Shown: piece by piece, positions 1-64,000 of the stretch
How positions within the stretch are numbered: position 1 is the stretch's first letter
How the letters are laid out: each line of letters begins with the position of its first letter
Assembly (NCBI RefSeq): GCF_018860635.1
Contig: NZ_JAHKPT010000009.1
Coordinates: 1-64,000, forward strand
Length of the DNA: 64,000 nucleotides
Direction: 5' to 3'
Source: Aliiglaciecola lipolytica
GTDB lineage: Bacteria; Pseudomonadota; Gammaproteobacteria; Enterobacterales; Alteromonadaceae
The notes under the pieces: model-generated
Seen by the model: the letters and a program-made list of their open reading frames with translations, nothing else
What the model was told of the DNA's origin: nothing
Databases searched by the model: none
Translations under genes and position numbers: made by a program

Positions 1-77
1 GATCCCTCAGGCTTTAGCCCATAGATTCATTTCATTCAGGTTAACCTAATTGCGCGGAGCTAAAGCACCCGCCTACA
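1..77. repeat. REP-like dispersed repeat, copy A
   Basis: A 77-bp element with an internal palindrome GGCTTTAGCC near its left end and the right end GCTAAAGCACCCGCCTACA. It aligns position for position with the copies at 101-177 and 991-1067. Its left terminus has diverged from the TGTAGCATGG seen in copy B. No coding potential is seen here. Such imperfect palindromes are typical of intergenic REP elements mobilised by RAYT transposases elsewhere in the genome, which is inference here. Confidence 0.7.
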
Positions 78-100
78 AGATAAGTGTTCCCCCTTACCCT

Positions 101-177
101 TGTAGCATGGGCTTTAGCCCATGAATTCATTTCACTCAGGTTACCCTAATCGCGCAGGACTAAAGCACCCGCCAGCA
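101..177. repeat. REP-like dispersed repeat, copy B
   Basis: Second 77-bp copy, starting exactly 100 bp after copy A. It begins TGTAGCATGGGCTTTAGCCC and carries the perfect palindrome CATGGGCTTTAGCCCATG apart from its centre. It ends in CACCCGCCAGCA, where the other copies end in CCTACA or CTTACA. The region 1-251 upstream of the PepSY gene holds these two copies and, after about 180, a short AT-rich leader that probably contains the promoter of the next gene. Confidence 0.75.
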
Positions 178-251
178 ACAAAAAGCTCAATTGACACTCA
201 TCTATATCCATGCGTAAATCTGACTATAGATTACCCATTTAACCTAAGATT

Positions 252-971
252 ATGATTAGAAAGCTCTTTCGTGTTTCACGATTTCTACATAAATGGGCAG
301 GATTATTCCTTGCCGTACAAATTCTATTGTGGATTTTAGGTGGTGTAGTGATGAGTGTTATACCTTTGGAAAAGGTGCACGGAGATCATCTCGCAATCAA
401 AAATCTAAACTATGAAATCGACAATACACAGTATGCTTTCTCCCTAGATACCCTTCGCCTTAGAATTTCCGACTCTATTCATAGAATTTCCTATACCCAA
501 GTTTTAGGTGAGCCTTATTACGCAGTTCAGACGGCGTCTGGTGAGCAATTATTCCATGGCTTAACTGGCGATTTGATGGGTATTATCAATGCTGAAAAAG
601 CGGCAACAATAGCAAAACAACATTATCTTGGAAGCGGCGAACTTATCGAGCAAAATTTGTTAGCTAAAGCTCCAATGGAAGCCTCTCGCAACAAAGGAAA
701 AGTGTGGCAGCTAAAATTTGATGATACTTGGAATACCACATTGTATGTGTCTCCGTTAAGCGGAAAGTTAACGACTATTAGAAGTGATTTGTGGCGTATT
801 TTTGATTTTTTTTGGATGTTGCATATTATGGATTATGACGAGCGAGAAAATTTTAATAACCCGTTATTAATCACATTTTCTATCTCCGCTTTATTGTTTA
901 CCGTTACTGGTATTATTTTACTATTTAAGAGTTTTAACTTGGCTGCGATTAGACGATTAAAACGTCGGTGA
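252..971 (+). CDS. PepSY-domain inner-membrane protein
   Basis: A 239-residue membrane protein of the PepSY-associated TM type. It opens with a basic stretch and a first transmembrane helix (about residues 14-38, HKWAGLFLAVQILLWILGG). A periplasmic region of about 150 residues follows, with PepSY-like segments (about 40-100 and 110-165). A second helix lies near the C terminus (about 205-225, SALLFTVTGIILLF), and the protein ends in a basic tail. The motif WMLHIMDYD before the last helix is typical of this family. Family members often sit with reductases or iron/heme genes, but no such partner is adjacent. It appears monocistronic and is flanked on both sides by REP-like repeats. The molecular role is not established; the membrane location is well supported. 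Confidence 0.8.
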   Translation: MIRKLFRVSRFLHKWAGLFLAVQILLWILGGVVMSVIPLEKVHGDHLAIKNLNYEIDNTQYAFSLDTLRLRISDSIHRISYTQVLGEPYYAVQTASGEQLFHGLTGDLMGIINAEKAATIAKQHYLGSGELIEQNLLAKAPMEASRNKGKVWQLKFDDTWNTTLYVSPLSGKLTTIRSDLWRIFDFFWMLHIMDYDERENFNNPLLITFSISALLFTVTGIILLFKSFNLAAIRRLKRR

Positions 972-990
972 TGGGTTATCCCCCTCCCCT

Positions 991-1067
991 TGTAGTATGG
1001 GCTTTAGCTCATGGATTTATTTCATTCAGGTTAAACTAATCGCGCGAGGCTAAAGCACCCGCTTACA
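991..1067. repeat. REP-like dispersed repeat, copy C
   Basis: Third copy of the 77-bp element (TGTAGTATGGGCTTTAGCTC to GCTTACA), lying between the convergent PepSY gene and yjjX. With copies A and B it brackets the PepSY gene. The folded palindrome may act as the transcript end for both converging genes, because no separate terminator is seen. Confidence 0.75.
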
Positions 1068-1089
1068 AACGAATCTTGAACAATCGCGA

Positions 1090-1632
1090 TTAAAATCGAT
1101 CTGCGTGCAGAAAAGGCGCCATGGCTAGGGTTAGAGCCTGTGTATAATTGCCACCACGGGTTTCAAGCCCATTGGTTAACAATCCAATCGCACCGCCTTT
1201 TTGTTTGATGTTGCTGGTACCAAAAAGCTTGTCCATCAACGGACCGAGTTCCTCACCTTGTTGTAAATGGCTAAAAACAGACTCAGGTATTGGCAAGTTA
1301 GCGCTTCTACCCACTTGCAATTTAGATTGAGCCGAAACCACCACATAAGCAAAAGTAGCTGGACCGTATTCAAAATTGTCAACTCCCCCTTCCATCGCCG
1401 CGTAAAAATCAGCGTTAAAATGAGACTGACAAAACTTAACTCGGTTAACTGCTCCTTGGTAAGTTTCCTTTTCTGACATTGGTTGCTCAGAGACCAACGA
1501 AGGCGCATCAACCCCTCGACAATCAATCTGTTGCTGTGGAAAAACTCTAGCCAATGTATCTTTAAATGCGCTAATTTTCACCGGGTTTTTTGAGCCAACA
1601 ATGGCTACTACTGTATTGTTTTCAAATTCCAT
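1090..1632 (-). CDS. yjjX: Inosine/xanthosine triphosphatase YjjX
   Basis: A 180-residue cytoplasmic protein of the YjjX/ITPase family, which hydrolyses non-canonical ITP and XTP to keep them out of RNA and DNA. The N-terminal motif VAIVGSKNPVKISAF is the family nucleotide-binding loop. The segment APSLVSEQPMSEKET, the stretch DFYAAMEGGVDN (acidic metal-binding region) and the C-terminal GGAIGLLTNGLETR are all characteristic. Length matches the usual 170-180 residues. It starts 16 bp after the stop of the upstream ABC permease on the same strand, so it may be co-transcribed with that operon. Nothing is missing or odd. Confidence 0.9.
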   Translation of the reverse strand: MEFENNTVVAIVGSKNPVKISAFKDTLARVFPQQQIDCRGVDAPSLVSEQPMSEKETYQGAVNRVKFCQSHFNADFYAAMEGGVDNFEYGPATFAYVVVSAQSKLQVGRSANLPIPESVFSHLQQGEELGPLMDKLFGTSNIKQKGGAIGLLTNGLETRGGNYTQALTLAMAPFLHADRF

Positions 1633-1648
1633 TAACTACGCCTAATCG

Positions 1649-2887
1649 TTAATCTGAATGCAGGGCTTCTATTGGATTAAGTTTCGAGGCTTTTATCGCC
1701 GGAAATACACCAAATCCAACCCCCACAATCATGCAAATAGACAAGGATAAAACAATTGCAGTTAAAGACCAACTCACTGCCCACCCCGAATAAAAGCCGA
1801 TAATCTCGGATAGTACTAAGCCAAAAAATACCCCTAAAAGTCCACCTAACACAGAAATAGTGAAGCTTTCGGCTAAAAACTGCTGCTTAATATCAATTTG
1901 GCGGGCACCAACTGCGCGCAATAAACCAATTTCAGTGGTTCTTTCCATTACATTGGCTAACATTATATTCATAATGCCGATTCCACCTACCAACAAAGAA
2001 ATTCCGGCAACACAGGCCATGACAATATTGAATATTTCTTGGGTTTGTTTTTGCTGCTCTAATAAAGCTGCGGGGATAATCAGTTCATAATCCTGCACGC
2101 CACCGTGGCGCATTTTCATCAATTCAGCCACGGCTTTTGATGCCACAACAGGATCGGTCGTTTTTGCAATGCTAAGTTTTATGCTATCTAACTCGCTCGC
2201 TAAATTTTCACTTTTTAACTTTTGTTCTGCGGTGGCGATGGGGATAAAAATTCGATAGCGATCACCGCCAATTTTTACCCCCTGGAATTCATTTTTGTTA
2301 CCCTGTGGAGGCGCTAAAACGCCTACCACATGTAACCAAATATGGTTAACTTTGACGTATTTCCCAAGTGCTTCTTGCTGCGGAAATAGTTCTTTAGCGG
2401 CATCAACTCCCAGAACAGCCACTTGCGCCAAGTTATCGTTATCATGTTGGTCCGTGAAGCGACCTGTGGTTAAGCGCATGTTAGCGTGTTTATAATAACT
2501 GCTAGATACGCCCAATAGCTGTGCCCCAGATTTTCCATAATCACTGTAAATATCATGAACTCTAATATTTTTGCTTGCACTATAATCATCGACGAAAGGC
2601 AAGGTGCTCATGGCAGCCTGAACATCTCCCATGGTTAATCCCATGCTTTCTTCACGAATCTCAACCAGTTCGTTCTTATTGTAATCTAAACCTTGCACTA
2701 TGATATTGTTGACACCCATAGAATCAATTAGCTTGAGCGCTTCGTTTTCTGCACCTTCACCAATGTTTAGCATCGCAATAACCGCTCCGACACCGAAAAT
2801 CATGCCTAAAAGTGTTAAAAAGGTTCTTAGTTTTTGCGCGGACAATTCGGCTATTGCATCCGCTATCAAGGTCCAATATCGAGTCAT
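1649..2887 (-). CDS. MacB-type ABC transporter permease (FtsX fold)
   Basis: A 412-residue inner-membrane permease of the MacB/LolE class. The first helix is near residues 19-41 (LRTFLTLLGMIFGVGAVIAM), followed by a large periplasmic domain (about 45-275) typical of MacB_PCD. The C-terminal FtsX domain has three helices (about 285-400), including the conserved GIMNIMLANVMERTTEIGL loop. It lacks a fused ATPase, which is supplied by the gene at 6047-6715. Its ATG overlaps the stop of the adaptor gene upstream (4-base overlap), which indicates translational coupling. In known systems such permeases act mechanically: ATP hydrolysis moves periplasmic substrate toward an adaptor and an outer-membrane channel. 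The substrate is not identifiable. Confidence 0.88.
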   Translation of the reverse strand: MTRYWTLIADAIAELSAQKLRTFLTLLGMIFGVGAVIAMLNIGEGAENEALKLIDSMGVNNIIVQGLDYNKNELVEIREESMGLTMGDVQAAMSTLPFVDDYSASKNIRVHDIYSDYGKSGAQLLGVSSSYYKHANMRLTTGRFTDQHDNDNLAQVAVLGVDAAKELFPQQEALGKYVKVNHIWLHVVGVLAPPQGNKNEFQGVKIGGDRYRIFIPIATAEQKLKSENLASELDSIKLSIAKTTDPVVASKAVAELMKMRHGGVQDYELIIPAALLEQQKQTQEIFNIVMACVAGISLLVGGIGIMNIMLANVMERTTEIGLLRAVGARQIDIKQQFLAESFTISVLGGLLGVFFGLVLSEIIGFYSGWAVSWSLTAIVLSLSICMIVGVGFGVFPAIKASKLNPIEALHSD

Positions 2888-4074
2888 GATGAAAGCTCCG
2901 GTAAACTCAACGCAATCTCATCCCCCGCAACTAAACCGCTCTCAACTTCCACAAAATACAAATTCTTTTGTTTGGTAGTGATCTGACGCTGTTCAAAGCC
3001 TTGGGCCGTTTTTAGATACACAAAATTTCGTCCCTGTTGATGATGAATAGCTTGTAAAGGCACTAACAGTGAGGGCTTGGCCGGTTGTACTAAGATTGAT
3101 GCTTTGAGCTTACGTCCGGGCTGCATTAGGCTAATATCTTGTTGAGTTAGTTCAACTACTAATTCGTAATAGGTGACAGGATTTCCTCTTTCAATGGAGC
3201 GAGGATAACCTGATACACTGGCCACTTTGCCATCAAAGGTTCGATCAGGGAACGCATCTAGAGACACTTTAACGTCAATGCCAGATTTTAAACTGATGGC
3301 GTCTTTGGCTAATACAAACACGCGGGCTTGCATGTTATCTAAATTAGGAATTTTGGCAATCGGACGCCCCGGAAACACCGTTTGACCAACAGAAGGTTTT
3401 TCCCCCATACGGTCTTTTTCGTAGGTAAGTAGTCCATCATTAGGGGCAAAAACTTGTAATTGCGATAACGCTTGTTGATGGCGTAGATATTTGATTTCAT
3501 GGCCTTTTCGTTTTATTTCCAACACCCCAACATTACTCTTATTTTGCTCGTCGACACTGTCCTTTTTCCAGTCCAAAAAGTTATCTTTAGCACCTAAAAA
3601 ATCACGATTTTGGAAGGAATCAATAATTTCCAATTTGGAATAAACACGTAAATCATCTATCGCAAATTTATCTGCGAATTCAAACTCATAGTCTACGAAT
3701 TCTTGCTCGGAGAGGATGTCATTTTGTTGTTGAAAACGTTCGGCTTCGCTTTGAATGATATCCTGACTGAATAACGCCATGCGTAATTCTTCTTCTTTGC
3801 TATCCACCAGCAGTTGCTCTGCGTCAAAACGGGCAATAATATCGCCTTTTTTCACTTTAGTGTTTTCATCAGCAAGCCAAGACAACACCATTGGACGTCT
3901 GCCTGGAGAAACAATTTTTTGGGCATGCACAGCTTCGATTTCACCAAAACCATTGAGGGTAATATCAAAGGGTCTGGCGTTCACTTCGAAGGTGGGAATC
4001 TTTGTCACCTCCTCTTCACAGCCGGTTAAAATAAGCATTGAGAGGGCGATAAAATAGTATGACAGTCTGTTCAT
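2884..4074 (-). CDS. Membrane-fusion (HlyD/MacA-like) adaptor lipoprotein, third in tandem
   Basis: A 396-residue periplasmic adaptor. A lipobox ends at Cys19 (LILTGC), so it should be lipid-anchored. A lipoyl-like half-motif (about 60-90, PMVLSWLADENTKVKKGDII) is followed by a long helical hairpin (about 95-210), the second lipoyl half (about 210-240, FAPNDGLLTYEKDRMG) and beta-barrel and membrane-proximal domains to the C terminus. It lies between another adaptor and the MacB-type permease, overlapping each by 4 bases. MFP proteins bridge an inner-membrane pump and a TolC-type channel; no TolC gene is present in this window. Confidence 0.85.
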   Translation of the reverse strand: MNRLSYYFIALSMLILTGCEEEVTKIPTFEVNARPFDITLNGFGEIEAVHAQKIVSPGRRPMVLSWLADENTKVKKGDIIARFDAEQLLVDSKEEELRMALFSQDIIQSEAERFQQQNDILSEQEFVDYEFEFADKFAIDDLRVYSKLEIIDSFQNRDFLGAKDNFLDWKKDSVDEQNKSNVGVLEIKRKGHEIKYLRHQQALSQLQVFAPNDGLLTYEKDRMGEKPSVGQTVFPGRPIAKIPNLDNMQARVFVLAKDAISLKSGIDVKVSLDAFPDRTFDGKVASVSGYPRSIERGNPVTYYELVVELTQQDISLMQPGRKLKASILVQPAKPSLLVPLQAIHHQQGRNFVYLKTAQGFEQRQITTKQKNLYFVEVESGLVAGDEIALSLPELSS

Positions 4075-5075
4075 GTGCGTTCCTCACTAAGTAATTGCAC
4101 ATTGGCTTTCATGCCCGGTCGCATTTTATCTAGATCTAGCTTATCGAGCTTCACCCAAGCATCAAAGACTACCTTGAGGTTATGCTGAGAACGGTTTCGA
4201 TAGGCTTGACCAAGCGAGGTGATGGTGCCGGCGTAGGGCTTTTCAGGGTGGGCATCTAACACCACTTTGACCTGCTGTCCTACTTTCACGACAGATGAAT
4301 CCGATTCATCAAATTCGACTTTCACGGCCAATTTATCCAACGACGGTAACGTTACCAAAGGACGTCCCATAGAGACGGTATCACCAACAGCAGGTTTATT
4401 GTCATCGTTATCGACTTGATAAACCACTAACCCATCTTTGGGTGCCTTTACGACTAGTTTGTCTAGACTGTCTTGTATATTTTTGACTCTTAGCGCTAAT
4501 TTTTTAATTCGCCCATTTTGTACTTCTCCATTAATGATCATGCGCTCTTTGTTTTGTGCTAGTTTTTGTATGGCCTGTTGATATAAAACTTTATTTATTT
4601 CATATTCTGAGACTTGCTTTAAGCGCTCAACTTCAGAACGTGATGCATCGGTAATTGCGACTTTACGCTCAGAGATTTCCATATTCATTTTTGCTTCAGC
4701 CATGGCTAATTCAAGGTCTTTCTCGGTCGCTTGTTCTTTGAGTTTACGTTTCTCAGACTCTTTAATTGCGGCGTCTAAATCACTTTGTTTACTAACGAGA
4801 TCCTCCATGAGTTTATCGCCATCAAATTTAACCACTAAGTCACCTTTTTTGAGCAAGGTGTTTTCTGGCGCTAAATATTCAATTTTAAACTGCCACATCC
4901 GACTAACACTCGGTGGCCCTATAGGTGCATCGTGCAGCGAAACCAATTCAGCAGGCGCTACTATGGGTTCGTTTACTCGCTCTTTTTCGCTTATTGCAAC
5001 GCTGACTTTTGAACAGCTTGTCACAGTGACAACGGCGAACAAGATTAAAAACAATAAAGAATACTGAATTTGCAT
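4071..5075 (-). CDS. Membrane-fusion (HlyD-like) adaptor lipoprotein, second in tandem
   Basis: A 334-residue periplasmic adaptor with a lipobox-like signal peptide ending at Cys21 (VVTVTSC). The first lipoyl half includes the stretch EYLAPENTLLKKGDLVVKFD. A strongly helical central region (about 85-205) should form the coiled-coil hairpin. The second lipoyl half is VVKAPKDGLVVYQVDN, followed by a beta-barrel segment ending near KMRPGMKANVQLL. It is homologous to, but clearly diverged from, the adaptors on both sides, so the trio is an old triplication or separate recruitment. It is coupled to the next gene by a 4-base overlap. Confidence 0.82.
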   Translation of the reverse strand: MQIQYSLLFLILFAVVTVTSCSKVSVAISEKERVNEPIVAPAELVSLHDAPIGPPSVSRMWQFKIEYLAPENTLLKKGDLVVKFDGDKLMEDLVSKQSDLDAAIKESEKRKLKEQATEKDLELAMAEAKMNMEISERKVAITDASRSEVERLKQVSEYEINKVLYQQAIQKLAQNKERMIINGEVQNGRIKKLALRVKNIQDSLDKLVVKAPKDGLVVYQVDNDDNKPAVGDTVSMGRPLVTLPSLDKLAVKVEFDESDSSVVKVGQQVKVVLDAHPEKPYAGTITSLGQAYRNRSQHNLKVVFDAWVKLDKLDLDKMRPGMKANVQLLSEERT

Positions 5076-5076
5076 G

Positions 5077-6057
5077 CTAATTATCTCCGCGGGTTAGCGG
5101 TGGAACATCCACACGCACACTCATACCTGGCAATAAGGTTAATTCAGGGGTATCAACAAATTGAAAAATCACCGGGTAGTAAACACTATTGCTCCACTGT
5201 ACTTTCTTTTCTGTTTGTGTAGACAAGAAGGTCAGTTTACCTTTGAATTTTTTGCTCGGATAAGCATCCAACACTAACTCAACATTTTTGTTCGCTTTTA
5301 AACGTTCCACATCAATTTCATGCACCCAGCTTTCAATTTGGAAATTGTCAGTGGCTTGAACATCGATAATATTCCATGCCGCACGCACGTTAATTCCAGC
5401 CGCCATTTTTTCACCCGACCAAGGATGAATAGCGTAACTAATAGGACCTTTAAAATTGGCAGTAACACTCATTTTTTCCATTTGACTGCGTTGATAACGA
5501 ATTTCATCTTCAATTAATCGTATCTGAATTCGTTGCTTTTCAACGCCCGTAAGCAAGGCTTGTTCGGCTAACTTTAGGTTTTCTTCCGCTTTAATCAGCT
5601 CCATTTGCGTACGTTGTAAGGTCAGCTCAAATTTACCTTTATCTAACTGACTAACTTGGGATTCAGGCACGTTAGCCTCAATTTTGGCTTGTTCCACCCG
5701 CATTTGGGCAATAGTCAACGCACCTTGCGCTTCTAGATACTCTTGTTCCAAGTCCATTGTTATTTGGGTTAATTCGAGCTGCTCAGTCTCTAAGGTCTCT
5801 TCATTGGCTTCTAACTGGCTTTGGATTAAGGAACCATCGAAAACAGCAATTAAGTCACCGGCTTCCACCATTTTGCCTTCTTCTTCTAACCATTGAATCT
5901 GAATGTTCCAACTGCGTCCCCGCGGCGCGGTGACAACTTGTTTTTTGGCTGAACTGATTTTACCTGTCAGCAGTAATGATTCACCTTTTGCCAGAACAGG
6001 ATGACTAAATATACTCACAGCAAGCACGGCAATGAAAAAAACCAAATTAATGTTCAT
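5077..6057 (-). CDS. Membrane-fusion (HlyD-like) adaptor, first in tandem
   Basis: An HlyD-family periplasmic adaptor of about 326 residues. I chose the ATG at 6057, which lies inside the end of the ATPase gene (ATG and that gene's TAA overlap), because it starts directly on the signal peptide [20 protein letters not shown]; an in-frame start at 6072 would add only five residues. After the signal peptide comes a lipoyl half (IQWLEEEGKMVEAGDLIAVF), a long coiled-coil hairpin (about 75-195) and a second lipoyl half with barrel domain. It has a signal peptidase I type cleavage (VLAKG), whereas the two following adaptors look like lipoproteins. It is first in the adaptor trio, directly after the ATPase. 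Confidence 0.82.
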   Translation of the reverse strand: MNINLVFFIAVLAVSIFSHPVLAKGESLLLTGKISSAKKQVVTAPRGRSWNIQIQWLEEEGKMVEAGDLIAVFDGSLIQSQLEANEETLETEQLELTQITMDLEQEYLEAQGALTIAQMRVEQAKIEANVPESQVSQLDKGKFELTLQRTQMELIKAEENLKLAEQALLTGVEKQRIQIRLIEDEIRYQRSQMEKMSVTANFKGPISYAIHPWSGEKMAAGINVRAAWNIIDVQATDNFQIESWVHEIDVERLKANKNVELVLDAYPSKKFKGKLTFLSTQTEKKVQWSNSVYYPVIFQFVDTPELTLLPGMSVRVDVPPLTRGDN

Positions 6058-6715
6058 CAATGATCTTCCCATCTTTCATTCTGATAACCCGTTGCGCATA
6101 AGTCGCAATTTCTTCTTCATGGGTGACCATTACGATGGTTTGGCCTGCTTGATGCAATTCTGTTAGCAATGCCATAATTTCAACCGAGGTTTTGCTGTCT
6201 AAGTTTCCGGTAGGCTCATCAGCCAAGATCACTTTGGGTTGGTTAATGAGCGCTCGAGCGATCGCCACACGCTGCCGTTGTCCTCCCGACATTTCAAAAG
6301 GCTTATGATGTTTTCGGTGACTTATTCCCACCCTATCTATTAACCCTAACGCCCGTTGCATCGCTTCCTCTTCGCTGGTATCGGCATAGCGCAAGGGCAA
6401 AAGTACGTTACCTAATGCATCAAGTTTCGGTAATAGGTGAAAGGTTTGAAATATAAAACCAATATGGGTATTGCGGATGCCAGAGAGGGTATCATCGTCT
6501 AATTTGGCGACGTCTTGACCTGCTAGTAAGTACTGACCTTGATTAGGCGTATCTAAACACCCCAGCACATTCATTAAAGTCGATTTTCCTGATCCCGAAC
6601 TGCCCATTACCGCAACAAATTCATTTTCATGTATGTTGAGTGTAACGCCATCTAAGGCAGTGACGATTTCCTCACCATTTTGAAACTGTTTTTTAATATC
6701 AATGAGTTGTAGCAT
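6047..6715 (-). CDS. ABC transporter ATP-binding protein (MacB/LolD type)
   Basis: A 222-residue ATPase that powers the MacB-type permease encoded at the end of the same operon. It has Walker [10 protein letters not shown] (about residues 38-46), a Q-loop in [12 protein letters not shown], the signature [13 protein letters not shown], Walker [13 protein letters not shown] and the switch His in MVTHEEEI. The C terminus ends on RMKDGKI, as in LolD and MacB. It is first in a five-gene unit (ATPase, three adaptors, permease). Because the permease and three adaptors follow, it more likely serves efflux or envelope transport than nutrient import. Confidence 0.92.
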
Positions 6716-6837
6716 TTTAGATATGGGTTCCTAATAATATGCGGATGACTAGACCAGTCACCCTAAATCAACGTAAAAATTGGCGTATTTTTACAATGAT
6801 ATTATGCAGATTTAACCGTTTATAATATAACTACTCG

Positions 6838-8592
6838 TCAACTGACGAGTTGCAATTCGGCGAACTGTCGGTACACACTGTTGCCTTGCATTAATTCATG
6901 ATGGCTTCCAATTGCGACTACTTCACCTTTGTCCATAACCACTATTCTATCGGCATTCACCACTGTAGATAATCGATGGGCAATAATCAGCGTGGTTTTT
7001 CCATCCATTAATTTATCTAGAGCTTGCTTGACCAGTTGTTCGTTGGTGGCGTCCAACGCACTTGTGGCCTCGTCGAGCAATAAAATTGGTCGATCAGCCA
7101 ATATCGCTCTGGCAATCGCAATTCGTTGTTTCTGTCCACCTGATAATCTAACACCTCTTTCACCTAAATCGGTAAAATATCCGTCTTGTAATTCACCAAT
7201 AAATTTATCCGCCCTAGCCGCTTTTGCAGCTTCAATTACCTCATCCATAGTCGCATCTGGTCGACCATAACGGATATTTTCAAGAGCATTGGTTGCGAAA
7301 ATAACCGATTCTTGAGGTACTAGTGCAAATTGTTTACGCAGATCATCCGGCGACAACATGTGGCAATGAAAACCATCAATTTGAATACTGCCACTAGTGA
7401 TATCGTAAAACCTTAATAGCAGTTGAAACAAGGTCGATTTGCCGGCACCGCTAGGACCCACTAAGGCTATCCGCTCACCAGGTTCTATTTGTAAGTTAAG
7501 ATGTTTAAGAACCGCTACTTGCTCAGCGCTAGGATAAGCGAAATTAACGTCTAGAATATCTAAGCGTCCTGAAATAACCTCGGGTAACAATTGAGGTTTC
7601 GCCGGTGCTTCAATAAGCGGTCGAGTATTGAGTAATTCCAATAAGCGCTCACTTGCCCCTGCCGCCTTTTGAATTTCACCAATCACTTCACTTATTGTAG
7701 CCACAGCCCCGCCGGCCATTACCGCATAAAACATAAATGCAGTAAGCTCGCCGGCGCTAACCCCAGCACTTAGCACCTCTTTAGCGCCTAACCAAGCAAC
7801 AATGGTAATAGCAGTAATACTGATCCCCATTACCAATGAAATCATTAGCGCGCGATATTTTATTCGATGACTAGCAGCCAACATCACTGCCTCAATACGG
7901 TCAGCAAATAAACGACGGTCGATACCTTCATGGGTATAGGCTTGTACAGTTTGAATTTCGTGCAAACTTTCATCCACATATGCGCCCATATCGGCAACAC
8001 GATCCTGACTATTTCGAGCGTAAATACGTACTCTTGCGCCTAAGAACTTAATCGGTAGGAGCACTAAGGGCACAGCAATCAAAACGTATAAAGTAAGTAA
8101 AGGACTGGTAATAAACATCAACAACATCGAGCCAATAAAGGTGATTGACGCTCGCAATGCCATGGATAGGCCCATACCCACCACAGTTTGCAACACTGTT
8201 GTATCTGCGGTGAACCGCGAAATCACTTCACCGGTTCGGGTTGATTCAAAAAAGCCTGGGGAGAGATTCAAAAGATGGAAATATACTTGTTTTCGAATAT
8301 CGGCACTGACCCGTTCGCCTAGCCATATCATTAAATAAAACCGAAAAAACGCTGCTAAACTACCAAGCAAAGCAATCCCCAAAACCACAAACACCATTTG
8401 ATTTAGTTTGTCACTGTTATTGGCCAAAAAGCCTTCATCAACGACGACTTTGACACCTTGACCAAGCATCAGCCAAGACACTGCGCCCACAATTAACGCT
8501 AGAATAGCTAACACAACTCTACGGCGATAAGGTTTGAGTTGACTAAAAATCCAACTGATTAACTGACGGGTTTGAATTTTTTCGGACGACAT
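6838..8592 (-). CDS. MsbA-like ABC exporter half-transporter
   Basis: A 584-residue ABCB-type half-transporter with an N-terminal six-helix transmembrane domain (about residues 20-310) fused to an ATPase (about 335-580). The ATPase has Walker A GPSGAGKST, a Q-loop in FALVPQESVIF, signature LSGGQKQRIAIAR, Walker B ILLLDEATSALD and the switch His in LIIAHRLST. Such proteins dimerise and flip lipids or drugs outward. MsbA itself is similar in length, but no lpxK neighbour is present and the sequence resembles the many MsbA-like multidrug or lipid exporters, so no gene symbol is given. It is separated from the MacB-type operon by about 120 bp and probably transcribed on its own. Confidence 0.9.
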   Translation of the reverse strand: MSSEKIQTRQLISWIFSQLKPYRRRVVLAILALIVGAVSWLMLGQGVKVVVDEGFLANNSDKLNQMVFVVLGIALLGSLAAFFRFYLMIWLGERVSADIRKQVYFHLLNLSPGFFESTRTGEVISRFTADTTVLQTVVGMGLSMALRASITFIGSMLLMFITSPLLTLYVLIAVPLVLLPIKFLGARVRIYARNSQDRVADMGAYVDESLHEIQTVQAYTHEGIDRRLFADRIEAVMLAASHRIKYRALMISLVMGISITAITIVAWLGAKEVLSAGVSAGELTAFMFYAVMAGGAVATISEVIGEIQKAAGASERLLELLNTRPLIEAPAKPQLLPEVISGRLDILDVNFAYPSAEQVAVLKHLNLQIEPGERIALVGPSGAGKSTLFQLLLRFYDITSGSIQIDGFHCHMLSPDDLRKQFALVPQESVIFATNALENIRYGRPDATMDEVIEAAKAARADKFIGELQDGYFTDLGERGVRLSGGQKQRIAIARAILADRPILLLDEATSALDATNEQLVKQALDKLMDGKTTLIIAHRLSTVVNADRIVVMDKGEVVAIGSHHELMQGNSVYRQFAELQLVS

Positions 8593-8742
8593 GTGTACTC
8601 ATTGCAAATAGGTTTTGTTTATCCTACTTAAACTTACCTTACTTGTAATGATAATTCAGCTCAATGCACCTTAAAAACAGTGGAGTGTATTTTTGTTGAT
8701 TACTTCACCTAACCACAAAGAGTTGTTTTTTATTTATGCTGG

Positions 8743-9756
8743 CTATCCCAAGTTTATTTTATCTTGTATTTGTTGTTTTAGCGCAGCGGGGTCTTCTACC
8801 GAAAGATACACTTTATTAAAAGGCTCATTGAGCATGCCCATCATCGAAAAATAACTTATTTCATGATTAAAAGTGAGTAATATATTAGCGGTTTTACCTC
8901 GCCCTAAAATTAGCGATTCGGTCAATTCTTGTTTATTCCAACACCCAGTATCGACGGTTTTTATGGTTAATAACGGAATAACCATGATAGACAAAAACGA
9001 TGAATTCAATACTAAATTGTTGTCTAAAAAATACACCGAGTGGTAACGACTTATTCGATAGTTTGCACAGATAGAAATAATTGAATAGCTAATAAAAGAA
9101 GCCACAATTAGTGCAACCAATTCACTGATAGTGGCAATTAGCATATAGGTAAGACCAGCAACTAGCGTTAAACCGCATAACATACAAATAAAATGCAAAG
9201 GATAACGGGATAATAATTTCAAATGCGTCACTGGGCGCGGATGATTGCGAGACAAAAATGGTAGGCAGTAATACCAACTAGCGGGCTCATAGGAGAGCGT
9301 GATGGAGAGTTGTTGCTTTTTCTCATCATCATCACTGTTAATGCTGTTGATCATATGCACTCTTGGATCACCTTTGAGTTTTCGTGCCTTCCAGAGCGAT
9401 TTGATCACGTGGGCGATTAAGAAAAATTCGATGGCCAGCAAAATACCAATAATCGGAATTCGTAACCACATAACAAATTCAAAATAATCAGCGATCTGTG
9501 CAGCAAAACTAAAACGTGCGATACCTGCACTTAGCGAAAAAATTAAGATCATCTTCCAAGGCTTTTGATTGCCTGCCTTGATAATTAATAACCAATACAG
9601 AATGGGTAGAAGTAGAAAATAAACTATTGCAAAACCAGCACTTAAAATTGTGTCAGTTTCGCTATTAAGTTGTTCAGGAAGAAAGTAAAAACCGGCGCTA
9701 TAGCAAATAACAGCGATAATCAAAAAAGCGAGACGAGACTTTACAGCTTTGCGCAC
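8743..9756 (-). CDS. Unknown polytopic membrane protein
   Basis: A 337-residue protein I do not recognise. Four hydrophobic helices lie in the first about 130 residues and two more around 185-240 (LHFICMLCGLTLVAGLTYML and the following stretch). A soluble segment of about 55 residues separates them (about 130-185), and the C-terminal about 95 residues look globular and cytoplasmic. The start is GTG at 9756, preceded by AGGA at 8-base spacing; the overlapping ATG is out of frame. The C-terminal part (TIKTVDTGCWNKQEL and onward) resembles PH-like membrane-associated domains in spacing, but that is only an impression. It is not in an obvious operon. Confidence 0.6.
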   Translation of the reverse strand: MRKAVKSRLAFLIIAVICYSAGFYFLPEQLNSETDTILSAGFAIVYFLLLPILYWLLIIKAGNQKPWKMILIFSLSAGIARFSFAAQIADYFEFVMWLRIPIIGILLAIEFFLIAHVIKSLWKARKLKGDPRVHMINSINSDDDEKKQQLSITLSYEPASWYYCLPFLSRNHPRPVTHLKLLSRYPLHFICMLCGLTLVAGLTYMLIATISELVALIVASFISYSIISICANYRISRYHSVYFLDNNLVLNSSFLSIMVIPLLTIKTVDTGCWNKQELTESLILGRGKTANILLTFNHEISYFSMMGMLNEPFNKVYLSVEDPAALKQQIQDKINLG

Positions 9757-9873
9757 ATCAGGTTCCTACAACGCAACGATTTGAATAGAACTCGATTCTA
9801 CTTGAGAATAGTTATAATCACTATGGCTTACAGAGTTTGCGCTAAAAATGAAAATTAACAAAAAATGCCACAC

Positions 9874-10734
9874 TCAGTACTGCAAACTAATGGGGGATTC
9901 AGATACGTTAAGAAAGGATTCAAATTGTTGATCTATTTCGCGTCTCTTACCGGATTTCTCAATAAATGCCAAAGCTTCGTTAAAACGATCAATATGTTGC
10001 TGTGCATCTTTGAACTGACGAGAGACAATATAAAAAAGTGGAACATTAGCCACAGGGATTTGCAGCACATTGACGTTAGAAAGTTTTGTAAAAAGTGTAG
10101 CGTTATTTTCACTTTGTAGATAACCATTGATAAACCCCAAATCACTCCAACCTTTTGCCACTTGCATCACGCATCCACCAGCCGTCGATGCGTTTTGGAT
10201 TATCAGTTGATGCTTGTCAATTAATGCAACTTGTTCGCGGCTCAGACTGTAACCATGGGGCAAACATAAACGGGCTTTTTTTAATTCCGCTAACGACATT
10301 ACATTCTTATTTTTATTTGTATATATTCTGACAGGAATCAAGTTAATAGGTTTGGAATAGATAAAAGTCTTTGCTCTTTGTTCGGTAAAAACATACGGAA
10401 AAGTCCCTTCATATTGCCCTTCAGCGGTCCATTTATAACCCCGCTGCCAAGGCAGAATCTCAATATCGACCTGTTTCCCCATTTGCTCAAATACTGCTTT
10501 TATTATTGATACTGACCAACCGTCATCGATTGCTTTAGGGTCAACATATGGGTAGTAATTAGATCCTGTGGTTAATTCAACTTTATTGTTTTGATGAGAA
10601 GATAAACTATTTTGCTGACCTATACTTAAACTTGAATAGGTTAATAAAGACATAGTTATTAAACTAACGACCATACATCTACCCATTCGCAAAATCCCTG
10701 CAGTTGTCAATAAACGAAACACTGTTTTAGTCAA
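9874..10734 (-). CDS. Periplasmic solute-binding protein (SBP_bac_3 type)
   Basis: A 286-residue secreted protein of the amino-acid-binding-protein fold. An N-terminal hydrophobic stretch (about residues 20-38) serves as signal peptide. The mature part starts near VELTTGSNYYPYVDPKA, the first lobe of the fold, with PWQRGYKWTAEGQYEGTFPY as the typical ligand-lobe segment. No ABC permease or ATPase lies nearby. Stand-alone members of this group are common in Alteromonadales and Vibrionales and may act in sensing rather than transport; this is inference. Two in-frame Met codons (residues 17 and 21) are alternative starts that would put the signal peptide at the very N terminus. Confidence 0.75.
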   Translation of the reverse strand: MTKTVFRLLTTAGILRMGRCMVVSLITMSLLTYSSLSIGQQNSLSSHQNNKVELTTGSNYYPYVDPKAIDDGWSVSIIKAVFEQMGKQVDIEILPWQRGYKWTAEGQYEGTFPYVFTEQRAKTFIYSKPINLIPVRIYTNKNKNVMSLAELKKARLCLPHGYSLSREQVALIDKHQLIIQNASTAGGCVMQVAKGWSDLGFINGYLQSENNATLFTKLSNVNVLQIPVANVPLFYIVSRQFKDAQQHIDRFNEALAFIEKSGKRREIDQQFESFLNVSESPISLQY

Positions 10735-10858
10735 TGAAGTGAATGACTTAGAATATAATAGAATCGATAAAAATTGAAATATTAGAAATAAAATTCCCTA
10801 AAGAAATATGCGTATTTTGAGAATAATTAGCCTAAAGCGCCCACCTACAACCCATCCC

Positions 10859-10951
10859 TGTAGCATGGCCTTTAGGCCATGGATTTAGGCCACGGAAATA
10901 ACCCATGAATTTTGCTGGCCTATCCAAGCGGGGCTAAAGCACCCGCCTACA
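10859..10951. repeat. Tandem REP-like unit 1
   Basis: A 93-bp unit bounded by TGTAG and CTACA, beginning TGTAGCATGGCCTTTAGGCC (which contains the palindrome GGCCTTTAGGCC) and ending GGGGCTAAAGCACCCGCCTACA. The termini are inverted relative to each other. It is the first of three full units with exact 102-bp period. It is related to, but longer than, the 77-bp elements at 1-177 and 991-1067. Confidence 0.8.
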
Positions 10952-10960
10952 ACCCTTCCC

Positions 10961-11053
10961 TGTAGCATGGCCTTTAGGCCATGGATTTAGGTCACGGAGA
11001 TAACCCATGAATTTAGCTGGCCTATCTAAGCGGGGCTAAAGCCCCCACCTACA
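10961..11053. repeat. Tandem REP-like unit 2
   Basis: Second 93-bp unit, 102 bp after the first, separated by a 9-base spacer. It differs from unit 1 by scattered substitutions, for example GCCCCCACCTACA at the right end. Confidence 0.8.
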
Positions 11054-11062
11054 ACCCAACCC

Positions 11063-11155
11063 TGTAGCATGGCCTTTAGGCCATGGAATTAGCCCGTGGA
11101 ATTAGCCCATGGATTTAGCTGGCCTATCTAAGCGGGGCTAAAGCGCCCGCCTACA
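11063..11155. repeat. Tandem REP-like unit 3
   Basis: Third 93-bp unit at the same 102-bp period. Its right terminus CTACA ends within a few bases of the thiolase stop codon (TAG read on the minus strand at 11159-11161). The array could therefore fold into the 3' end of the thiolase mRNA. Confidence 0.8.
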
Positions 11156-11158
11156 GGA

Positions 11159-12334
11159 CTAACACATTTCAACCGCGATAGCGGTAGCTTCACCACCACC
11201 AATACATAGCGAGGCAACACCTTTTTTTAGACCTTTGTTTTGTAAAGCATGTAGGAGGGTAACGATAAGTCGAGCACCAGACGCGCCAATTGGATGGCCT
11301 AAAGCACAAGCGCCGCCGTTAATATTTACTTTGTTGCTGTCTAAACCCAGTTTAGTAATGGCTAACATGGTCACCATGGCAAAAGCTTCGTTGATTTCAA
11401 ACAAATCAACATCCTCTTTGTCCCAACCAGTTTTAGCAAACAATTTTTCCATTGCACCAACTGGGGCGACCGTAAAGTCTTCAGGTTTAATGGAGTTGGT
11501 TGAGTGACCTACAATTTTAGCTAAAGGCGTTAATCCAAGTTCTTGTGCTTTAGCTTCTTTCATAATCAATAATGCAGCAGCACCATCAGAGATCGAGCTA
11601 GAATTAGCTGCAGTTACAGTGCCGTCTTTTTTAAATGCAGGACGCAGTTTAGGAATTTTATCCGGCATTGCATTACCTGGTCCTTCATCTGTGTCTACAA
11701 CCACTTCTCCTTTACGAGTTTTAATCGTTAGTGGAGTAATTTCATTTTTAAACGCGCCACTTTCTATTGCATTCGACGCTTTGGTTAGAGAAGACAGAGC
11801 AAAGTCATCCATTTGTTCACGGGTGATAGACTCTGCGTCAGCAGTATCTTGAGCGAAACACCCCATTGCCTTTCCATCATACGCATTTTCGAGACCATCC
11901 ATCATCATGTGATCGATGACTTGGCCGTGTCCCATTCGATAACCGCCGCGGGCTTTAGGCAAAATGTAAGGTGCATTACTCATGCTTTCCATACCGCCGG
12001 CAATAACCACTTGCGCAGATCCGGCAGTGACAAGATCGTTTGCCAACATAACCGCTTTCATGCCAGAGCCACAGACTTTATTGATCGTCAACGCTCCAGT
12101 GCTTAATGGTAATCCAGCTTTTAATGTCGCTTGTCGAGCAGGCGCTTGACCTAAACCAGCAGGTAGTACACAACCCATGATGACTTCGTCGATGATATTT
12201 TTATCTACATCACCCAAAACAGCTTTAACCGCTGTGGCACCTAATTCGGTTGCATCTACGGCTGATAAACTACCCATAAAGCCGCCCATCGCGGTGCGTT
12301 TAGCAGATACAATAACAATAGAATCATTACTCAT
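11159..12334 (-). CDS. Acetyl-CoA C-acetyltransferase (thiolase)
   Basis: A 391-residue cytoplasmic thiolase that condenses or cleaves acetyl-CoA/acetoacetyl-CoA. The nucleophilic cysteine is Cys88 in NKVCGSGMKAV. The catalytic His motif is GGACALGHPIGASGARL, and the second cysteine lies in SLCIGGGEATA close to the C terminus. NEAFAM is also present. Length is normal for AtoB/PhaA-type enzymes. No ato or pha gene is adjacent, so whether it works in ketogenic catabolism, PHB synthesis or the mevalonate-like start reaction cannot be read from context. The start ATG is preceded by AGAGGTTATAAAA. The 3' end touches the tandem repeat array. Confidence 0.93.
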   Translation of the reverse strand: MSNDSIVIVSAKRTAMGGFMGSLSAVDATELGATAVKAVLGDVDKNIIDEVIMGCVLPAGLGQAPARQATLKAGLPLSTGALTINKVCGSGMKAVMLANDLVTAGSAQVVIAGGMESMSNAPYILPKARGGYRMGHGQVIDHMMMDGLENAYDGKAMGCFAQDTADAESITREQMDDFALSSLTKASNAIESGAFKNEITPLTIKTRKGEVVVDTDEGPGNAMPDKIPKLRPAFKKDGTVTAANSSSISDGAAALLIMKEAKAQELGLTPLAKIVGHSTNSIKPEDFTVAPVGAMEKLFAKTGWDKEDVDLFEINEAFAMVTMLAITKLGLDSNKVNINGGACALGHPIGASGARLIVTLLHALQNKGLKKGVASLCIGGGEATAIAVEMC

Positions 12335-12601
12335 TTTTATAACCTCTTATGCTGAATTAGCAGCTCAAAACGTCCTGAGAACAAGACTTTTGATGTCTGC
12401 CAATTGTTTGCCTTCAAAATTGTAGAAGCAAACTAGAGCAATATTATGCAGAGATCAATGATCATTGTCATATTAGAGAGTATAACTTTGGTACTATTTC
12501 ACTTACTGCAACACAGAGTAAATTTGCTGTCTTAATTGATATCTAGATATACTCATTGCTTGAAGAAAGGACCTATTGAGTTTAAGCAAAACTGGATATC
12601 G

Positions 12602-13276
12602 ATGAAACAACATGATGCAACACCATTAACTGATTATATTGAATACTCTGTCGACGAGATGCAAAAACGCGCGCAAGACTTCTACGAAAATATCAAACGC
12701 CGTCATAGTGTTCGCCAATTTAGTGATCGTAGCGTACCGCAATCGATTATAGAAAATTGCATAAAAGCAGCAGGCACAGCACCAAGTGGTGCCAATCATC
12801 AACCTTGGCATTTTGTGGCAATACATTCATCCGAAGTAAAAAAACAAGTTAGAGAGCAAGCCGAGCAGCATGAGCAAGGATTTTATGCTGGACGTGCAGG
12901 TGAAGAATGGCTTGATGCTCTTAAACCTTTGGGAACGGATGCGCAAAAACCCTATTTAGAGCACGCTCCTTGGTTAATCGCCGTATTTAGTCAGAAAAAA
13001 GGCGGTGTGGTGACAGGAGAAAAACACACTAATTATTATGTTCATGAATCTGTAGGTATCGCGACAGGTATGTTAATTACCGCTTTGCATCATGCAGGCT
13101 TAGTTACCTTAACCCATACACCTAAACCCATGTCATTTTTATCAAAAATTTGCAACCGACCAGACGATGAGCGACCTTACATGTTATTAATAGCAGGTTA
13201 CCCAGACACCGATGCCACTGTGCCTAAACATGCACAGAGCAAAAAAGCGTTATCAGAGATCTGCACATTTTTATAA
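12602..13276 (+). CDS. Nitroreductase-family flavoprotein, iodotyrosine-deiodinase-like
   Basis: A 224-residue FMN enzyme of the nitroreductase fold. I chose ATG 12602; the frame extends upstream only to a TTG at 12536. The FMN-phosphate motif RRHSVRQFSDR and GTAPSGANHQPWHF are clear. The lid segment EEWLDALKPLGTDAQKPYLE matches the iodotyrosine deiodinase clade, in which a Glu, an aromatic residue and a Lys from this lid hold a zwitterionic halotyrosine; the Lys is retained (QKPYL). Bacterial homologues of that clade dehalogenate halotyrosines in vitro. CreA follows 35 bp downstream on the same strand. A role in reductive dehalogenation of marine halotyrosines is plausible but inferred. Confidence 0.85.
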   Translation: MKQHDATPLTDYIEYSVDEMQKRAQDFYENIKRRHSVRQFSDRSVPQSIIENCIKAAGTAPSGANHQPWHFVAIHSSEVKKQVREQAEQHEQGFYAGRAGEEWLDALKPLGTDAQKPYLEHAPWLIAVFSQKKGGVVTGEKHTNYYVHESVGIATGMLITALHHAGLVTLTHTPKPMSFLSKICNRPDDERPYMLLIAGYPDTDATVPKHAQSKKALSEICTFL

Positions 13277-13311
13277 CGATGCAAATTCAAGTACCTATAA
13301 GGACTAACAGA

Positions 13312-13779
13312 ATGAAAAAATTGATTATCGTGCTACTCGCAACAGTGAGTATATCCGCATGTAGTGACAATGAAGTGGGCGATGTATCTTTAGGTGTATT
13401 TACCACAAAAGACATTAAATTAGATGCCTTACAAGATCCCATCGTAACCGGAGTGACTTGTCATATTTCAAGTATCGAAGCTAATTTGGATTTATCGGAT
13501 CCCTCCGATAGTTCAATTGCTTGCCGTCAAACCGGAGAGATTACCGCGCAGATGATTAATCAAATTGATAAGTCTGATTCCGGTGAAGTGGTGTTTAAAA
13601 AATCGAAAAGCATCTTTTTCAAAAATATGAAAGTGAGACGGATTTTTGACCCAAAATCACAAACCCTGATGTATCTTTCATATTCAACTAAAGAAACCTC
13701 TGGCAGTTATAAACACAGTTTGTCTACGGTGCCTTTGTGGGGCACCGCAGCCTATCCTAAAAAACTAACTGTTAACTAA
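13312..13779 (+). CDS. creA: CreA family periplasmic protein
   Basis: A 155-residue protein of the CreA family (function unknown, conserved in gammaproteobacteria). The start at ATG 13312 is chosen because AAGGACT precedes it and it directly opens the signal peptide MKKLIIVLLATVSISAC. The Cys after the hydrophobic stretch suggests a lipoprotein. The family segments DIKLDALQDPIVTGVTCH and FFKNMKVRRIFDPK are present. Two further cysteines (VTCH and IACRQ) could form a disulfide in the periplasm. In E. coli creA precedes creBCD; here no such regulators follow. Confidence 0.88.
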   Translation: MKKLIIVLLATVSISACSDNEVGDVSLGVFTTKDIKLDALQDPIVTGVTCHISSIEANLDLSDPSDSSIACRQTGEITAQMINQIDKSDSGEVVFKKSKSIFFKNMKVRRIFDPKSQTLMYLSYSTKETSGSYKHSLSTVPLWGTAAYPKKLTVN

Positions 13780-13814
13780 CAAACAAATATCAACGTTCAG
13801 TTAGTTAAGGTTAT

Positions 13815-13849
13815 CCCCCCAATTATTGAATAGCTCAATGATTGGGGGG
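13815..13849. terminator. Strong hairpin between creA and the kinase cluster
   Basis: A 15-bp inverted repeat (CCCCCCAATTATTGA and TCAATGATTGGGGGG, one G-U pair) with a 5-base loop sits between the convergent creA and kinase genes. No U-run follows on either strand, so it is a very stable hairpin that could end or protect both transcripts rather than a textbook intrinsic terminator. Confidence 0.6.
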
Positions 13850-13886
13850 TCACGTCATTGAGCTTTTGTCTTAACTCAGTGAAATG

Positions 13887-16190
13887 CTAATTCATCATCA
13901 CAGAAATTAAGGTTTTCACGCTCAATACAAACAGTACCCAAGCTAAGATTCGCCAAAAAATGCCAGCCTTAGTGTATGTTTTGTTGTCTGTTGACTTTTC
14001 AGCGACTTGTTCGGTTGTATGACTATTTGCTGATTTTGTACTTTGAGACTGGATGGTTTGTAAATTTACATGATTTTCGCTGCTCAAACGCAGTGGTTTC
14101 CCGTCTAAGCTTTTCACCTTCATCAAAATGTCGCTACCTTGGCAATACACAGACACTTCAATTTTGGGAATCCCCTTTGTAGCTGGCGAAATATCACTGA
14201 TATCAAAGGAACCTAAGAACACAGATTTACTCAATTTGTTGCTATTTCCCCGGTATAGATTAAGAGAAATTAGCTGCTGATTATCTTCTGAGGTAGAAAA
14301 AGTCTGCGATACAGGATTAGCTAAATTAGTGCCTTTAGTTACCAGAGGAGTCAAGGTGCTTCCCAAGGTTTCTATACCAATATTTTGTTGGGCGATCCCG
14401 TTAGTAATCGCTGGACTATTCTTTTCTAGTACGATAACAACTGCACCATCTTCGGTAACTGTCGTTTCGGTAGTTCCCGTGTCTGATGGCTCTAAGCTGA
14501 GGAAGAGGCTACCACGCAGCCGCGTTTCCGCGCCGAATGGCAGTCCGATTCCATTTAAGCGAATAGCTTGTCCGTTTTTATAGCCCTCGGGGACTTTTAA
14601 TTTAAACTGTCGATCAAGGGCGGTAAAAGGTATTTGATTGCCGGCGATGAGTTGATCCTCAGACACCCTAATAGAGGCATGCAAATCTTGCCCTTGAATA
14701 GTAAATACCGAGTGAGGCTGGATCGCTATTACGATATATAAATCACCAGCGGTTCCAGCAAAGCTGGTCACATTGCCTTCACCCTTTAAACGAATGCGAT
14801 CGGCGGTCATCACGCCTTGCGGAATTTTGACTCGCAATGCTTGATTCTGGGCGACTAAGCCTTTTCCTTTACAGACCGAACAAGAGGAGTTAACAGCTCC
14901 TTTGGCAACACAGGTTTGGCAAGATACGATTTTACTGAAATTGATATCTACGGTATTTTCCTGAACGGAATCTTCCAACGTGTACGCTAAAGTATGATTA
15001 ATATCTTTGCCAGCAAGATCGCCGGCACCTTCATCACCTTGAGCTGTGTGCTTAGTTGAACGTCGTTTTGGGTCGTCCTGACCAGCGATTTCAAGCTTCC
15101 AGCCATTACGCGTCGCCTCTGCCACTACGTATTTACGCACGGCCGATTCGTCGGCGCCTAAGCTGATGCCTTTACTAACCAGCATCGCCATTTCTGTCTC
15201 ACTAACCACACCATCAGAACCAGCTAATTCAAGCATATCATCCAATAATGAAAGCGGGTTTTGCTGCTGTGCCGCTTCACTTCCATCAATTTCAACACTG
15301 GCTAACAAACGCGCCTTAACTTCTAACATTGTTTGCGGACGTTCTAAGGGCTTAAATTTCAAACAGTCATCAATTAGGGTTAACAACTGAGTTGAATAGC
15401 CTAAATCGGTAAAACTGGTTGCAGATTTCAACGGATCTTCTCGGCCACTCACTATGGCCAATATGCGACTTTCAGCTTTGATACCTGCGGTACCCGAAAC
15501 GATACGATACATTAGTGCACCAAAAGCATGAATATCCACTGTGGGCTTAGCTTCACCAGTGCCTTCAATCTGCTCCATAGGTGCATAAAAGTCTGAGTAA
15601 GGAGCTTGCGACTGAGATGCCAACGCAAAATTCTGTTTGGCCGCGCCAAAATCAATTAACACAGGTGAACCATCGGAACGACGGATAAACACATTCGCAG
15701 GTTTAATGTCGCGATGTAATACACCTTGCTGATGTACGTAAGCTAAACCATCGGCCATAGGTAATAAAAAATGCAGCAATTGCTCTTGTGAATACCGTTG
15801 ACCTTGGGCTTCCAAACTGGTGATCAATTCATCTAGCGCTAACCCGTCTTCAAAATCCATCACCAAATAAGCAGTCCCATTGGCGGTAAACAGATCTCGA
15901 CAACGCACAACATTTTGGTGCCGCAGCTTCACTAATGTGCGACCCTCTTCCATAAATCGACGCAAACAATCACTGTACACATCTTGTTTCAAAGTCCCAT
16001 GGGGCACCACTGTTGTGCCCTGCCGACTTGCAAGTTCTACCGGTAAAAACTCTTTAATGACCACTTCTTCATTTAAATGGGCATGATGAGCTTTATACAC
16101 CACGCCAAACCCACCTTGGCCAAGTACCGACTCAATAACATAGTGATTTAACGGGGTGCCTTGAGGCAGCGCTAAAATATTCTCATCCAT
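13887..16190 (-). CDS. Ser/Thr kinase fused to DnaJ C-terminal and Hsp70 substrate-binding domains
   Basis: A 767-residue chimera, last gene of the cluster. The start is the ATG at 16190 overlapping the previous stop (TGATG); a TTG lies one codon upstream. Domains: Ser/Thr kinase about 17-298 (GQGGFG loop, VVIKEF lysine, HRDIKPAN, DFGAAK); an acidic TerB-like helical module about 312-364 (AGSDGVVSETE); a DnaJ-type region about 397-566 with a shortened zinc finger (CQTC and CSVCKGKG, one metal site instead of two) and IPQGVMTADRIRLKGEGN; an Hsp70 substrate-binding beta domain about 598-702 (NIGIETLGSTLTPLVTKGT, FSTSEDNQ, IPKIEV); and a C-terminal membrane anchor about 743-764. No J domain and no Hsp70 ATPase are present. 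I infer that a client-binding chaperone module targets the kinase to unfolded or specific proteins at the cytoplasmic face. Confidence 0.88.
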   Translation of the reverse strand: MDENILALPQGTPLNHYVIESVLGQGGFGVVYKAHHAHLNEEVVIKEFLPVELASRQGTTVVPHGTLKQDVYSDCLRRFMEEGRTLVKLRHQNVVRCRDLFTANGTAYLVMDFEDGLALDELITSLEAQGQRYSQEQLLHFLLPMADGLAYVHQQGVLHRDIKPANVFIRRSDGSPVLIDFGAAKQNFALASQSQAPYSDFYAPMEQIEGTGEAKPTVDIHAFGALMYRIVSGTAGIKAESRILAIVSGREDPLKSATSFTDLGYSTQLLTLIDDCLKFKPLERPQTMLEVKARLLASVEIDGSEAAQQQNPLSLLDDMLELAGSDGVVSETEMAMLVSKGISLGADESAVRKYVVAEATRNGWKLEIAGQDDPKRRSTKHTAQGDEGAGDLAGKDINHTLAYTLEDSVQENTVDINFSKIVSCQTCVAKGAVNSSCSVCKGKGLVAQNQALRVKIPQGVMTADRIRLKGEGNVTSFAGTAGDLYIVIAIQPHSVFTIQGQDLHASIRVSEDQLIAGNQIPFTALDRQFKLKVPEGYKNGQAIRLNGIGLPFGAETRLRGSLFLSLEPSDTGTTETTVTEDGAVVIVLEKNSPAITNGIAQQNIGIETLGSTLTPLVTKGTNLANPVSQTFSTSEDNQQLISLNLYRGNSNKLSKSVFLGSFDISDISPATKGIPKIEVSVYCQGSDILMKVKSLDGKPLRLSSENHVNLQTIQSQSTKSANSHTTEQVAEKSTDNKTYTKAGIFWRILAWVLFVLSVKTLISVMMN

Positions 16191-16522
16191 CAATTATTAC
16201 ACCTTAACGTTCCGTTCTTCATTATATATTCCTGTTCGCGCAATCGTACTCTCGATAAAATCCCTCTGCCGCTTAAGGCATCTTTTGCGGAGGGATTTCC
16301 AGCTCGCGCCGCTTTTTTATGCCATTCCACGGCTTTATTGTAGCTAGCACTCATTTTACTGGAACATGCAAAAGGCAAGGACTCTTTAATCACCACCATT
16401 TGGCGCAGCAAAGCATGCTGTGCTTTGTACACAACGCCAAAACCACCCTGTCCCAACACAGATTCAATCACATAATGATTAAGCTCTGTCCCTGTAGGTA
16501 AAGCAAATACATGATCAGTCAT
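16190..16522 (-). pseudogene. Relic of a kinase-Sel1 paralogue (internal deletion)
   Basis: A 110-residue open frame. Residues 1-50 match the kinase N lobe of its neighbours (NHYVIESVLGQGGFGVVYKA, then VVIKE). The sequence then jumps directly to a Sel1-type repeat end (YNKAVEWHKKAARAGNPSAK, about 61-80) and an unrelated tail. The catalytic loop, DFG and membrane helix are all missing, so it cannot be a kinase. This is what an in-frame deletion between the two ends of a kinase-Sel1 gene would leave. Its stop overlaps the start of the DnaJ/Hsp70-kinase gene (TGATG), so translation of the relic may still couple to that gene. It might be kept as a small decoy, but decay is the simpler reading. 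Confidence 0.75.
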
Positions 16523-16578
16523 TTAGCTATAAACAGCCCTTGGAATTATTACTATTTTTAATATTCAACATAATGGCT

Positions 16579-19038
16579 TTACCAAGTATATCCCTTGTCG
16601 GTTAACCTTTTTTGGGAATCCTCGTGGCCTTGCTTGGCTGCTTTTTTATACCATTCGATAGCCGTCGATAACGAGGTATTTACACCGCGACCAAACTCAT
16701 AACTAAGACCTAAATCGTATTGTCCCCATTGATTGCCTTGTTCAGCTGCCTTGCGATACCAATAAACAGCATCGGTATTTGATACCGGGACGCCATCCCC
16801 TCTTTCGTATTGCAAACCTAAACTAACTTGTGCGCTGGCATTCCCTAGGTCTGCTGCTTTTCGATACCATTTAATCGCCTCAGTATGGGATTGTGTCACG
16901 CCTTTACCATCTCGATACAGATTACCTAAGTTATGCAGTGCGGGTGAGTGATCATGCTCCGCTGATTTACGCAACCAATAGAGTGCATTGGAGTAAGATT
17001 GCTTCACTCCATCCCCATCTCTGTATAATATTCCAAGGTTATTCTGTCCGTATTTACTGCCTAAATTAGCGGCTTTTGCGTACCATTTTGCAGCTTCAGT
17101 TAAAGACTTACTAACGCCATAGCCGTTTTCGTACATATAACCTAAGTTATTCGCAGAATTTGCGTGATCTTGGTCGGCCGAACGTTTATACCAATACACA
17201 GATTGCTCGTACGAAACAGGAATATCAGAGTCATTACCAGTACGATAATTGTTACCTAAATCAAATTGCTTCTCAGCATCTGCGGGGTTCAATCCTTCAT
17301 TTGTCAATTTCCGTAAAGCTGCTTCAGCCAAAGATCGATAAATTCCAGATGGGTATGTGTTTAGATATCCATCATAATCCATCGCTGTATTAGCTTCTTT
17401 AGCCTTGTTCCAAGCGGTTTTATCGGCCGATTCGCTTTGACGTTGTTTCGCCACTCTTTCAAATTGGTCAATACGATTTTGAGCAGATGTGCGGTAGCGT
17501 CCTTCAGTTTGCACATCAAGATAATGTTGATAGGAGGAACGGGAGTTTAGTTTTACCGCTGCCGACCATGCTTGATCGTCCTCTTCCTTTTTATGCTGTT
17601 CGGCTTGTTGTTTTGCTAATATTTCAGCTTGCTGCTGTCTTTGATTATCGAGCTCACGTTGTTTTTGCTTTAAATAACGCTCTTGTTTAGCTAATTCTTG
17701 CTGCTTTTCTTCATAGAGTGAATAGCCATAGAAACTGCCACCTGAAACCAGAGCAAGTACAATAATCAAAGCCAACCATTTTAATCCTCCGGAAGATTCC
17801 ACTTTTTCGTTGGCTGGCCAAACAGGATCTGCTGTTGGAGTCGGCTTAGGGGGAGCGGGTGCAGGCGGCGGAGGTGTTGGCGACGGCGTGGGAATTGGAG
17901 TAGCAGACGGTTGTTCCGTTGCTGTTTGCTCAACCCCGTTGGCAAATCGCCAACCGTGTTGCGTCGCTTTAGAGACTACATATTGTTGCGCCTCGACAGG
18001 ATCAATGGTCAACATAACAGCCTTATCCAAGATCAGTTTCATTTCCGCTTCACTGATCTCACCATCGCTACCTGCAAGCGCAATTAAATCATCTAATTTT
18101 GCAAGCAAATTCAAAGGCTGGGCGCTATCGTCTTCGCTGTTATTAGCGCTTTTCAGTAATCGGTCTTTCACTTCTTGCATAGTTTGCGGACGATCATTTG
18201 CCCTAAACTGCAGACAATCATCTACAAGTTTGAGCAATGATTGACTAAACTCGCCTTTTTGCAGCTCAATCGCCGGAATTAAAGGATCGGGTTTTCCCAT
18301 GGCAAACGCTAAAGTTCGACTTTCTGCTTTAGTTCCCTTTTCACCTGTTACAATACGATAAATCAAGGCGCCAAACGCATGGATGTCGATAGTAGGTTTG
18401 GCCTCACCACCGCCTTCAATTTGCTCCATAGGCGCATAAAATTCTGTGTATGGGGCTTGCGATTGCGAAGCTAAAGCAAAGTTTTGTTTGGCTGCACCGA
18501 AATCGATAAGAACTGGTGAACCGTCACTACGACGGATAAAAATGTTAGCAGGCTTAATATCGCGATGCAGCACACCTTGACTATGGATATAAGCCAGCCC
18601 ATCAGCCAAGGGCAGCAAAAAATGCATCAATTGTTCTTGCGAATAATGCTGACCTTGGGACTCTAAGCTACTAATAAGTTCATCTAGCGCTAAACCATCT
18701 TCAAAGTCCATAACGAGATAAGCTGTACCATTGGACGTAAACAAATCACGGCAACGTACAACATTAGGATGGCGCAGTTTTACCAAAGTACGCCCCTCTT
18801 CCATGAAACGTCTTAAGCAATCTCCATATACATCTTGTTTCGAAGTGCCATGGGGCGTCACAGTTTCCCCTTGGCGACTAGCTAGCTCAACAGGCAGAAA
18901 TTCTTTAATCACAACTTGCTCGTTTAAATGGGCGTGGTGAGCTTTATACACCACACCAAATCCACCTTGACCAAGCACTGATTCAATAACGTAGTGATTA
19001 ATTTCAGTTCCGATAGGTAGCGCTAGTATATTTTCCAT
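16579..19038 (-). CDS. Membrane Ser/Thr kinase with extracytoplasmic Sel1 repeats (A)
   Basis: An 819-residue single-pass receptor-like kinase. The cytoplasmic N-terminal kinase (about 15-295) has GQGGFG, VVIKEF, HRDIKPAN and DFGAAK intact. A TerB-like acidic module follows (about 310-362, AGSDGEISEAE), then a Pro-rich linker (about 380-410), one helix (about 419-441, KWLALIIVLALVSGGSFYGY), and a Lys/Gln-rich coiled coil. Two repeats of an AW-x-YLD type helical motif come next, then six Sel1 repeats (about 575-805, LGYMYENGYGVSKSLTEA type) to the C terminus, predicted periplasmic. Sel1 repeats bind proteins or peptidoglycan-related ligands in other systems. The kinase part is close to those in the two sister genes, so recent duplication is likely. 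Same-strand spacing is about 55 bp on both sides. Confidence 0.9.
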   Translation of the reverse strand: MENILALPIGTEINHYVIESVLGQGGFGVVYKAHHAHLNEQVVIKEFLPVELASRQGETVTPHGTSKQDVYGDCLRRFMEEGRTLVKLRHPNVVRCRDLFTSNGTAYLVMDFEDGLALDELISSLESQGQHYSQEQLMHFLLPLADGLAYIHSQGVLHRDIKPANIFIRRSDGSPVLIDFGAAKQNFALASQSQAPYTEFYAPMEQIEGGGEAKPTIDIHAFGALIYRIVTGEKGTKAESRTLAFAMGKPDPLIPAIELQKGEFSQSLLKLVDDCLQFRANDRPQTMQEVKDRLLKSANNSEDDSAQPLNLLAKLDDLIALAGSDGEISEAEMKLILDKAVMLTIDPVEAQQYVVSKATQHGWRFANGVEQTATEQPSATPIPTPSPTPPPPAPAPPKPTPTADPVWPANEKVESSGGLKWLALIIVLALVSGGSFYGYSLYEEKQQELAKQERYLKQKQRELDNQRQQQAEILAKQQAEQHKKEEDDQAWSAAVKLNSRSSYQHYLDVQTEGRYRTSAQNRIDQFERVAKQRQSESADKTAWNKAKEANTAMDYDGYLNTYPSGIYRSLAEAALRKLTNEGLNPADAEKQFDLGNNYRTGNDSDIPVSYEQSVYWYKRSADQDHANSANNLGYMYENGYGVSKSLTEAAKWYAKAANLGSKYGQNNLGILYRDGDGVKQSYSNALYWLRKSAEHDHSPALHNLGNLYRDGKGVTQSHTEAIKWYRKAADLGNASAQVSLGLQYERGDGVPVSNTDAVYWYRKAAEQGNQWGQYDLGLSYEFGRGVNTSLSTAIEWYKKAAKQGHEDSQKRLTDKGYTW

Positions 19039-19093
19039 TTCAACACTCTTTTTCTAATTATTATTGCATTCACAACTAATTATTTCTGCCGCG

Positions 19094-21391
19094 TTACCAA
19101 GTTAGATTTCTGTTTTCTAACTCTTTTTGGGCTTTTTCATACCCTTGTTTGGCCGATAATCGATACCATTTTATCGCTTCAGATTCGGATTGAGGGACAG
19201 CATCACCATTTTCATACATGATCGCCACATTGTACTGCCCGACTCTGTTATTTTGATCCGCTGCCAATCGATAATATTTTAACGCTTCAGAATAAGATTG
19301 GGTTACACCATGGCCTTTGTAATATTGGTAACCATAGCTAACGTATGCAGAAGCTAATTCTTTTTCGACCGCTTTTTTGAACCATTTGTTAGCTTCTTGA
19401 TGTGACTGAGTTACCCCAATACCATCTCTATACATTGCCCCTAAAATATTTGCCCCATAGGCATTCCCAAGCTCAGCACTTTTACGGAAAAACTTTACTG
19501 CTTCAGAATAAGACTGCTCAACACCTTGGCCTAACTTATACAGAAGCCCAGCATTATTCATCGCCCCAGTTTCGCCCTGATCCGCAGCTTTTTTATACCA
19601 GTATAATGCTTGTTCGTAAGACTGTTGGCGACCATCTTTACCGTAATCAAAGTTATAACCTAGGATAAATTGTTCATTAGAATCAGTAGGGTTCAATCCT
19701 TGCTTGGTTAATTCAGCTAAGGCATCTAATGCTTCTTGTCGATGGATTCGAATGGACCCTTTATCTAAATAACCTTGATAATGTAATGCAGAGTTGCCTT
19801 TTTTCGCTATCGCCCAGTCAGCTTCATCGCTTTTGATTCGAGCTTGCTGCTGTTCCTGTATGATTTTCAATTCGGCAATGGCGCTATTTGCGGCATTGCG
19901 ATATTGACCAAATTGCTGGGTATCAAGATAGACCTGATAAGCCGCTGCGGTGTTGCTTGATTTCGCTTTGGCCCAAGCATTTTCATCTTCTGCCTTAAGC
20001 TTTAATGCAAGGCTTTCTTTTTGTTGTTGGTAGGACGCTGCTAATCGATTTCGTTCTTGTTCCTGTTGATAATCCACAATCGCTGGCAGAGCTACTAAAA
20101 TGCCTACAAATACAAGACTCGCTAGAAGCTTGGCTTTAAAAGAGGATGTTTTTTTAGCTTTATTCTGCTCCTCTTGAAGAGCAACTTTGTTGGTTTTTTC
20201 AGGCTTTTTCTTGAACGGAGGCTCCGGCTTATCAGCGCTGCTTGTTGACGGTCTGCTGTCCTTCTCAGGAGCATTAGTCGTGCTATCGTCTATTTTCCAA
20301 TGATTTGCTGCGGCTTTGGTTAATATATAACCTTTAGCTGCTTCGGCATCAATATTCAGTGTTTTAGCTTTACTCAGAATTAATCGCATTGCACTTTCCG
20401 AGATAATGCCATCACTACCGGCCATATCGATTAAATCATTGAGTAAATGAAACGGCTGAGGAGCAGGATCCGAGATAACCTCAATAAATGGCTCAGCAAT
20501 AAGCTGTAACCTTTGTTTTACCTCAGCCATTGTCTGAGGCCGATCTTCGGCCTTAAACTTTAAACAATCATCAATCAGGGTTAGAAAAGATTCAGAATAA
20601 TCCGCTTTGGCCAAACTCGCGGCTGGGGCAAGAGGATCATCTTTGCCTATCACCATGGCCAGCGCACGACTCTCGGCCTTAACCCCAACAGTGCCGGTTA
20701 CGATACGATACATAAGTGCACCAAACGCATAAATATCAATGGTTGCTTTGGCTTCTCCACCACCTTCAATTTGTTCCATTGGCGCATAAAACTCAGTATA
20801 AGGAGCCTGTGATTGAGATGCTAAAGCGAAATTCTGTTTTGCCGCGCCAAAGTCAATAAGTACAGGTAAACCTGTGCTGCGACGAATGAAAATATTAGCG
20901 GGCTTAATATCACGATGTAATACTCCTTGGCTGTGGATGTATGCTAATCCATCAGCTAGAGGTATTAAAAAATGCATCAACTGTTGTTCGGAATAATGCT
21001 GTCCTTGGGACTCTAGGCTACTAATAAGTTCATCTAAGGCTAAACCATCTTCGAAATCCATCACCAAGTAAGCCGTACCGTTGGCGGTGAAAAGATCTCT
21101 ACAACGGACAACATTTTTATGCTTAAGTCGAACTAAGGTGGCGCCTTCTCGCATAAAACGATTTAAGCAATCAGCATACAGGTCATATTTAGAAGAACTA
21201 TGGGGAGACACAGTTTGACCTTGACGACTCGCTAACTCGACCGGTAAAAACTCTTTAATTACCGCTTCATCATCTAGGTGAGCATGATGCGTTTTGTACA
21301 CCACACCAAAACCGCCTTGGCCTAAAACAGATTCAATAATGTAATGATTTAGCTTTGTACCTTGCGGCAATGCTAATATATTTTCATCCAC
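19094..21391 (-). CDS. Membrane Ser/Thr kinase with extracytoplasmic Sel1 repeats (B)
   Basis: A 765-residue paralogue of the preceding kinase with the same order: kinase about 15-297 (GQGGFG, AVIKEF, HRDIKPAN, DFGAAK), TerB-like module about 318-372 (AGSDGIISESA, where the acidic Glu pair is reduced), a charged linker, helix about 408-428 (LLASLVFVGILVALPAIVDY), a coiled coil, two AW-x-YLD repeats, and five Sel1 repeats. Both Sel1 kinases end in the same LTW or YTW tripeptide. The activation-segment block DFGAAKQNFALASQSQAPY is identical among all three full kinases, whereas the C-terminal parts diverge. This suggests a shared phosphorylation partner and different sensed ligands. Confidence 0.9.
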   Translation of the reverse strand: MDENILALPQGTKLNHYIIESVLGQGGFGVVYKTHHAHLDDEAVIKEFLPVELASRQGQTVSPHSSSKYDLYADCLNRFMREGATLVRLKHKNVVRCRDLFTANGTAYLVMDFEDGLALDELISSLESQGQHYSEQQLMHFLIPLADGLAYIHSQGVLHRDIKPANIFIRRSTGLPVLIDFGAAKQNFALASQSQAPYTEFYAPMEQIEGGGEAKATIDIYAFGALMYRIVTGTVGVKAESRALAMVIGKDDPLAPAASLAKADYSESFLTLIDDCLKFKAEDRPQTMAEVKQRLQLIAEPFIEVISDPAPQPFHLLNDLIDMAGSDGIISESAMRLILSKAKTLNIDAEAAKGYILTKAAANHWKIDDSTTNAPEKDSRPSTSSADKPEPPFKKKPEKTNKVALQEEQNKAKKTSSFKAKLLASLVFVGILVALPAIVDYQQEQERNRLAASYQQQKESLALKLKAEDENAWAKAKSSNTAAAYQVYLDTQQFGQYRNAANSAIAELKIIQEQQQARIKSDEADWAIAKKGNSALHYQGYLDKGSIRIHRQEALDALAELTKQGLNPTDSNEQFILGYNFDYGKDGRQQSYEQALYWYKKAADQGETGAMNNAGLLYKLGQGVEQSYSEAVKFFRKSAELGNAYGANILGAMYRDGIGVTQSHQEANKWFKKAVEKELASAYVSYGYQYYKGHGVTQSYSEALKYYRLAADQNNRVGQYNVAIMYENGDAVPQSESEAIKWYRLSAKQGYEKAQKELENRNLTW

Positions 21392-21438
21392 TATGTTTCC
21401 CCCCTAATGCCTTAACTTATCGATAATTTAAAAAATGA

Positions 21439-23997
21439 CTAGAGCCTAATTTTGCCGTCATCCTGCTCAACACCCACTGCAATTTTGAAATCAGCTAAAT
21501 ACAACACTGCACCATTTACAAGTTCTTGCTCTGAAAACTTTTCCAGCTGTTCAGCCTGGTTGTTGTTTTTCAAAAATGATCCGTAAGAAGAATCTAAATC
21601 TTGAAAACACCATGTATCATTTTTAAAGGTAAATTTGCCATGAGTCCCTGAAACCGAGTCATGGGGAATAACCAGCTGACAAGCAGTATCTCGGCCAATT
21701 GTAACTCCCTCATCTGACATTTTTTCACTGTGAATTTGAAACCGACCTTTGTCGGTTTGCAAGGTTAAAGTGGACGAGATATTCGCAGTTTGTTTAGCGT
21801 TTTTGGCCGCCGATTGTTTGCTATCAGTAATATGACACGGCAAATCAGCAAGCAGAATTTCATCACCTATATTTAGCCGTACCGCTTGATGTTTAGTCAC
21901 TTTTTCAGCGTTTACGAAGGTCCCGTAAGTTGAGCCTAAATCCTCTACATACAAGAACTTGTCGTGCAAAAACAAACGTATATGAAAACTAGAAACAGAA
22001 GGATACTGAATAGAAATAGTTGCCGAATCAGAACGGCCAACGGTGATTCCTTTGCCACACAAGGCTGCATTCGACAACGAGTAATATTTGTCATCAACCA
22101 ATAAAAACCCATAATTACCGGTTAGCTCAGCATTCAATTTGCCAGCTTTTCCAGACTGACCTTTATCGCCGTTAGTGTCTAAATTTAGATTATAGGGAGC
22201 GAATTCCGAATTGTCCGCTTTACCTGGGCGAGATTTTTTGAGCATAAAAAACAAAACAACGAACAATAAAAATAAGCAAAGGACAGTTAACAACAGCACT
22301 TGGTTACTTATTTCGGCAGTAGACTCTGGCTTTGTATCCGGTTTTGGAATTGCATCGGGTTTAGGATCTGGCTTAGGGTCAGGTTTAGGATCTGGCTTGG
22401 GAGCAGGTTTAGGATCTGGTTTAGGCGGTGGCTCGTTTTTAGTCCAACGACCTTTTACACCAATGGCGTCAAATGCCATGTGCACTGCTGTTCTTTCTTC
22501 ACTGTATTTGCCAAAAATAATTTCAGCCGATTTAGCAAAGGCATAACGAGCATCTTGAAAATCCGAGGTTTGCGTTAAGATTTTTGTGGCACCATACTGC
22601 CAAATTAACAACGCTTTTTTCATCCCGATTTTAGGAACGTTGTCGCCCCCCAAACGCCGATGAACTCCCCCTTCGGCGAGCAAATAAAAAGCATGGTTAA
22701 TAATAGATGAATTAATATGAACGCCACCGTAATCCTTGCTGCCAGTGTAGCGTTCACTGAAATGATCAGGCATATCTTGAATTCGGGTTGGGTAGCTGAA
22801 ATCACGTATTACTTGGTTACCTAGCCTTAACTTCCAATCAGAAGAGGCTGGTGAGTTTAACCGCTTGTTCTGCCAACTGACGAAACCTACGCCAATAGCG
22901 TCACCAATAGCTTCGTTTAATGCGCCCGACTCTTGCTGATAAATCAGCCCTGCCCCATAAGCCACAATACCGTGGGTGAGTTCGTGCATGATAACTTCAG
23001 GATTTTGTAATAAGGGAGCATGTATCTGCATTAAACCAAGTGAGTCACTCAGTTCAGTCCAAAATGCGTTAGTGGTATTGTTACCAGCACAACTCAGACT
23101 TTCTTCATAAAATTTATTACCAACAAAAGCCAAAACTTGCACATTGTCATGTCTATCGATGCCAGAATGGCCAAACAGAGTTGTTAAATAGGAATTAGCA
23201 TCATCTAGCATAGCGGCTAATTTTCGCTCACTGGTAGAACTTGCCATAGACTGGGATTCAGCTGGCGGATAAGCCTGAATGTAGCCACTATCAGCCATTA
23301 TCAATAGTTCAACTATGGTCGTTGGGCGGTCATAACCAACCACAGCGCACATTTCATCGACATCAATCAAACCATAACTAAAATCAAGGCGATTGGGGAT
23401 TTCTTTAAGTACAGAACCGTTACTAGAAATAACCAAAGTATATAAATAGTCCAATTGATTTTTTTTGAATTTGCCACGCACTACGGCTGCTGCGAGCAGT
23501 TCTTTGGCAACTTTGAAATATACAGGTTCAACCTCAGGTTGGTCTTGGTATTCAATTTTTAACTCAGCTAAAGTGGCCGTTACCGTTTGTTGTAAACTCG
23601 CCATACTTGGCGCAGCGGGTGCAGGCAAATCAGTCGTCATTAAGTGAGCACTAACAGGTTGCCCTTGTGACAAAACCAATACTGACTGATGGGTAAATAC
23701 ATCAATATTATTTAGTTTCTGTTGAATCCGATAGATGCTGTAGCCGTTATCTTCTTGGGTACTTTGCAGTATTTGTATTTGCGCAGCATCAGACATCCCT
23801 AAAAGCGCTTTATTCTCACTCACCCAGCCATTCAGATCTTGCTCTGACTGAATAGGCGTATCAACAGGCTCAAATGAGGTTTCTAGACGAGGGGCTTGCA
23901 GCGCTGTGGCACTTCCCCTCCCAGTTTCTTCAAACTGCTGAGCCGCAATATTAGTGAAGCTAATGAAAACAGCGATTAAGGCAAAGTATTTCACCAC
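21439..23997 (-). CDS. Membrane-anchored M4 (thermolysin-like) metallopeptidase with two FHA domains
   Basis: An 852-residue fusion. A signal peptide (1-19) is followed by a propeptide-like region (about 50-200) and an M4 peptidase (about 210-512) with the zinc site HELTH (His338, Glu339, His342), Glu362 in ALNEAIGD, and the transition-state His427 in GGVHINSSIINHAFY. A PKPDP-rich linker (about 522-558), one helix (about 566-586) and a basic stop-transfer follow. Two cytoplasmic FHA domains come next: about 650-720 (VGRSDSA, S669-x-x-H672) and about 765-840 (IGRDTA, S783-x-x-H786). All catalytic residues are present, so the periplasmic protease should be active. FHA domains bind phosphothreonine, so the protease is physically tied to the kinases next door. 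M4 enzymes are normally secreted; a membrane-FHA fusion is unusual. Confidence 0.92.
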   Translation of the reverse strand: MVKYFALIAVFISFTNIAAQQFEETGRGSATALQAPRLETSFEPVDTPIQSEQDLNGWVSENKALLGMSDAAQIQILQSTQEDNGYSIYRIQQKLNNIDVFTHQSVLVLSQGQPVSAHLMTTDLPAPAAPSMASLQQTVTATLAELKIEYQDQPEVEPVYFKVAKELLAAAVVRGKFKKNQLDYLYTLVISSNGSVLKEIPNRLDFSYGLIDVDEMCAVVGYDRPTTIVELLIMADSGYIQAYPPAESQSMASSTSERKLAAMLDDANSYLTTLFGHSGIDRHDNVQVLAFVGNKFYEESLSCAGNNTTNAFWTELSDSLGLMQIHAPLLQNPEVIMHELTHGIVAYGAGLIYQQESGALNEAIGDAIGVGFVSWQNKRLNSPASSDWKLRLGNQVIRDFSYPTRIQDMPDHFSERYTGSKDYGGVHINSSIINHAFYLLAEGGVHRRLGGDNVPKIGMKKALLIWQYGATKILTQTSDFQDARYAFAKSAEIIFGKYSEERTAVHMAFDAIGVKGRWTKNEPPPKPDPKPAPKPDPKPDPKPDPKPDAIPKPDTKPESTAEISNQVLLLTVLCLFLLFVVLFFMLKKSRPGKADNSEFAPYNLNLDTNGDKGQSGKAGKLNAELTGNYGFLLVDDKYYSLSNAALCGKGITVGRSDSATISIQYPSVSSFHIRLFLHDKFLYVEDLGSTYGTFVNAEKVTKHQAVRLNIGDEILLADLPCHITDSKQSAAKNAKQTANISSTLTLQTDKGRFQIHSEKMSDEGVTIGRDTACQLVIPHDSVSGTHGKFTFKNDTWCFQDLDSSYGSFLKNNNQAEQLEKFSEQELVNGAVLYLADFKIAVGVEQDDGKIRL

Positions 23998-24006
23998 TTA
24001 TGATCC

Positions 24007-25887
24007 TTAACGACTAACATGTTTAGGTACTAGGCGCAGTGATTCACAGCTAGCATCAAGCAAAAATAAATCAAACGTTTGCCCAGTCTCTTGCAGGATA
24101 ATGTCGGTTAACCAAAAATAGCCTGAACTGGCAGGGTCAATATAAAGTACGGCGTCAGATTTACCTTTTTCAATTGTTTTTGCTTGTTGACTTTGAGCAC
24201 TTTGATATTGCTTAAAACAGGTTGCAAAATCATGGCTTGGAGAGTCTGGCACTTGTGATAAATTACTGACTTTGCCAGAAATCACCTCAATCCCTGAACT
24301 GGTTTTTTGGTAACGCAATAAAGCGCCATACACTGGTGTATCTTTGACCTTTAATTGAACTGTGATAATTTCAGTATATTGATCTTTCATCATATCCGTT
24401 TTGCTTAATTTACTGCCCTTTGACAAACTACCATCTTGGGTTAAACGATCTTCAAGTTTAGCAATGGGATCTTCACCAGCAGCAATGTCTAATTCTAAAC
24501 TTGGCGCTGAATCTAAATTGGCGTTCAAATCTGCAGGCCCAGATACATTGCCTTGCTCATCAGAACTAGCCACTACCGCTACATCAACATTTTTCACATA
24601 ATTTTTTACAGCCGAAGATGGTGGTGATTGCTCCATCGAATCAACACTTTTGTCAACCTCACTCACCGACTCTTCAACAGCTTGTTTCGCATCATCAATG
24701 GAGTCAGTTACCTCATTGGCGACCTGTGAACCAACTTGATCAAGGGATTTTTCAACATCCTCAAGCACTTGTTCAGCTTGGTTTTCAATTTCCTCTGTTT
24801 CTAAGTCGCTCGCAATCTTAGCATCACTATCAGTGCCTACTTCCTTGAGCATATCTTCATGCACTTGCGCATCATTAGGCGAAGGCTCAAACTCATCTTC
24901 GGTTAATATTTGCGGCTCATCGGTGCAACATGGTTCGATGGAGGTACGGTAGGTAAAGTAAAGCAACACTAACAACATTAAGGCCACAAGCGCCAAAGCG
25001 ATCACTTTCCAATTAACGACTGTCTTTATCTCGTTTTCACTAGGCGTGACTGTCTTATTCGTCACTGACGTCGGTGCGGTGTTGGAAACTGAAGTTTGTT
25101 GTTGTATCTGTGCCGCTGTCGCTGCCTCAACCTTGTTTTCAGATGTCAGCACAGCGGTGCTTTTATCCAATTCACACAATACAACGGTGGTATTATCTTG
25201 ACTAGGCTTAACTTGCAATGTGTCATCCATGCGGTTAGCGAATATGTAATCTCTATTGTCATTTTTGACTAACTCTAAGATTTCATCATTGTCGAAGATT
25301 TCCCAGAAACCGTCAGTACACAATACAAAGTACTCACCGTCATTTAGCTGCCAGTGAGTGATTTCACAATGGGCACTGTCACTACCATCAAGACAGTTCA
25401 AAAGTTGGGTTTGGCTTGGGTGTGTGGCTAATTCATCTTCGCGTATTTCACCCATCAAGAACTTTGCATAAGCAAGGGAATGATCTTTGGTTTGTTTTAC
25501 TTTGCCATTTTGATCAAATTGGTAAATTCGCGAATCACCAGCATGGGCAGTGACTAATTCTCCATTGAATTGCAATAATGCTGTTAGCGTAGCAGCGGTT
25601 GAAATACCTTGCTCACAGGTTTGTTTAATCGCTGCATTACACTGCTCTGCAAAAGCATTTAGAAAATCTTCAGCATGCATAAAATTATCGCGAGTTTGCC
25701 AGAACTCGCCACTTTTATTAGCGATAATTTCAGCTGCCAACTCGCCTTGCTTAGTGCCTCCCACGCCGTCCGCTACAACGATGAATATATCGTTATTCTG
25801 GTCACTCAAATGATAAGCATATCGGTCTTGATTGTAATCTCTGCCCGCTTGTTCAGATTTTTCAAAAATAATACGGTTATTAGACAT
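24007..25887 (-). CDS. Membrane PP2C-type protein phosphatase
   Basis: A 626-residue protein. The PP2C phosphatase domain (about 5-240) has the metal-binding aspartates Asp40 (VVADGVGG), Asp118 (AHAGDSR), Asp192 (LCTDGFWE) and Asp231 (SQDNTTVV). A Thr/Gln-rich linker precedes one helix (about 294-313, KVIALALVALMLLVLLYFTY). The C-terminal about 310 residues are extracytoplasmic: a very acidic coiled-coil-like stretch (about 325-440), then a small globular domain (about 500-626) I do not recognise. It would remove phosphates placed by the cluster's kinases. It lies 9 bp upstream of the M4-FHA gene and 23 bp downstream of a kinase gene, so the three are almost certainly co-transcribed. Confidence 0.9.
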   Translation of the reverse strand: MSNNRIIFEKSEQAGRDYNQDRYAYHLSDQNNDIFIVVADGVGGTKQGELAAEIIANKSGEFWQTRDNFMHAEDFLNAFAEQCNAAIKQTCEQGISTAATLTALLQFNGELVTAHAGDSRIYQFDQNGKVKQTKDHSLAYAKFLMGEIREDELATHPSQTQLLNCLDGSDSAHCEITHWQLNDGEYFVLCTDGFWEIFDNDEILELVKNDNRDYIFANRMDDTLQVKPSQDNTTVVLCELDKSTAVLTSENKVEAATAAQIQQQTSVSNTAPTSVTNKTVTPSENEIKTVVNWKVIALALVALMLLVLLYFTYRTSIEPCCTDEPQILTEDEFEPSPNDAQVHEDMLKEVGTDSDAKIASDLETEEIENQAEQVLEDVEKSLDQVGSQVANEVTDSIDDAKQAVEESVSEVDKSVDSMEQSPPSSAVKNYVKNVDVAVVASSDEQGNVSGPADLNANLDSAPSLELDIAAGEDPIAKLEDRLTQDGSLSKGSKLSKTDMMKDQYTEIITVQLKVKDTPVYGALLRYQKTSSGIEVISGKVSNLSQVPDSPSHDFATCFKQYQSAQSQQAKTIEKGKSDAVLYIDPASSGYFWLTDIILQETGQTFDLFLLDASCESLRLVPKHVSR

Positions 25888-25910
25888 TTATAATTCCCTT
25901 CCACGCGCTC

Positions 25911-26798
25911 TTATAATGGCAACGCTGCTTTAAATTCACTGATATCCTGATACCGGTGTTCAGGTTGCAGTTGAGTGGCATAAAATAATGCATTAGCAAC
26001 AGTATCGCCGCAGCTATGAGACACCTGTTCCAACAACATTAAAATAGGGTCGCTACCATCGCTGTTTGATTGCGTATATCGGTCAAACGCTTTAATCGGC
26101 CGTTGCCCTGTTAAAAGTTCAATTATCATCACCCCTAAAGCGTGGATATCAGTCCAAGGACCTATAGGGAAAACATTATATTCTTGTTCCAATGCAGCAT
26201 ACGACTGAGTATTTTGGGCTTGTTGACTCACGTAGCCACCCGCTACTTTTACCGCCCCAAAATCGATTAAAATAGGATGCAGCACTGCACCTGAACGTAG
26301 AAACACGTTACTGGCTTTAACGTCTCTGTGTACTAAGTTTTGTTGGTGTAAATAATCCAGCCCTGCTAATACGCCAGGTAATACTGCACTAATTTGTTGC
26401 CACGAAAACGGCTGGTTATGAATTTCAACTTGTTGCACATAACTTTCCCATAAGGTATTACCGATCTCTTGATGCATAACCATATAGGCAGTACCCGCTT
26501 CGTAAAAACAATCGTATACATAAACAATGTTATCGTGATCTAAGGTGAGTAAAGTTTCACATTCATTTTTGAACTGCTGCAATGCTGTTTCATAAACTTG
26601 GGTCAAATCCGCCATGAAGGGTTTGACCATGCCGTCAACACGGTGAGCAATTTGATTCGGCAAATACTCTTTAATAACCACTCGATATTCAAGGGAAGCA
26701 TGTTGGGCAAGATAAACAACACCGAAGCCGCCGCTACCCAGCACCTTTTCAATAACATATCGATGTATTCGATCGCCGGGTTGAAGTTCTCGTTCCAC
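25911..26798 (-). CDS. Soluble Ser/Thr protein kinase
   Basis: A 295-residue Hanks-type kinase with no membrane helix or extra domain. The glycine loop is GSGGFGVVYL (21-30), the ATP lysine Lys43 (VVIKEY), the catalytic loop HRDVKASN (157-164), DFGAVK (179-184) and the G-helix region GQRPIKAFDR. It is related to, but distinct from, the three larger kinases at the end of the cluster (about half the conserved positions differ). It sits between the VWA gene and the membrane phosphatase with 15- and 23-bp gaps. It is a candidate for the kinase that modifies the FHA partners. Confidence 0.92.
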   Translation of the reverse strand: MERELQPGDRIHRYVIEKVLGSGGFGVVYLAQHASLEYRVVIKEYLPNQIAHRVDGMVKPFMADLTQVYETALQQFKNECETLLTLDHDNIVYVYDCFYEAGTAYMVMHQEIGNTLWESYVQQVEIHNQPFSWQQISAVLPGVLAGLDYLHQQNLVHRDVKASNVFLRSGAVLHPILIDFGAVKVAGGYVSQQAQNTQSYAALEQEYNVFPIGPWTDIHALGVMIIELLTGQRPIKAFDRYTQSNSDGSDPILMLLEQVSHSCGDTVANALFYATQLQPEHRYQDISEFKAALPL

Positions 26799-26813
26799 AA
26801 TACTGTTCTTAAC

Positions 26814-27635
26814 TTACTTGGGCATGAGCGCAATTAACAACGCTGCGGTTAACGACCCGTTGGAAATATCTAAATAATTACCCAAGCCAGCTTTTGCCAA
26901 TCCTTGATAAAATTCTTTTTCGTGTTTTTCATCGCCAGAGTAACGCACAGATACGCTGTATTTTTCATTGGCGAAGCGTTGAACTTTGGTCATTAATGGT
27001 CGAGCTTCACCAGAGTGCGCTTCATCATCAGTAATGATAAAAATCACTCTACGTTGCGCCTCTGATCGCCATTTGGTGTCCAGCGCAGCTTCAAATCCTG
27101 CGTAAACCGATTCACCATTATCACCAGGGTTGAATCCTCTACCAATACCCAAGTTAAGATTGACTTGTTCTAAATAAGATTTTAAAACGGCGATATCTTT
27201 GGTGAGGGTAAGAGGGAATTCAGACACAGGCCGATCAAAGTTTTTATCTCCAAAGGCAACGATGCGCATGGCCGCTGAGTCAGATAACATTTCGATAATC
27301 CGTGCAATATTGCCAATTTCAGCACGTAAACCATTGATTTCTTGCCCCATACTGCCAGTCACATCTAATACCACCACTAAATCAAGGGTTTGCATTTTTT
27401 GGAACCCCGATGGCGTGGGTTTAGGCACTGGAACTGGATCAGGTTTTGGCACACTAGGCGGTGGACACACCTTCATTTCTGGACACGTTTGCGGCGCAGG
27501 TGCGGGAATTTTCGATACATTGCCAAAAAAAGGAAGTGAAATGACAGCGAGTAAAATAAACGCGCCCATTCCTGAAGCAAACAAATCTAAAGCTGACATG
27601 CTAAAGATATTGATTTCCCTACTTTTGAGCTTCAT
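26814..27635 (-). CDS. VWA-domain protein with MotB/ExbD-like N-terminal helix
   Basis: A 273-residue protein. The N terminus (FSMSALDLFASGMGAFILLA, about 11-30) is a single transmembrane segment with an aspartate (Asp17) near its start, the pattern seen in MotB/ExbD-type partners of MotA/TolQ/ExbB channels. A Pro-rich periplasmic linker with two cysteines (about 42-78) leads to a von Willebrand A domain (about 82-270) with the metal site DVTGSMGQE (Asp91, Thr93, Ser95) and FIITDDEAHSG. The channel-type gene lies five genes upstream in the same unit. I infer that this protein and that channel form an ion-driven complex with the VWA domain in the periplasm. It may alternatively be a TerY-like metal-sensing VWA. 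Confidence 0.85.
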   Translation of the reverse strand: MKLKSREINIFSMSALDLFASGMGAFILLAVISLPFFGNVSKIPAPAPQTCPEMKVCPPPSVPKPDPVPVPKPTPSGFQKMQTLDLVVVLDVTGSMGQEINGLRAEIGNIARIIEMLSDSAAMRIVAFGDKNFDRPVSEFPLTLTKDIAVLKSYLEQVNLNLGIGRGFNPGDNGESVYAGFEAALDTKWRSEAQRRVIFIITDDEAHSGEARPLMTKVQRFANEKYSVSVRYSGDEKHEKEFYQGLAKAGLGNYLDISNGSLTAALLIALMPK

Positions 27636-27695
27636 CTGTCGATTTCCCTTTTGATTACATCACCGGCAATGACTAACATTGCCGGTTAGGCAAAT

Positions 27696-29216
27696 TTAAA
27701 GCACTGTGACTTTAAACGATATAGTGCTTAAGCGAAGAACCATGTCATTGCTCAATTCCATCGGTTGACCTGGGATAAGCTGGACTTCATTTAACCAACT
27801 GCCGTTTTGACTTCCCATATCTTCCACATAGATTTTATTTTCGTGCAATCGAATCATTAGATGCTTTCTGGAAATCTCGCTCTCTCCCAAAACATAATCT
27901 ACTTGAGCACTTTCACGACCTATGATTTGACCTTCACTTTGCGCTAATGCTTTACCATTTATTTTAATTCTTACGGTGTCACCTTTGGTAGTCGAACCAT
28001 CTAATAAGATATCGTTGAAGGACTTCTCCATTGCTGCGATTTTACCCGCTAGATTATCTTTTTCCTGAGCAAGGCCACTGGCTTCTTTAACTTTATTTTG
28101 AAGTTCGTCTGTTTGCGCTTGCATCGCTTCTTTTCGCTTACGCATAAGAATGACGAACAGCAACAACATAACCAATAGCAAAACGCCACCACCTAATAAA
28201 ATGTAGGTTTTTTGCTGTTCAGACTTAGCCTGCTTTTGCGCTTCTAATTCGGCGGCTTGCTCTGCTTTGGCCTTAGCTTCTTCGAGCGCTAAACGTTCCT
28301 CTTCCGCTTTTTTGATAGCGTCTTCGGTTTTCTTTTGTTTTTCTAAATTTTCTGCAGCAATTTTAGCGGCTTCATCTTTCGCTTCTTGCAACAACCTGTC
28401 AGCTTCTTCTTTGGCTTCTTGCGCTTTCTTTTGAGCTTCTTCTAATTTGGTTTTCGCAGCCAAATCTGCATCTTCTTTGGCCTTTTTAGCAAGTTCAGCG
28501 AGTTTGCTTGCCTCTTCAGCGTCTTTTGCGGCTTGTTCTGCTTTGGCTTTTGCTTGCTCTACATCCGAAAGACAGACTTCATCAGCAACGCTAAAGGTAA
28601 TATTATTTTCACTTAGAAAAGACTTTAGTGTTTGTGTAGATAATGCATAAGCGATGTTTTCTGGCGCTTTCATACCCGCAAAAATGGCCGTTTCAAAAAC
28701 ACTTACACCTACCAATTGTTTACAGTTATTCAGTAAAGGCGCTGCCCACTGTCCTTCTTGGTAGAGCGCAGTGTGAACATAAATATCGCCTTCGGAGAGA
28801 TCTTTTACAGGCTCTAATCGCTGAACGATGGAAGGGGTTTCTTCAGAGTCGGTTTTTAAGATCAATTGTTCACCGACAGTTTGTGCCTCTTTTGCTAACA
28901 AAACAGGGTCACCAGTTACATTGCTTGCGGACAAAACCGCAAGGCGCTTGTCTTCGTCTTGGACTATCACTGTAGCCAGTATTTTAGCTGCTGGTGTCAC
29001 TGAGTTATCGACAATAAAAAGTGATTTAGCACCATCTATCACCTCTGCATCAGTGACAAACTGGTTATCATTCACTTTAGTCGCTATCGCCGTTTGGGTT
29101 TTACCGTTTTTACGCTCAATTTGAACTTGATAAGCGTACGTTTCCGCCGTGGCGGAAAATATCGTCGAACTAAAAACCAGTGCCAGTAGTGCTATCAATC
29201 TAGGTGACAAAAACAT
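27696..29216 (-). CDS. Membrane FHA protein with degenerate trypsin-like periplasmic domain
   Basis: A 506-residue protein. A signal peptide (about 1-24) precedes a trypsin-fold-like domain (about 25-205) with the right spacing of strands. The expected serine motif GxSGGPL is replaced by GQWAAPLLNN (about 155-164), and no catalytic His context is visible, so it should be proteolytically dead. A long Ala/Lys/Glu coiled coil (about 217-335), one helix (337-358, TYILLGGGVLLLVMLLLFVI), a short coiled coil and a cytoplasmic FHA domain (about 415-506; GRE 433-435, S449-x-x-H452) follow. The coiled coil probably spans part of the periplasm. It links a peptide-binding-like outer domain to a phosphothreonine reader. 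A 60-bp gap separates it from the VWA gene. Confidence 0.85.
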   Translation of the reverse strand: MFLSPRLIALLALVFSSTIFSATAETYAYQVQIERKNGKTQTAIATKVNDNQFVTDAEVIDGAKSLFIVDNSVTPAAKILATVIVQDEDKRLAVLSASNVTGDPVLLAKEAQTVGEQLILKTDSEETPSIVQRLEPVKDLSEGDIYVHTALYQEGQWAAPLLNNCKQLVGVSVFETAIFAGMKAPENIAYALSTQTLKSFLSENNITFSVADEVCLSDVEQAKAKAEQAAKDAEEASKLAELAKKAKEDADLAAKTKLEEAQKKAQEAKEEADRLLQEAKDEAAKIAAENLEKQKKTEDAIKKAEEERLALEEAKAKAEQAAELEAQKQAKSEQQKTYILLGGGVLLLVMLLLFVILMRKRKEAMQAQTDELQNKVKEASGLAQEKDNLAGKIAAMEKSFNDILLDGSTTKGDTVRIKINGKALAQSEGQIIGRESAQVDYVLGESEISRKHLMIRLHENKIYVEDMGSQNGSWLNEVQLIPGQPMELSNDMVLRLSTISFKVTVL

Positions 29217-29235
29217 GCCGATTTCCTTACGTCTA

Positions 29236-30012
29236 TTATTCTGTTAATTCTTCCGAGTCAGTTTCCTGAGAAACTTTTAATACCATTACCGTTGCATTAT
29301 CTTGATAATCTTGATCAAGACTATCCACATATCCCACAATATGTTCCGCCAATATTTGCGGATCAGATTGATTAAATCGATGACACATAGTGGCAATATC
29401 CTGTTCAGGAATACTCTCTATCCCATCACTGGCTAAAAGCACAATGTCGCCGACTTGCAGTTCAATGCTATTGATGTCCACCATGTCGACGTCATAACCC
29501 ATCACCGCAGAAGTTAATTGATTGCGCTGGGGATGAACGGCAACGTCTTCGGCGGTCATCACGCCTTCTTCAACCAACTGCATTAATTCAGATTTTTTTG
29601 AATGGTCTTGATTTATGCGTTGCAGGGAATTGCCTCGACACAGCCATAAAGGGCTATCTCCAACACTCAGATAATCCAAATGTTCGCCTGTAAATGCCGC
29701 CGCGATTAGCGTCCCGCCCATGCCGTTGCATTCAGGATTTTCGATGATATATTCAGCTAAATGTTGATTTGTGGCGTTTAAACTTAGTTGCAAACGCGCG
29801 TCCATGTGCTCTTCTTCACTACTGCAAAAAGCGTCATTAAAGGCTCGTAAAATTTCCTGACTGGCAACTTCACCATGAACCGCACCGCCCATACCATCAG
29901 ATAAAACAGTTAATGCAAACCCGTTGGGCCAAACCAATTTGGTAACACCATCTTGCTGATAGTCTCGCTTTCCGACGGTTTGAGCCCATCCTACGGAGAT
30001 TTGTAGCATCAT
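29236..30012 (-). CDS. Soluble PP2C-type protein phosphatase
   Basis: A 258-residue cytoplasmic PP2C. The start is the ATG at 30012, which overlaps the stop of the FHA gene (TAATG); an in-frame TTG lies three codons upstream. Metal and phosphate motifs are QTVGKRDYQQDG, LSDGMGGAVHGE, VGDSPLWLCR, LLASDGIES and DNATVMVL, all with the required aspartates. There is no membrane segment, unlike the second phosphatase of the cluster. Soluble PP2C enzymes of this type (PppA-like) pair with kinases and FHA proteins in type VI secretion and TerY-P systems; here the same trio occurs without type VI structural genes. Confidence 0.9.
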   Translation of the reverse strand: MMLQISVGWAQTVGKRDYQQDGVTKLVWPNGFALTVLSDGMGGAVHGEVASQEILRAFNDAFCSSEEEHMDARLQLSLNATNQHLAEYIIENPECNGMGGTLIAAAFTGEHLDYLSVGDSPLWLCRGNSLQRINQDHSKKSELMQLVEEGVMTAEDVAVHPQRNQLTSAVMGYDVDMVDINSIELQVGDIVLLASDGIESIPEQDIATMCHRFNQSDPQILAEHIVGYVDSLDQDYQDNATVMVLKVSQETDSEELTE

Positions 30013-30785
30013 TATTCCCAATTAAAATTTTGGTCGCAAAACGCTACAAACCTTAAGGTCGTGGCGCCGACTTTTAATAGGCTTCCTGTCTGCAATACAG
30101 TCTGGCCTGCGACAATTTGTCCATTCACTCGATTCAAGCTCGAGCCATTACCGGGAGCCACTATAAACTCGCGATTTTCATCGTCATATATAACTAATAA
30201 CTGCTGTTTAGAAGTAATAGAAGTGTCACCAAAGTTTAACGTAATGCGCTCAGTGGGTGAGCGAGATATGGCACTTTGGCCTGGGCCTACGACCACACTT
30301 TTACCTTTACCTGGACCATCAACCACTACCAACCAGCCGCATACAAAAGATTCAGCACTGGCCTGCGAAGCATTGCCACCGACACTTGCCCCTGCGCTGG
30401 CTCCCCCAAAGTTAATTGAGGTTTTAGGTTCCTCTACCACAGGTCTAGAAGCCGCTTGTTGTCCGCCTGGCGGAATAGCGTTTTCCGGCGAATTTCCAGC
30501 GGCGTTATCTTCCCCTGGCATATTAGGTGGTCGTGTAGGCGGTTCAGGTGGAACCGCCACTCCGCCTGGACGCATCGCAGGACCAGAGGATTTCATATGA
30601 TTAAATAAATCGACATTGGGCGGTTGTGTCGCCCCTTCTTTTGGCTTACTGGCTTGGCCACCAAACTGACCTTGCGGCGGTTTAGTGCCGCCATCAGGTC
30701 CCGATTGGGTTGGTTTATTATCATTTTTAACAAAGCTTGATTCGATTTCGATTGGTTTCCCATCTGGACCACGTCTAAAGCTCAT
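30012..30785 (-). CDS. Pro/Gly-rich protein with atypical FHA domain
   Basis: A 257-residue protein. The start at ATG 30785 is favoured by AGGAG eight bases upstream; a GTG at 30794 overlaps that site. The first about 150 residues are low complexity (Pro, Gly, Gln, Ser), opening with MSFRRGPDGKPIE. The C-terminal about 105 residues are FHA-like (GWLVVVDGPGKGKS to TTLRFVAFC). The usual Gly-Arg is Ser-Arg (ISRSP) and the S-x-x-H histidine is absent (TSKQQ), so phosphothreonine binding may be lost or altered. The fold otherwise looks complete. It sits between the channel gene (about 18-bp gap) and the soluble phosphatase (1-base overlap). Confidence 0.82.
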   Translation of the reverse strand: MSFRRGPDGKPIEIESSFVKNDNKPTQSGPDGGTKPPQGQFGGQASKPKEGATQPPNVDLFNHMKSSGPAMRPGGVAVPPEPPTRPPNMPGEDNAAGNSPENAIPPGGQQAASRPVVEEPKTSINFGGASAGASVGGNASQASAESFVCGWLVVVDGPGKGKSVVVGPGQSAISRSPTERITLNFGDTSITSKQQLLVIYDDENREFIVAPGNGSSLNRVNGQIVAGQTVLQTGSLLKVGATTLRFVAFCDQNFNWE

Positions 30786-30803
30786 GGTTTTCACTCCTTA
30801 ATT

Positions 30804-31613
30804 TTAATCTGCCGCGATTAAGCGGTTTACTAATCTGTCTAAACAATACTGGCCAACCAGATTTAACGCTTTTTCTTCTCGTCCTTGGGCCAGATGCATA
30901 AAAAATACTAACGCCGCAGACATAATTAGCGCTAATAATGTTGTATTGAAAGCTACGCCAAGCTTAATAGTGATGACGGCAACCCACCCTTTGATCGCAT
31001 CAGAATCGGATAATGGTGGCATATCACCCGCACTGGACAATGCCATTGCGATACCTATCACGGTGCCAATAAAGCCTAATGTAGGAATAAGCCAAACTAA
31101 GTAACGCACCATGGTGTACTTTAAATCGACTTCGTGTTGCATTAACTCCAAAGAGGAATTCATAAGATTGTTAGCTTGTTCAGTGCTGCGGGAAAGTTGA
31201 AACTGTAAAATAATTCGTTTAATTAAGCGTTGCAGGTAAAAACGACTGCCAAGGTTATCAGCTTTAATAGCTTGATATATTGGACCTAAGTCTTTGGGTC
31301 GATAAAGAGCATCTTCATCATCACTGATTAAACCGCGGTTTATTTGATTTATTTCTTGGGTTGCCCTTTGCCAGCGTACCCAAATCTCGCCAGCACAAAC
31401 AAAGAAAAACACCCACATTACATTCTGAATAGTAAAGGGATAAGAAGGACCACTGCGGTCAAAAAGAATATCAGCTAAGCGCATTTCTGTGCTGATTTCC
31501 GGCTGCTTATCGGTCAGTACAAAGCCGATAATAATGATTACTAAAGCAATGAAAGACATTGCCAGTAACACAACCAGACGATAGTAAGATTCTTCTTTCT
31601 CCAAACTGGTCAT
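30804..31613 (-). CDS. MotA/TolQ/ExbB-type proton channel
   Basis: A 269-residue inner-membrane protein. Helices lie at about 8-30 (VVLLAMSFIALVIIIIGFVL), 45-65 (FTIQNVMWVFFFVCAGE), 168-192 (YLVWLIPTLGFIGTVIGIAM) and 208-232 (FNTTLLALIMSAALVFFM). A cytoplasmic loop of about 100 residues separates the two pairs. The conserved PTLGFIGTVIGIA and the following Thr-rich helix are the MotA/TolQ/ExbB signature; the channel family forms pentamers around a single-helix partner. Its ATG overlaps the stop of the upstream FHA gene. The VWA protein at 26814-27635 has the matching single helix with an aspartate. No tonB, exbD or tolA gene is in the cluster. Confidence 0.9.
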   Translation of the reverse strand: MTSLEKEESYYRLVVLLAMSFIALVIIIIGFVLTDKQPEISTEMRLADILFDRSGPSYPFTIQNVMWVFFFVCAGEIWVRWQRATQEINQINRGLISDDEDALYRPKDLGPIYQAIKADNLGSRFYLQRLIKRIILQFQLSRSTEQANNLMNSSLELMQHEVDLKYTMVRYLVWLIPTLGFIGTVIGIAMALSSAGDMPPLSDSDAIKGWVAVITIKLGVAFNTTLLALIMSAALVFFMHLAQGREEKALNLVGQYCLDRLVNRLIAAD

Positions 31614-31909
31614 ATACCACGGCTCCTGCTCTTAATTTGATATGCGATCATGATTTCCATTATGCGAAGTTTCGTCTCACCAACCACGATATAATCGTTG
31701 GCGCTTAACGTCACTGCGTCAAATTGAAGCCATTGACTCCCTTCCCAATAAAATGATCCATATGATGAGCCACAATCTCTGACTTCAATAAAGTCTAGAC
31801 TATTGATTCTTAGTTGTAAGTGGTTACGAGAAACACTGGGATCATTAATATGAACGTCATTTGTTTGCGCGCAACGACCCACACTTATGACAGTGTCACT
31901 AGTAAACAT
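31610..31909 (-). CDS. Small stand-alone FHA protein
   Basis: A 99-residue FHA domain and nothing else. It has the GRC motif (VISVGRCAQTND), S-x-x-H (DPSVSRNHLQL) and the C-terminal asparagine-loop equivalent GSSYGSFYW. It is the first gene of the 18-kb cluster and overlaps the channel gene by 4 bases (ATGA). No strong Shine-Dalgarno precedes its ATG. A promoter-like pair and a 17-bp palindrome lie just upstream. It likely reads phosphothreonines put on by the cluster's kinases and may bring partners to the channel. Confidence 0.88.
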   Translation of the reverse strand: MFTSDTVISVGRCAQTNDVHINDPSVSRNHLQLRINSLDFIEVRDCGSSYGSFYWEGSQWLQFDAVTLSANDYIVVGETKLRIMEIMIAYQIKSRSRGI

Positions 31910-31912
31910 ACG

Positions 31913-31929
31913 AAAAATGCTGCATTTTT
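31913..31929. promoter_or_regulatory. 17-bp palindrome at the head of the FHA/kinase cluster
   Basis: AAAAATGC-T-GCATTTTT is a perfect inverted repeat 4 bases upstream of the first start codon and downstream of the predicted promoter. Placement fits an operator, or an RNA hairpin that covers the weak ribosome-binding region. No regulator gene is adjacent. Confidence 0.45.
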
Positions 31930-31957
31930 AAGCAATGAATATTGGGTTCCGAATTTA

Positions 31958-31986
31958 ATACTAGCGGTAGTTGAAAAGTCGAACAA
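31958..31986 (-). promoter_or_regulatory. Candidate sigma-70-type promoter of the cluster
   Basis: On the minus strand TTGTTC and TAGTAT are separated by exactly 17 bp, about 50 bp upstream of the first gene. It is the only good pair seen in the 256-bp gap before the cluster; the rest of that gap (to 32165) is AT-rich and featureless. Confidence 0.45.
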
Positions 31987-32165
31987 GCTTTAATTTTAAG
32001 GAAAACAACATTTAGTGATAGAAAGATGATTTAACTTATTTTCCTTATAAGACAAAGATATAAGAATTTAAGACAGCATAATATGAGGTTGGGAAAGAAT
32101 TTTACGCTTAACATTAAGAGGTTAATTTGCGAGTTCAAGCAAACTAATTCTGGGCATAATTTAGA

Positions 32166-33644
32166 TTAACCAGATGCCGATGAATTAGTCTGCCGTTCTG
32201 CCTTCCCACGAAATCCAGATAGAAAGGTAGCGATAATCACACTGACCAAGGAAATGTAAAAAGCAGTCGATAAAGTGTTCATTAAGGCAGGTGTTTGCTC
32301 AGCAACAATTTTATTATCCCCGAGATAATAGTGAACTAACAAATTAACCGAACTCATTCCCAAAAGGTTACCTATTGTTCGAGCAAGATTCAAAGATGCG
32401 GAGGCAACGCCTAACTCTCTATCTTGCACAGCGCCCATAATGGCATTGTTGTTGGGTGAGGAAAACAAACCGAAACCAATGCCAATTAATAATAAAGAAC
32501 CTCCAATATAAGTTGTCCCCGTAGCCGTTGTCATTTGTGAAAGCACCAAAAAACCACAAGCGACTATTGCACATCCTATAGTCGCTAAAAATCGAGGTTG
32601 GATTTTGTCGGACAGTCGACCAGACATTGGCGCTAATATAGCCATTGCGAATGCTTGTAATAACAATATTTGACCGGCTTCTGCTGGACCGTAGCCTTGC
32701 ACGACTTGTAAATACAGGCTCAGCAAAAACGCCAATGGAAAATTACTGCCGTACATCAATAATGACGTCGTCAGCGACATTGAGAAAACCCTGCTCTCTC
32801 GAAACATTTGAACGCGAATTAACGGTGTATGGTGTCGACTCTGGTGATAAACAAAAAAGATCATAGTGATGACCGACAAAATCAACAATAAAAAGCCATA
32901 CAGTTTTGGAACAGAGCTAAAGCCGAAAACTAAAGAAGCTGAAGACACCGCAAAAATGAAACTTCCGCGCCAATCAAATGAAGCGACTTCGTCATTTTTC
33001 CACTCTCCTTTCAAGCCCCACTTAATTAACAACAACAAAAACAGGATTAACGGAACTTGAAATAAAAATACAGCCCGCCAACTCCAAATCTCGGTAAGCA
33101 AGCCGCCAATAGCTGGTGCTAGGGTTAGGCCAATATAAACACAGGCAGCGGCCAAACCAAGGGCCGCTCCGCGTTTATGAGAAGGGGTAACAGAGGTGAG
33201 AATCGCGACCCCAGTGCCAAAAATCATCGCCGAAGCAGCACCTTGAGCAAAGCGCCAAAATAACACCCATTCAATTTGTTGCCCCAGGGCGCACATTAGC
33301 GAAGTAAAGGCATTCAATGCTAAGCCAATGGTATAAATTCGCTTCCTACCGTAATTATCTGCCAACTTGCCAAACGGCAGCATAAAAACCACGCTGCTGA
33401 GTAGGAATAGGGTTGGCAACCAACTCACCATCTTAGCGTTTGCGTGCAAATCGGCGGCTAAATTGGGGATAGCGACATTCACAGATGCCATTCCTAATGG
33501 ACCAATAAAAGAACCGAGACATACAACAATAAGGGCGACAGTGGTTACCGGAAGCTTTTTCAAAAAAGTAAAATACCTGCTAATAAAAATTGTAAAAAGA
33601 TCATACTGATCAACCGTGAGTTGTACAGTGATTCTAAGATCCAA
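32166..33644 (-). CDS. MFS transporter, DHA2 (EmrB/QacA) type
   Basis: A drug/H+ antiporter-like protein of up to 492 residues, predicted 14 helices. Motif A appears as GKLADNYGRKRIY and motif C as YIGLTLAPAIGGLL; the opening helix contains GMASVNVAIPNLAADL, typical of DHA2. The start is uncertain: the longest frame begins at TTG 33644 and adds about 27 non-conserved residues, whereas TTG 33563 (MKKLPVTTVALIVV) gives a normal N terminus with AGG about 11 bases upstream. No in-frame ATG exists near the expected start. The substrate is unknown. No TetR-type regulator is adjacent. Confidence 0.88.
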   Translation of the reverse strand: MDLRITVQLTVDQYDLFTIFISRYFTFLKKLPVTTVALIVVCLGSFIGPLGMASVNVAIPNLAADLHANAKMVSWLPTLFLLSSVVFMLPFGKLADNYGRKRIYTIGLALNAFTSLMCALGQQIEWVLFWRFAQGAASAMIFGTGVAILTSVTPSHKRGAALGLAAACVYIGLTLAPAIGGLLTEIWSWRAVFLFQVPLILFLLLLIKWGLKGEWKNDEVASFDWRGSFIFAVSSASLVFGFSSVPKLYGFLLLILSVITMIFFVYHQSRHHTPLIRVQMFRESRVFSMSLTTSLLMYGSNFPLAFLLSLYLQVVQGYGPAEAGQILLLQAFAMAILAPMSGRLSDKIQPRFLATIGCAIVACGFLVLSQMTTATGTTYIGGSLLLIGIGFGLFSSPNNNAIMGAVQDRELGVASASLNLARTIGNLLGMSSVNLLVHYYLGDNKIVAEQTPALMNTLSTAFYISLVSVIIATFLSGFRGKAERQTNSSASG

Positions 33645-33900
33645 TTGATATAATGCCTTAGTTTACAATATAGCCACGGCAATCTTCAGCATCTATTTAA
33701 TTTCAATGTTAAAGAATTGCTCTGTGCACTATTTATCTAAACAACCAATATACGATGTCTAACGACATTCCCAGCCTGAGAATAAATGACGATAACAAGT
33801 TATCGGTTGTTGGCGCGGCCTTCTAATTGCAATATCATTGTCTGCAATACTTTTACAATTCGCTTTCGAATTACCGACCAGATGTAGAGATAAATTTCTT

Positions 33901-34590
33901 ATGGACTATAACCATGAACATAAAGCAGACCGAATTGGTTGGATTAGGGCCGTTGTTTTAGGCGCAAATGATGGCATAGTCTCCACCGCAAGTTTGATCG
34001 TCGGCATAGCAGCTTCGCAAGTTGCACCAGAGCATTTGTTTATTGTCGGCTTGGCAGCGCTAGTGGCGGGGGCAATGTCTATGGCTGCAGGCGAATTTGT
34101 ATCTGTGAGTTCACAAACGGATATTGAACATGCAGAAATTTCATTAGAGCAAAAACACATTGATAGAAACTGGGCAGCTGAAGAACAAGAATTGGCTAAC
34201 ATCTATATAGAACGTGGTTTAGAAGATGATTTGGCTATGCAAGTTGCCAAGCAACTCATGGCTAAAGACGCCATTGGAAGTCATGTTAGGGATGAGCTAG
34301 GGATTACCGAACAGTCTCAAGGTAACCCTTTTCAAGCCGCTTTGTTCTCGGCATTGTCTTTTACTGCCGGAGCGCTTTTACCACTAGTGACAGTGCTACT
34401 GGTGAGTGGTCCTTTGTTAATCCCTTCGATAGTGATTGTGTCGTTATTGTCTTTGGTATTGTTAGGCAGTTTGTCAGCTAATATTGGTGGAGCTTCCATA
34501 TTAAAAGGTTCACTACGGGTATTAATCTGGGGTTCGTTAGCCATGGCTGTGTCTATTGGTGTTGGTTACGTCTTCCAAGTATCAGGATAA
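33901..34590 (+). CDS. VIT1/CCC1-family transporter
   Basis: A 229-residue membrane protein of the VIT family, which moves Fe2+ or Mn2+ in plants and yeast. The start is taken at ATG 33901 (MDYNHEHKADRIGWI), because the family begins with a His-rich stretch followed by the first helix with the motif LGANDGIVSTASLIVGIA. The next helix carries AGAMSMAAGEFVSVSSQTD, whose Met, Glu and Gly residues are conserved in the family. A cytoplasmic acidic helical hairpin (about 82-135, AEEQELANIYIERGLE) matches the VIT metal-binding domain. The C-terminal half has three helices. It is monocistronic. Confidence 0.9.
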   Translation: MDYNHEHKADRIGWIRAVVLGANDGIVSTASLIVGIAASQVAPEHLFIVGLAALVAGAMSMAAGEFVSVSSQTDIEHAEISLEQKHIDRNWAAEEQELANIYIERGLEDDLAMQVAKQLMAKDAIGSHVRDELGITEQSQGNPFQAALFSALSFTAGALLPLVTVLLVSGPLLIPSIVIVSLLSLVLLGSLSANIGGASILKGSLRVLIWGSLAMAVSIGVGYVFQVSG

Positions 34591-34710
34591 TAACTATCAA
34601 ACGAAACCGAGATAGTACTTGAGTAAAAAAACCATAAAACGCTATTGATTTGAAAATACGCGTGGCTAATTAAAACATATACAGCATGTTTAAATCGCAA
34701 AAGGTATTAA

Positions 34711-35241
34711 ATGAAACAAGTCATATTAGTGGTATTTATTTGTGTGTTGATAAACGCCTGTTCAAATAATAGTTGGCGTACTGCAAGCAGAGAGTCTGCT
34801 GGAATTGCTCCGAACCCACAGCTCAATAAGAATGCCGTAATAGAAGTTTACGCAGCAGACGCATATAGCTGGAGAGGCTGGTTTGCGGTACATACTTGGA
34901 TTGCCATTAAACCAGAAAATGCAGCAGATTATACGGTTTATGAAGTGGTGGGATGGCGTGTCAAAAGTGGGCTTCCTGCATTGCGAGAATACCAAACGCC
35001 TACCCCAGATCGATTTTGGTATGGAGCAAAACCGGAAAAGTTACTGTCAATTCAAGGTGAAAAGGCCAGTGCCTTGATCCCCCAAGTTTCTGCTGCTGTT
35101 AGCCGCTATCCTTGGGCAAATGAATACACGGTTTTTCCAGGTCCAAATAGTAACACCTTTCCTGCATGGGTTGCTTTGCAAGTACCTGAATTGGAACTGA
35201 CCATGCCATTTAACGCCATTGGCAGTGGGTATGCTGATTAA
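34711..35241 (+). CDS. DUF3750-like lipoprotein
   Basis: A 176-residue protein with a lipoprotein signal peptide ending at Cys17 (VLINAC). The body matches the DUF3750 pattern: VIEVYAADAYSWRGWFAVH, WIAIK, YEVVGWRV, and near the C terminus SRYPWANEYTVFPGPNSNTF with AIGSGYAD at the end. The conserved Trp, His, Tyr and Gly-Pro-Asn residues suggest a globular enzyme-like domain of unknown function. Outer-membrane or periplasmic location is predicted. It converges with the hybrid histidine kinase gene (22-bp gap). Confidence 0.8.
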   Translation: MKQVILVVFICVLINACSNNSWRTASRESAGIAPNPQLNKNAVIEVYAADAYSWRGWFAVHTWIAIKPENAADYTVYEVVGWRVKSGLPALREYQTPTPDRFWYGAKPEKLLSIQGEKASALIPQVSAAVSRYPWANEYTVFPGPNSNTFPAWVALQVPELELTMPFNAIGSGYAD

Positions 35242-35263
35242 TCAACTAAATGGAAGGATTGTA

Positions 35264-37411
35264 TTATACCTGTTCGCTGAGCATACTGGGTTGCATATAT
35301 AGTTGAACAATTTCTAACAATGCCTGTCGAGAAAAGGGTTTTCCAAGATGGGCGGTAAAACCAATTTCTTTATAATAAGCCACTTCTTCAGCAAACACAT
35401 TAGCAGTTAAAGCAATAACTGGTAAATCAACCCACTTTTCATTTTGACGCAAAATTTTGAGCGCGCTACAGCCGTCTAAAACCGGCATCTGCACATCCAT
35501 TAAAACTAAATCAAAATCTTCTTCAAGCAATATGTCTAGTGATTCTTGACCGTTGTTTGCTACTGTCACCTGAGCCTCACTTTGCTCTAGAATACTTTTA
35601 GCAACTTCTTGATTAATCGCATTGTCTTCCACCAATAAAATACGTTTGTTGGCGAGGTTTTGTTTGAAGTTAGGTCTAGCAATATTGACCCGTCGTTCTT
35701 TCGCTAAAGGCAATTGCAACATAAAACTGAATTCGGTCCCCTTAGCTATCTCACTTCTTACGATTATGCTAGAGCCCATGGCTTCAACTAATTGTTTAAC
35801 AATGGAAAGCCCTAGTCCTGTACCACCGTATTTCCTTGTGATGCTCTCATCCACTTGTGTAAACTTATTAAACAACTTGGGAATAGACTTGGTTTCAATT
35901 CCAACACCAGTATCAGTTACTAATATTTTCACTTTAGCTTGATCGTCACTGGTTACTATCTTGACTAACACATCAACTTTACCAATATGTGTAAACTTCA
36001 CAGCATTAGAACTCAGGTTCATTAATATCTGCATGACACGAGTAGGATCGCCCATAAGGGTAACATTCTGTTTGCCTAATATTTGTGTATTAAACTTGAT
36101 ATTTTTTGATGTTGCCTGACTCGAAAATAAGTTCTCGACTTGCAATAGAATGTCTTCAAAACAAAAGTGATGATTTTCTAATTTAAAGTGGCCAGCTTCA
36201 ATTTTAGATAAATCAAGTACGTCATTAACGATTTGTAACAACAGTTTTGCAGAAAAATTTGCACGGGATAAATATTCCGTTTGTTGTTTGTTCAAATCCG
36301 TATGTAAACACAAATCCAACAACCCTAAAACACCATTGATTGGGGTGCGAATTTCGTGTGACATATTAGCTAAAAATTGCGACTTAGTTTTGCTTGCCTT
36401 CTCAGCGATTTCCCTGGCCCGTTCAGCTTTAAGCTCTAAATTTTTACTTTCCGTAATATCATGGTAGGAAGTGAGTACCCCAATTAGGTCTTGTTTTTTA
36501 GACTGAAGCGCTAAATGAGTCACTTCTTTAAACTTGAATTTATTACCTCTACTGACTTCTTTTTCTTGGTACTGGATACTTTTTTCATTACCATAGATAA
36601 TTCGTCTATCTAAATTTACGAGCTTTTTGGCTTGTTTTTCATCTGCGATATCAAAGTCTGTTTTTCCTTTCAATTGATTAATATGTTCAATCTTTGAGTC
36701 TTCCAAAAACGCTTGATTTGCTCCTAGATATCTTAGTTGTTTATCCTTCCATGATATGCCGTAAGGTAGGTGATTTATGACGGTTTGAAAGATAGCCTCT
36801 GAACGTTCAATTTTACTACTTTGAGAATCAATAGTGATCTGCTTATCTAGCAGCAAAGACTGTAAATAATGTAAAAAGTGTTGGATCAAAAACAACGTAA
36901 TACTAATAATAAATGCATAAGTCAGTAATGATGTAACCCACGCAGAAACACTTAAACCGTAAACGCTTTGTTCTACACTAAACTCAAAAGCGTTTAGCCA
37001 AACCAGTTCCATATAATAAAATAACACCAAGCCGCCAGAAATTGCGATTGCGACAGCGGCTCCCATACTTAACATCAAACTACTAAAAATAGCGGCGGCA
37101 AAAATAAGATATATGCCGTTGCCTGACAAACCAAATGTATGGATCCCTACCACCCCCATAATAAAAAACAGGGACGTAATCAAACCAGCTTTAATAGTGT
37201 TTGAGAAGCGATGACGAAACAGATAAAAAGCCACTAACACACAGGTGCTGACAATATGAACCCACATAGCGGGGAGAAAACCAATTGTGGGAATGCGAGA
37301 TAAGGAACCGGCCAAGGCAACGCCAGCGAAACCAATAGTAGCCACCAACACAGTATTTGTTAGTTTCTCGCGAATGTGTTCAAGCGAATTTTCTTGAGAT
37401 TCTAAAGGCAT
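35264..37411 (-). CDS. Hybrid sensor histidine kinase with C-terminal receiver
   Basis: A 715-residue membrane two-component protein. About six transmembrane helices (residues about 20-195) precede a PAS domain (about 205-325, IFQTVINHLPYGISWKDKQL). A short coiled coil follows, then the phosphoacceptor HisKA (FLANMSHEIRTPINGVLGL, about 350-415). The HATPase domain (about 460-575) has LSSNAVKFT, VTDTGVGIE and GGTGLGLSIVK. A receiver domain (about 597-710) has ILLVEDNAINQ and the phosphoacceptor Asp in LVLMDVQMPVLDG. No Hpt domain or output regulator lies beside it, so its relay partner must be elsewhere. Confidence 0.92.
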   Translation of the reverse strand: MPLESQENSLEHIREKLTNTVLVATIGFAGVALAGSLSRIPTIGFLPAMWVHIVSTCVLVAFYLFRHRFSNTIKAGLITSLFFIMGVVGIHTFGLSGNGIYLIFAAAIFSSLMLSMGAAVAIAISGGLVLFYYMELVWLNAFEFSVEQSVYGLSVSAWVTSLLTYAFIISITLFLIQHFLHYLQSLLLDKQITIDSQSSKIERSEAIFQTVINHLPYGISWKDKQLRYLGANQAFLEDSKIEHINQLKGKTDFDIADEKQAKKLVNLDRRIIYGNEKSIQYQEKEVSRGNKFKFKEVTHLALQSKKQDLIGVLTSYHDITESKNLELKAERAREIAEKASKTKSQFLANMSHEIRTPINGVLGLLDLCLHTDLNKQQTEYLSRANFSAKLLLQIVNDVLDLSKIEAGHFKLENHHFCFEDILLQVENLFSSQATSKNIKFNTQILGKQNVTLMGDPTRVMQILMNLSSNAVKFTHIGKVDVLVKIVTSDDQAKVKILVTDTGVGIETKSIPKLFNKFTQVDESITRKYGGTGLGLSIVKQLVEAMGSSIIVRSEIAKGTEFSFMLQLPLAKERRVNIARPNFKQNLANKRILLVEDNAINQEVAKSILEQSEAQVTVANNGQESLDILLEEDFDLVLMDVQMPVLDGCSALKILRQNEKWVDLPVIALTANVFAEEVAYYKEIGFTAHLGKPFSRQALLEIVQLYMQPSMLSEQV

Positions 37412-37563
37412 GTAGATTCGTTAGTTTTTATAATAATGGGATAAAACCGTGTTGAATCGAATAAATCATTAAAACCCTGTCTGCAACTAAAGTGTATTAG
37501 ACTTTTGTATAATAGCAAATAAGTCACTCCCTATCAGAAGTTCTTAATTGCTTGGAGGTAGGG

Positions 37564-37629
37564 ATGTATAGCGCGGCGCAGTTAGAAGGGGGAACCTCAC
37601 TCATACAACGAGGTCATAATTTATTATGA
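37564..37629 (+). CDS. Possible 21-codon leader ORF
   Basis: ATG at 37564 has a good Shine-Dalgarno (GGAGGTAGGG) and a TATAAT-like box at about 37508-37513; it encodes MYSAAQLEGGTSLIQRGHNL plus one Leu. It lies alone in the 247-bp gap between the hybrid kinase and nhaD, both on the other strand. The signal pair is better than chance but the peptide matches nothing I recognise. It could be the leftover 5' end of a deleted gene. Confidence 0.3.
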   Translation: MYSAAQLEGGTSLIQRGHNLL

Positions 37630-37659
37630 AGTTCCCTTCCCTGTCTTAACTCAAGATAT

Positions 37660-38898
37660 TTATACATTCACCAGACACAAAGCGTACCCAACACTATAAG
37701 CAACCAATAAATGTACGATATATTTACTGTAGCTGACGAACGTTAGCTCTTTTACTCGACTCATGGCTACTATCCCTGCGGCGGAACCAATCACCAACAT
37801 TGATCCTCCCACACCTACGGCATAAGTAAGCGATAACCATTGAATATTGGTTAATTCAGGCTGGGCTTTAAGTAAGGCTGCGGTCAAGGGCACGTTATCT
37901 AAAAAGGCTGATAAAATTCCAACCAAATAATTCGAATAATCAGGGTCCAACATAAAGTAGATATTTGTCATCCAGACTAACACGCCAATTTCTTTGAGCG
38001 ACCCGACTATCAATAATATTCCTAGAAAGAACATTAAAGTATCAAACTGAATTTTGCGCACGTAGTCCAATAAATGAATTTCGTACTTAAATTTATTCAC
38101 CATACCACCGATCATAAACATCACCGATAAGCCTAATAAAAAGGTCAAAACAGGGGGTATCGCAAACAGTAAATTAAATAGCATGGTGCAACATATAGTG
38201 CCAAAAAATAATCCGGCAATAACAAAGTCTAGCGACTTAAATTTTTCACTGCCGATAGTTGCTTCAACTCGGCGGTTTTTACCAAAACTCATCAGTAATG
38301 CAAGCACAACCACACCTGATATAGCAGGTAAAATCAAACCTAATAGTTCGACAATAGATACGTGTTTTTCACTGAATATCATCAGAGTTGTGACATCTCC
38401 GGTAATCAGTACCACTCCACCAGAATTCACCGCAAATATAATTAACACACAGAGTTTTACTTTTTCTGGCACTTCCAACTTAAACGCCAGAATAATGCTA
38501 ATCGACACTAAGGTAGCGGTGATGTTGTCGCACAGCATGGATAAAACCAATGCAAAAAGTGCCACTAATAAGGTCAGCTTTCTTAATGACAATTCACCTG
38601 GCAATAGTCGATTAACCATAGCACCAATCAGGCCCCTGGCATTTAAATACGCAACAAAGGTCATGGTAGCCATTAAAAACAGCCACAATTTTGCTATCTC
38701 TAATAAATTCTCATTTAATGCACTTTCTATTTCAGCTTGGCCTGAACCATGGCCTCGAATGAACAACAAGCACCACACTAAACATCCTAAAAACAGGGTG
38801 GTTTTTGCTTTATTGATGTGAGTAATTTCTTCAAAAACGATGGTCAGTAAAGCCAAAATAGCCAAACCGATAATGGTGATTTCAAACATATCGAACAT
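37660..38898 (-). CDS. nhaD: NhaD-type Na+/H+ antiporter
   Basis: A 412-residue inner-membrane protein of the NhaD/ion-transporter (CitMHS/ArsB) superfamily, with about 11-12 helices. Family hallmarks are EEITHINKAKTTLFLGCL near the N terminus, SMLCDNITATLVSISIILAF (polar Cys-Asp-Asn-Thr centre), NSGGVVLITGDVTTLMI and YAVGVGGSMLVIGSAAGIV. NhaD exchanges Na+ or Li+ for H+ at alkaline pH in marine bacteria. Length is shorter than the about 450-490 usual for Vibrio NhaD, which has extra N-terminal sequence. It has its own start (ATG 38898, alternative Met at residue 4) and no operon partner. Confidence 0.88.
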   Translation of the reverse strand: MFDMFEITIIGLAILALLTIVFEEITHINKAKTTLFLGCLVWCLLFIRGHGSGQAEIESALNENLLEIAKLWLFLMATMTFVAYLNARGLIGAMVNRLLPGELSLRKLTLLVALFALVLSMLCDNITATLVSISIILAFKLEVPEKVKLCVLIIFAVNSGGVVLITGDVTTLMIFSEKHVSIVELLGLILPAISGVVVLALLMSFGKNRRVEATIGSEKFKSLDFVIAGLFFGTICCTMLFNLLFAIPPVLTFLLGLSVMFMIGGMVNKFKYEIHLLDYVRKIQFDTLMFFLGILLIVGSLKEIGVLVWMTNIYFMLDPDYSNYLVGILSAFLDNVPLTAALLKAQPELTNIQWLSLTYAVGVGGSMLVIGSAAGIVAMSRVKELTFVSYSKYIVHLLVAYSVGYALCLVNV

Positions 38899-39015
38899 GA
38901 TGTGCGTTCCAGAATACTAAAAGTAGAAAATGGATCCCGTTGCAGGACACAAATTTGAGGTCAGAATTATAGCCTAAAAAACGTTATTCCTGCCATATAA
39001 AGGTGCAACTGGTTT

Positions 39016-39552
39016 TTATTTTTTTGTGAAATTTTCAGCAATCAAGTCAACAAGAAAGATGATTTTGCTGTTTGAGAGCTGGCGGTAATCAAAATACGGG
39101 CACACAATTAAGCGTCTGTGCAGATCAATTGCAAATTCTGGATTAATCCATTCAAGGGTGTTGGGTAGGCTCAACGATTTAGCGTAAGTCCGACCCATTA
39201 CAATGTGTAACTTATTGGTTTGTTGAAATTTGGGAGGTGAAAACCAGAGTGCGGTTTTGCTGCGGGACTGCAACAGTTCCTGATCACGATATTGCTGCCA
39301 GCTAGCATAAGCATCATTGAATTCAAAACATTTATTCGGTAAAGCGTATAGCAACTTAGCATACACGTTAAACACCTTGCGCCAACCGTTACCACAGGCT
39401 TGACCCAGGGCATAAATCTCGCCTTTTTTAAGGGGATAAACTGCTCGCTGATTATGTTCAAAACCAAAGGTTGGGCGATTCTGAATGTACACGTTAACAT
39501 CCGCGTTTTCATCACCCAACCCGTTAATTTCGTTAAAATCTTTGTTTGTCAT
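39016..39552 (-). CDS. Unknown cytoplasmic protein
   Basis: A 178-residue protein without signal peptide or membrane helices. It opens MTNKDFNEINGLGDENADVN and contains RPTFGFEHNQRAVYPLKKGE, GNGWRKVFNVYAKLLYALP and KLHIVMGRTYAKSLSLP. The last block (FDYRQLSNSKIIFLVDLIAE) and the His in HIVMG look conserved in style. I believe homologues of unknown function occur in Shewanella and Alteromonas, but I cannot assign a family with confidence. It is divergent from the ferredoxin-NADP reductase gene, with about 170 bp between starts that may hold both promoters. Confidence 0.65.
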   Translation of the reverse strand: MTNKDFNEINGLGDENADVNVYIQNRPTFGFEHNQRAVYPLKKGEIYALGQACGNGWRKVFNVYAKLLYALPNKCFEFNDAYASWQQYRDQELLQSRSKTALWFSPPKFQQTNKLHIVMGRTYAKSLSLPNTLEWINPEFAIDLHRRLIVCPYFDYRQLSNSKIIFLVDLIAENFTKK

Positions 39553-39719
39553 GAGACCTAATAGTGAAGCTAATAATCCAAGTAGATAGGGATGATTCTA
39601 CTTCAATAATATAAAAGATAAATTAATTTCACCCGCTAACGATAATGATTCGTAATAGCATTTGCATCTTTTCACGAACAATGGGATACTTAAACAATCT
39701 TGTAGTAGGAGAATTATCT

Positions 39720-40529
39720 TTGCGAAATCTGGTTAAAGAGCAAGTGACCCACGTTCATCATTGGAACGACAGTTTATTTACGTTTAAAACAACCCGTCAG
39801 AAATCCTTAACCTTTGAAAACGGACAATTCATCATGATTGGCTTAGAGGTAGAAGGTAAACCCTTGATGCGCGCATATAGTATTGCCAGTGCAAATTATG
39901 AAGATGAGTTAGAGTTTTTCAGTATTAAAGTACCTGACGGTGCACTGACATCTAAACTGCAAATGATACAAACTGGTGACGAAGTAATGTTAAGTACAAG
40001 ACCCACAGGCACCTTAGTCAGTGGTTATTTGATGCCTGGCAAACACCTTTATTTGCTCTGTACAGGCACAGGATTAGCGCCTTTTATGAGTATTATTCGA
40101 GATCCAGACATTTACGAACAATTTGATAAAATCATTTTGGTCCATGGTGTGCGCGAAGTTTCCGAGTTGGCCTATCAAACTGAAATTGAATATGACTTAC
40201 CTAACAACCCGTATTTTGGTGATTTAGTGAAGCAAAAGTTACTTTACTACCCTACTGTTACCCGCGAAAAGTACCAATACAACAGTTTGAAAACTGAAGA
40301 TGGGCTCAAACCACATCAGGGCAGAATTACCGATTTATTAGCGACCAATGAACTCACCCAAAACCTAAATATGCCTAACGTCAACCCAGACAATGATCGA
40401 TTCATGATGTGCGGTAATGATGCTATGTTGCAGGACTTAATGCAGATGTTAAATCAACAAGGTTTTACAAAAGCCACGTCCCGCAAGCAAGGTCATTATG
40501 TTATTGAGCAAGCGTTTATTGAAAAATAA
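39720..40529 (+). CDS. fpr: Ferredoxin-NADP+ reductase
   Basis: A 269-residue FAD enzyme that passes electrons between NADPH and ferredoxin or flavodoxin. I place the start at TTG 39720: AGGAG lies 8 bases upstream, and the protein then begins (M)RNLVKEQVTHVHHWNDSLF, the usual N terminus of the proteobacterial enzyme. The longer frame from 39645 adds 25 non-conserved residues. The FAD motif RAYSIASANYEDELEFFS and the NADP region LLCTGTGLAPFMSII are intact, followed by YYPTVTRE and CGNDAM. It ends HYVIEQAFIEK, the standard terminus. A terminator follows directly. It is often induced by oxidative stress; no soxR-type site was identified. Confidence 0.95.
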   Translation: MRNLVKEQVTHVHHWNDSLFTFKTTRQKSLTFENGQFIMIGLEVEGKPLMRAYSIASANYEDELEFFSIKVPDGALTSKLQMIQTGDEVMLSTRPTGTLVSGYLMPGKHLYLLCTGTGLAPFMSIIRDPDIYEQFDKIILVHGVREVSELAYQTEIEYDLPNNPYFGDLVKQKLLYYPTVTREKYQYNSLKTEDGLKPHQGRITDLLATNELTQNLNMPNVNPDNDRFMMCGNDAMLQDLMQMLNQQGFTKATSRKQGHYVIEQAFIEK

Positions 40530-40578
40530 GCCTTGTTATTTTTACTTTCATGGGATCGCAAGACAATACAAGTAACCA

Positions 40579-40613
40579 CCAGCACTAGACTTTTCTTGTC
40601 GTGCTGGCTTTTT
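40579..40613 (+). terminator. Intrinsic terminator of fpr
   Basis: CCAGCAC and GTGCTGG form a stem, extended inside by GAC/GTC after a 2-base bulge, followed by CTTTTT. It ends two bases before the stop codon of the convergent fumC gene. Confidence 0.8.
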
Positions 40614-40614
40614 A

Positions 40615-41994
40615 CTATGATTCATTTTTGGTAAGTTTCATAGGATCAAGTAATTCGCTTAATTTGGCTCTTGGAATATCGGTATTTTCCGCTGCTACAT
40701 CAATGATCGGCCGTTTTTCTTTGTATGCTTGCTTCGCTATTTCAGCGGCTTTTGAGTAGCCGATAATAGGGTTTAAAGCTGTGACTAAAATCGGGTTTTT
40801 GTGTAATGGCTTTTCTAGGTTCTCGTGATTCACTTCGAAATCACGAATCGCATTATCGGCCAGAGACATTGCCGCATTGGATAATAACTCTATGCTAGAC
40901 AACAGATTTAGCGCAATCATAGGCAACATTACATTCAATTCAAAATTCCCTGATTGACCTCCAACCGTTATTGCTGCGTCATTGCCTATTACCTGTGCAG
41001 ATACCATGGCAACAGCTTCAGGTATAACCGGATTGACTTTACCTGGCATAATTGAAGAGCCAGGTTGCAATGCAGGTAACGCAATCTCGCCAAGCCCAGC
41101 TAAAGGTCCGGAGTTCATCCAGCGTAAATCGTTAGCAATTTTCATAAAAGTAACGGCTATAGATTTGCTTAAACCCGACAAACTCACGGCGGTATCTTGA
41201 GCAGCTATACCAGCAAAAAAATTGTCTGTTTTAACAAAGGAAATTCCCGTATCTTGGCTTAAAATTTTCGAAAATTCGTCGGCGAAACCGGAATGGGAAT
41301 TGATTCCAGTACCAACCGCAGTGCCACCTAGCACAAGGGATTGAATAGCATTTTGTAGACTATTTAAATGGCTAATTTGTTGCCTAATCTGCGCTGACCA
41401 AGCAGACATGCTCTGGTCCATTCGAATTGGCATCGCATCCATCAAATGGGTACGGCCTGTTTTACAATAACCGCTTAATGTTGCCGACTTTTCATCTATG
41501 CTTTTAGCTAAATGAATTAAAGAAGGTTTTAACTTTTTGTGAATCGCCAAAGAAGCGCTGACATGGATACAAGTAGGGATCACATCATTGCTGCTTTGAC
41601 CAAAGTTAACGTGATCATTGGGATGAATCCGCAGGTCAGATTGCTTCGACGCTAGGTTGGCAATAACTTCATTGGCATTCATGTTAGTGCTGGTGCCTGA
41701 TCCAGTTTGATACACATCAACAGGAAAATGCAGCATAAGATTGTTGTCTTTTAATAAGGTAGCGCATGCTTGCTTAATTGCATCCGCAGTCTCCTGCTCG
41801 ATACCTTTAAGATTCGCGTTTGCAGTTGCTGCAGCTGATTTTATTTGGATAAGTGAGCGGATAAATGCTTCAGGCATAGGAGTGTGACTTATCTTAAAGT
41901 TATTAACCGCTCTTTGAGTTTGCGCGCCGTACAGGGCATTTTGAGGAACTTCAAGCTCGCCCATGCTATCTTTTTCGATTCGAAACTTAGTCAT
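40615..41994 (-). CDS. fumC: Class II fumarate hydratase (iron-independent)
   Basis: A 459-residue cytoplasmic enzyme interconverting fumarate and malate without an iron-sulfur cluster. The signature GSSIMPGKVNPVIPEA and GSGTSTNMNANEV are present, as are the catalytic His region GRTHLMDAMPIRM and the LGGTAVGTGINSH motif. Length matches FumC. It follows the fagA-like gene by 15 bp, and a strong Fur-box palindrome precedes that gene, so fumC should be turned on by iron starvation to replace iron-dependent fumarase. This is the same logic as the Pseudomonas fagA-fumC unit. Confidence 0.95.
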   Translation of the reverse strand: MTKFRIEKDSMGELEVPQNALYGAQTQRAVNNFKISHTPMPEAFIRSLIQIKSAAATANANLKGIEQETADAIKQACATLLKDNNLMLHFPVDVYQTGSGTSTNMNANEVIANLASKQSDLRIHPNDHVNFGQSSNDVIPTCIHVSASLAIHKKLKPSLIHLAKSIDEKSATLSGYCKTGRTHLMDAMPIRMDQSMSAWSAQIRQQISHLNSLQNAIQSLVLGGTAVGTGINSHSGFADEFSKILSQDTGISFVKTDNFFAGIAAQDTAVSLSGLSKSIAVTFMKIANDLRWMNSGPLAGLGEIALPALQPGSSIMPGKVNPVIPEAVAMVSAQVIGNDAAITVGGQSGNFELNVMLPMIALNLLSSIELLSNAAMSLADNAIRDFEVNHENLEKPLHKNPILVTALNPIIGYSKAAEIAKQAYKEKRPIIDVAAENTDIPRAKLSELLDPMKLTKNES

Positions 41995-42009
41995 CTTAAT
42001 CCCCTACTT

Positions 42010-42351
42010 CTATAAAAAATACGTTCCTAACAAAGACAGTTCATACTTGAAGTGTCGCGTTTGCGCTTTTTGTTGTTCATTATGATCATATCGCTCCACT
42101 TTATTCAGTGGTTGATAAATATTATCTAAACACAAATAACGCCATTGAAAACTTATATTAGTATCACAAATTGTATCTAATAAGGTGCGAAGAACCCGAT
42201 TTAAAATAGCTCTCTTTATTGTATCATTTTGTTCATCTTCTAAACGCTGGTTGGCCATATCTAAATATTGATAAAGTGCATGAGGGTTATTCGGTTGTAA
42301 ACCATGGCGAATGGTTAACTCAAGCGATCCGAATGCTAATGTTTGATTCAC
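42010..42351 (-). CDS. FagA-like Fur-associated protein
   Basis: A cytoplasmic protein of 113 residues. The start is placed at GTG 42351, with GGGGG seven bases upstream; the frame continues upstream but there it runs through the Fur-box palindrome and encodes MIMGIIIIW-type artefact sequence. The segment LLDTICDTNISFQWRYLCLDNIYQPL resembles in pattern the Pseudomonas FagA protein as I remember it (LLDT...WRSLCLD...PL). It is 15 bp upstream of fumC on the same strand, exactly the fagA-fumC arrangement. The biochemical role of FagA is not known to me. Confidence 0.7.
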   Translation of the reverse strand: MNQTLAFGSLELTIRHGLQPNNPHALYQYLDMANQRLEDEQNDTIKRAILNRVLRTLLDTICDTNISFQWRYLCLDNIYQPLNKVERYDHNEQQKAQTRHFKYELSLLGTYFL

Positions 42352-42390
42352 AGAGCCCCCTAAACAATGAAATTTCAATGTAACAACCCA

Positions 42391-42415
42391 AATGATAATA
42401 ATTCCCATTATCATT
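42391..42415. promoter_or_regulatory. Fur box upstream of fagA-fumC
   Basis: AATGATAAT-AATTCCC-ATTATCATT, a perfect 9-bp inverted repeat, overlaps where the promoter of the fagA-like gene should be. It matches the Fur consensus GATAATGATAATCATTATC in both arms, so Fe2+-Fur should repress the fagA-fumC pair. Confidence 0.75.
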
Positions 42416-42533
42416 ATGCTATGAGTACTTGTCAACCTTGTTAAACGGTATGGTCAATTCAACCTGCAAAAGGATGTTTTGATACATGAGCGAATTAATC
42501 AGTAAATTAGAAAACTAAAAAAGCCCAAATGCT

Positions 42534-42554
42534 ATTGATAATGATTTTCATTTG
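42534..42554. promoter_or_regulatory. Second Fur-like site
   Basis: Contains GATAATGATTTTCATTTG, in which AATGA-TTT-TCATT is a perfect dyad. It overlaps a plausible plus-strand promoter (TTGATA then TATATT, short 15-bp spacing). No gene starts directly downstream. Confidence 0.5.
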
Positions 42555-42561
42555 ATATATT

Positions 42562-42646
42562 GTAGCTCTGCCTGGAATCGTTAAGTTTCACTGGTCCTGG
42601 CTTAACGCTACCACACGGGTAGGCATTTTCTCCAAGGTGCCTACCC
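42562..42646 (+). ncRNA. Candidate structured RNA downstream of Fur-like site
   Basis: Two stems are visible: CGTTAAG/CTTAACG (7 bp, loop 15) with flanking GTAG/CTAC closing an outer helix around an asymmetric internal loop, then GGGTAGGCA/TGCCTACCC (9 bp perfect, loop 12). No U-run follows the second stem. It matches no riboswitch or known RNA I could recall (checked against TPP, cobalamin, FMN, glycine, yybP-ykoY, SRP and RyhB features). The strand is a guess from the Fur-like promoter; the stems fold equally well on the minus strand. Confidence 0.35.
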
Positions 42647-42956
42647 ACCTCCCTATAGCTCGTGAGCGCTATGAACTGCGCGGTCAGAACAGTTGAAACA
42701 GTTTGTTAGCGTCCAAATCGAATTAGCTGAATATTCCGAGAAAATCACGCCATTGTTTTACACGTTTATTTTTGAAAATAGATGGCCAAGCAAATATATC
42801 AATAAACGATGTAGAAGGTTTTAGAAGGCAATGCATGGAATCGGCTTAGTCAGAGGTGTAAATTGTGAGCAACCAAGCCTGTAGATTAAGCAATGTGTTC
42901 AGAGCATGAAGTTACAAAGCGCTCAGCCTTTTAATAATAAGTAGATAGACACACCT

Positions 42957-43388
42957 TTAACAATACATGCGACGATTGCGCTCGATTTCACGTAGGTATT
43001 GATGTTTTTCGAATATCAATGGTGCTAATCCAGAGTAGTTCCAGTATCCCCCTTTGTCGGCTTTATTTTTATCATCTCGATAGGGATTCACCCAGCGATG
43101 CCAGATAACATATTCCTGACCAACGTCCTGCTGACAAAAAATATCAACGGTTAAGAACCAGCACATAGGTTCTCCACATGTACAGACATAAGGCACCGCA
43201 CTATCGGCGGAATCTAAATGATTGATTCCCAGCCCCGGTTGATAAGTACCAGCAATGCGCCCAGCAAAAGGTTTTTCAAAGTCAGTGATGGTTTCTAAAT
43301 AAGAGTTACCATCAACAAGTAGATCAAAACTCGGGCTTCCGTAATCATTACCGAAATAAGCCAAACCAAAGGTATTTACTATTGCCAT
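42957..43388 (-). CDS. Unknown small protein with Cys-rich motif
   Basis: A 143-residue soluble protein. The motif YVCTCGEPMCWF (about residues 67-78) could bind a metal or be a redox site. Other visible stretches are FGNDYGSPSFDLLVDGNSYL at the N terminus and VIWHRWVNPYRDD after a Tyr-rich run. There is no signal peptide, no membrane segment, and no partner gene within 190 bp. I do not recognise the family; an apparently complete gene with biased codon use and clear start (ATG 43388) supports it being real. Confidence 0.6.
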   Translation of the reverse strand: MAIVNTFGLAYFGNDYGSPSFDLLVDGNSYLETITDFEKPFAGRIAGTYQPGLGINHLDSADSAVPYVCTCGEPMCWFLTVDIFCQQDVGQEYVIWHRWVNPYRDDKNKADKGGYWNYSGLAPLIFEKHQYLREIERNRRMYC

Positions 43389-43579
43389 CGTTCTACACTG
43401 CTGAAAAGAGTAAACCGATTAAATACGCATTTAGAAACGAGGTCAAATCGCAGTCGACATAACCTTTTTAATCCATACTGGCCGGCTTTAATTTAGCTTT
43501 TCTCGTCAGCATTCTCGTCAACATTTTTGGTAAATTTTATGTCAGGGATATTATTAAACTTAGTGAACTACTCTTGCAT

Positions 43580-44146
43580 TTATGGTTTAGATGGTTTGAA
43601 TTTGTCAGCTAAAGTTTGATTGCCTTGACTTGCAGCAATGTCGCTTAAACTACGACTATTGCTATCCTTTAAGTCCACATTAGCACCTTGTGCTATGAGT
43701 TCTTCAATAATCTCTTGTCGGTCAAATAAGGTAGCAAACATCAATGCTGTTTGACCATTTTGATTGGCTTGATCAACTTCACAGTCCAGCCCCATCAAAG
43801 ATTTAGCAATGCGAAAATTGCCCTTGAATATAGCGCCCATTAACGCAGTATTTCCTTTAATGTCTTCTTGGCATGGATTGATATCCTCTACACTGAGTAA
43901 ATAGTTAACGGTTTCAGTTTGGCCATTGTAGGCAGATAAAATCAATGCAGTATAACCTTTTTCGTTAGCGATATTGACTGATAGACCGGCATTGTAAAAG
44001 GTCGATAGTAATTCAATATCACCGTTTCTAGCAGCATCAAAATAAAGCTTTTTAAGTTGACTGCTTCGTTCACTTTTATGGGCAAATGATGGATTAGACC
44101 CGAATACAACAAGCATAATCAAACAGACATGAATCAAGGTTTTCAT
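43580..44146 (-). CDS. Periplasmic ankyrin-repeat protein (AnkB-like)
   Basis: A 188-residue protein. The start is ATG 44146 with GGAAAG upstream; an in-frame TTG at 44161 is less likely. Signal peptide MKTLIHVCLIMLVVFGSNPS is followed by about four ankyrin repeats (LLSTFYNAGLSVNIANEKGY, TALILSAYNGQTETVNYLL, NTALMGAIFKGNFRIAKSL, TALMFATLFDRQEIIEEL). It follows the periplasmic catalase by about 65 bp, the same pairing as katB-ankB in Pseudomonas aeruginosa, in which AnkB is needed for full catalase activity. The repeats probably protect or assemble the catalase. The intergenic hairpin may reduce its expression relative to the catalase. Confidence 0.85.
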   Translation of the reverse strand: MKTLIHVCLIMLVVFGSNPSFAHKSERSSQLKKLYFDAARNGDIELLSTFYNAGLSVNIANEKGYTALILSAYNGQTETVNYLLSVEDINPCQEDIKGNTALMGAIFKGNFRIAKSLMGLDCEVDQANQNGQTALMFATLFDRQEIIEELIAQGANVDLKDSNSRSLSDIAASQGNQTLADKFKPSKP

Positions 44147-44164
44147 AACTCTTTCCTTCAAAAG

Positions 44165-44190
44165 CCACTGCCTGGTTTAACAGGCAGTGG
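44165..44190 (-). terminator. Hairpin between katB and the ankyrin gene
   Basis: A perfect 10-bp stem (CCACTGCCTG/CAGGCAGTGG, 6-base loop) followed on the minus strand by CTTTT. It lies after the katB stop and just before the ankyrin gene's ribosome-binding site, so it may be a leaky terminator or mRNA-stability element that sets the katB:ank ratio. Confidence 0.65.
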
Positions 44191-44212
44191 CGGGTTTTAT
44201 GCAGCGAATCAA

Positions 44213-45808
44213 TTAAAACAACTTGCTTAATTTAAGGGCAATCTTCTCACCTTCAGCAGCCAAGGCTTGTTGCTCGGCCATTAGCGCTTTAGCTCTGGCT
44301 TTCACTTTACTCAAGTTAGTACCTGAACGTTTCGCGATAGCGGTGCCGTAATCTTTATCTGCGTTGTACATAAATGCACTGATATTGATTCGAACTAGCT
44401 CTTTATCAGATGTTGCTAATGCGCCGCCTAATACTTCAATAAGCCTTGCTTGTTCGTCTTTAGTAAATGAACGATACAAATCACCAGCTTGTCTAAAGTT
44501 TAATTGCTTGTAAAAAGGTATTTGTTGATAGCTTCCTAACAAAGGCATGGTTGAATACTTGTATTTTGTATCTTCTGCTAAATCAATGTACTCACTTGGC
44601 TGATAATTAACCTCACGCTGGGTATTGGTAGGACGCAATTTACCGTGTTGCATGTGGTTGTTTATAGCCACATTTTTAGGTGCGTTAATCGGAATACGGT
44701 AAGAGTTCACGCCTAAACGGTAACGCTGGGTATCTGCATAGGCAAACACTCTACCTTGTAATAATCTATCTTCTGATGGCTCAATTCCAGGAATTACATT
44801 ACTTGGTGCAAAAGCAGCTTGCTCAGTTTCTTCAAAAAAGTTATCAGGCACTCTATTTAGCACCATTCTGCCAACTTTACGCAGCGGCAATTTGTCTTCA
44901 GGCCAAATTTTAGTGGCATCAAGAGGGTTAAAGTCAAAGTTGTTGACATCTTTTGGCGACAATACTTGAATATATAGGTCCCAAGTAGCCGTTTCACCTT
45001 TTTCACCAATACGTGTATAAACATCTGTGGTATGAGGCTGCATATCTTGACCTTGTACGGTCGAAGCTTCTTTGTAAGTGAAGTTCTTTACACCTTGGTT
45101 GGTTTTCCAAGTAAATTTCACATAGTTCATTTCACCTTTAGCATTCACAAATTTATACGCATGAACACTAGAGCCGTCCATATTTAGGTAACTTTTTGGT
45201 GTGCCGTAGTCAGAAAACAACATGGTGAGCATTTGGGTTGATTCTGGTACATGAGAAAAGAAATCGAACACTCTTGATGCTTTTTGCACATTGTCATAGG
45301 GCGATGGTTTTAAACTGTGAACCATATCTGGAAACTTAATCGCATCGCGAATAAAGAAGATCGGGAAGTTGTTACCGACTAAATCCCAGTTACCTTGTTC
45401 TGTGTAAAATTTCACTGCGAATCCACGAGGATCGCGCAATGTTTCAGGAGATTGATGACCGTGAATTACCGCCGAAAAACGCGTAAATACTTCAGTATTT
45501 TTACCTTTTTCTTGAAATGGGGCAGCCATGGTTATGTCAGATAAATCGGCGTAATTTTCGTAGTAACCATGAATACCAGTACCACGTGCATGCACTACTC
45601 TTTCAGGAACACGCTCTCTATCAAAGGCTGCCAACTTTTCAATTAGGTGACTGTCTTGGAGTAATACGCCGCCCCAAGGTCCAGCTGTTTGAGAGTTTTG
45701 GTTGTCACCGATAGGCGCACCGTTTTGTCTTGTCATGGTTGTTTCAGCAAGCGCGCTAACCGATAACAAGATCAAACTTGATAGGGTTATTAATTTTTTC
45801 ATTTTCAT
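44213..45808 (-). CDS. katB: Periplasmic heme catalase (KatB-type)
   Basis: A 531-residue monofunctional heme catalase converting H2O2 to water and oxygen. A signal peptide (1-21, LILLSVSALA) directs it to the periplasm. The distal His73 is in VVHARGTGIHGYYENY, the distal Asn in LVGNNFPIFFIRDAIKFPD, and the proximal-heme Tyr region RLLQGRVFAYADTQRYRLG is slightly different from the canonical DTHRHRLG. Length and C-terminal region fit KatB/KatA small-subunit catalases. The downstream ankyrin gene makes the katB-ankB assignment strong. No OxyR gene is adjacent and no clear OxyR site was identified. Confidence 0.92.
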   Translation of the reverse strand: MKMKKLITLSSLILLSVSALAETTMTRQNGAPIGDNQNSQTAGPWGGVLLQDSHLIEKLAAFDRERVPERVVHARGTGIHGYYENYADLSDITMAAPFQEKGKNTEVFTRFSAVIHGHQSPETLRDPRGFAVKFYTEQGNWDLVGNNFPIFFIRDAIKFPDMVHSLKPSPYDNVQKASRVFDFFSHVPESTQMLTMLFSDYGTPKSYLNMDGSSVHAYKFVNAKGEMNYVKFTWKTNQGVKNFTYKEASTVQGQDMQPHTTDVYTRIGEKGETATWDLYIQVLSPKDVNNFDFNPLDATKIWPEDKLPLRKVGRMVLNRVPDNFFEETEQAAFAPSNVIPGIEPSEDRLLQGRVFAYADTQRYRLGVNSYRIPINAPKNVAINNHMQHGKLRPTNTQREVNYQPSEYIDLAEDTKYKYSTMPLLGSYQQIPFYKQLNFRQAGDLYRSFTKDEQARLIEVLGGALATSDKELVRINISAFMYNADKDYGTAIAKRSGTNLSKVKARAKALMAEQQALAAEGEKIALKLSKLF

Positions 45809-45914
45809 TTTACATCCTATTTATCTACAACATGGGAAGCCCCAATAGAGTGCTAGGATAAAAACTCGGTGAAAATTAGTACATTTGATAAAAACGAAGT
45901 CTAGATTCTATTTT

Positions 45915-47186
45915 TTAGAACCAAGCTTGAATGGCATCAATAACGTTATACTGCCCATCAACTATTAGTATTTTTCGCCATTTATCGAAGGTGGTACATG
46001 GGTGAGAAATGCCAACAGCAACCATATCTCCGGGCGCTAAACTGTCATCAATAGGTACCTTTAAAAAACAATGTTGATCATTAATTCGGGTTATTTGGTA
46101 ATTTGTGTGATCAATAGGGGTTATCTTCGAAGATAATTTCGATTTGGCATACAAGGGTTTTGGCAATCCTTTGTCATAGGAAAAATCTCGTTTGCCTGCA
46201 CCTAAAATAACGACTCCGGGTTCTGGTTGAGACAACACATAACACCAAACTTCAATTGCCGACTCAGAAGCAGGCAAAGTCAGTTGCGCGCTGCCTAACC
46301 TGTCATCAATAGCCATGGAGGCCTTTTCGTAGACGCCAGAGTCACTGAATAAGTAACACCCACTTCTAAGCACAATTTTTGCGTCATACTCGTGTTGCAA
46401 ACGGGCAAATGTTAGCGCACACATATCGTAGTATTCAGAACCACCAATACTGATAATCAACGACTGCGCAGGCACTATGGTTTGCTGTTCTATAAATGCA
46501 CAGATGGTGCTATCAAGTAAGCTCAAAAAGTCCTGAACGCTACTCTGTTTTTGCTCATCAGAGCCCTCAAAAACGGCTTCATACGCGCTGAAGCCGGCAA
46601 TTTCCCATTGATTAGTGTAAATGGCCTCGATTAACGTTTTAGCCGTAGCGGCTTCTCGTACGCCGCACCGTCCACCATAAGCCCCTAATTCGATTAGTAA
46701 TTTTAGCCGACCACGGTTTTTTATATTCGCCGCTTTTAACAATTCGAAAGCATCTAAAGAATCGATAAAAAGGTACATAATTAAATCAGGGTATTCTGCC
46801 AGTAGTAACTCAACCTCTTTGATATTTGCTCGGCCAACTAACTGATTGGCAAATATTATATGTTTGGCCCCCATCTGTGCAGCTAACCTTGAATTGGTCA
46901 CGTTTGCCACCGTTAAACCCCATACACCATCGGCTAACTGCTCAAAAATCAACTCAGGACTCATGGTCGTTTTGATATGTGGAGCAAGCAACAAATCGTT
47001 GCGCTCAAGCCATTGATTCATCCGCAGACTATTTTGTAGCAACGCATGTTTTTTAATTATTGCACAAGGCAGAGGCAAATCTTCTTGCAGAATATTCCAG
47101 CCTGCATTGGCTATTTGTTCACGACTAAACTGTTGTGCGTGAAAAGGTATTCCCTTAAATAGCGGTTTCGGTTGGTAAGAGTCCAT
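45915..47186 (-). CDS. DSD1-like D-amino-acid deaminase (fold-type III PLP enzyme)
   Basis: A 423-residue enzyme of the alanine racemase/DSD family. The PLP lysine is Lys72 in LLLAPHIKTTMSPEL. The eukaryotic-type D-serine dehydratase zinc ligands appear near the C terminus as His395 and Cys397 in SHPCTTFDKWR, so it should be a zinc- and PLP-dependent D-serine or D-threonine deaminase or aldolase. Length is typical (about 380-430). It is divergent or isolated: the Amt-GGDEF-EAL gene lies upstream on the same strand with about 90 bp between. The substrate is not assignable from sequence alone. Confidence 0.82.
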   Translation of the reverse strand: MDSYQPKPLFKGIPFHAQQFSREQIANAGWNILQEDLPLPCAIIKKHALLQNSLRMNQWLERNDLLLAPHIKTTMSPELIFEQLADGVWGLTVANVTNSRLAAQMGAKHIIFANQLVGRANIKEVELLLAEYPDLIMYLFIDSLDAFELLKAANIKNRGRLKLLIELGAYGGRCGVREAATAKTLIEAIYTNQWEIAGFSAYEAVFEGSDEQKQSSVQDFLSLLDSTICAFIEQQTIVPAQSLIISIGGSEYYDMCALTFARLQHEYDAKIVLRSGCYLFSDSGVYEKASMAIDDRLGSAQLTLPASESAIEVWCYVLSQPEPGVVILGAGKRDFSYDKGLPKPLYAKSKLSSKITPIDHTNYQITRINDQHCFLKVPIDDSLAPGDMVAVGISHPCTTFDKWRKILIVDGQYNVIDAIQAWF

Positions 47187-47273
47187 TAGCGTCCTTTGAA
47201 TTTCAACGTTACTAAATGAATGTTAAGGGTGAGTAATTATTCTATGTTTAAGCTCTATAGATGTTAATCAAGG

Positions 47274-50200
47274 TCAGTTCAACTGGGAATTTAATAATTC
47301 AAATACAGCATCTGCCCCTTGAGGTTGATGGAATAGATACCCTTGGTATAGATCGCAGCCCATATTTTGCAGGGTGTTAAATTGAGAATAGGTTTCTACC
47401 CCTTCGGCAACCGTCATCAAATTTAGGCTTTTGGCTAAATTAATAATGGTAGCGCAAATCTCTGCGTCTTCGGTTTTAGAGTCACACTCATGGACAAAAG
47501 AGCGGTCTATTTTCAGAATATCTAGCGGCAATTTTTTGAGGTAGCTTAGGGAAGAATATCCTGTGCCAAAATCGTCAATGGAGACTTTAATGTGAAGGCC
47601 TTTTAATTCCTTCAAAATGGCGATGCAACTCTGTATATCTTGAATCAAGATACCTTCAGTAATTTCAAATTCGAGCAGTTCACCGGGTATTGAAAACTGC
47701 TTTAGCAGTTGTTTAATGTGACGAATAAAATCCTCAGCAACTAATTGGCGACCTGAGATATTGATCGCAACAGGCACCACATTCGAATTATGGTCGAGCC
47801 AATAACGCAGTTGTTCAAGGACTTTAGTCATCATAATTTCACCAATTTGCACAATCAAATTACTTTGTTCGGCAATCGGGATAAATTCGTTCGGGGATAT
47901 TTCATCCGAACCTTTTTGCTGCCATCGAATCAAGGCTTCTAATGATAATATCTCACCATCTGCTTTAACTTTCGGCTGATAAACAACACTGAATTCATCT
48001 TGTTCGATGGCTTGTCCAATTTTTCTTTCAAAGCTCATCTCTTGTTGTGCTTTTTGTCCCATTTTTTCAGTGTACAACTTGAAATTATCACGGCCATAAA
48101 ATTTTGCGTTGTACATGGCAATATCCGCTCTTTGGATTAATTCCTCAGTGCCTAGCTCGCCGTTGGTAGATACTGCAACACCAACACTAGTGGCAATTTG
48201 ATAGTTTTTACCATTCAAGGTAATGGGTTCTCGCATGATAGACAGAATTCGCTGCGCTTTTTCAGTGATTAATTGTTGATTCAGCTCCCCGGTCATAACC
48301 ACGATAAATTCGTCACCACCAAGGCGCGCAATAATATCTTCCTCACGACAAATTTCTTTTAAGCGATTGGCCACCTGACACAATAGGTAGTCACCGGCTT
48401 TGTGCCCCAAGGTATCGTTAATCTTTTTAAATTTATCCAAATCTAAAAAGAATAGCGCAATAACCCCCATGTGTTTTTTCGCTTTTGCCACTTGGTAATT
48501 TAATTCAGTGATCAAATGGGTGCGATTAGATAAATGGGTTAACGGGTCGTGATATGCCAAAAAATTTAATCTAGCTTGAATTTTTTGTTGTTTGGTGACG
48601 TCTCTTATATGCAGAGTAAATTCATTAATAAGACTATTATTTAATTTACTACTTGTAATAGTCACTTCAGCGGGAAACGTTTGCCCTGCGGCACGCTTTA
48701 ACTCTATTTCACTGCGCCGGTTAAGTACTAAGCCATTCGCTGAGACAAACTGCAGTTTTAAGCTCTCACTAAACTCCACTATATCTTTATCTAGCGCAAA
48801 ACTATTAATAAAACTTTGCCCCATGACTTCGGCTTTCAAGCAGCCAAATGTTCTCTCTGCTGCAGGGTTAAACTCAATAATGTTTCCCTGCCAGTCAATA
48901 GAGACAATACAATCCATTGATGAATCTAGAATGGCACTCTTACGCCTTTCACTTATTTTAAACTGATTTATTGCCTTTTCACGCTGGGTCATCTCTTTTG
49001 ACACTTTACTGATGACTTCGTTATATTTGCGCGCTATTTGACCTACTTCAGTAAATGGCTCTTCTTTTACTTGAAGGGTGAAATCGCCTTTATTTTGATG
49101 ATTTTGCATATCATCCAGCAAGTCTATTAATTCAGTGGAAGCTTTATGTTCACTGATATTCAGGCCACTAAGTTCATGTTCTCTGGTTACTCTTAATGGC
49201 GATATTTTATTCAAAATTAAGAGTATGAAATAACAGCTTAAAAAACTAAATAAGCCAATCACCACTACCCCCAAAAGTTGAATTGTGAGCTGCGACATAA
49301 ATGATAAGCCAGTACCTAACTTAGCTTGTTCGCCAAAAAAGGCGACCGCCAGAGTTCCCCAAATGCCGGCAAATAGGTGAGTAGGAATAACGTTTAAGGC
49401 ATCATCAACTTTAAGCAAGTCCATTAATTTAGAACCGTAATGCACGACTATACCTGCTACAACACCTATTATTGCGGCGTCCACAGGTGCTACCGCATGA
49501 CAACTCGCCGTTATCGCGACTAAACCGGCAATAATGCCATTTAAGCTCGCCCCCATATCCACATATTTTTTGGTTCGCAAATGAATAAATGTGGCTGTTA
49601 ACCCACCCCACATAGCAGCAAGACAGGTGTTCAGAATGATATAAGGAACTTGCTCATCAAATTTCAAAGTACTGCCGCCATTGAACCCAAACCATCCAAA
49701 CCAAATAAGTAAGGTTCCCATGGCAGCCAAAGGTAAATTGCTACCTGAAGGAAATTTGCTATTTGCTTTAAACCTGTCGATTCTTGGCCCAACAATTAAG
49801 ACGCTGGCCAAAGCGACCCACCCACCTACCGAATGCACCACCGTTGAGCCAGCAAAATCCACAAATCCCAAAGATTCAAGCCAGCCTCGATTATCAGGAT
49901 TGTATACACCAGCCCAAGCCCAATGCCCTACAAAGGGGTAAATTAGCCCGCTTAAAATCAACGTGATATACATATAGCTGGAAAACCGAGCGCGCTCAGC
50001 AATAGCACCAGAAGTTAAAGTCGCTGCGGTGCTACAGAACATCATTTGAAATAAGAAGAAGGTGATTTGAAAAGAAGTATTCCCCTCGCCAAAAGCAAAG
50101 TCGCCAGTTCCAGCCCATCCCCCTAGACTTGGACCAAACATAATACCAAAGCCAAACAACCAAAAAATACTAGCGGATACAATGAAGTCACCAATATTTT

Positions 50201-50318
50201 TTGCAGCGACATTTATACTATTTTTGCTGCGCGTTCTGCCGCTTTCTAGACACAAAAATCCTGCTTGCATTAAAAACACAAACATCGCTGACAAGAGCAG
50301 CCAAAAATTATCAGACAA
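47274..50318 (-). CDS. Ammonium transporter fused to PAS-GGDEF-EAL
   Basis: A 1014-residue membrane protein. The N-terminal Amt domain (about 1-385) has LQAGFLCLESGRTRSKNS and the twin conduction histidines in STVVHSVGGW and PTHLFAGIWG. A linker (about 390-450), a PAS domain (about 455-575, SAILDSSMDCIVSIDWQGNI), a GGDEF domain with intact ARLGGDEFIVV, and an EAL domain with SLEALIRWQ, EITEGI and IDDFGTGYSSLSYLKK follow. Start is TTG 50318, with AGGGT 7 bases upstream; a stop lies four codons before. The protein presumably senses ammonium through the Amt domain and changes cyclic-di-GMP level; EAL catalytic motifs are present, so it may both make and degrade. Confidence 0.93.
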   Translation of the reverse strand: MSDNFWLLLSAMFVFLMQAGFLCLESGRTRSKNSINVAAKNIGDFIVSASIFWLFGFGIMFGPSLGGWAGTGDFAFGEGNTSFQITFFLFQMMFCSTAATLTSGAIAERARFSSYMYITLILSGLIYPFVGHWAWAGVYNPDNRGWLESLGFVDFAGSTVVHSVGGWVALASVLIVGPRIDRFKANSKFPSGSNLPLAAMGTLLIWFGWFGFNGGSTLKFDEQVPYIILNTCLAAMWGGLTATFIHLRTKKYVDMGASLNGIIAGLVAITASCHAVAPVDAAIIGVVAGIVVHYGSKLMDLLKVDDALNVIPTHLFAGIWGTLAVAFFGEQAKLGTGLSFMSQLTIQLLGVVVIGLFSFLSCYFILLILNKISPLRVTREHELSGLNISEHKASTELIDLLDDMQNHQNKGDFTLQVKEEPFTEVGQIARKYNEVISKVSKEMTQREKAINQFKISERRKSAILDSSMDCIVSIDWQGNIIEFNPAAERTFGCLKAEVMGQSFINSFALDKDIVEFSESLKLQFVSANGLVLNRRSEIELKRAAGQTFPAEVTITSSKLNNSLINEFTLHIRDVTKQQKIQARLNFLAYHDPLTHLSNRTHLITELNYQVAKAKKHMGVIALFFLDLDKFKKINDTLGHKAGDYLLCQVANRLKEICREEDIIARLGGDEFIVVMTGELNQQLITEKAQRILSIMREPITLNGKNYQIATSVGVAVSTNGELGTEELIQRADIAMYNAKFYGRDNFKLYTEKMGQKAQQEMSFERKIGQAIEQDEFSVVYQPKVKADGEILSLEALIRWQQKGSDEISPNEFIPIAEQSNLIVQIGEIMMTKVLEQLRYWLDHNSNVVPVAINISGRQLVAEDFIRHIKQLLKQFSIPGELLEFEITEGILIQDIQSCIAILKELKGLHIKVSIDDFGTGYSSLSYLKKLPLDILKIDRSFVHECDSKTEDAEICATIINLAKSLNLMTVAEGVETYSQFNTLQNMGCDLYQGYLFHQPQGADAVFELLNSQLN

Positions 50319-50580
50319 CCGATGACCCTAAAAGTAGTATATTTCAGTTAGTAAACGGTCGCTTTTGCAAGAACTATTCCCGCTATATTCCCTTAGCAAA
50401 GTCCCATTTAATGCGGTTAAACTGCAATACACCACCAAAACTGTGCAACCAGTGTTCAAGTTTTGTGCATTACATCCAAATTAGTGCGCAACAAGATGCG
50501 AGAGAATTTCACGTATTTTAAGATTATCGAAAACTAACTGAACAGGTAATTTTTGAAAACTGCCAAGTTAGCCAATACTG

Positions 50581-51522
50581 TCACTTTTTGACGTAGACCG
50601 CATTGGCGAGTTTTTCAGCGACAATCTCTCTAAAAAATTGCCCAAGTTCGCGAAAGAATACTCGACCTGGCGCGGTATTTCGCCAAATCAAATGTTGCAC
50701 ACGAGTAATTGGCGTGTCTAACAACTCACACACATGAAGTTCATTTGGACGATGTAATTCAGAGTGCACATATAGCCCAGGTAAAAAAGCGACACCCACT
50801 CCCATCACGACCATTTGTCTGAGCGTATCTAAACTTGTGCCCTCGTAATCCCGATACATCTGTGCACCAATTTGAGCACAAATAGTTTGAACTTGATGAT
50901 GGAAGTGATGGTGACCTTCTAACGTCAGCACCTTTTCACCTTGCACATCAGAGGGTTTTACAAACTCTTGACCTGCCAAAGGATGATCTCCAGGCATGAC
51001 CAACTTTAGCGGTTCTGTAAATAGCTCAGAAACGATGAATTGCGTGGATTCATGAGTTGACGGTGATATAATTAGGTCGTATTGGCCGTTAAGTAAACCT
51101 TCTTCCAACTGTTGCGGAAACTCTTCTCGCACGTAGAATTTTAATTGACTAAAACGCCGATGTAATTCAGGCAATACAAATGGTAACAAATAGGGTCCCA
51201 ACGTAGGCGGAACGCCCAAGCGATAGGTAGTTGAGGCTCCATCAATGAGTTCACGTGCAGTGTCGTTAAAACGTTGACCTGCGCGTAAAACCTCTTCTGC
51301 AAGCGCAAGTAAAGTATTCCCCTGAGGGGTCAGTAAAGTGCCGCTTCGATTGCGTTCAAATAAACTCAAGTTCATGTTTTTTTCAAGGGTTTGAACTTGT
51401 GTGGTTAAAGTAGGTTGACTGATTCCCAACGATTGTGCAGCGCGTCGAAAACTCAAACTTTTGGCGACTGCCACAAAGTATTTTAGTTGATTTATGGAGG
51501 GATATTTATTGTCTGTAGTCAT
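50581..51522 (-). CDS. LysR-type transcriptional regulator
   Basis: A 313-residue regulator with an N-terminal winged helix (about 10-68, SLSFRRAAQSLGISQPTLTTQ) and a periplasmic-binding-type effector domain (about 95-300). It is divergently transcribed from the carbonic anhydrase and SulP genes, with about 170 bp between starts, so it probably controls them or itself. The DNA-binding helix QPTLTTQVQTLEKNMNLSLF is in the OxyR/CysB/CbbR style; the ligand is unknown. Confidence 0.9.
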   Translation of the reverse strand: MTTDNKYPSINQLKYFVAVAKSLSFRRAAQSLGISQPTLTTQVQTLEKNMNLSLFERNRSGTLLTPQGNTLLALAEEVLRAGQRFNDTARELIDGASTTYRLGVPPTLGPYLLPFVLPELHRRFSQLKFYVREEFPQQLEEGLLNGQYDLIISPSTHESTQFIVSELFTEPLKLVMPGDHPLAGQEFVKPSDVQGEKVLTLEGHHHFHHQVQTICAQIGAQMYRDYEGTSLDTLRQMVVMGVGVAFLPGLYVHSELHRPNELHVCELLDTPITRVQHLIWRNTAPGRVFFRELGQFFREIVAEKLANAVYVKK

Positions 51523-51690
51523 TTTGTAACCTGTTGGTATTAATGAGTTCTCATGGAGTTCTCTTAGAGATCACTGATAGCAAAAAGCTATCGCGACAAC
51601 AAGTATACTTCTATCTGTCTATCAGGTAAAACTAAAAACGTTGTTCAATTCGTAACAAGTATTTTTAAACATTTTATAGGAGTGACTTTC

Positions 51691-52335
51691 ATGGACCACG
51701 TAATTTCTGGTGTTGCTAAATTTCAAAAAGAAGTCTTTCCTGATAAGAAAGCAACTTTTAAAAAGTTAGCGAATGGGCAAAACCCTGAAGTATTATTTAT
51801 TACCTGCGCCGATTCGCGCATTGATCCAAATCTATTAACTCAAACTGAACCTGGTGAACTTTTCATTTGTCGTAATGCGGGCAACATTGTCCCTCCTCAC
51901 AGCAATGTCACCGGCGGAATAACCGCATCCATTGAATTTGCAGTAGCAGCGTTAGGTGTTTCACATATTATCGTCTGTGGACACTCTGATTGTGGCGCAA
52001 TGAAAGGTGCTTTGTACCCTGAAAAACTTGATGGATTACCCCACGTAAAAGAATGGTTATCCCATAGTCGCTGTGCGTCGGAAATAGTCAAAGAAAAATA
52101 TGGCAGCCTATGTATGGACCATTTGGAAAAGTTAACTGAAGAGAATGTAGTACAACAATTACAACATCTTCGTACTCACCCATCTGTTGCGGCCAAGTTA
52201 GCCACCGGTCAAGTGAAACTGCACGGCTGGGTTTACAATATCGAAAGCGGTCAAGTCCTTAGTTATGATCCACAAAGCGCTAAGTTTACACCATTGGGCC
52301 AGACACAAACCGAAGCCAAATTGTCTATAGCGTAA
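51691..52335 (+). CDS. Beta-class carbonic anhydrase
   Basis: A 214-residue zinc enzyme hydrating CO2 to bicarbonate. The start at ATG 51691 is chosen because TAGGAG precedes it; a GTG at 51682 overlaps that site. Zinc ligands are in ITCADSRIDP (Cys, Asp, Arg triad) and VCGHSDCGAMKG (His, Cys). The strongly conserved NAGNIVPP is present. It is followed 19 bp later by a SulP transporter and preceded by a divergent LysR, a common set in marine bacteria for bicarbonate supply. Confidence 0.95.
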   Translation: MDHVISGVAKFQKEVFPDKKATFKKLANGQNPEVLFITCADSRIDPNLLTQTEPGELFICRNAGNIVPPHSNVTGGITASIEFAVAALGVSHIIVCGHSDCGAMKGALYPEKLDGLPHVKEWLSHSRCASEIVKEKYGSLCMDHLEKLTEENVVQQLQHLRTHPSVAAKLATGQVKLHGWVYNIESGQVLSYDPQSAKFTPLGQTQTEAKLSIA

Positions 52336-52354
52336 AGACATACAGGGTACTTAT

Positions 52355-54004
52355 ATGAAACTAGATTTATCCAATTTGAAGGGTGATATTACCGGCGGTC
52401 TTACCGCTGGTATTGTTGCTCTTCCACTAGCTTTAGCCTTAGGTGTCGCCTCAGGTTTAGGGCCAATGGCAGGCCTTTATGGTGCTATTGCCTTAGGCTT
52501 TTTTGCCGCCCTGTTTGGTGGAACACCTTCACAAATATCAGGTCCAACGGGTCCGATGGTAGTAGTGTTAGCGGGTCTTTTTGCCAGTTTATCTGGTGAT
52601 GCTGCGTTAATTTTTACGGCTGTTATGTTAGCTGGCCTTTTCCAAATTGTGTTTGGTTTATTAGGGGTCGGTCAATACATTCGATTGGTTCCCTACCCGG
52701 TAATTTCTGGTTTTATGACTGGAATTGGCGCAATTATTATTATTCTCCAGCTCGGTCGACTGTTGGGGCATGAGCCTCCAAGCGGGACTATTGGTGCATT
52801 AAGCTATATTCCGACAGCTTTGGCAGACATTAACATTGCCACTTTGATATTAGGTATAGGTACCTTACTCATCGCTTACAAATGGCCGCCAACTTTAGGT
52901 AAATACATACCTGGACCATTAGCGGCACTGGTAATTGGAACGCTAGCAAGCTTTGCTTTTTCCAACGTACCAGCACTAGGTAATATCCCTACCGGACTAC
53001 CGAGTTTGCATCTGCCGGTTTACGAACAAAGCCAATTCTTTCTAATCTTAGAAGCCGCTTTCATACTTGCTATTTTGGGGGCCATAGACAGCTTGTTAAC
53101 CTCTTTGGTGGCTGACAACATGACTCGTACTCGCCATGACAGTAAAAAAGAACTTATTGGTCAAGGTATAGGTAATACGGTTGCTGGCTTAATTGGTGGT
53201 ATTGCTGGTGCTGGCGCAACAATGCGTACTGTTGTAAATATCAGAACCGGTGGTAAAACCCGAATCTCTGGGATGGTTCACTCCCTTGTATTACTTGCTG
53301 TAGTGCTAGGATTAAGCCCACTTGCCGCGAGTATCCCCCATGCAGTTTTAGCTGGGTTATTGGTGAAAGTAGGTCTGGATATTATTGATTGGAGTTACCT
53401 AAAACGAGCTCATAATGGTCCTCGTTGGGACTTTGCATTGATGATTCTTGTATTGGGCCTAACTGTATTTGTTGACCTTGTCACAGCTGTGGGTGTGGGT
53501 GTTGTATTGGCGGCATTGGCATTTGTTCGTCAAATCGCTCAAATACAGATCGAAGATTTAAAGAAAATCCCCGACACGCTGAACGACCCTAAAGAAAATG
53601 CGCTACTTAAACAAGCTGACGGTAGAGTAAGTATCTTTAGTTTCGGCGGACCGCTTAGCTTTGGTGCTGCGGCCGATGTTGGACACCATGTGCGTGACAA
53701 AGTAAAACCAGGTTCACAGGTATTAATCATGGACTTTACCCGAGTCCCCACAGTTGATGTATCCGCGGGGATGGCAGTTGAAACGGTTGCCACCGATGCT
53801 AAAAGTGCTGGTAGAAAGTTGATTATTTGTGGTGCTAATGATGCGATTAAAAAGGTGTTGAAAGGAATTAATGCCGCGCAAACAGACGTTGAGTCTTTTG
53901 ATAATTTGCTGGGCGCATTGGAATATGCAGTCGAAATTATTAATAAAGACGCCAACTCACCTAAAGCGTTATCTAATTCTACAAAGTTAGCAGGAGCTCA
54001 ATAG
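52355..54004 (+). CDS. SulP-family anion transporter with STAS domain (putative bicarbonate transporter)
   Basis: A 549-residue inner-membrane protein. About 11-14 helices (residues 10-400) include the family signature region AGIVALPLALALGVASGLGP and AGLYGAIALGFFAALFGGTP, then SGPTGPMVVV. A C-terminal STAS domain (about 435-530) follows. Members next to carbonic anhydrase are often Na+-dependent bicarbonate transporters of the BicA group. The pairing with the upstream carbonic anhydrase supports bicarbonate over sulfate, but sequence alone cannot exclude sulfate. Confidence 0.9.
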   Translation: MKLDLSNLKGDITGGLTAGIVALPLALALGVASGLGPMAGLYGAIALGFFAALFGGTPSQISGPTGPMVVVLAGLFASLSGDAALIFTAVMLAGLFQIVFGLLGVGQYIRLVPYPVISGFMTGIGAIIIILQLGRLLGHEPPSGTIGALSYIPTALADINIATLILGIGTLLIAYKWPPTLGKYIPGPLAALVIGTLASFAFSNVPALGNIPTGLPSLHLPVYEQSQFFLILEAAFILAILGAIDSLLTSLVADNMTRTRHDSKKELIGQGIGNTVAGLIGGIAGAGATMRTVVNIRTGGKTRISGMVHSLVLLAVVLGLSPLAASIPHAVLAGLLVKVGLDIIDWSYLKRAHNGPRWDFALMILVLGLTVFVDLVTAVGVGVVLAALAFVRQIAQIQIEDLKKIPDTLNDPKENALLKQADGRVSIFSFGGPLSFGAAADVGHHVRDKVKPGSQVLIMDFTRVPTVDVSAGMAVETVATDAKSAGRKLIICGANDAIKKVLKGINAAQTDVESFDNLLGALEYAVEIINKDANSPKALSNSTKLAGAQ

Positions 54005-54050
54005 GCTGACAGCAGGATAATTAGACTTAACCTTAAAGGTAAATAATAGA

Positions 54051-54085
54051 AAAGCGCTGCATCCTTTGGATCCAGCGCTTTTTTT
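54051..54085. terminator. Bidirectional terminator between SulP gene and glyA
   Basis: AAAGCGCTG and CAGCGCTTT form a perfect stem with a 13-base loop containing GGATCC-like pairing (ATCC/GGAT). Seven Ts follow on the plus strand and As precede it, so it can end both converging transcripts. Confidence 0.88.
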
Positions 54086-54087
54086 GT

Positions 54088-55341
54088 TTATCCGTATACC
54101 AGAAATTTAGCGGTAAGTTGAGCAACGTTAGCCTTAACTTTTTCGCTCATGCTAGCGTCTTCAGGATTATCTAATAAATCACATATCCAATTTGCCAAAT
54201 CGGTTACGTGCTCAACTTTAAACCCTCTAGAGGTCACTGCCGGCGTACCAATGCGAATTCCACTGGTCACAAAAGGTGATTGTGGATCATTGGGCACGGT
54301 ATTTTTGTTAACGGTAATGTTCACCGAACCAAGCAACGCGTCAGCTTCTTTTCCTGTCATTCCTCGGGCAATTAAATCCACTAAAAATAAATGATTGTCA
54401 GTGCCACCAGAAACCACACCATAACCACGTTTTAAGAAAACATCAGCCATCGCCCGCGCATTATCAATCACTTGTTGTTGGTAAGTCGTAAATTCAGGGG
54501 CTAATGCTTCTTTGAACGCCACAGCTTTTGCGGCAATTACGTGCATTAATGGGCCACCTTGAATACCGGGGAAAATTAAAGAGTTAAACTTCTTTTCCAG
54601 TTCAGGGTTTGACTTACACACTATTAAGCCACCACGGGGGCCACGAAGGGTTTTATGAGTAGTAGTAGTAACTACGTCTGCGATTGGCACAGGATTAGGA
54701 TACAGACCCGCTGCAACCAAACCTGCCACATGGGCCATGTCTACAAACAAGTAGGCACCAACGCTTTGTGCGATATCTTTGAATTTCTGCCAGTCAACCA
54801 CACGGGAATAAGCAGAAAATCCTGCAACAATCATTTTAGGTTGATGCTCTTGCGCCAATTCAGCCACTTGTTGATAGTCAATTTCACCGCTGTCAGTATT
54901 TAAACCATATTGGATCGCGTTATATAACTTTCCAGAAAAATTCGGTTTTGCACCGTGGGTCAAATGACCACCGTGATCCAGACTTAAACCTAAAATTGTA
55001 TCGCCGGGCTTAAGTAGTGCCATGTAAACAGCGGCATTTGCTTGCGAACCAGAATGCGGTTGTACATTCGCGTAGTCTGCTGCAAATAGTTGTTTAGCAC
55101 GCTCGATTGCTAACGTTTCCGCTTTGTCGGCAAATTCACATCCACCGTAATAACGTTTGCCAGGATAGCCTTCAGCATATTTATTGGTTAACACGCTACC
55201 TTGTGCTTCCATCACCGCTTTACTTGTATAGTTTTCTGAAGCTATCAATTCGATATGCGCTTCTTGTCGTTTTTCTTCATCTTCGATTACATCGAAAATC
55301 TCAGAGTCTACAGCTTTTAACGGGTTATTTAGTTGCATCAT
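54088..55341 (-). CDS. glyA: Serine hydroxymethyltransferase
   Basis: A 417-residue PLP enzyme converting serine and tetrahydrofolate to glycine and 5,10-methylene-THF. The PLP lysine is in [16 protein letters not shown]. Other family blocks are [34 protein letters not shown] and [14 protein letters not shown]. Length equals the E. coli enzyme. Two tandem Met codons (55341 and 55338) could start it; no other start is near. It is monocistronic between the SulP terminator and the divergent LysR gene at 55491. Confidence 0.97.
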
Positions 55342-55490
55342 TATATGTCCATTGCCTTTCCAGAAACTCTATGCTAGAACTACACAGGCAATAAATAAAA
55401 TTAATAATAAATATGAGCTCATAAGATTTTAATATGGCTTTAATAAGGCATAAACTAAAAAATGCCACCCCACTTTACAGGAGTGAAGCC

Positions 55491-56345
55491 ATGAAAAATT
55501 TATCTATCGATTTTCTACGTTCATTTGTGACTATTGCGCAAACAGGCAGCTATACCATGTGCGCAGAGCGGCTTAAACGCACGCAACCTGCTATCAGTTT
55601 GCAGATAAAAAAACTTGAAGAAGTTGTTGGTGAAAAACTTTTTTTGCGTGAAGGGAATCGACTTACCCTAACGTTAGCCGGCAGTAAGCTATTAGAATTT
55701 GGCATGAAAATACTTATGCTAAATGATCAGGCAATGGCCGAATTTGGTAAACCTCAAGTCAGCGGAAACATCAAATTGGGAATTCCAAGTGAGTTCTCCA
55801 CAACTTTGATGCCTAAGATAATTCGCCGATTTACCCACACTTACCCGGAAGTCTCCTTAGAAGTGCATTGTGCGCTAAGCAAAGACTTGGTTTGTGAGCC
55901 CCTTAAAAGTCAATTTGATCTAATATTATCCCTACAGGAACAACCCGATCCTGATCAGGAAGGTTTTATCATTACCGATCAGTTAGTTTGGGTGGGCAGC
56001 CAAAGATACGTTAATAAAGTGCCAAATAAACTTCCGCTTATTGCAGCCCCCGCCCCTTGCATTTATCGCAAACGGGCAACGAATGTTTTAGGCAAGTGCA
56101 AAAAACAGTGGCAAATTGTGTATACCATCTCCGATTTAAACGGTATTCAGGCGGCAATTAACGAAGATTTAGGCATCACTGTATTAGCAAGAAGCACAGT
56201 GCCACCCGGCCTTTTTGTGTTGCCACCGCAAGCCGATTTACCTGATTTAGGTTACATTGGCGTATGCTTGTTGAATCCACAGAAAGTGCGTTCCGAAGCC
56301 ATTGAGTTACTGGCCAAAGATATGGTTGCACAACTGGCGATTTAA
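55491..56345 (+). CDS. LysR-type transcriptional regulator
   Basis: A 284-residue regulator. The start is ATG 55491 with AGGAG 7 bases upstream; the open frame extends to 55434 without a better signal. The winged helix (about 3-62, SYTMCAERLKRTQPAISLQI) and effector-binding domain (about 90-280) resemble the LrhA/HexA branch. It is divergent from glyA and converges with the amidohydrolase operon, so its target is not obvious. Confidence 0.88.
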   Translation: MKNLSIDFLRSFVTIAQTGSYTMCAERLKRTQPAISLQIKKLEEVVGEKLFLREGNRLTLTLAGSKLLEFGMKILMLNDQAMAEFGKPQVSGNIKLGIPSEFSTTLMPKIIRRFTHTYPEVSLEVHCALSKDLVCEPLKSQFDLILSLQEQPDPDQEGFIITDQLVWVGSQRYVNKVPNKLPLIAAPAPCIYRKRATNVLGKCKKQWQIVYTISDLNGIQAAINEDLGITVLARSTVPPGLFVLPPQADLPDLGYIGVCLLNPQKVRSEAIELLAKDMVAQLAI

Positions 56346-56407
56346 ACAAACTGAGTATTTAGCTTGATGAAAGTTGATGATGATCGCAGATTAAAAGTAA
56401 TTATCTA

Positions 56408-56443
56408 AAAAAACAGCACCTCAAGGTAAACCTTGGGTGCTGG
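56408..56443 (-). terminator. Intrinsic terminator of the TonB-amidohydrolase operon
   Basis: CAGCACC-CAAGG pairs with CCTTG-GGTGCTG (one bulged base, TAAA-type loop), followed on the minus strand by seven Ts. It is about 80 bp downstream of the last amidohydrolase. Confidence 0.82.
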
Positions 56444-56520
56444 AAATTGCTCTAGGGAGCACACACACGAACACAAATTGCTATTATTATTTATCTACCA
56501 CACTTTCATATCAGACCTAA

Positions 56521-58149
56521 CTAGGGTTTAGCTTTAACTGTTGGATATTTCACACCAAGCTGGTCCATATAAGTTTCATATTTATCCGCATCATAGTAAT
56601 AAGCCCGCATTTTCGCTCGATAACGCTGCATAATCTCCTCGTTTAGCTGAGTTTGCGGTTTGTCATCTTTGCGCAATAGCGACTGGTATTTAACCTCTTT
56701 CGTTTGTACATCGGTAAAGTAGTCAGACACCTCTTTCATTAACTGCGGATCAGTAAATAGATCGATCATGGTCATCCCGTGGGCTTTCGCTCCCGCAATA
56801 ATACCTTTATGAGCGATTGGCGTAGCCATCGACACGGCATTAGACCAATGATGACCTGGCAAATTAGGAATATTAGATGGATACAACATAAAGATTGTAG
56901 GTACACTCCAAGAGACATCACCTACATCATCAGATGGGCCACCGGTCGGTACTCTGGGTTTGATGGGCTCGCGAATCGGCATTATGTTGTTAGGCAACCC
57001 CACAGCATCGGCACCAATTTCAATCTGTACCGCTTTTGCTAAGGTAATGTCATCGGCAGACCATTGAGGCATGCCAACTGCTTTAATATTCTCATAAGCA
57101 CGCAGTGCCATAGGTTTATTAAAATGACCTGGCCAAGCCGTTCCCATAACAACTGAATCCCAGCTGGTGTCAGTCATTTTTGCAGCACCCTCGGCTATCT
57201 GATCACCCACTTCCCACAATGCTTTTATGTGGTCATAATCCATTTCACGAAAATAGTACCAAGCTGAGGCTTTAGAAGGCACGACATTAGGCTGGTCTCC
57301 GCCATCTACCGTAATCCCATGAATTCGTTGTGCCAAACGTAAATGTTCTCGACGGTAATTCATACCAACACTCATCAGCTCTACTGCATCCAAAGCGCTT
57401 TTACCTCGCCAAGGAGCACTTGCGCTATGGGCCGATTCACCGTAAAAATTGTACTTAATAGATACCAAGCCAGACATGCCGACTTCACCATAAAAAGTTC
57501 CAAAACCACTGCCTACATGGGAGTAAAGCACCGCATCGACATCATCAAAATAACCGTCACGCACATAATAAGCTTTGGTAGCAAGTTGCTCTTCAGCGAC
57601 CCCTGGCCAAAGCATAATAGTGCCTTCGATTGCATGTTCAGTCATATAATCTTTCAGCGCCAATGCAGCAATGATATTCACTACTTGGCCTGAATTATGG
57701 CCTTCACCATGACCAGGCGCCCCATCAACAATAGGTGCATGGTAAGCAACACCCGGCTTCTGAGAGCCTTTTGGGATGCCATCTAAATCAGTCCCCAAAG
57801 CAATGACCGGCTTCCCTGAACCCCACTTTGCTATCCATGCAGTAGGAATATCAGAAATGCCCGTTTCAACGGTAAAACCTTGTTCGCTTAGAAACTGAGT
57901 AAGGTAAGCCGAGGTTTCCACCTCTTGAAAACCCAACTCGCCAAAGGAATATAGCGTGTCATTCATAACTTGCGCTAACTTCCCTTGGCTATCGATTTTA
58001 GCCACAATTTGATCTTTAGCCGCTTGACGCTCGCTGTCACTTAAACTCGCCGCCGTACTTTGACTGATTCCAGCAATTAAAATTGCCATCACACTCAAGG
58101 TTGTCGGTGTTTTGCGGTTCAGAAATTTTGAGATAAAGCGACTTTTCAT
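56521..58149 (-). CDS. Exported M20-family amidohydrolase (AbgB-like), copy 3
   Basis: A 542-residue zinc amidohydrolase of the AbgB/M20D type with an N-terminal signal peptide (about residues 14-33, PTTLSVMAILIAGISQSTAA). Metal-site blocks are GTDLDGIPKGSQKPGVAYHA, GAPGHGEGHNSGQVV and WPGVAEEQLATKAYYV, with a dimerisation insert (about 230-350). Compared with AbgB (GHGCGHN), the metal-binding Cys is Glu here. It is third of three tandem paralogues and overlaps the previous one by one base (TAATG). It probably hydrolyses an amide-linked compound taken up by the TonB receptor upstream; location is periplasmic. Confidence 0.87.
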   Translation of the reverse strand: MKSRFISKFLNRKTPTTLSVMAILIAGISQSTAASLSDSERQAAKDQIVAKIDSQGKLAQVMNDTLYSFGELGFQEVETSAYLTQFLSEQGFTVETGISDIPTAWIAKWGSGKPVIALGTDLDGIPKGSQKPGVAYHAPIVDGAPGHGEGHNSGQVVNIIAALALKDYMTEHAIEGTIMLWPGVAEEQLATKAYYVRDGYFDDVDAVLYSHVGSGFGTFYGEVGMSGLVSIKYNFYGESAHSASAPWRGKSALDAVELMSVGMNYRREHLRLAQRIHGITVDGGDQPNVVPSKASAWYYFREMDYDHIKALWEVGDQIAEGAAKMTDTSWDSVVMGTAWPGHFNKPMALRAYENIKAVGMPQWSADDITLAKAVQIEIGADAVGLPNNIMPIREPIKPRVPTGGPSDDVGDVSWSVPTIFMLYPSNIPNLPGHHWSNAVSMATPIAHKGIIAGAKAHGMTMIDLFTDPQLMKEVSDYFTDVQTKEVKYQSLLRKDDKPQTQLNEEIMQRYRAKMRAYYYDADKYETYMDQLGVKYPTVKAKP

Positions 58150-59756
58150 TATTTTTTCACCATTGGGTATTCAATACCTAATTGCTCTAGGTAAGTGTCA
58201 TACTTTTCAGGATCGTAATAAAAAGGTCTCATCTGTTCACGAAACTCGCTCATGATCTCTTTATTCAAATGAATTTGCGGCACATCGGTATCACGTAAGA
58301 ATGATTGATACTTAGTATCTTTGGTTTGTACATTATCGAAATAATCTTTCACTTCAGCCATTAACGCAGGGTCGGTGAATAAATCGATCATGGTCATTGC
58401 ATGGGCTTTTGCTCCGGCAACTATGCCTTTGTGAGCAATAGGCGTTGCCATTGCTACCGCATTTGACCAATGATGTCCGGGCAAATTAGGAATGTTCGAT
58501 GGATATGACAACCACATTGAAGGGGTTACCCAAGATATGTCACCCATATCATCAGAACCACCACCGGTCATAGTTTTAGGATCAGGTGGCGCAACGATTG
58601 GCATAACGTCTGACGGTAAACCAGTTTCTGGCGCGCCAATCTCTTTTTGCAGTGATTTGGCAAGGGTAATATCAGCTTCAGACCATTCAGGCATACCCAC
58701 TTTTTGGATATTCTCAAACGCTCGCATTGCCATAGGTTTATTGTAATGACCTGGCCATGCTGTGCCCATCACCGTAGAATCCCACGTGGTGTTAGTCATC
58801 AACGCTGCGCCTTGGGCAATCTTATCACCCACTTCCCAAAGTGCTTTCACATGTGGATAGTCTAATTCTCTAAAATAGTACCAAGAAGTTGCTTTAGAAG
58901 GCACTACGTTTGGTTGATCGCCACCGTCTACAACAACAGAATGGGTGCGCTGTGCGATGCGTAGATGTTCTCGACGATAGTTAATACCAACGCTCATCAG
59001 CTCAACAGCATCTAATGCACTTCTGCCGCGCCAAGGCGCTCCAGCACTGTGGGCAGATTCGCCATAAAAATTGTATTGAATTGACACCATACCTGAGAAA
59101 AATGGATTGCCATAGAAGGTACCAAAACGGTTTCCAACGTGAGAGTAAAGAACCGCATCTACATCGTCGAAATAACCTTCACGCACATAATAGGCTTTAG
59201 TGGCAAGCTGCTCTTCAGCTACCCCAGGCCACAGCATAATAGTGCCTTCTATATTGTTTTCAGACATGTATTCTTTTAATGCCATGGCGGCAAGAATATT
59301 AACGACTTGGCCGGAATTGTGCCCCTCGCCATGGCCGGGTGCGCCTTTGACGATAGGATCATGATAAGCCACACCGGGTTTTTGTGATGCTTTAGGAATG
59401 CCATCCAAATCTGTCCCTAATGCAATAACGGGCTTACCAGACCCCCAGGTCGCGACCCATGCTGTTGGAATACCAGCAATACCCTTTTCTATTTTAAAAC
59501 CTTGTTCAGCTAAGTGATTAGTGAGATAAGCGGATGTTTCAAACTCTTGAAAACCAAGTTCCCCGAATGAAAAAATCATGTCGTTCATGACTTGCGCAAG
59601 TTTTGCGTTTTTATCGACTGCAGCGACAACCTGCTCTTTTGCTGCTTCGCGCTGTGCTTCGGTGAAAGTGGTGGCGAATGCGCCTTGTGAAAAAATTAAG
59701 CCAAGCAATACTATGCCTGTCTTTTTGGTGAAATTCTTTGTACTGAAATTTAACAT
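58149..59756 (-). CDS. Exported M20-family amidohydrolase (AbgB-like), copy 2
   Basis: A 535-residue paralogue of the flanking genes, with signal peptide (about residues 12-28, GIVLLGLIFSQGAFA). It carries the same blocks: GTDLDGIPKASQKPGVAYHD, GAPGHGEGHNSGQVV and WPGVAEEQLATKAYYV. A 104-bp gap and a perfect 11-bp hairpin separate it from copy 1, whereas it overlaps copy 3. High similarity along the full length indicates triplication; divergence in the C-terminal dimer domain and the region after GMVSIQYNFYGE suggests different substrates. Confidence 0.88.
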   Translation of the reverse strand: MLNFSTKNFTKKTGIVLLGLIFSQGAFATTFTEAQREAAKEQVVAAVDKNAKLAQVMNDMIFSFGELGFQEFETSAYLTNHLAEQGFKIEKGIAGIPTAWVATWGSGKPVIALGTDLDGIPKASQKPGVAYHDPIVKGAPGHGEGHNSGQVVNILAAMALKEYMSENNIEGTIMLWPGVAEEQLATKAYYVREGYFDDVDAVLYSHVGNRFGTFYGNPFFSGMVSIQYNFYGESAHSAGAPWRGRSALDAVELMSVGINYRREHLRIAQRTHSVVVDGGDQPNVVPSKATSWYYFRELDYPHVKALWEVGDKIAQGAALMTNTTWDSTVMGTAWPGHYNKPMAMRAFENIQKVGMPEWSEADITLAKSLQKEIGAPETGLPSDVMPIVAPPDPKTMTGGGSDDMGDISWVTPSMWLSYPSNIPNLPGHHWSNAVAMATPIAHKGIVAGAKAHAMTMIDLFTDPALMAEVKDYFDNVQTKDTKYQSFLRDTDVPQIHLNKEIMSEFREQMRPFYYDPEKYDTYLEQLGIEYPMVKK

Positions 59757-59821
59757 GTTGATGTGCTCCGAGACCTTTGCTAATAGTGATTAATGAAGAT
59801 CACTACTGTTCGAACAAAATT

Positions 59822-59851
59822 TTCATTGGCAGCGTTACCACTGCCAATGAA
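59822..59851 (-). terminator. Hairpin between amidohydrolase copies 1 and 2
   Basis: TTCATTGGCAG/CTGCCAATGAA, a perfect 11-bp stem with an 8-base loop, lies between the stop of copy 1 and the start of copy 2. Only AATTTT follows on the minus strand, so it is more likely a processing or attenuation element than a full terminator. Confidence 0.55.
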
Positions 59852-59860
59852 TGACTTGTT

Positions 59861-61462
59861 TTACGGCTTTTTAACGGTAGGATATTCGATACCTAATTGT
59901 TCGAGATAGGTATCGTATTTGTCAGGATCGTAGTAGTACTTTTCCAGTTCAGATTTGTACGTCGCCATAATTTCTTTGTTTAAATGAATGGCGGGCTTAT
60001 CTTCTGGACGTAACAAAGGAGTATATTTGTCTTCTTTGGTCTGCACATTTTTATAGTAGTCCCACGCCTCATCCATCAATGCACTGTTAGTCAACAAATC
60101 GAATAAGTTTAGGGCTTGAGCTTTTGCCCCAGCCACTATTCCTTTATGCGCGATTGGGGTTGCCATAGCGACTGAGTTAGACCAGTTATGACCCGGCAAA
60201 TTAGGGATGTTAGCTGGATAACGCAAGGTTATTGTTGGTACTTGCCAAGAAATATCACCAATGTCATCTGAGCCACCGCCTGTAAGTTTGGCAGGATCGG
60301 GTGGGTCTAATAACGGATTGAGTTCGGTTTTCAGACCTTCTGGCGCAACGCCAATTTCAGACTGTAAAGCTTTAGCCAGAGCAATATCATCAGCAGACCA
60401 ATCAGGCATTCCCACCATTTTGATATTTTCGTAAGCATCTTCAGCTATGGCTTTGTTCATATGCTGTGGCCAGGCTGAACCTAACACAGTAGATGACCAA
60501 GAGGTATTACTCATAAGAGAAGCCCCTTCCGCCATTTTGTCACCAATCTCCCACAAGGATTTTATATGTGGAAAATCTGTCTCTCTAAAGAAGTACCAAA
60601 TACTTGCTTTAGAGGGCACAACATTGGGTTGGTCACCACCGTCAACGATAATAGAATGTATACGTTGTGATAAACGTAAGTGCTCACGACGATAGTTCAC
60701 CCCAACACTCATTAATTCTACAGCATCCAATGCACTGCGACCGCGCCAAGGAGAGCCAGCACTGTGCGCTGATTCACCAAAGAAGTCATATTGCACTGAC
60801 ACTAGACCGTTTCCACGACCGGCACCCCAACTCGTGCTGAAACTATTAGATACATGTGAAAACAATACTGCGTCAACATCTTTAAAGTAGCCGTCACGGA
60901 CGTAATAAGCTTTAGTCCCTAACTGCTCTTCAGCCACACCAGGCCAAATTTTAATGGTGCCGTCGATGTCATTTTTTTCCATATACTCCTTCACCGTTAA
61001 CGCCGCAAGGATGTTAACGACCTGGCCTGAGTTATGGCCTTCACCATGGCCAGGAGCACCTTCAATAATAGGATCGTGATAAGCCACCCCAGGCTTCTGA
61101 GAAGCCTTAGGAATGCCATCAATATCTGAACCTAGAGCGATGACAGGTCCGCCATCTCCCCAGGTTGCCATCCAAGCAGTTGGAATACCGGAAATACCGC
61201 GTTCGATAGTAAATCCATTGTCTTCCAATATTTTGGTCAGGTAAGCAGAGGTTTCAAATTCTTGAAACCCTAGCTCTCCGAAACTGAAGATCATGTCGTT
61301 CATGACCTGCGCTTGTTTAGCTTTAGCACCTACTGCATCAATCAGTGTCATTTTTGCTTCCATACGCTCAACCTGAGACATATCTTCGAAAGCAGCGGCA
61401 GACCCAACAATAGACGCCATGGTTAAACCAATTACGGTGTTTAAAACTGTGCGTTTAAACAT
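59861..61462 (-). CDS. Exported M20-family amidohydrolase (AbgB-like), copy 1
   Basis: A protein of 533 residues. The ATG at 61462 is chosen because AAGGAC sits 7-8 bases upstream and it opens directly on the signal peptide MFKRTVLNTVIGLTMASIVG; another ATG at 61495 overlaps the TonB-receptor stop. Blocks: GSDIDGIPKASQKPGVAYHD, GAPGHGEGHNSGQVV and WPGVAEEQLGTKAYYV, again with Glu where AbgB has Cys. It is first of the trio and directly follows the receptor, so it likely cleaves the imported substrate first. Confidence 0.87.
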   Translation of the reverse strand: MFKRTVLNTVIGLTMASIVGSAAAFEDMSQVERMEAKMTLIDAVGAKAKQAQVMNDMIFSFGELGFQEFETSAYLTKILEDNGFTIERGISGIPTAWMATWGDGGPVIALGSDIDGIPKASQKPGVAYHDPIIEGAPGHGEGHNSGQVVNILAALTVKEYMEKNDIDGTIKIWPGVAEEQLGTKAYYVRDGYFKDVDAVLFSHVSNSFSTSWGAGRGNGLVSVQYDFFGESAHSAGSPWRGRSALDAVELMSVGVNYRREHLRLSQRIHSIIVDGGDQPNVVPSKASIWYFFRETDFPHIKSLWEIGDKMAEGASLMSNTSWSSTVLGSAWPQHMNKAIAEDAYENIKMVGMPDWSADDIALAKALQSEIGVAPEGLKTELNPLLDPPDPAKLTGGGSDDIGDISWQVPTITLRYPANIPNLPGHNWSNSVAMATPIAHKGIVAGAKAQALNLFDLLTNSALMDEAWDYYKNVQTKEDKYTPLLRPEDKPAIHLNKEIMATYKSELEKYYYDPDKYDTYLEQLGIEYPTVKKP

Positions 61463-61494
61463 GCTTTTGTCCTTTTTGATTAACTTTTTGTTCA

Positions 61495-64000
61495 TTACAT
61501 TTCGACTCTAAAGCCAACTTTGAACTGACGACCCAATACGTCATATAAACCACGGTTTGTTTCTAAATAACCTGGGCGGTTTTCTGAACCTTGGAAAGCG
61601 GGGTAAGCTACATCGGCAGGATCAGTATCAAACATGTTGCGAATCGATAGATAAAATTCAGCTTCTGCGTCATTACTAAAGGTAACGGTTTTAGCTGCAT
61701 ATAAATCAAAGTAAACTTCGCCATCAACGCTGTTGTCGTTGATAGTATAGTTTGGCGCGATACTCTCAGGGCAACTTGAAGTACATTCAATGTACGCATT
61801 ACTCAATACGCCATCACTCACACCACGAGCAGTAAGATCAAAGGTCATATCTTCCAATGTGTAAGTAACTGATGCGCGGTATTTCCAATCAGGAGTGCTT
61901 GAAGCATTTGAACCAGCGGAATCAATCGCAGTTACGCCGTTATCAGTTATATTTTCTAGGTAGTTAGTGGCTAAGAAACGCAGTTTGACACTACCTGGGG
62001 CATCTGAGGACAAATCACCTAAATCAAAAGAATAGGTTAAGTCATAATCGATACCGCGAGCGGTCATAACGTTTAGGTTGTCGTATAAAAGGTTGATCGT
62101 TTGTAGTGTTCCTGATTCATCATAAATCATGTTGTCACAGTATTTTTGCACACCAAACTCAACACAGTATTCAGCCGTTGAATCAGCCGTTACGAAGCTG
62201 ATAATACCGTCAATTTCCACATCATAATAATCAATTGCGGCAGAGAAGTTTTCTAAGAAACTAGGACGCAAAATCACCCCAACTCCCCAAGAATCAGCTT
62301 CTTCTGGCTTAACATCTGGGTTACCTTGAAGATTCTGGATCATAGGTACAGAAGCACCATCGATAGTGACAGAGTTACTACGGGCAGTACCTGCAGCGTA
62401 TAACTCACTCAAGTTGGGCGCACGAATATCGCGAGACTTGGTTAAACGTATAGTTGCATCTTCAATTGGTTGATAGGTTAAACCTGCTTTCCAGGTGGTT
62501 ACGCCACCAGAGGTACTATAATCGGTATAACGAACTGCACCGTTAAAATCCAAATCATCGGTAATTGGAACTAATGTTTCAACATAGGCTTCAACAACAT
62601 CGTAATCGCCTTGAGTGACTTTATAGTTACCGTATTTCCAGCCAGTTTGATACTGTTCTTCAACATAACCATCCATTTCTTCTTTACGGTACTCAGCACC
62701 AAAAGCGACAGAGATTGGGCCTGCCCATCCCTCAAAGTCACCAGTACTAAAGTTAATCGCAGCAACATTTTGAATAAACTCTTGCTCACGACGAGGGCGA
62801 CCTAAAACATAATCTAATGCTTCGTCACTCGCTACACCAACACCAAAGCGGTTCAATGGCACGCAACCATCGCTTGGATCAGTCAAGGTAGAACGACAAA
62901 CAATTTCGCCAGTAGCAGAATCTACAACAGCATCTGTGGCTTGAGTTAAGCGCGCAGAATTGTAGGTTGGAGTCATGTGCTCATCAGTGTTGGTTTTACC
63001 GTATTGATAATAGGCATCCCAACTAAAGTATTTGCCGCCCATTTCAAATTCACCGTCGGCACCTAAAACGATTCGAGTGGTGTCACGTAAGTTGTTAGCA
63101 CCCGATGCTGGCATATCAACGTTACTGGTATTTAAGCTGAAACTTTCTAGCCCTTGGTCGGCCATTTGACTTGCGACAGCACCTGGTAAAAATGCGTTGT
63201 CAGCATAAATAGTAACGCCTTTAGACGTGGGGTTAATGTAGTAAGCTAAACCTTCATATTCAGCATAAGAACCTTGCAGATAAACCTCAGTTTCACCCAG
63301 CATATAGCTTAAGCGGCCAAACAAGTTTTTACGCTCTTCATCGGCAGCTAAAGAATTGGTTCCGACCATACCTGAAGAAGTATATTGCCAATCACCGCCT
63401 TGCATCCACTGACCAGATACGTCACCGTAAGCCAATTGATTAACAGCGCCATCGACACCAAAATAAGTACCCGCAAGTGGGCCATCGGCAATTAAACCAC
63501 CGGGGGTATAGTTAGAAATACCGATGTTTTCATCTACTAAGTAAAACGGAGCGCCTTCGCTAGTATCAGGATTGATCATCCCAACATAACCTCTTTCAGC
63601 CCAGTCGCGGGTGGTGTAATGAATACCGTTAGCAGAGAAATACTCACCACTTAATAACAAGTGCCCTGCCCCATCAGCTAATTCAGTACCGTAAGTCAGA
63701 ACCACTTTACCGTTTTCACGATCTCCGTAAGTGGTTTCGCCGTACTCTACTTGAGATTTAAAACCTGTGTATTCTTTATCTAGAATAAAGTTCACAACCC
63801 CACTAATTGCATCAGAACCATAAACAGATGACGCACCACCGGTTACTACTTCAACATTTTTGATTAGGGATTGAGGGAATGTATTAGTATCAACTTCACC
63901 TGTTGATGCAGAAACAACGTTACGCTGACCGTCGAATAGTACCAAGGTACGACCCACACCTAAGGCTCTTAAGTTCAATGCGGCGATACCCGAAGCACCG
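61495..64000 (-). CDS. TonB-dependent outer-membrane receptor (N terminus beyond window)
   Basis: At least 834 residues; the 5' end is outside the window, since the frame continues through the last base (GASGIAALNLRALGVG). The codon giving an apparent start at 63978 is an internal TTG (Leu). The plug domain includes RTLVLFDGQRNV and VVTGGASSVYGSDAISGVVN. The beta-barrel runs to the C terminus, which ends GRQFKVGFRVEM with the typical terminal aromatic or hydrophobic pattern. This Oar/CirA-like, large-barrel type imports sizeable molecules. Three exported amidohydrolases follow in the same direction, the first overlapping this gene's stop (TAATG) if the upstream ATG is used. The substrate is unknown; an N-acyl amino acid or folate-like or peptide conjugate is plausible. 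Confidence 0.92.
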   Translation of the reverse strand, partial: GASGIAALNLRALGVGRTLVLFDGQRNVVSASTGEVDTNTFPQSLIKNVEVVTGGASSVYGSDAISGVVNFILDKEYTGFKSQVEYGETTYGDRENGKVVLTYGTELADGAGHLLLSGEYFSANGIHYTTRDWAERGYVGMINPDTSEGAPFYLVDENIGISNYTPGGLIADGPLAGTYFGVDGAVNQLAYGDVSGQWMQGGDWQYTSSGMVGTNSLAADEERKNLFGRLSYMLGETEVYLQGSYAEYEGLAYYINPTSKGVTIYADNAFLPGAVASQMADQGLESFSLNTSNVDMPASGANNLRDTTRIVLGADGEFEMGGKYFSWDAYYQYGKTNTDEHMTPTYNSARLTQATDAVVDSATGEIVCRSTLTDPSDGCVPLNRFGVGVASDEALDYVLGRPRREQEFIQNVAAINFSTGDFEGWAGPISVAFGAEYRKEEMDGYVEEQYQTGWKYGNYKVTQGDYDVVEAYVETLVPITDDLDFNGAVRYTDYSTSGGVTTWKAGLTYQPIEDATIRLTKSRDIRAPNLSELYAAGTARSNSVTIDGASVPMIQNLQGNPDVKPEEADSWGVGVILRPSFLENFSAAIDYYDVEIDGIISFVTADSTAEYCVEFGVQKYCDNMIYDESGTLQTINLLYDNLNVMTARGIDYDLTYSFDLGDLSSDAPGSVKLRFLATNYLENITDNGVTAIDSAGSNASSTPDWKYRASVTYTLEDMTFDLTARGVSDGVLSNAYIECTSSCPESIAPNYTINDNSVDGEVYFDLYAAKTVTFSNDAEAEFYLSIRNMFDTDPADVAYPAFQGSENRPGYLETNRGLYDVLGRQFKVGFRVEM

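Follow-up and report, generated by a model that had tools for sequence, protein, structure and literature searches.

The 64,000-nt window from the marine bacterium Aliiglaciecola lipolytica (contig NZ_JAHKPT010000009.1) contains, at positions 13887–31909, 13 consecutive reading frames on the minus strand that encode the parts of a candidate trans-envelope machine. We propose that these genes specify a motor driven by the proton-motive force, whose engagement, together with linked periplasmic proteolysis, would be under the control of threonine phosphorylation, a reading that we regard as evenly poised between right and wrong. What we propose as new is the kinase/FHA/PP2C and protease set around the motor; the TPH-vWA/TolQ motor half has already been proposed.

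Organization of the gene cluster

As the first-pass annotation of this DNA had described, the 13 frames comprise 12 intact genes and one kinase relic, and Pfam confirmed its roster of four kinases, two PP2C phosphatases, an M4 peptidase, a VWA protein and a MotA_ExbB protein. Two of its layout claims did not hold up. The intergenic gaps span −10 to +60 bp rather than starting at −4, with the −10-bp value hinging on the choice of a TTG start, and the promoter pair placed at the cluster head finds no counterpart in our promoter scan of 13500–32300, in which 23 promoter-like sites compare with 38.8 expected from shuffles and none is listed between 31910 and 32160. The site nearest the head (32260–32233, 9/12) lies within the upstream MFS frame. 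The cluster is not an assembly artefact, because the complete genome of the same species, G098, has it at 98.4% DNA identity across 19,510 aligned columns. Nor is it a chance arrangement, since other families and phyla share the order of its core genes. Its presence in the genus is accessory, with a strong MotA match in three of eight genomes, G000 included.

The predicted motor and its phospho-signaling partners

The MotA/TolQ/ExbB-like channel subunit (269 aa, 30804–31613, minus strand; Pfam MotA_ExbB, E 4.4e-10) carries the pore threonines T184, T224 and T225, which align in 74 of 74 sequences, the window copy included. The AF2 model of the monomer has a pLDDT of 87.9, and its best Foldseek matches, none with an E below 1e-3, are TolQ, ExbB and ZorA chains (best E 1.6e-3); the MotA profile found no match among PDB sequences. 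The gene at 26814–27635 (minus strand; Pfam VWA_4, E 1.8e-8) had been annotated simply as a VWA protein. The VWA assignment stands, but the protein is a fusion, in which an ExbD/TolR-like transpore helix, overlooked at first pass, precedes the periplasmic VWA domain. Asp17 of this helix is invariant (73/73, window included). In a pattern search, a DxSxS or DxTxS motif was present in all 29 relatives that match both the helix and the VWA profiles. Of three axle proteins from other lineages that we scanned, two lacked a VWA match in their periplasmic part. No separate ExbD match turned up when the cluster proteins were searched with Pfam. Given the pore threonines and the axle aspartate, a proton motor is expected, and, as judged from sequence, the MotA/TolQ protein and the transpore-helix VWA protein should form it, with MotA predicted to be the pentameric wheel and the VWA fusion the axle.

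All four intact kinases retain GxGGFG, VIK, HRDxK and DFG. They are the soluble 295-aa PknA (25911–26798), PknB (19094–21391) and PknC (16579–19038), in each of which a TM segment is followed by Sel1 repeats predicted to be periplasmic, and PknD (13887–16193), which has DnaJ_C and HSP70 matches and a C-terminal TM segment. The relic at 16190–16522, in which a kinase start adjoins a Sel1-like end, preserves only GxGGFG and VIK. HRDxKxxN and DFG are found in 60 of 71 kinase frames scoring above 80 bits, some of these frames being cut. The cytoplasmic PP2C (261 aa, 29236–30021; Pfam PP2C_2, E 3.6e-9) matches the NCBIfam Stp1 model at 3e-41, yet below that model's cut-off. All these genes, and those that follow, lie on the minus strand.

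The first-pass annotation had counted five FHA domains in four proteins, of which Pfam detects FHA in three; the fourth, FHA_sol, qualifies by homology. FHA_small (99 aa, 31610–31909; Pfam FHA, E 7.7e-10) overlaps the next gene, encoding MotA, by 4 bp. FHA_sol (260 aa, 30012–30794) is a soluble protein with a long tail and a C-terminal FHA-like domain; its window copy has no significant Pfam FHA match, and we count it as an FHA protein because its orthologue in locus L024 matches Pfam FHA (E 1.9e-9). In the alignment, the histidine typical of FHA domains is missing from FHA_sol in the window clade. The tail is poorly conserved overall and contains conserved [DE]xxT sites, which in the window are T87 and T125. 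Two threonine columns are kept in 37 and 35 of 39 sequences, with D or E at −3 in 33 each, and a third in 25 of 39, whereas the best of 12 shuffles gave 10/39 and 4. OdhI and GarA are FHA switch proteins in which a tail threonine phosphosite precedes the FHA domain. FHA_sol shares this trait of a conserved tail threonine site ahead of its FHA domain; however, its partner and pathway differ, and its phosphorylation is a prediction.

Proteases and the propeptide-like domain of PP2C_TM

Two membrane proteins of the cluster join a protease-type domain to cytoplasmic FHA domains. The M4 (thermolysin-like) metallopeptidase (21439–23997) consists of an FTP propeptide, the catalytic domain, a Pro-rich linker, a TM segment and two cytoplasmic FHA domains (Pfam Peptidase_M4_C, E 1.1e-37; FHA, E 2.6e-30), and its active site, HExxH with the downstream Glu and His, is intact in 15 of 15 sequences. 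The protein at 27696–29216, with a coiled coil, a TM segment and a cytoplasmic FHA domain, had been called a degenerate trypsin-like protein. Its triad positions, E/R/W, bear out the degeneracy, and its Trypsin_2 match is weak (E 0.0025, below cut-off); we refer to it as pseudo-trypsin.

PP2C_TM (24007–25887; Pfam PP2C_2) has a cytoplasmic PP2C domain, a TM segment and a periplasmic domain, its last ~177 aa, that resembles an M4 propeptide (FTP-PepSY). This outer half of the phosphatase is, according to its structural model, an M4-protease propeptide fold. The AF2 model of the window domain (pLDDT 92.1) has as its top Foldseek matches 3nqz_A and 3nqy_A of vibriolysin MCP-02, chain A of which we take to be the propeptide, and superimposes on 3nqy_A with a Z of 12.4 and an rmsd of 3.5 over 158 aligned residues (chain residues 25–204). 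Relatives of PP2C_TM match Pfam FTP above cut-off (8e-9 in L044 and 7.1e-6 in L049). Because the window protein has no Pfam FTP match and direct hhalign comparison of its domain with the M4 propeptide yields a weak match, at 34% probability, the homology rests on intermediate relatives and on the fold: by hhalign, the window clade matches the relatives at 3e-12 and the relatives match the M4 propeptide at 3e-16, both single-comparison values.

The phosphatase and the protease also travel together. A PP2C longer than 480 aa is found in 14 of 14 M4 loci, one of them L052, where PP2C and M4-FHA are fused as a single polypeptide; outside the M4 loci such a PP2C occurs only in L080, which gave no M4-profile match. 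Among the 50 FHA_sol-containing loci, 14 have M4, 20 have a trypsin paralogue with an intact catalytic site and none has both. The M4 rows cluster in one region of the tree (the L045 and L046 MotA rows being identical), which fits a single replacement, so that this exclusivity would be mostly one phylogenetic event. Neither type of intact protease is found in 16 of the 50, and eight of these protease-less loci (L053–L055, L077, L078, L095, L098 and L111) have more than 9 kb of sequence on both sides.

Conservation, mechanism and relation to known systems

Whether the set is conserved had been left to a genome-neighborhood check; it is, across genera, families and phyla, with the core order kept. 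FHA_sol is present in 50 of 77 related motor loci, from seven phyla by record name. In 42 of these 50, FHA_sol follows MotA within 150 bp; PP2C follows FHA_sol at no more than that distance, also in 42, and MotA is preceded just as closely by a small FHA frame in 36. Anywhere in the sequence retrieved for each locus, the FHA_sol-containing loci have PP2C in 49, a kinase in 47 and the transpore helix in 46 of 50 cases, compared with 0, 6 and 25 of the 27 motor loci lacking FHA_sol. Over 46 loci, the MotA, FHA_sol and PP2C distance matrices show a correlation of 0.86, against at most 0.15 in permutations; shared species history contributes to the correlation.

In the machine that we propose, a MotA/TolQ pentamer would surround a transpore-helix VWA dimer, a 5:2 assembly whose subunit types are assigned by sequence, and the dimer would carry force or rotation into the periplasm. 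Kinases with variable sensors (periplasmic Sel1 repeats; a DnaJ_C/HSP70-like part) would phosphorylate threonines, the first targets probably being the conserved [DE]xxT sites of the FHA_sol tail. The FHA domains of FHA_small, FHA_sol, pseudo-trypsin and M4 would dock on the phosphosites and gather these proteins round the motor. An active protease, M4 here and intact trypsin in other lineages, has the catalytic residues to cut a putative envelope target, and its FHA tail would keep it under cytoplasmic control. PP2C would reset the phospho-circuit, and PP2C_TM may hold or sense M4 via the modeled propeptide fold, coupling protease state to dephosphorylation. The likely output would be regulated envelope remodeling or surface-protein processing. 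That this constitutes a new class of envelope machine, in which an FHA-gated 5:2 motor, linked tethered proteases and PP2C_TM as a trans inhibitor form a coupled loop, is a tentative suggestion that we think somewhat likelier to be wrong than right. If true, the proposal would provide a 5:2 motor whose switch is Ser/Thr phosphorylation and a signaling phosphatase that has taken over a protease propeptide for its outer domain; we know of no earlier case of either. It would also give the TPH-vWA motors proposed in 2025, the function of which is not established, a tractable genetic context, and it singles out specific positions, Asp17 in the axle and Thr87 and Thr125 in FHA_sol, for which its predictions are clear.

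The kinase, FHA_sol and PP2C may instead be an independent, portable cassette that neighbors a TPH-vWA motor and proteases but leaves the motor itself ungated, because FHA_sol commonly occurs without MotA in reach. In a second sample of 24 loci, drawn via FHA_sol from 369 and 398 partly overlapping genomes, MotA was in reach in four and not in reach in 20. Five of these stretches fall short of 9 kb, two among the loci with MotA and three among the 20 without; one match is weak (G511), and L141, counted among those with MotA, represents DNA already sampled as L062. In L154 and L157, which have no MotA in reach, kinase, FHA_sol and PP2C adjoin dynamin-type GTPases. The 27 motor loci lacking FHA_sol, and 10 related-order TolQ/TPH-vWA loci with no kinase or FHA among the neighbors listed, point the same way. 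Nevertheless, the interleaved order FHA–MotA–FHA_sol–PP2C is maintained across phyla, the membrane proteases carry fused FHA domains, and PP2C is paired with or fused to M4; on balance we judge the cassette rather unlikely. Zorya-like antiphage defense, in which the motor would sense phage perturbation of the envelope and the phospho-circuit would trigger an effector, appears improbable. Zorya likewise has a MotA/ExbB/TolQ-family motor with extra domains, ZorA is among the MotA Foldseek matches, ZorA profiles match MotA weakly (E 0.0035, 0.0045 and 0.0081, the best over 71 residues) and the cluster is accessory in the genus, but MotA, at 269 aa against ZorA profiles of 413–698 positions, lacks the length and long tail of ZorA, and its partner is a VWA protein rather than the OmpA-type ZorB. 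ZorB, ZorC and ZorD are not among the PADLOC matches listed for 10 of the 12 intact cluster proteins, the PADLOC kinase matches are generic, and a scan of viral contigs gave no relative.

An orphan T6SS threonine-phosphorylation module, or a kinase–PP2C–standalone vWA (TerY-P) triad, is extremely improbable, although both share kinase, PP2C and FHA (and VWA) domains with the cluster and a TagH-type profile matches the FHA part of the M4 protein (E 1.4e-16, below cut-off). The first-pass statement that no T6SS structural or ter gene is present proved correct genome-wide for the two families searched: VipB/TssC (PF05943, the only T6SS gene searched; E. coli control positive) and TerD (PF02342; control positive in two genomes) each gave no match in this one genome. 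In the T6SS, the kinase PpkA, the PP2C PppA and Fha control a trans-envelope machine, with FHA binding phosphothreonine on an inner-membrane component (PMC3953482). Kinase, PP2C and FHA genes are likewise together in our cluster, but its core is conserved with what would, by its subunit types, be a 5:2-type motor, accompanied by proteases. The triads also bring vWA, PP2C and kinase genes together, but with a standalone vWA (PMC7159879), whereas here vWA is fused to a transpore helix. We consider an Agl-Glt-type machine for surface motility or for handling adhesins, with a PMF motor and an FHA protein, a poor candidate. The Myxococcus AglR/Q/S motor, which is of TolQ type, works with GltG, a membrane protein containing FHA and TonB parts (PMC3169522), and vWA force transducers have been proposed for such a role (PMC12204202). 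However, Agl-Glt has two separate ExbD/TolR proteins instead of a TPH-VWA, its gene table passage (PMC3169522) lists no kinases, PP2Cs or proteases, all three of which the cluster has, and our Pfam scans of the cluster gave no outer-membrane protein match.

The closest relatives of the proposed phosphorylation-controlled motor are the TPH-vWA/TolQ motors. The earlier view that no described system has this gene set holds for the whole, in that we recognized no description of the 13-gene set in the open-licence literature, most of it judged by listing, but not for the motor half: a motor type with a TolQ-like channel and a transpore-helix vWA protein but no ExbD was proposed in 2025 (Mol Biol Evol; PMC12204202, main text). 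Both family traits are present in the cluster, namely a MotA/TolQ subunit with pore threonines and a tethered transpore-helix vWA with the conserved Asp, and the cluster likewise has no ExbD/TolR gene. The family mostly, though not obligatorily, has heterologous vWA pairs, whereas the window has a single TPH-VWA, and among the 50 FHA_sol-containing loci two are found only in L050. Two transpore-helix proteins adjoin the TolQ-like gene in L025, L028 and L030–L034, and one does in L026, L027 and L029. Finally, the main text of that paper has no occurrence of "kinase," "phosph" or "trypsin" and mentions no FHA domain (PMC12204202), whereas the TPH-VWA of the cluster sits within a phospho-signaling and protease set.

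Layout of the cluster and its occurrence in the genus

On the minus strand, the 13-frame cluster runs from FHA_small, a 99-aa FHA protein (31909), to the kinase pknD (13887), with intergenic gaps of −10 to +60 bp. Pfam backs the named domains, with two exceptions: the FHA domain of FHA_sol (a soluble protein with a long tail and a C-terminal FHA-like domain), for which the match comes from an orthologue, and the trypsin-like protein, whose trypsin part stays below the cut-off. The promoter-like pair reported at the cluster head by the first-pass annotation found no support, as the promoter scan gave fewer sites than expected; the terminator scan gave 20 sites versus 17.9 expected.

A complete genome of this species also has the cluster (98.4% identity), as do two more species of the genus. 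The closest named loci by MotA, the MotA/TolQ/ExbB-like channel subunit, are from two Aliiglaciecola genomes (94–95% identical), in keeping with an Aliiglaciecola-like alteromonad as source of the window. In Pseudidiomarina mangrovi (G032; loci L023 and L040) the same gene order is kept through M4 and is followed by two kinases, and a locus from another family (L024) contains a shorter core. These loci, together with FHA_sol-bearing motor loci in several phyla, bear out conservation of the set across genera. A strong MotA match is absent from five of the eight genus genomes, one of these five being 59% complete. The gene creA is present in 8/9 genus-level genomes; no clean empty site is shown, because the genes past creA differ among the four cluster-free genomes compared.

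The kinase complement varies. The frame at 16190–16522 is what is left of a fifth kinase-Sel1 gene. L021 has a related remnant between its pknC and pknD, and in L022 no separate match to one came up; thus, cluster kinases are gained and lost. The pknD frame (13887–16193) combines kinase, DnaJ_C and HSP70-like parts, followed by a C-terminal transmembrane (TM) helix, and DnaJ_C-bearing kinase frames also occur in L021, L022 and L052; pknD might be a sensor of unfolded protein. In L044 (15338–17341), a cluster kinase carries a C-terminal FGE-sulfatase-type domain in place of Sel1 repeats. No Pfam match above the cut-off was obtained for the genes of ~310–360 aa that follow a kinase or PP2C in L044, L061, L062 and L067.

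The predicted motor and the signalling cassette across bacteria

The VWA protein begins with an ExbD/TolR-type helix in which Asp17 is invariant (73/73 sequences), and Thr184, Thr224 and Thr225 of MotA are kept in 74/74. The AF2 monomer of MotA (pLDDT 87.9) shows Foldseek likeness to TolQ, ExbB and ZorA (best E 1.6e-3), and the MotA profile gave no match to the sequences of solved structures. A motor type of this kind, the TPH-vWA motors, which pair a TolQ-like subunit with a vWA protein bearing a transpore helix, was predicted in 2025 from Idiomarina homologues, described in the main text as mainly vWA pairs with no ExbD and of unknown function (PMC12204202). In that main text "kinase", "phosph" and "trypsin" do not occur, and "FHA" occurs solely as part of FhaC; PMC9389320 has no hit for FHA, phosphorylat-, vWA or kinase. 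In ten wider-order loci (L025–L034), where MotA is 30–40% identical, the transpore-helix proteins number one or two per locus, and the listed neighbours include no match to a kinase or an FHA domain; these loci apparently represent the 2025 family without kinases. Further single-TM proteins lie near the TolQ-like gene in these loci.

A scan of the genome collection by MotA alignment yielded 76 loci; with L021–L023 dropped as duplicates of L037, L038 and L040, and L024 added, the sample holds 77, many of them MAG contigs with taxonomy as named in the record. FHA_sol is present in 50/77, a figure for MotA relatives, since the sample was drawn through MotA. Loci with FHA_sol also contain PP2C (49/50), kinase (47/50), a transpore helix (46/50) and another FHA (49/50); for the 27 without FHA_sol the values are PP2C 0, kinase 6, FHA 2 and transpore helix 25. 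By record name the FHA_sol loci belong to Pseudomonadota, Acidobacteriota, Latescibacterota, Rhodothermota, Bacteroidota, Gemmatimonadota and Binatota, the non-proteobacterial ones all being MAG records. FHA_sol was detected in 10/369 class-level and 13/398 phylum-level genomes, the cluster's own genome counted in both. Several L047–L105 loci come from MAGs with isolate codes that look sponge-derived; a host association of these loci would be a guess from names.

The MotA tree comprises 74 rows including the window, after a length filter; L045 and L046 are identical MotA rows, and L141 duplicates the DNA of L062. Set A7 takes in the window and 38 of the 48 FHA_sol references listed, and set A8 the window and 38 of the 75 MotA references. 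The distance matrices of MotA, FHA_sol and PP2C correlate at 0.86, a value that cannot tell co-evolution from shared descent.

Sampling again, this time through FHA_sol instead of MotA, gave 24 loci, including five stretches of <9 kb and one weak match. MotA was within reach in 4/24, one of these four being L141; on this sample an exclusive link between FHA_sol and the motor is rejected. Two genomes of the window's phylum contain kinase-FHA_sol-PP2C followed by dynamin-type GTPases recognized by Pfam (L154, 11403–15856; L157, 5309–7606), a cassette of the cluster type paired with another membrane machine. Both the low MotA count and these GTPase loci suggest that the kinase-FHA_sol-PP2C cassette is portable and that the motor is perhaps not its sole target.

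Proteases and a predicted propeptide fold on the phosphatase

The M4 catalytic residues are intact in 15/15 copies, window included, and the protein is predicted to have its peptidase part on the outer side of the membrane and its two FHA domains on the inner side. The window trypsin-like protein has lost its triad (E/R/W). An intact HDS trypsin copy is present in 20/50 FHA_sol loci, and the 14/50 with M4 all have a degenerate trypsin and never an intact one. Ten of the remaining loci have degenerate trypsin only, and in six no trypsin or M4 was seen. A tethered active protease is therefore not universal, because 8 of these 16 loci have >9 kb on both sides. The M4 rows occupy one region of the MotA tree, so the M4/trypsin pattern is accounted for by a single replacement followed by losses; many independent events are not claimed, given this clustering.

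The M4 loci also share a long PP2C (>480 aa in 14/14), in the window PP2C_TM, with a cytoplasmic phosphatase, a TM helix and a periplasmic domain. The outer half of this PP2C aligns, in seven M4 loci, with only the propeptide part of the M4 profile (positions up to ~157–198); L045 and L046, two of the seven, are apparently one locus in two copies. Pfam found FTP in both of two loci tested, with PepSY below the cut-off in one. By profile comparison, the window-clade domain matches its relatives at 3e-12 and these match the M4 propeptide at 3e-16; the direct comparison of the window-clade domain with the M4 propeptide is weak, the window clade being more diverged. Predicted alone (pLDDT 92.1), the window domain is most similar in structure to vibriolysin MCP-02 (chain A of two entries, with Z scores of 12.4 and 12.3) over chain residues 25–204, the propeptide. 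A fungal metalloproteinase chain (9.5) and YycI and YpeB (6.8) follow. In L052 (Pseudomonas sp. WN033), PP2C and M4 are fused in one protein with one propeptide.

Proposed mechanism and relation to known systems

The FHA_sol tail, otherwise poorly conserved, has two Thr columns (37/39 and 35/39), with Asp/Glu at −3 in 33 each, and a third at 25/39; a shuffle control (n = 12) reached maxima of 10/39 and 4. OdhI and GarA have this layout, and FHA_sol is predicted to be a phospho-switch. In the most likely mechanism, kinases with interchangeable sensor parts would be the writers, PP2Cs the erasers and FHA domains the readers. The motor would supply force and the tethered protease would cut, and PP2C_TM, with its propeptide outside, would link protease state to phosphate removal. 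The domain content and its conservation are shown, and the fold is shown by prediction; from these we infer the assembly, the phosphorylation, the docking, the inhibition and the output.

The first-pass annotation saw no T6SS structural gene or ter gene with the cluster, and family searches across the whole genome found no VipB and no TerD; an origin from either system is thus disfavoured. A known defence family was rejected after PADLOC and NCBIfam scans of 10/12 intact proteins (all but pknB and FHA_small) gave generic kinase/PP2C matches, none of those listed being over the NCBIfam cut-off. Phage carriage was likewise rejected: 74 pattern matches in viral contigs included no relative by tblastn. 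The plasmid collection gave three matching records. One of them spans most of the query: a MotA relative (44%, 90% of the query) in Rhizobium leguminosarum (NZ_CP125637.1, 163369–164052), on a 1.33-Mb replicon without annotation.

The view that no described system has this gene set stands in part: among the papers listed by searches of a library of open-licence PMC papers, none could be recognized as describing it, but the motor type had been proposed in 2025. The gene set is real and conserved, and is built on that motor type. Phospho-control of an inner-membrane machine has a precedent in the Agrobacterium T6SS, in which the phosphothreonine of TssL is bound by Fha (PMC3953482).
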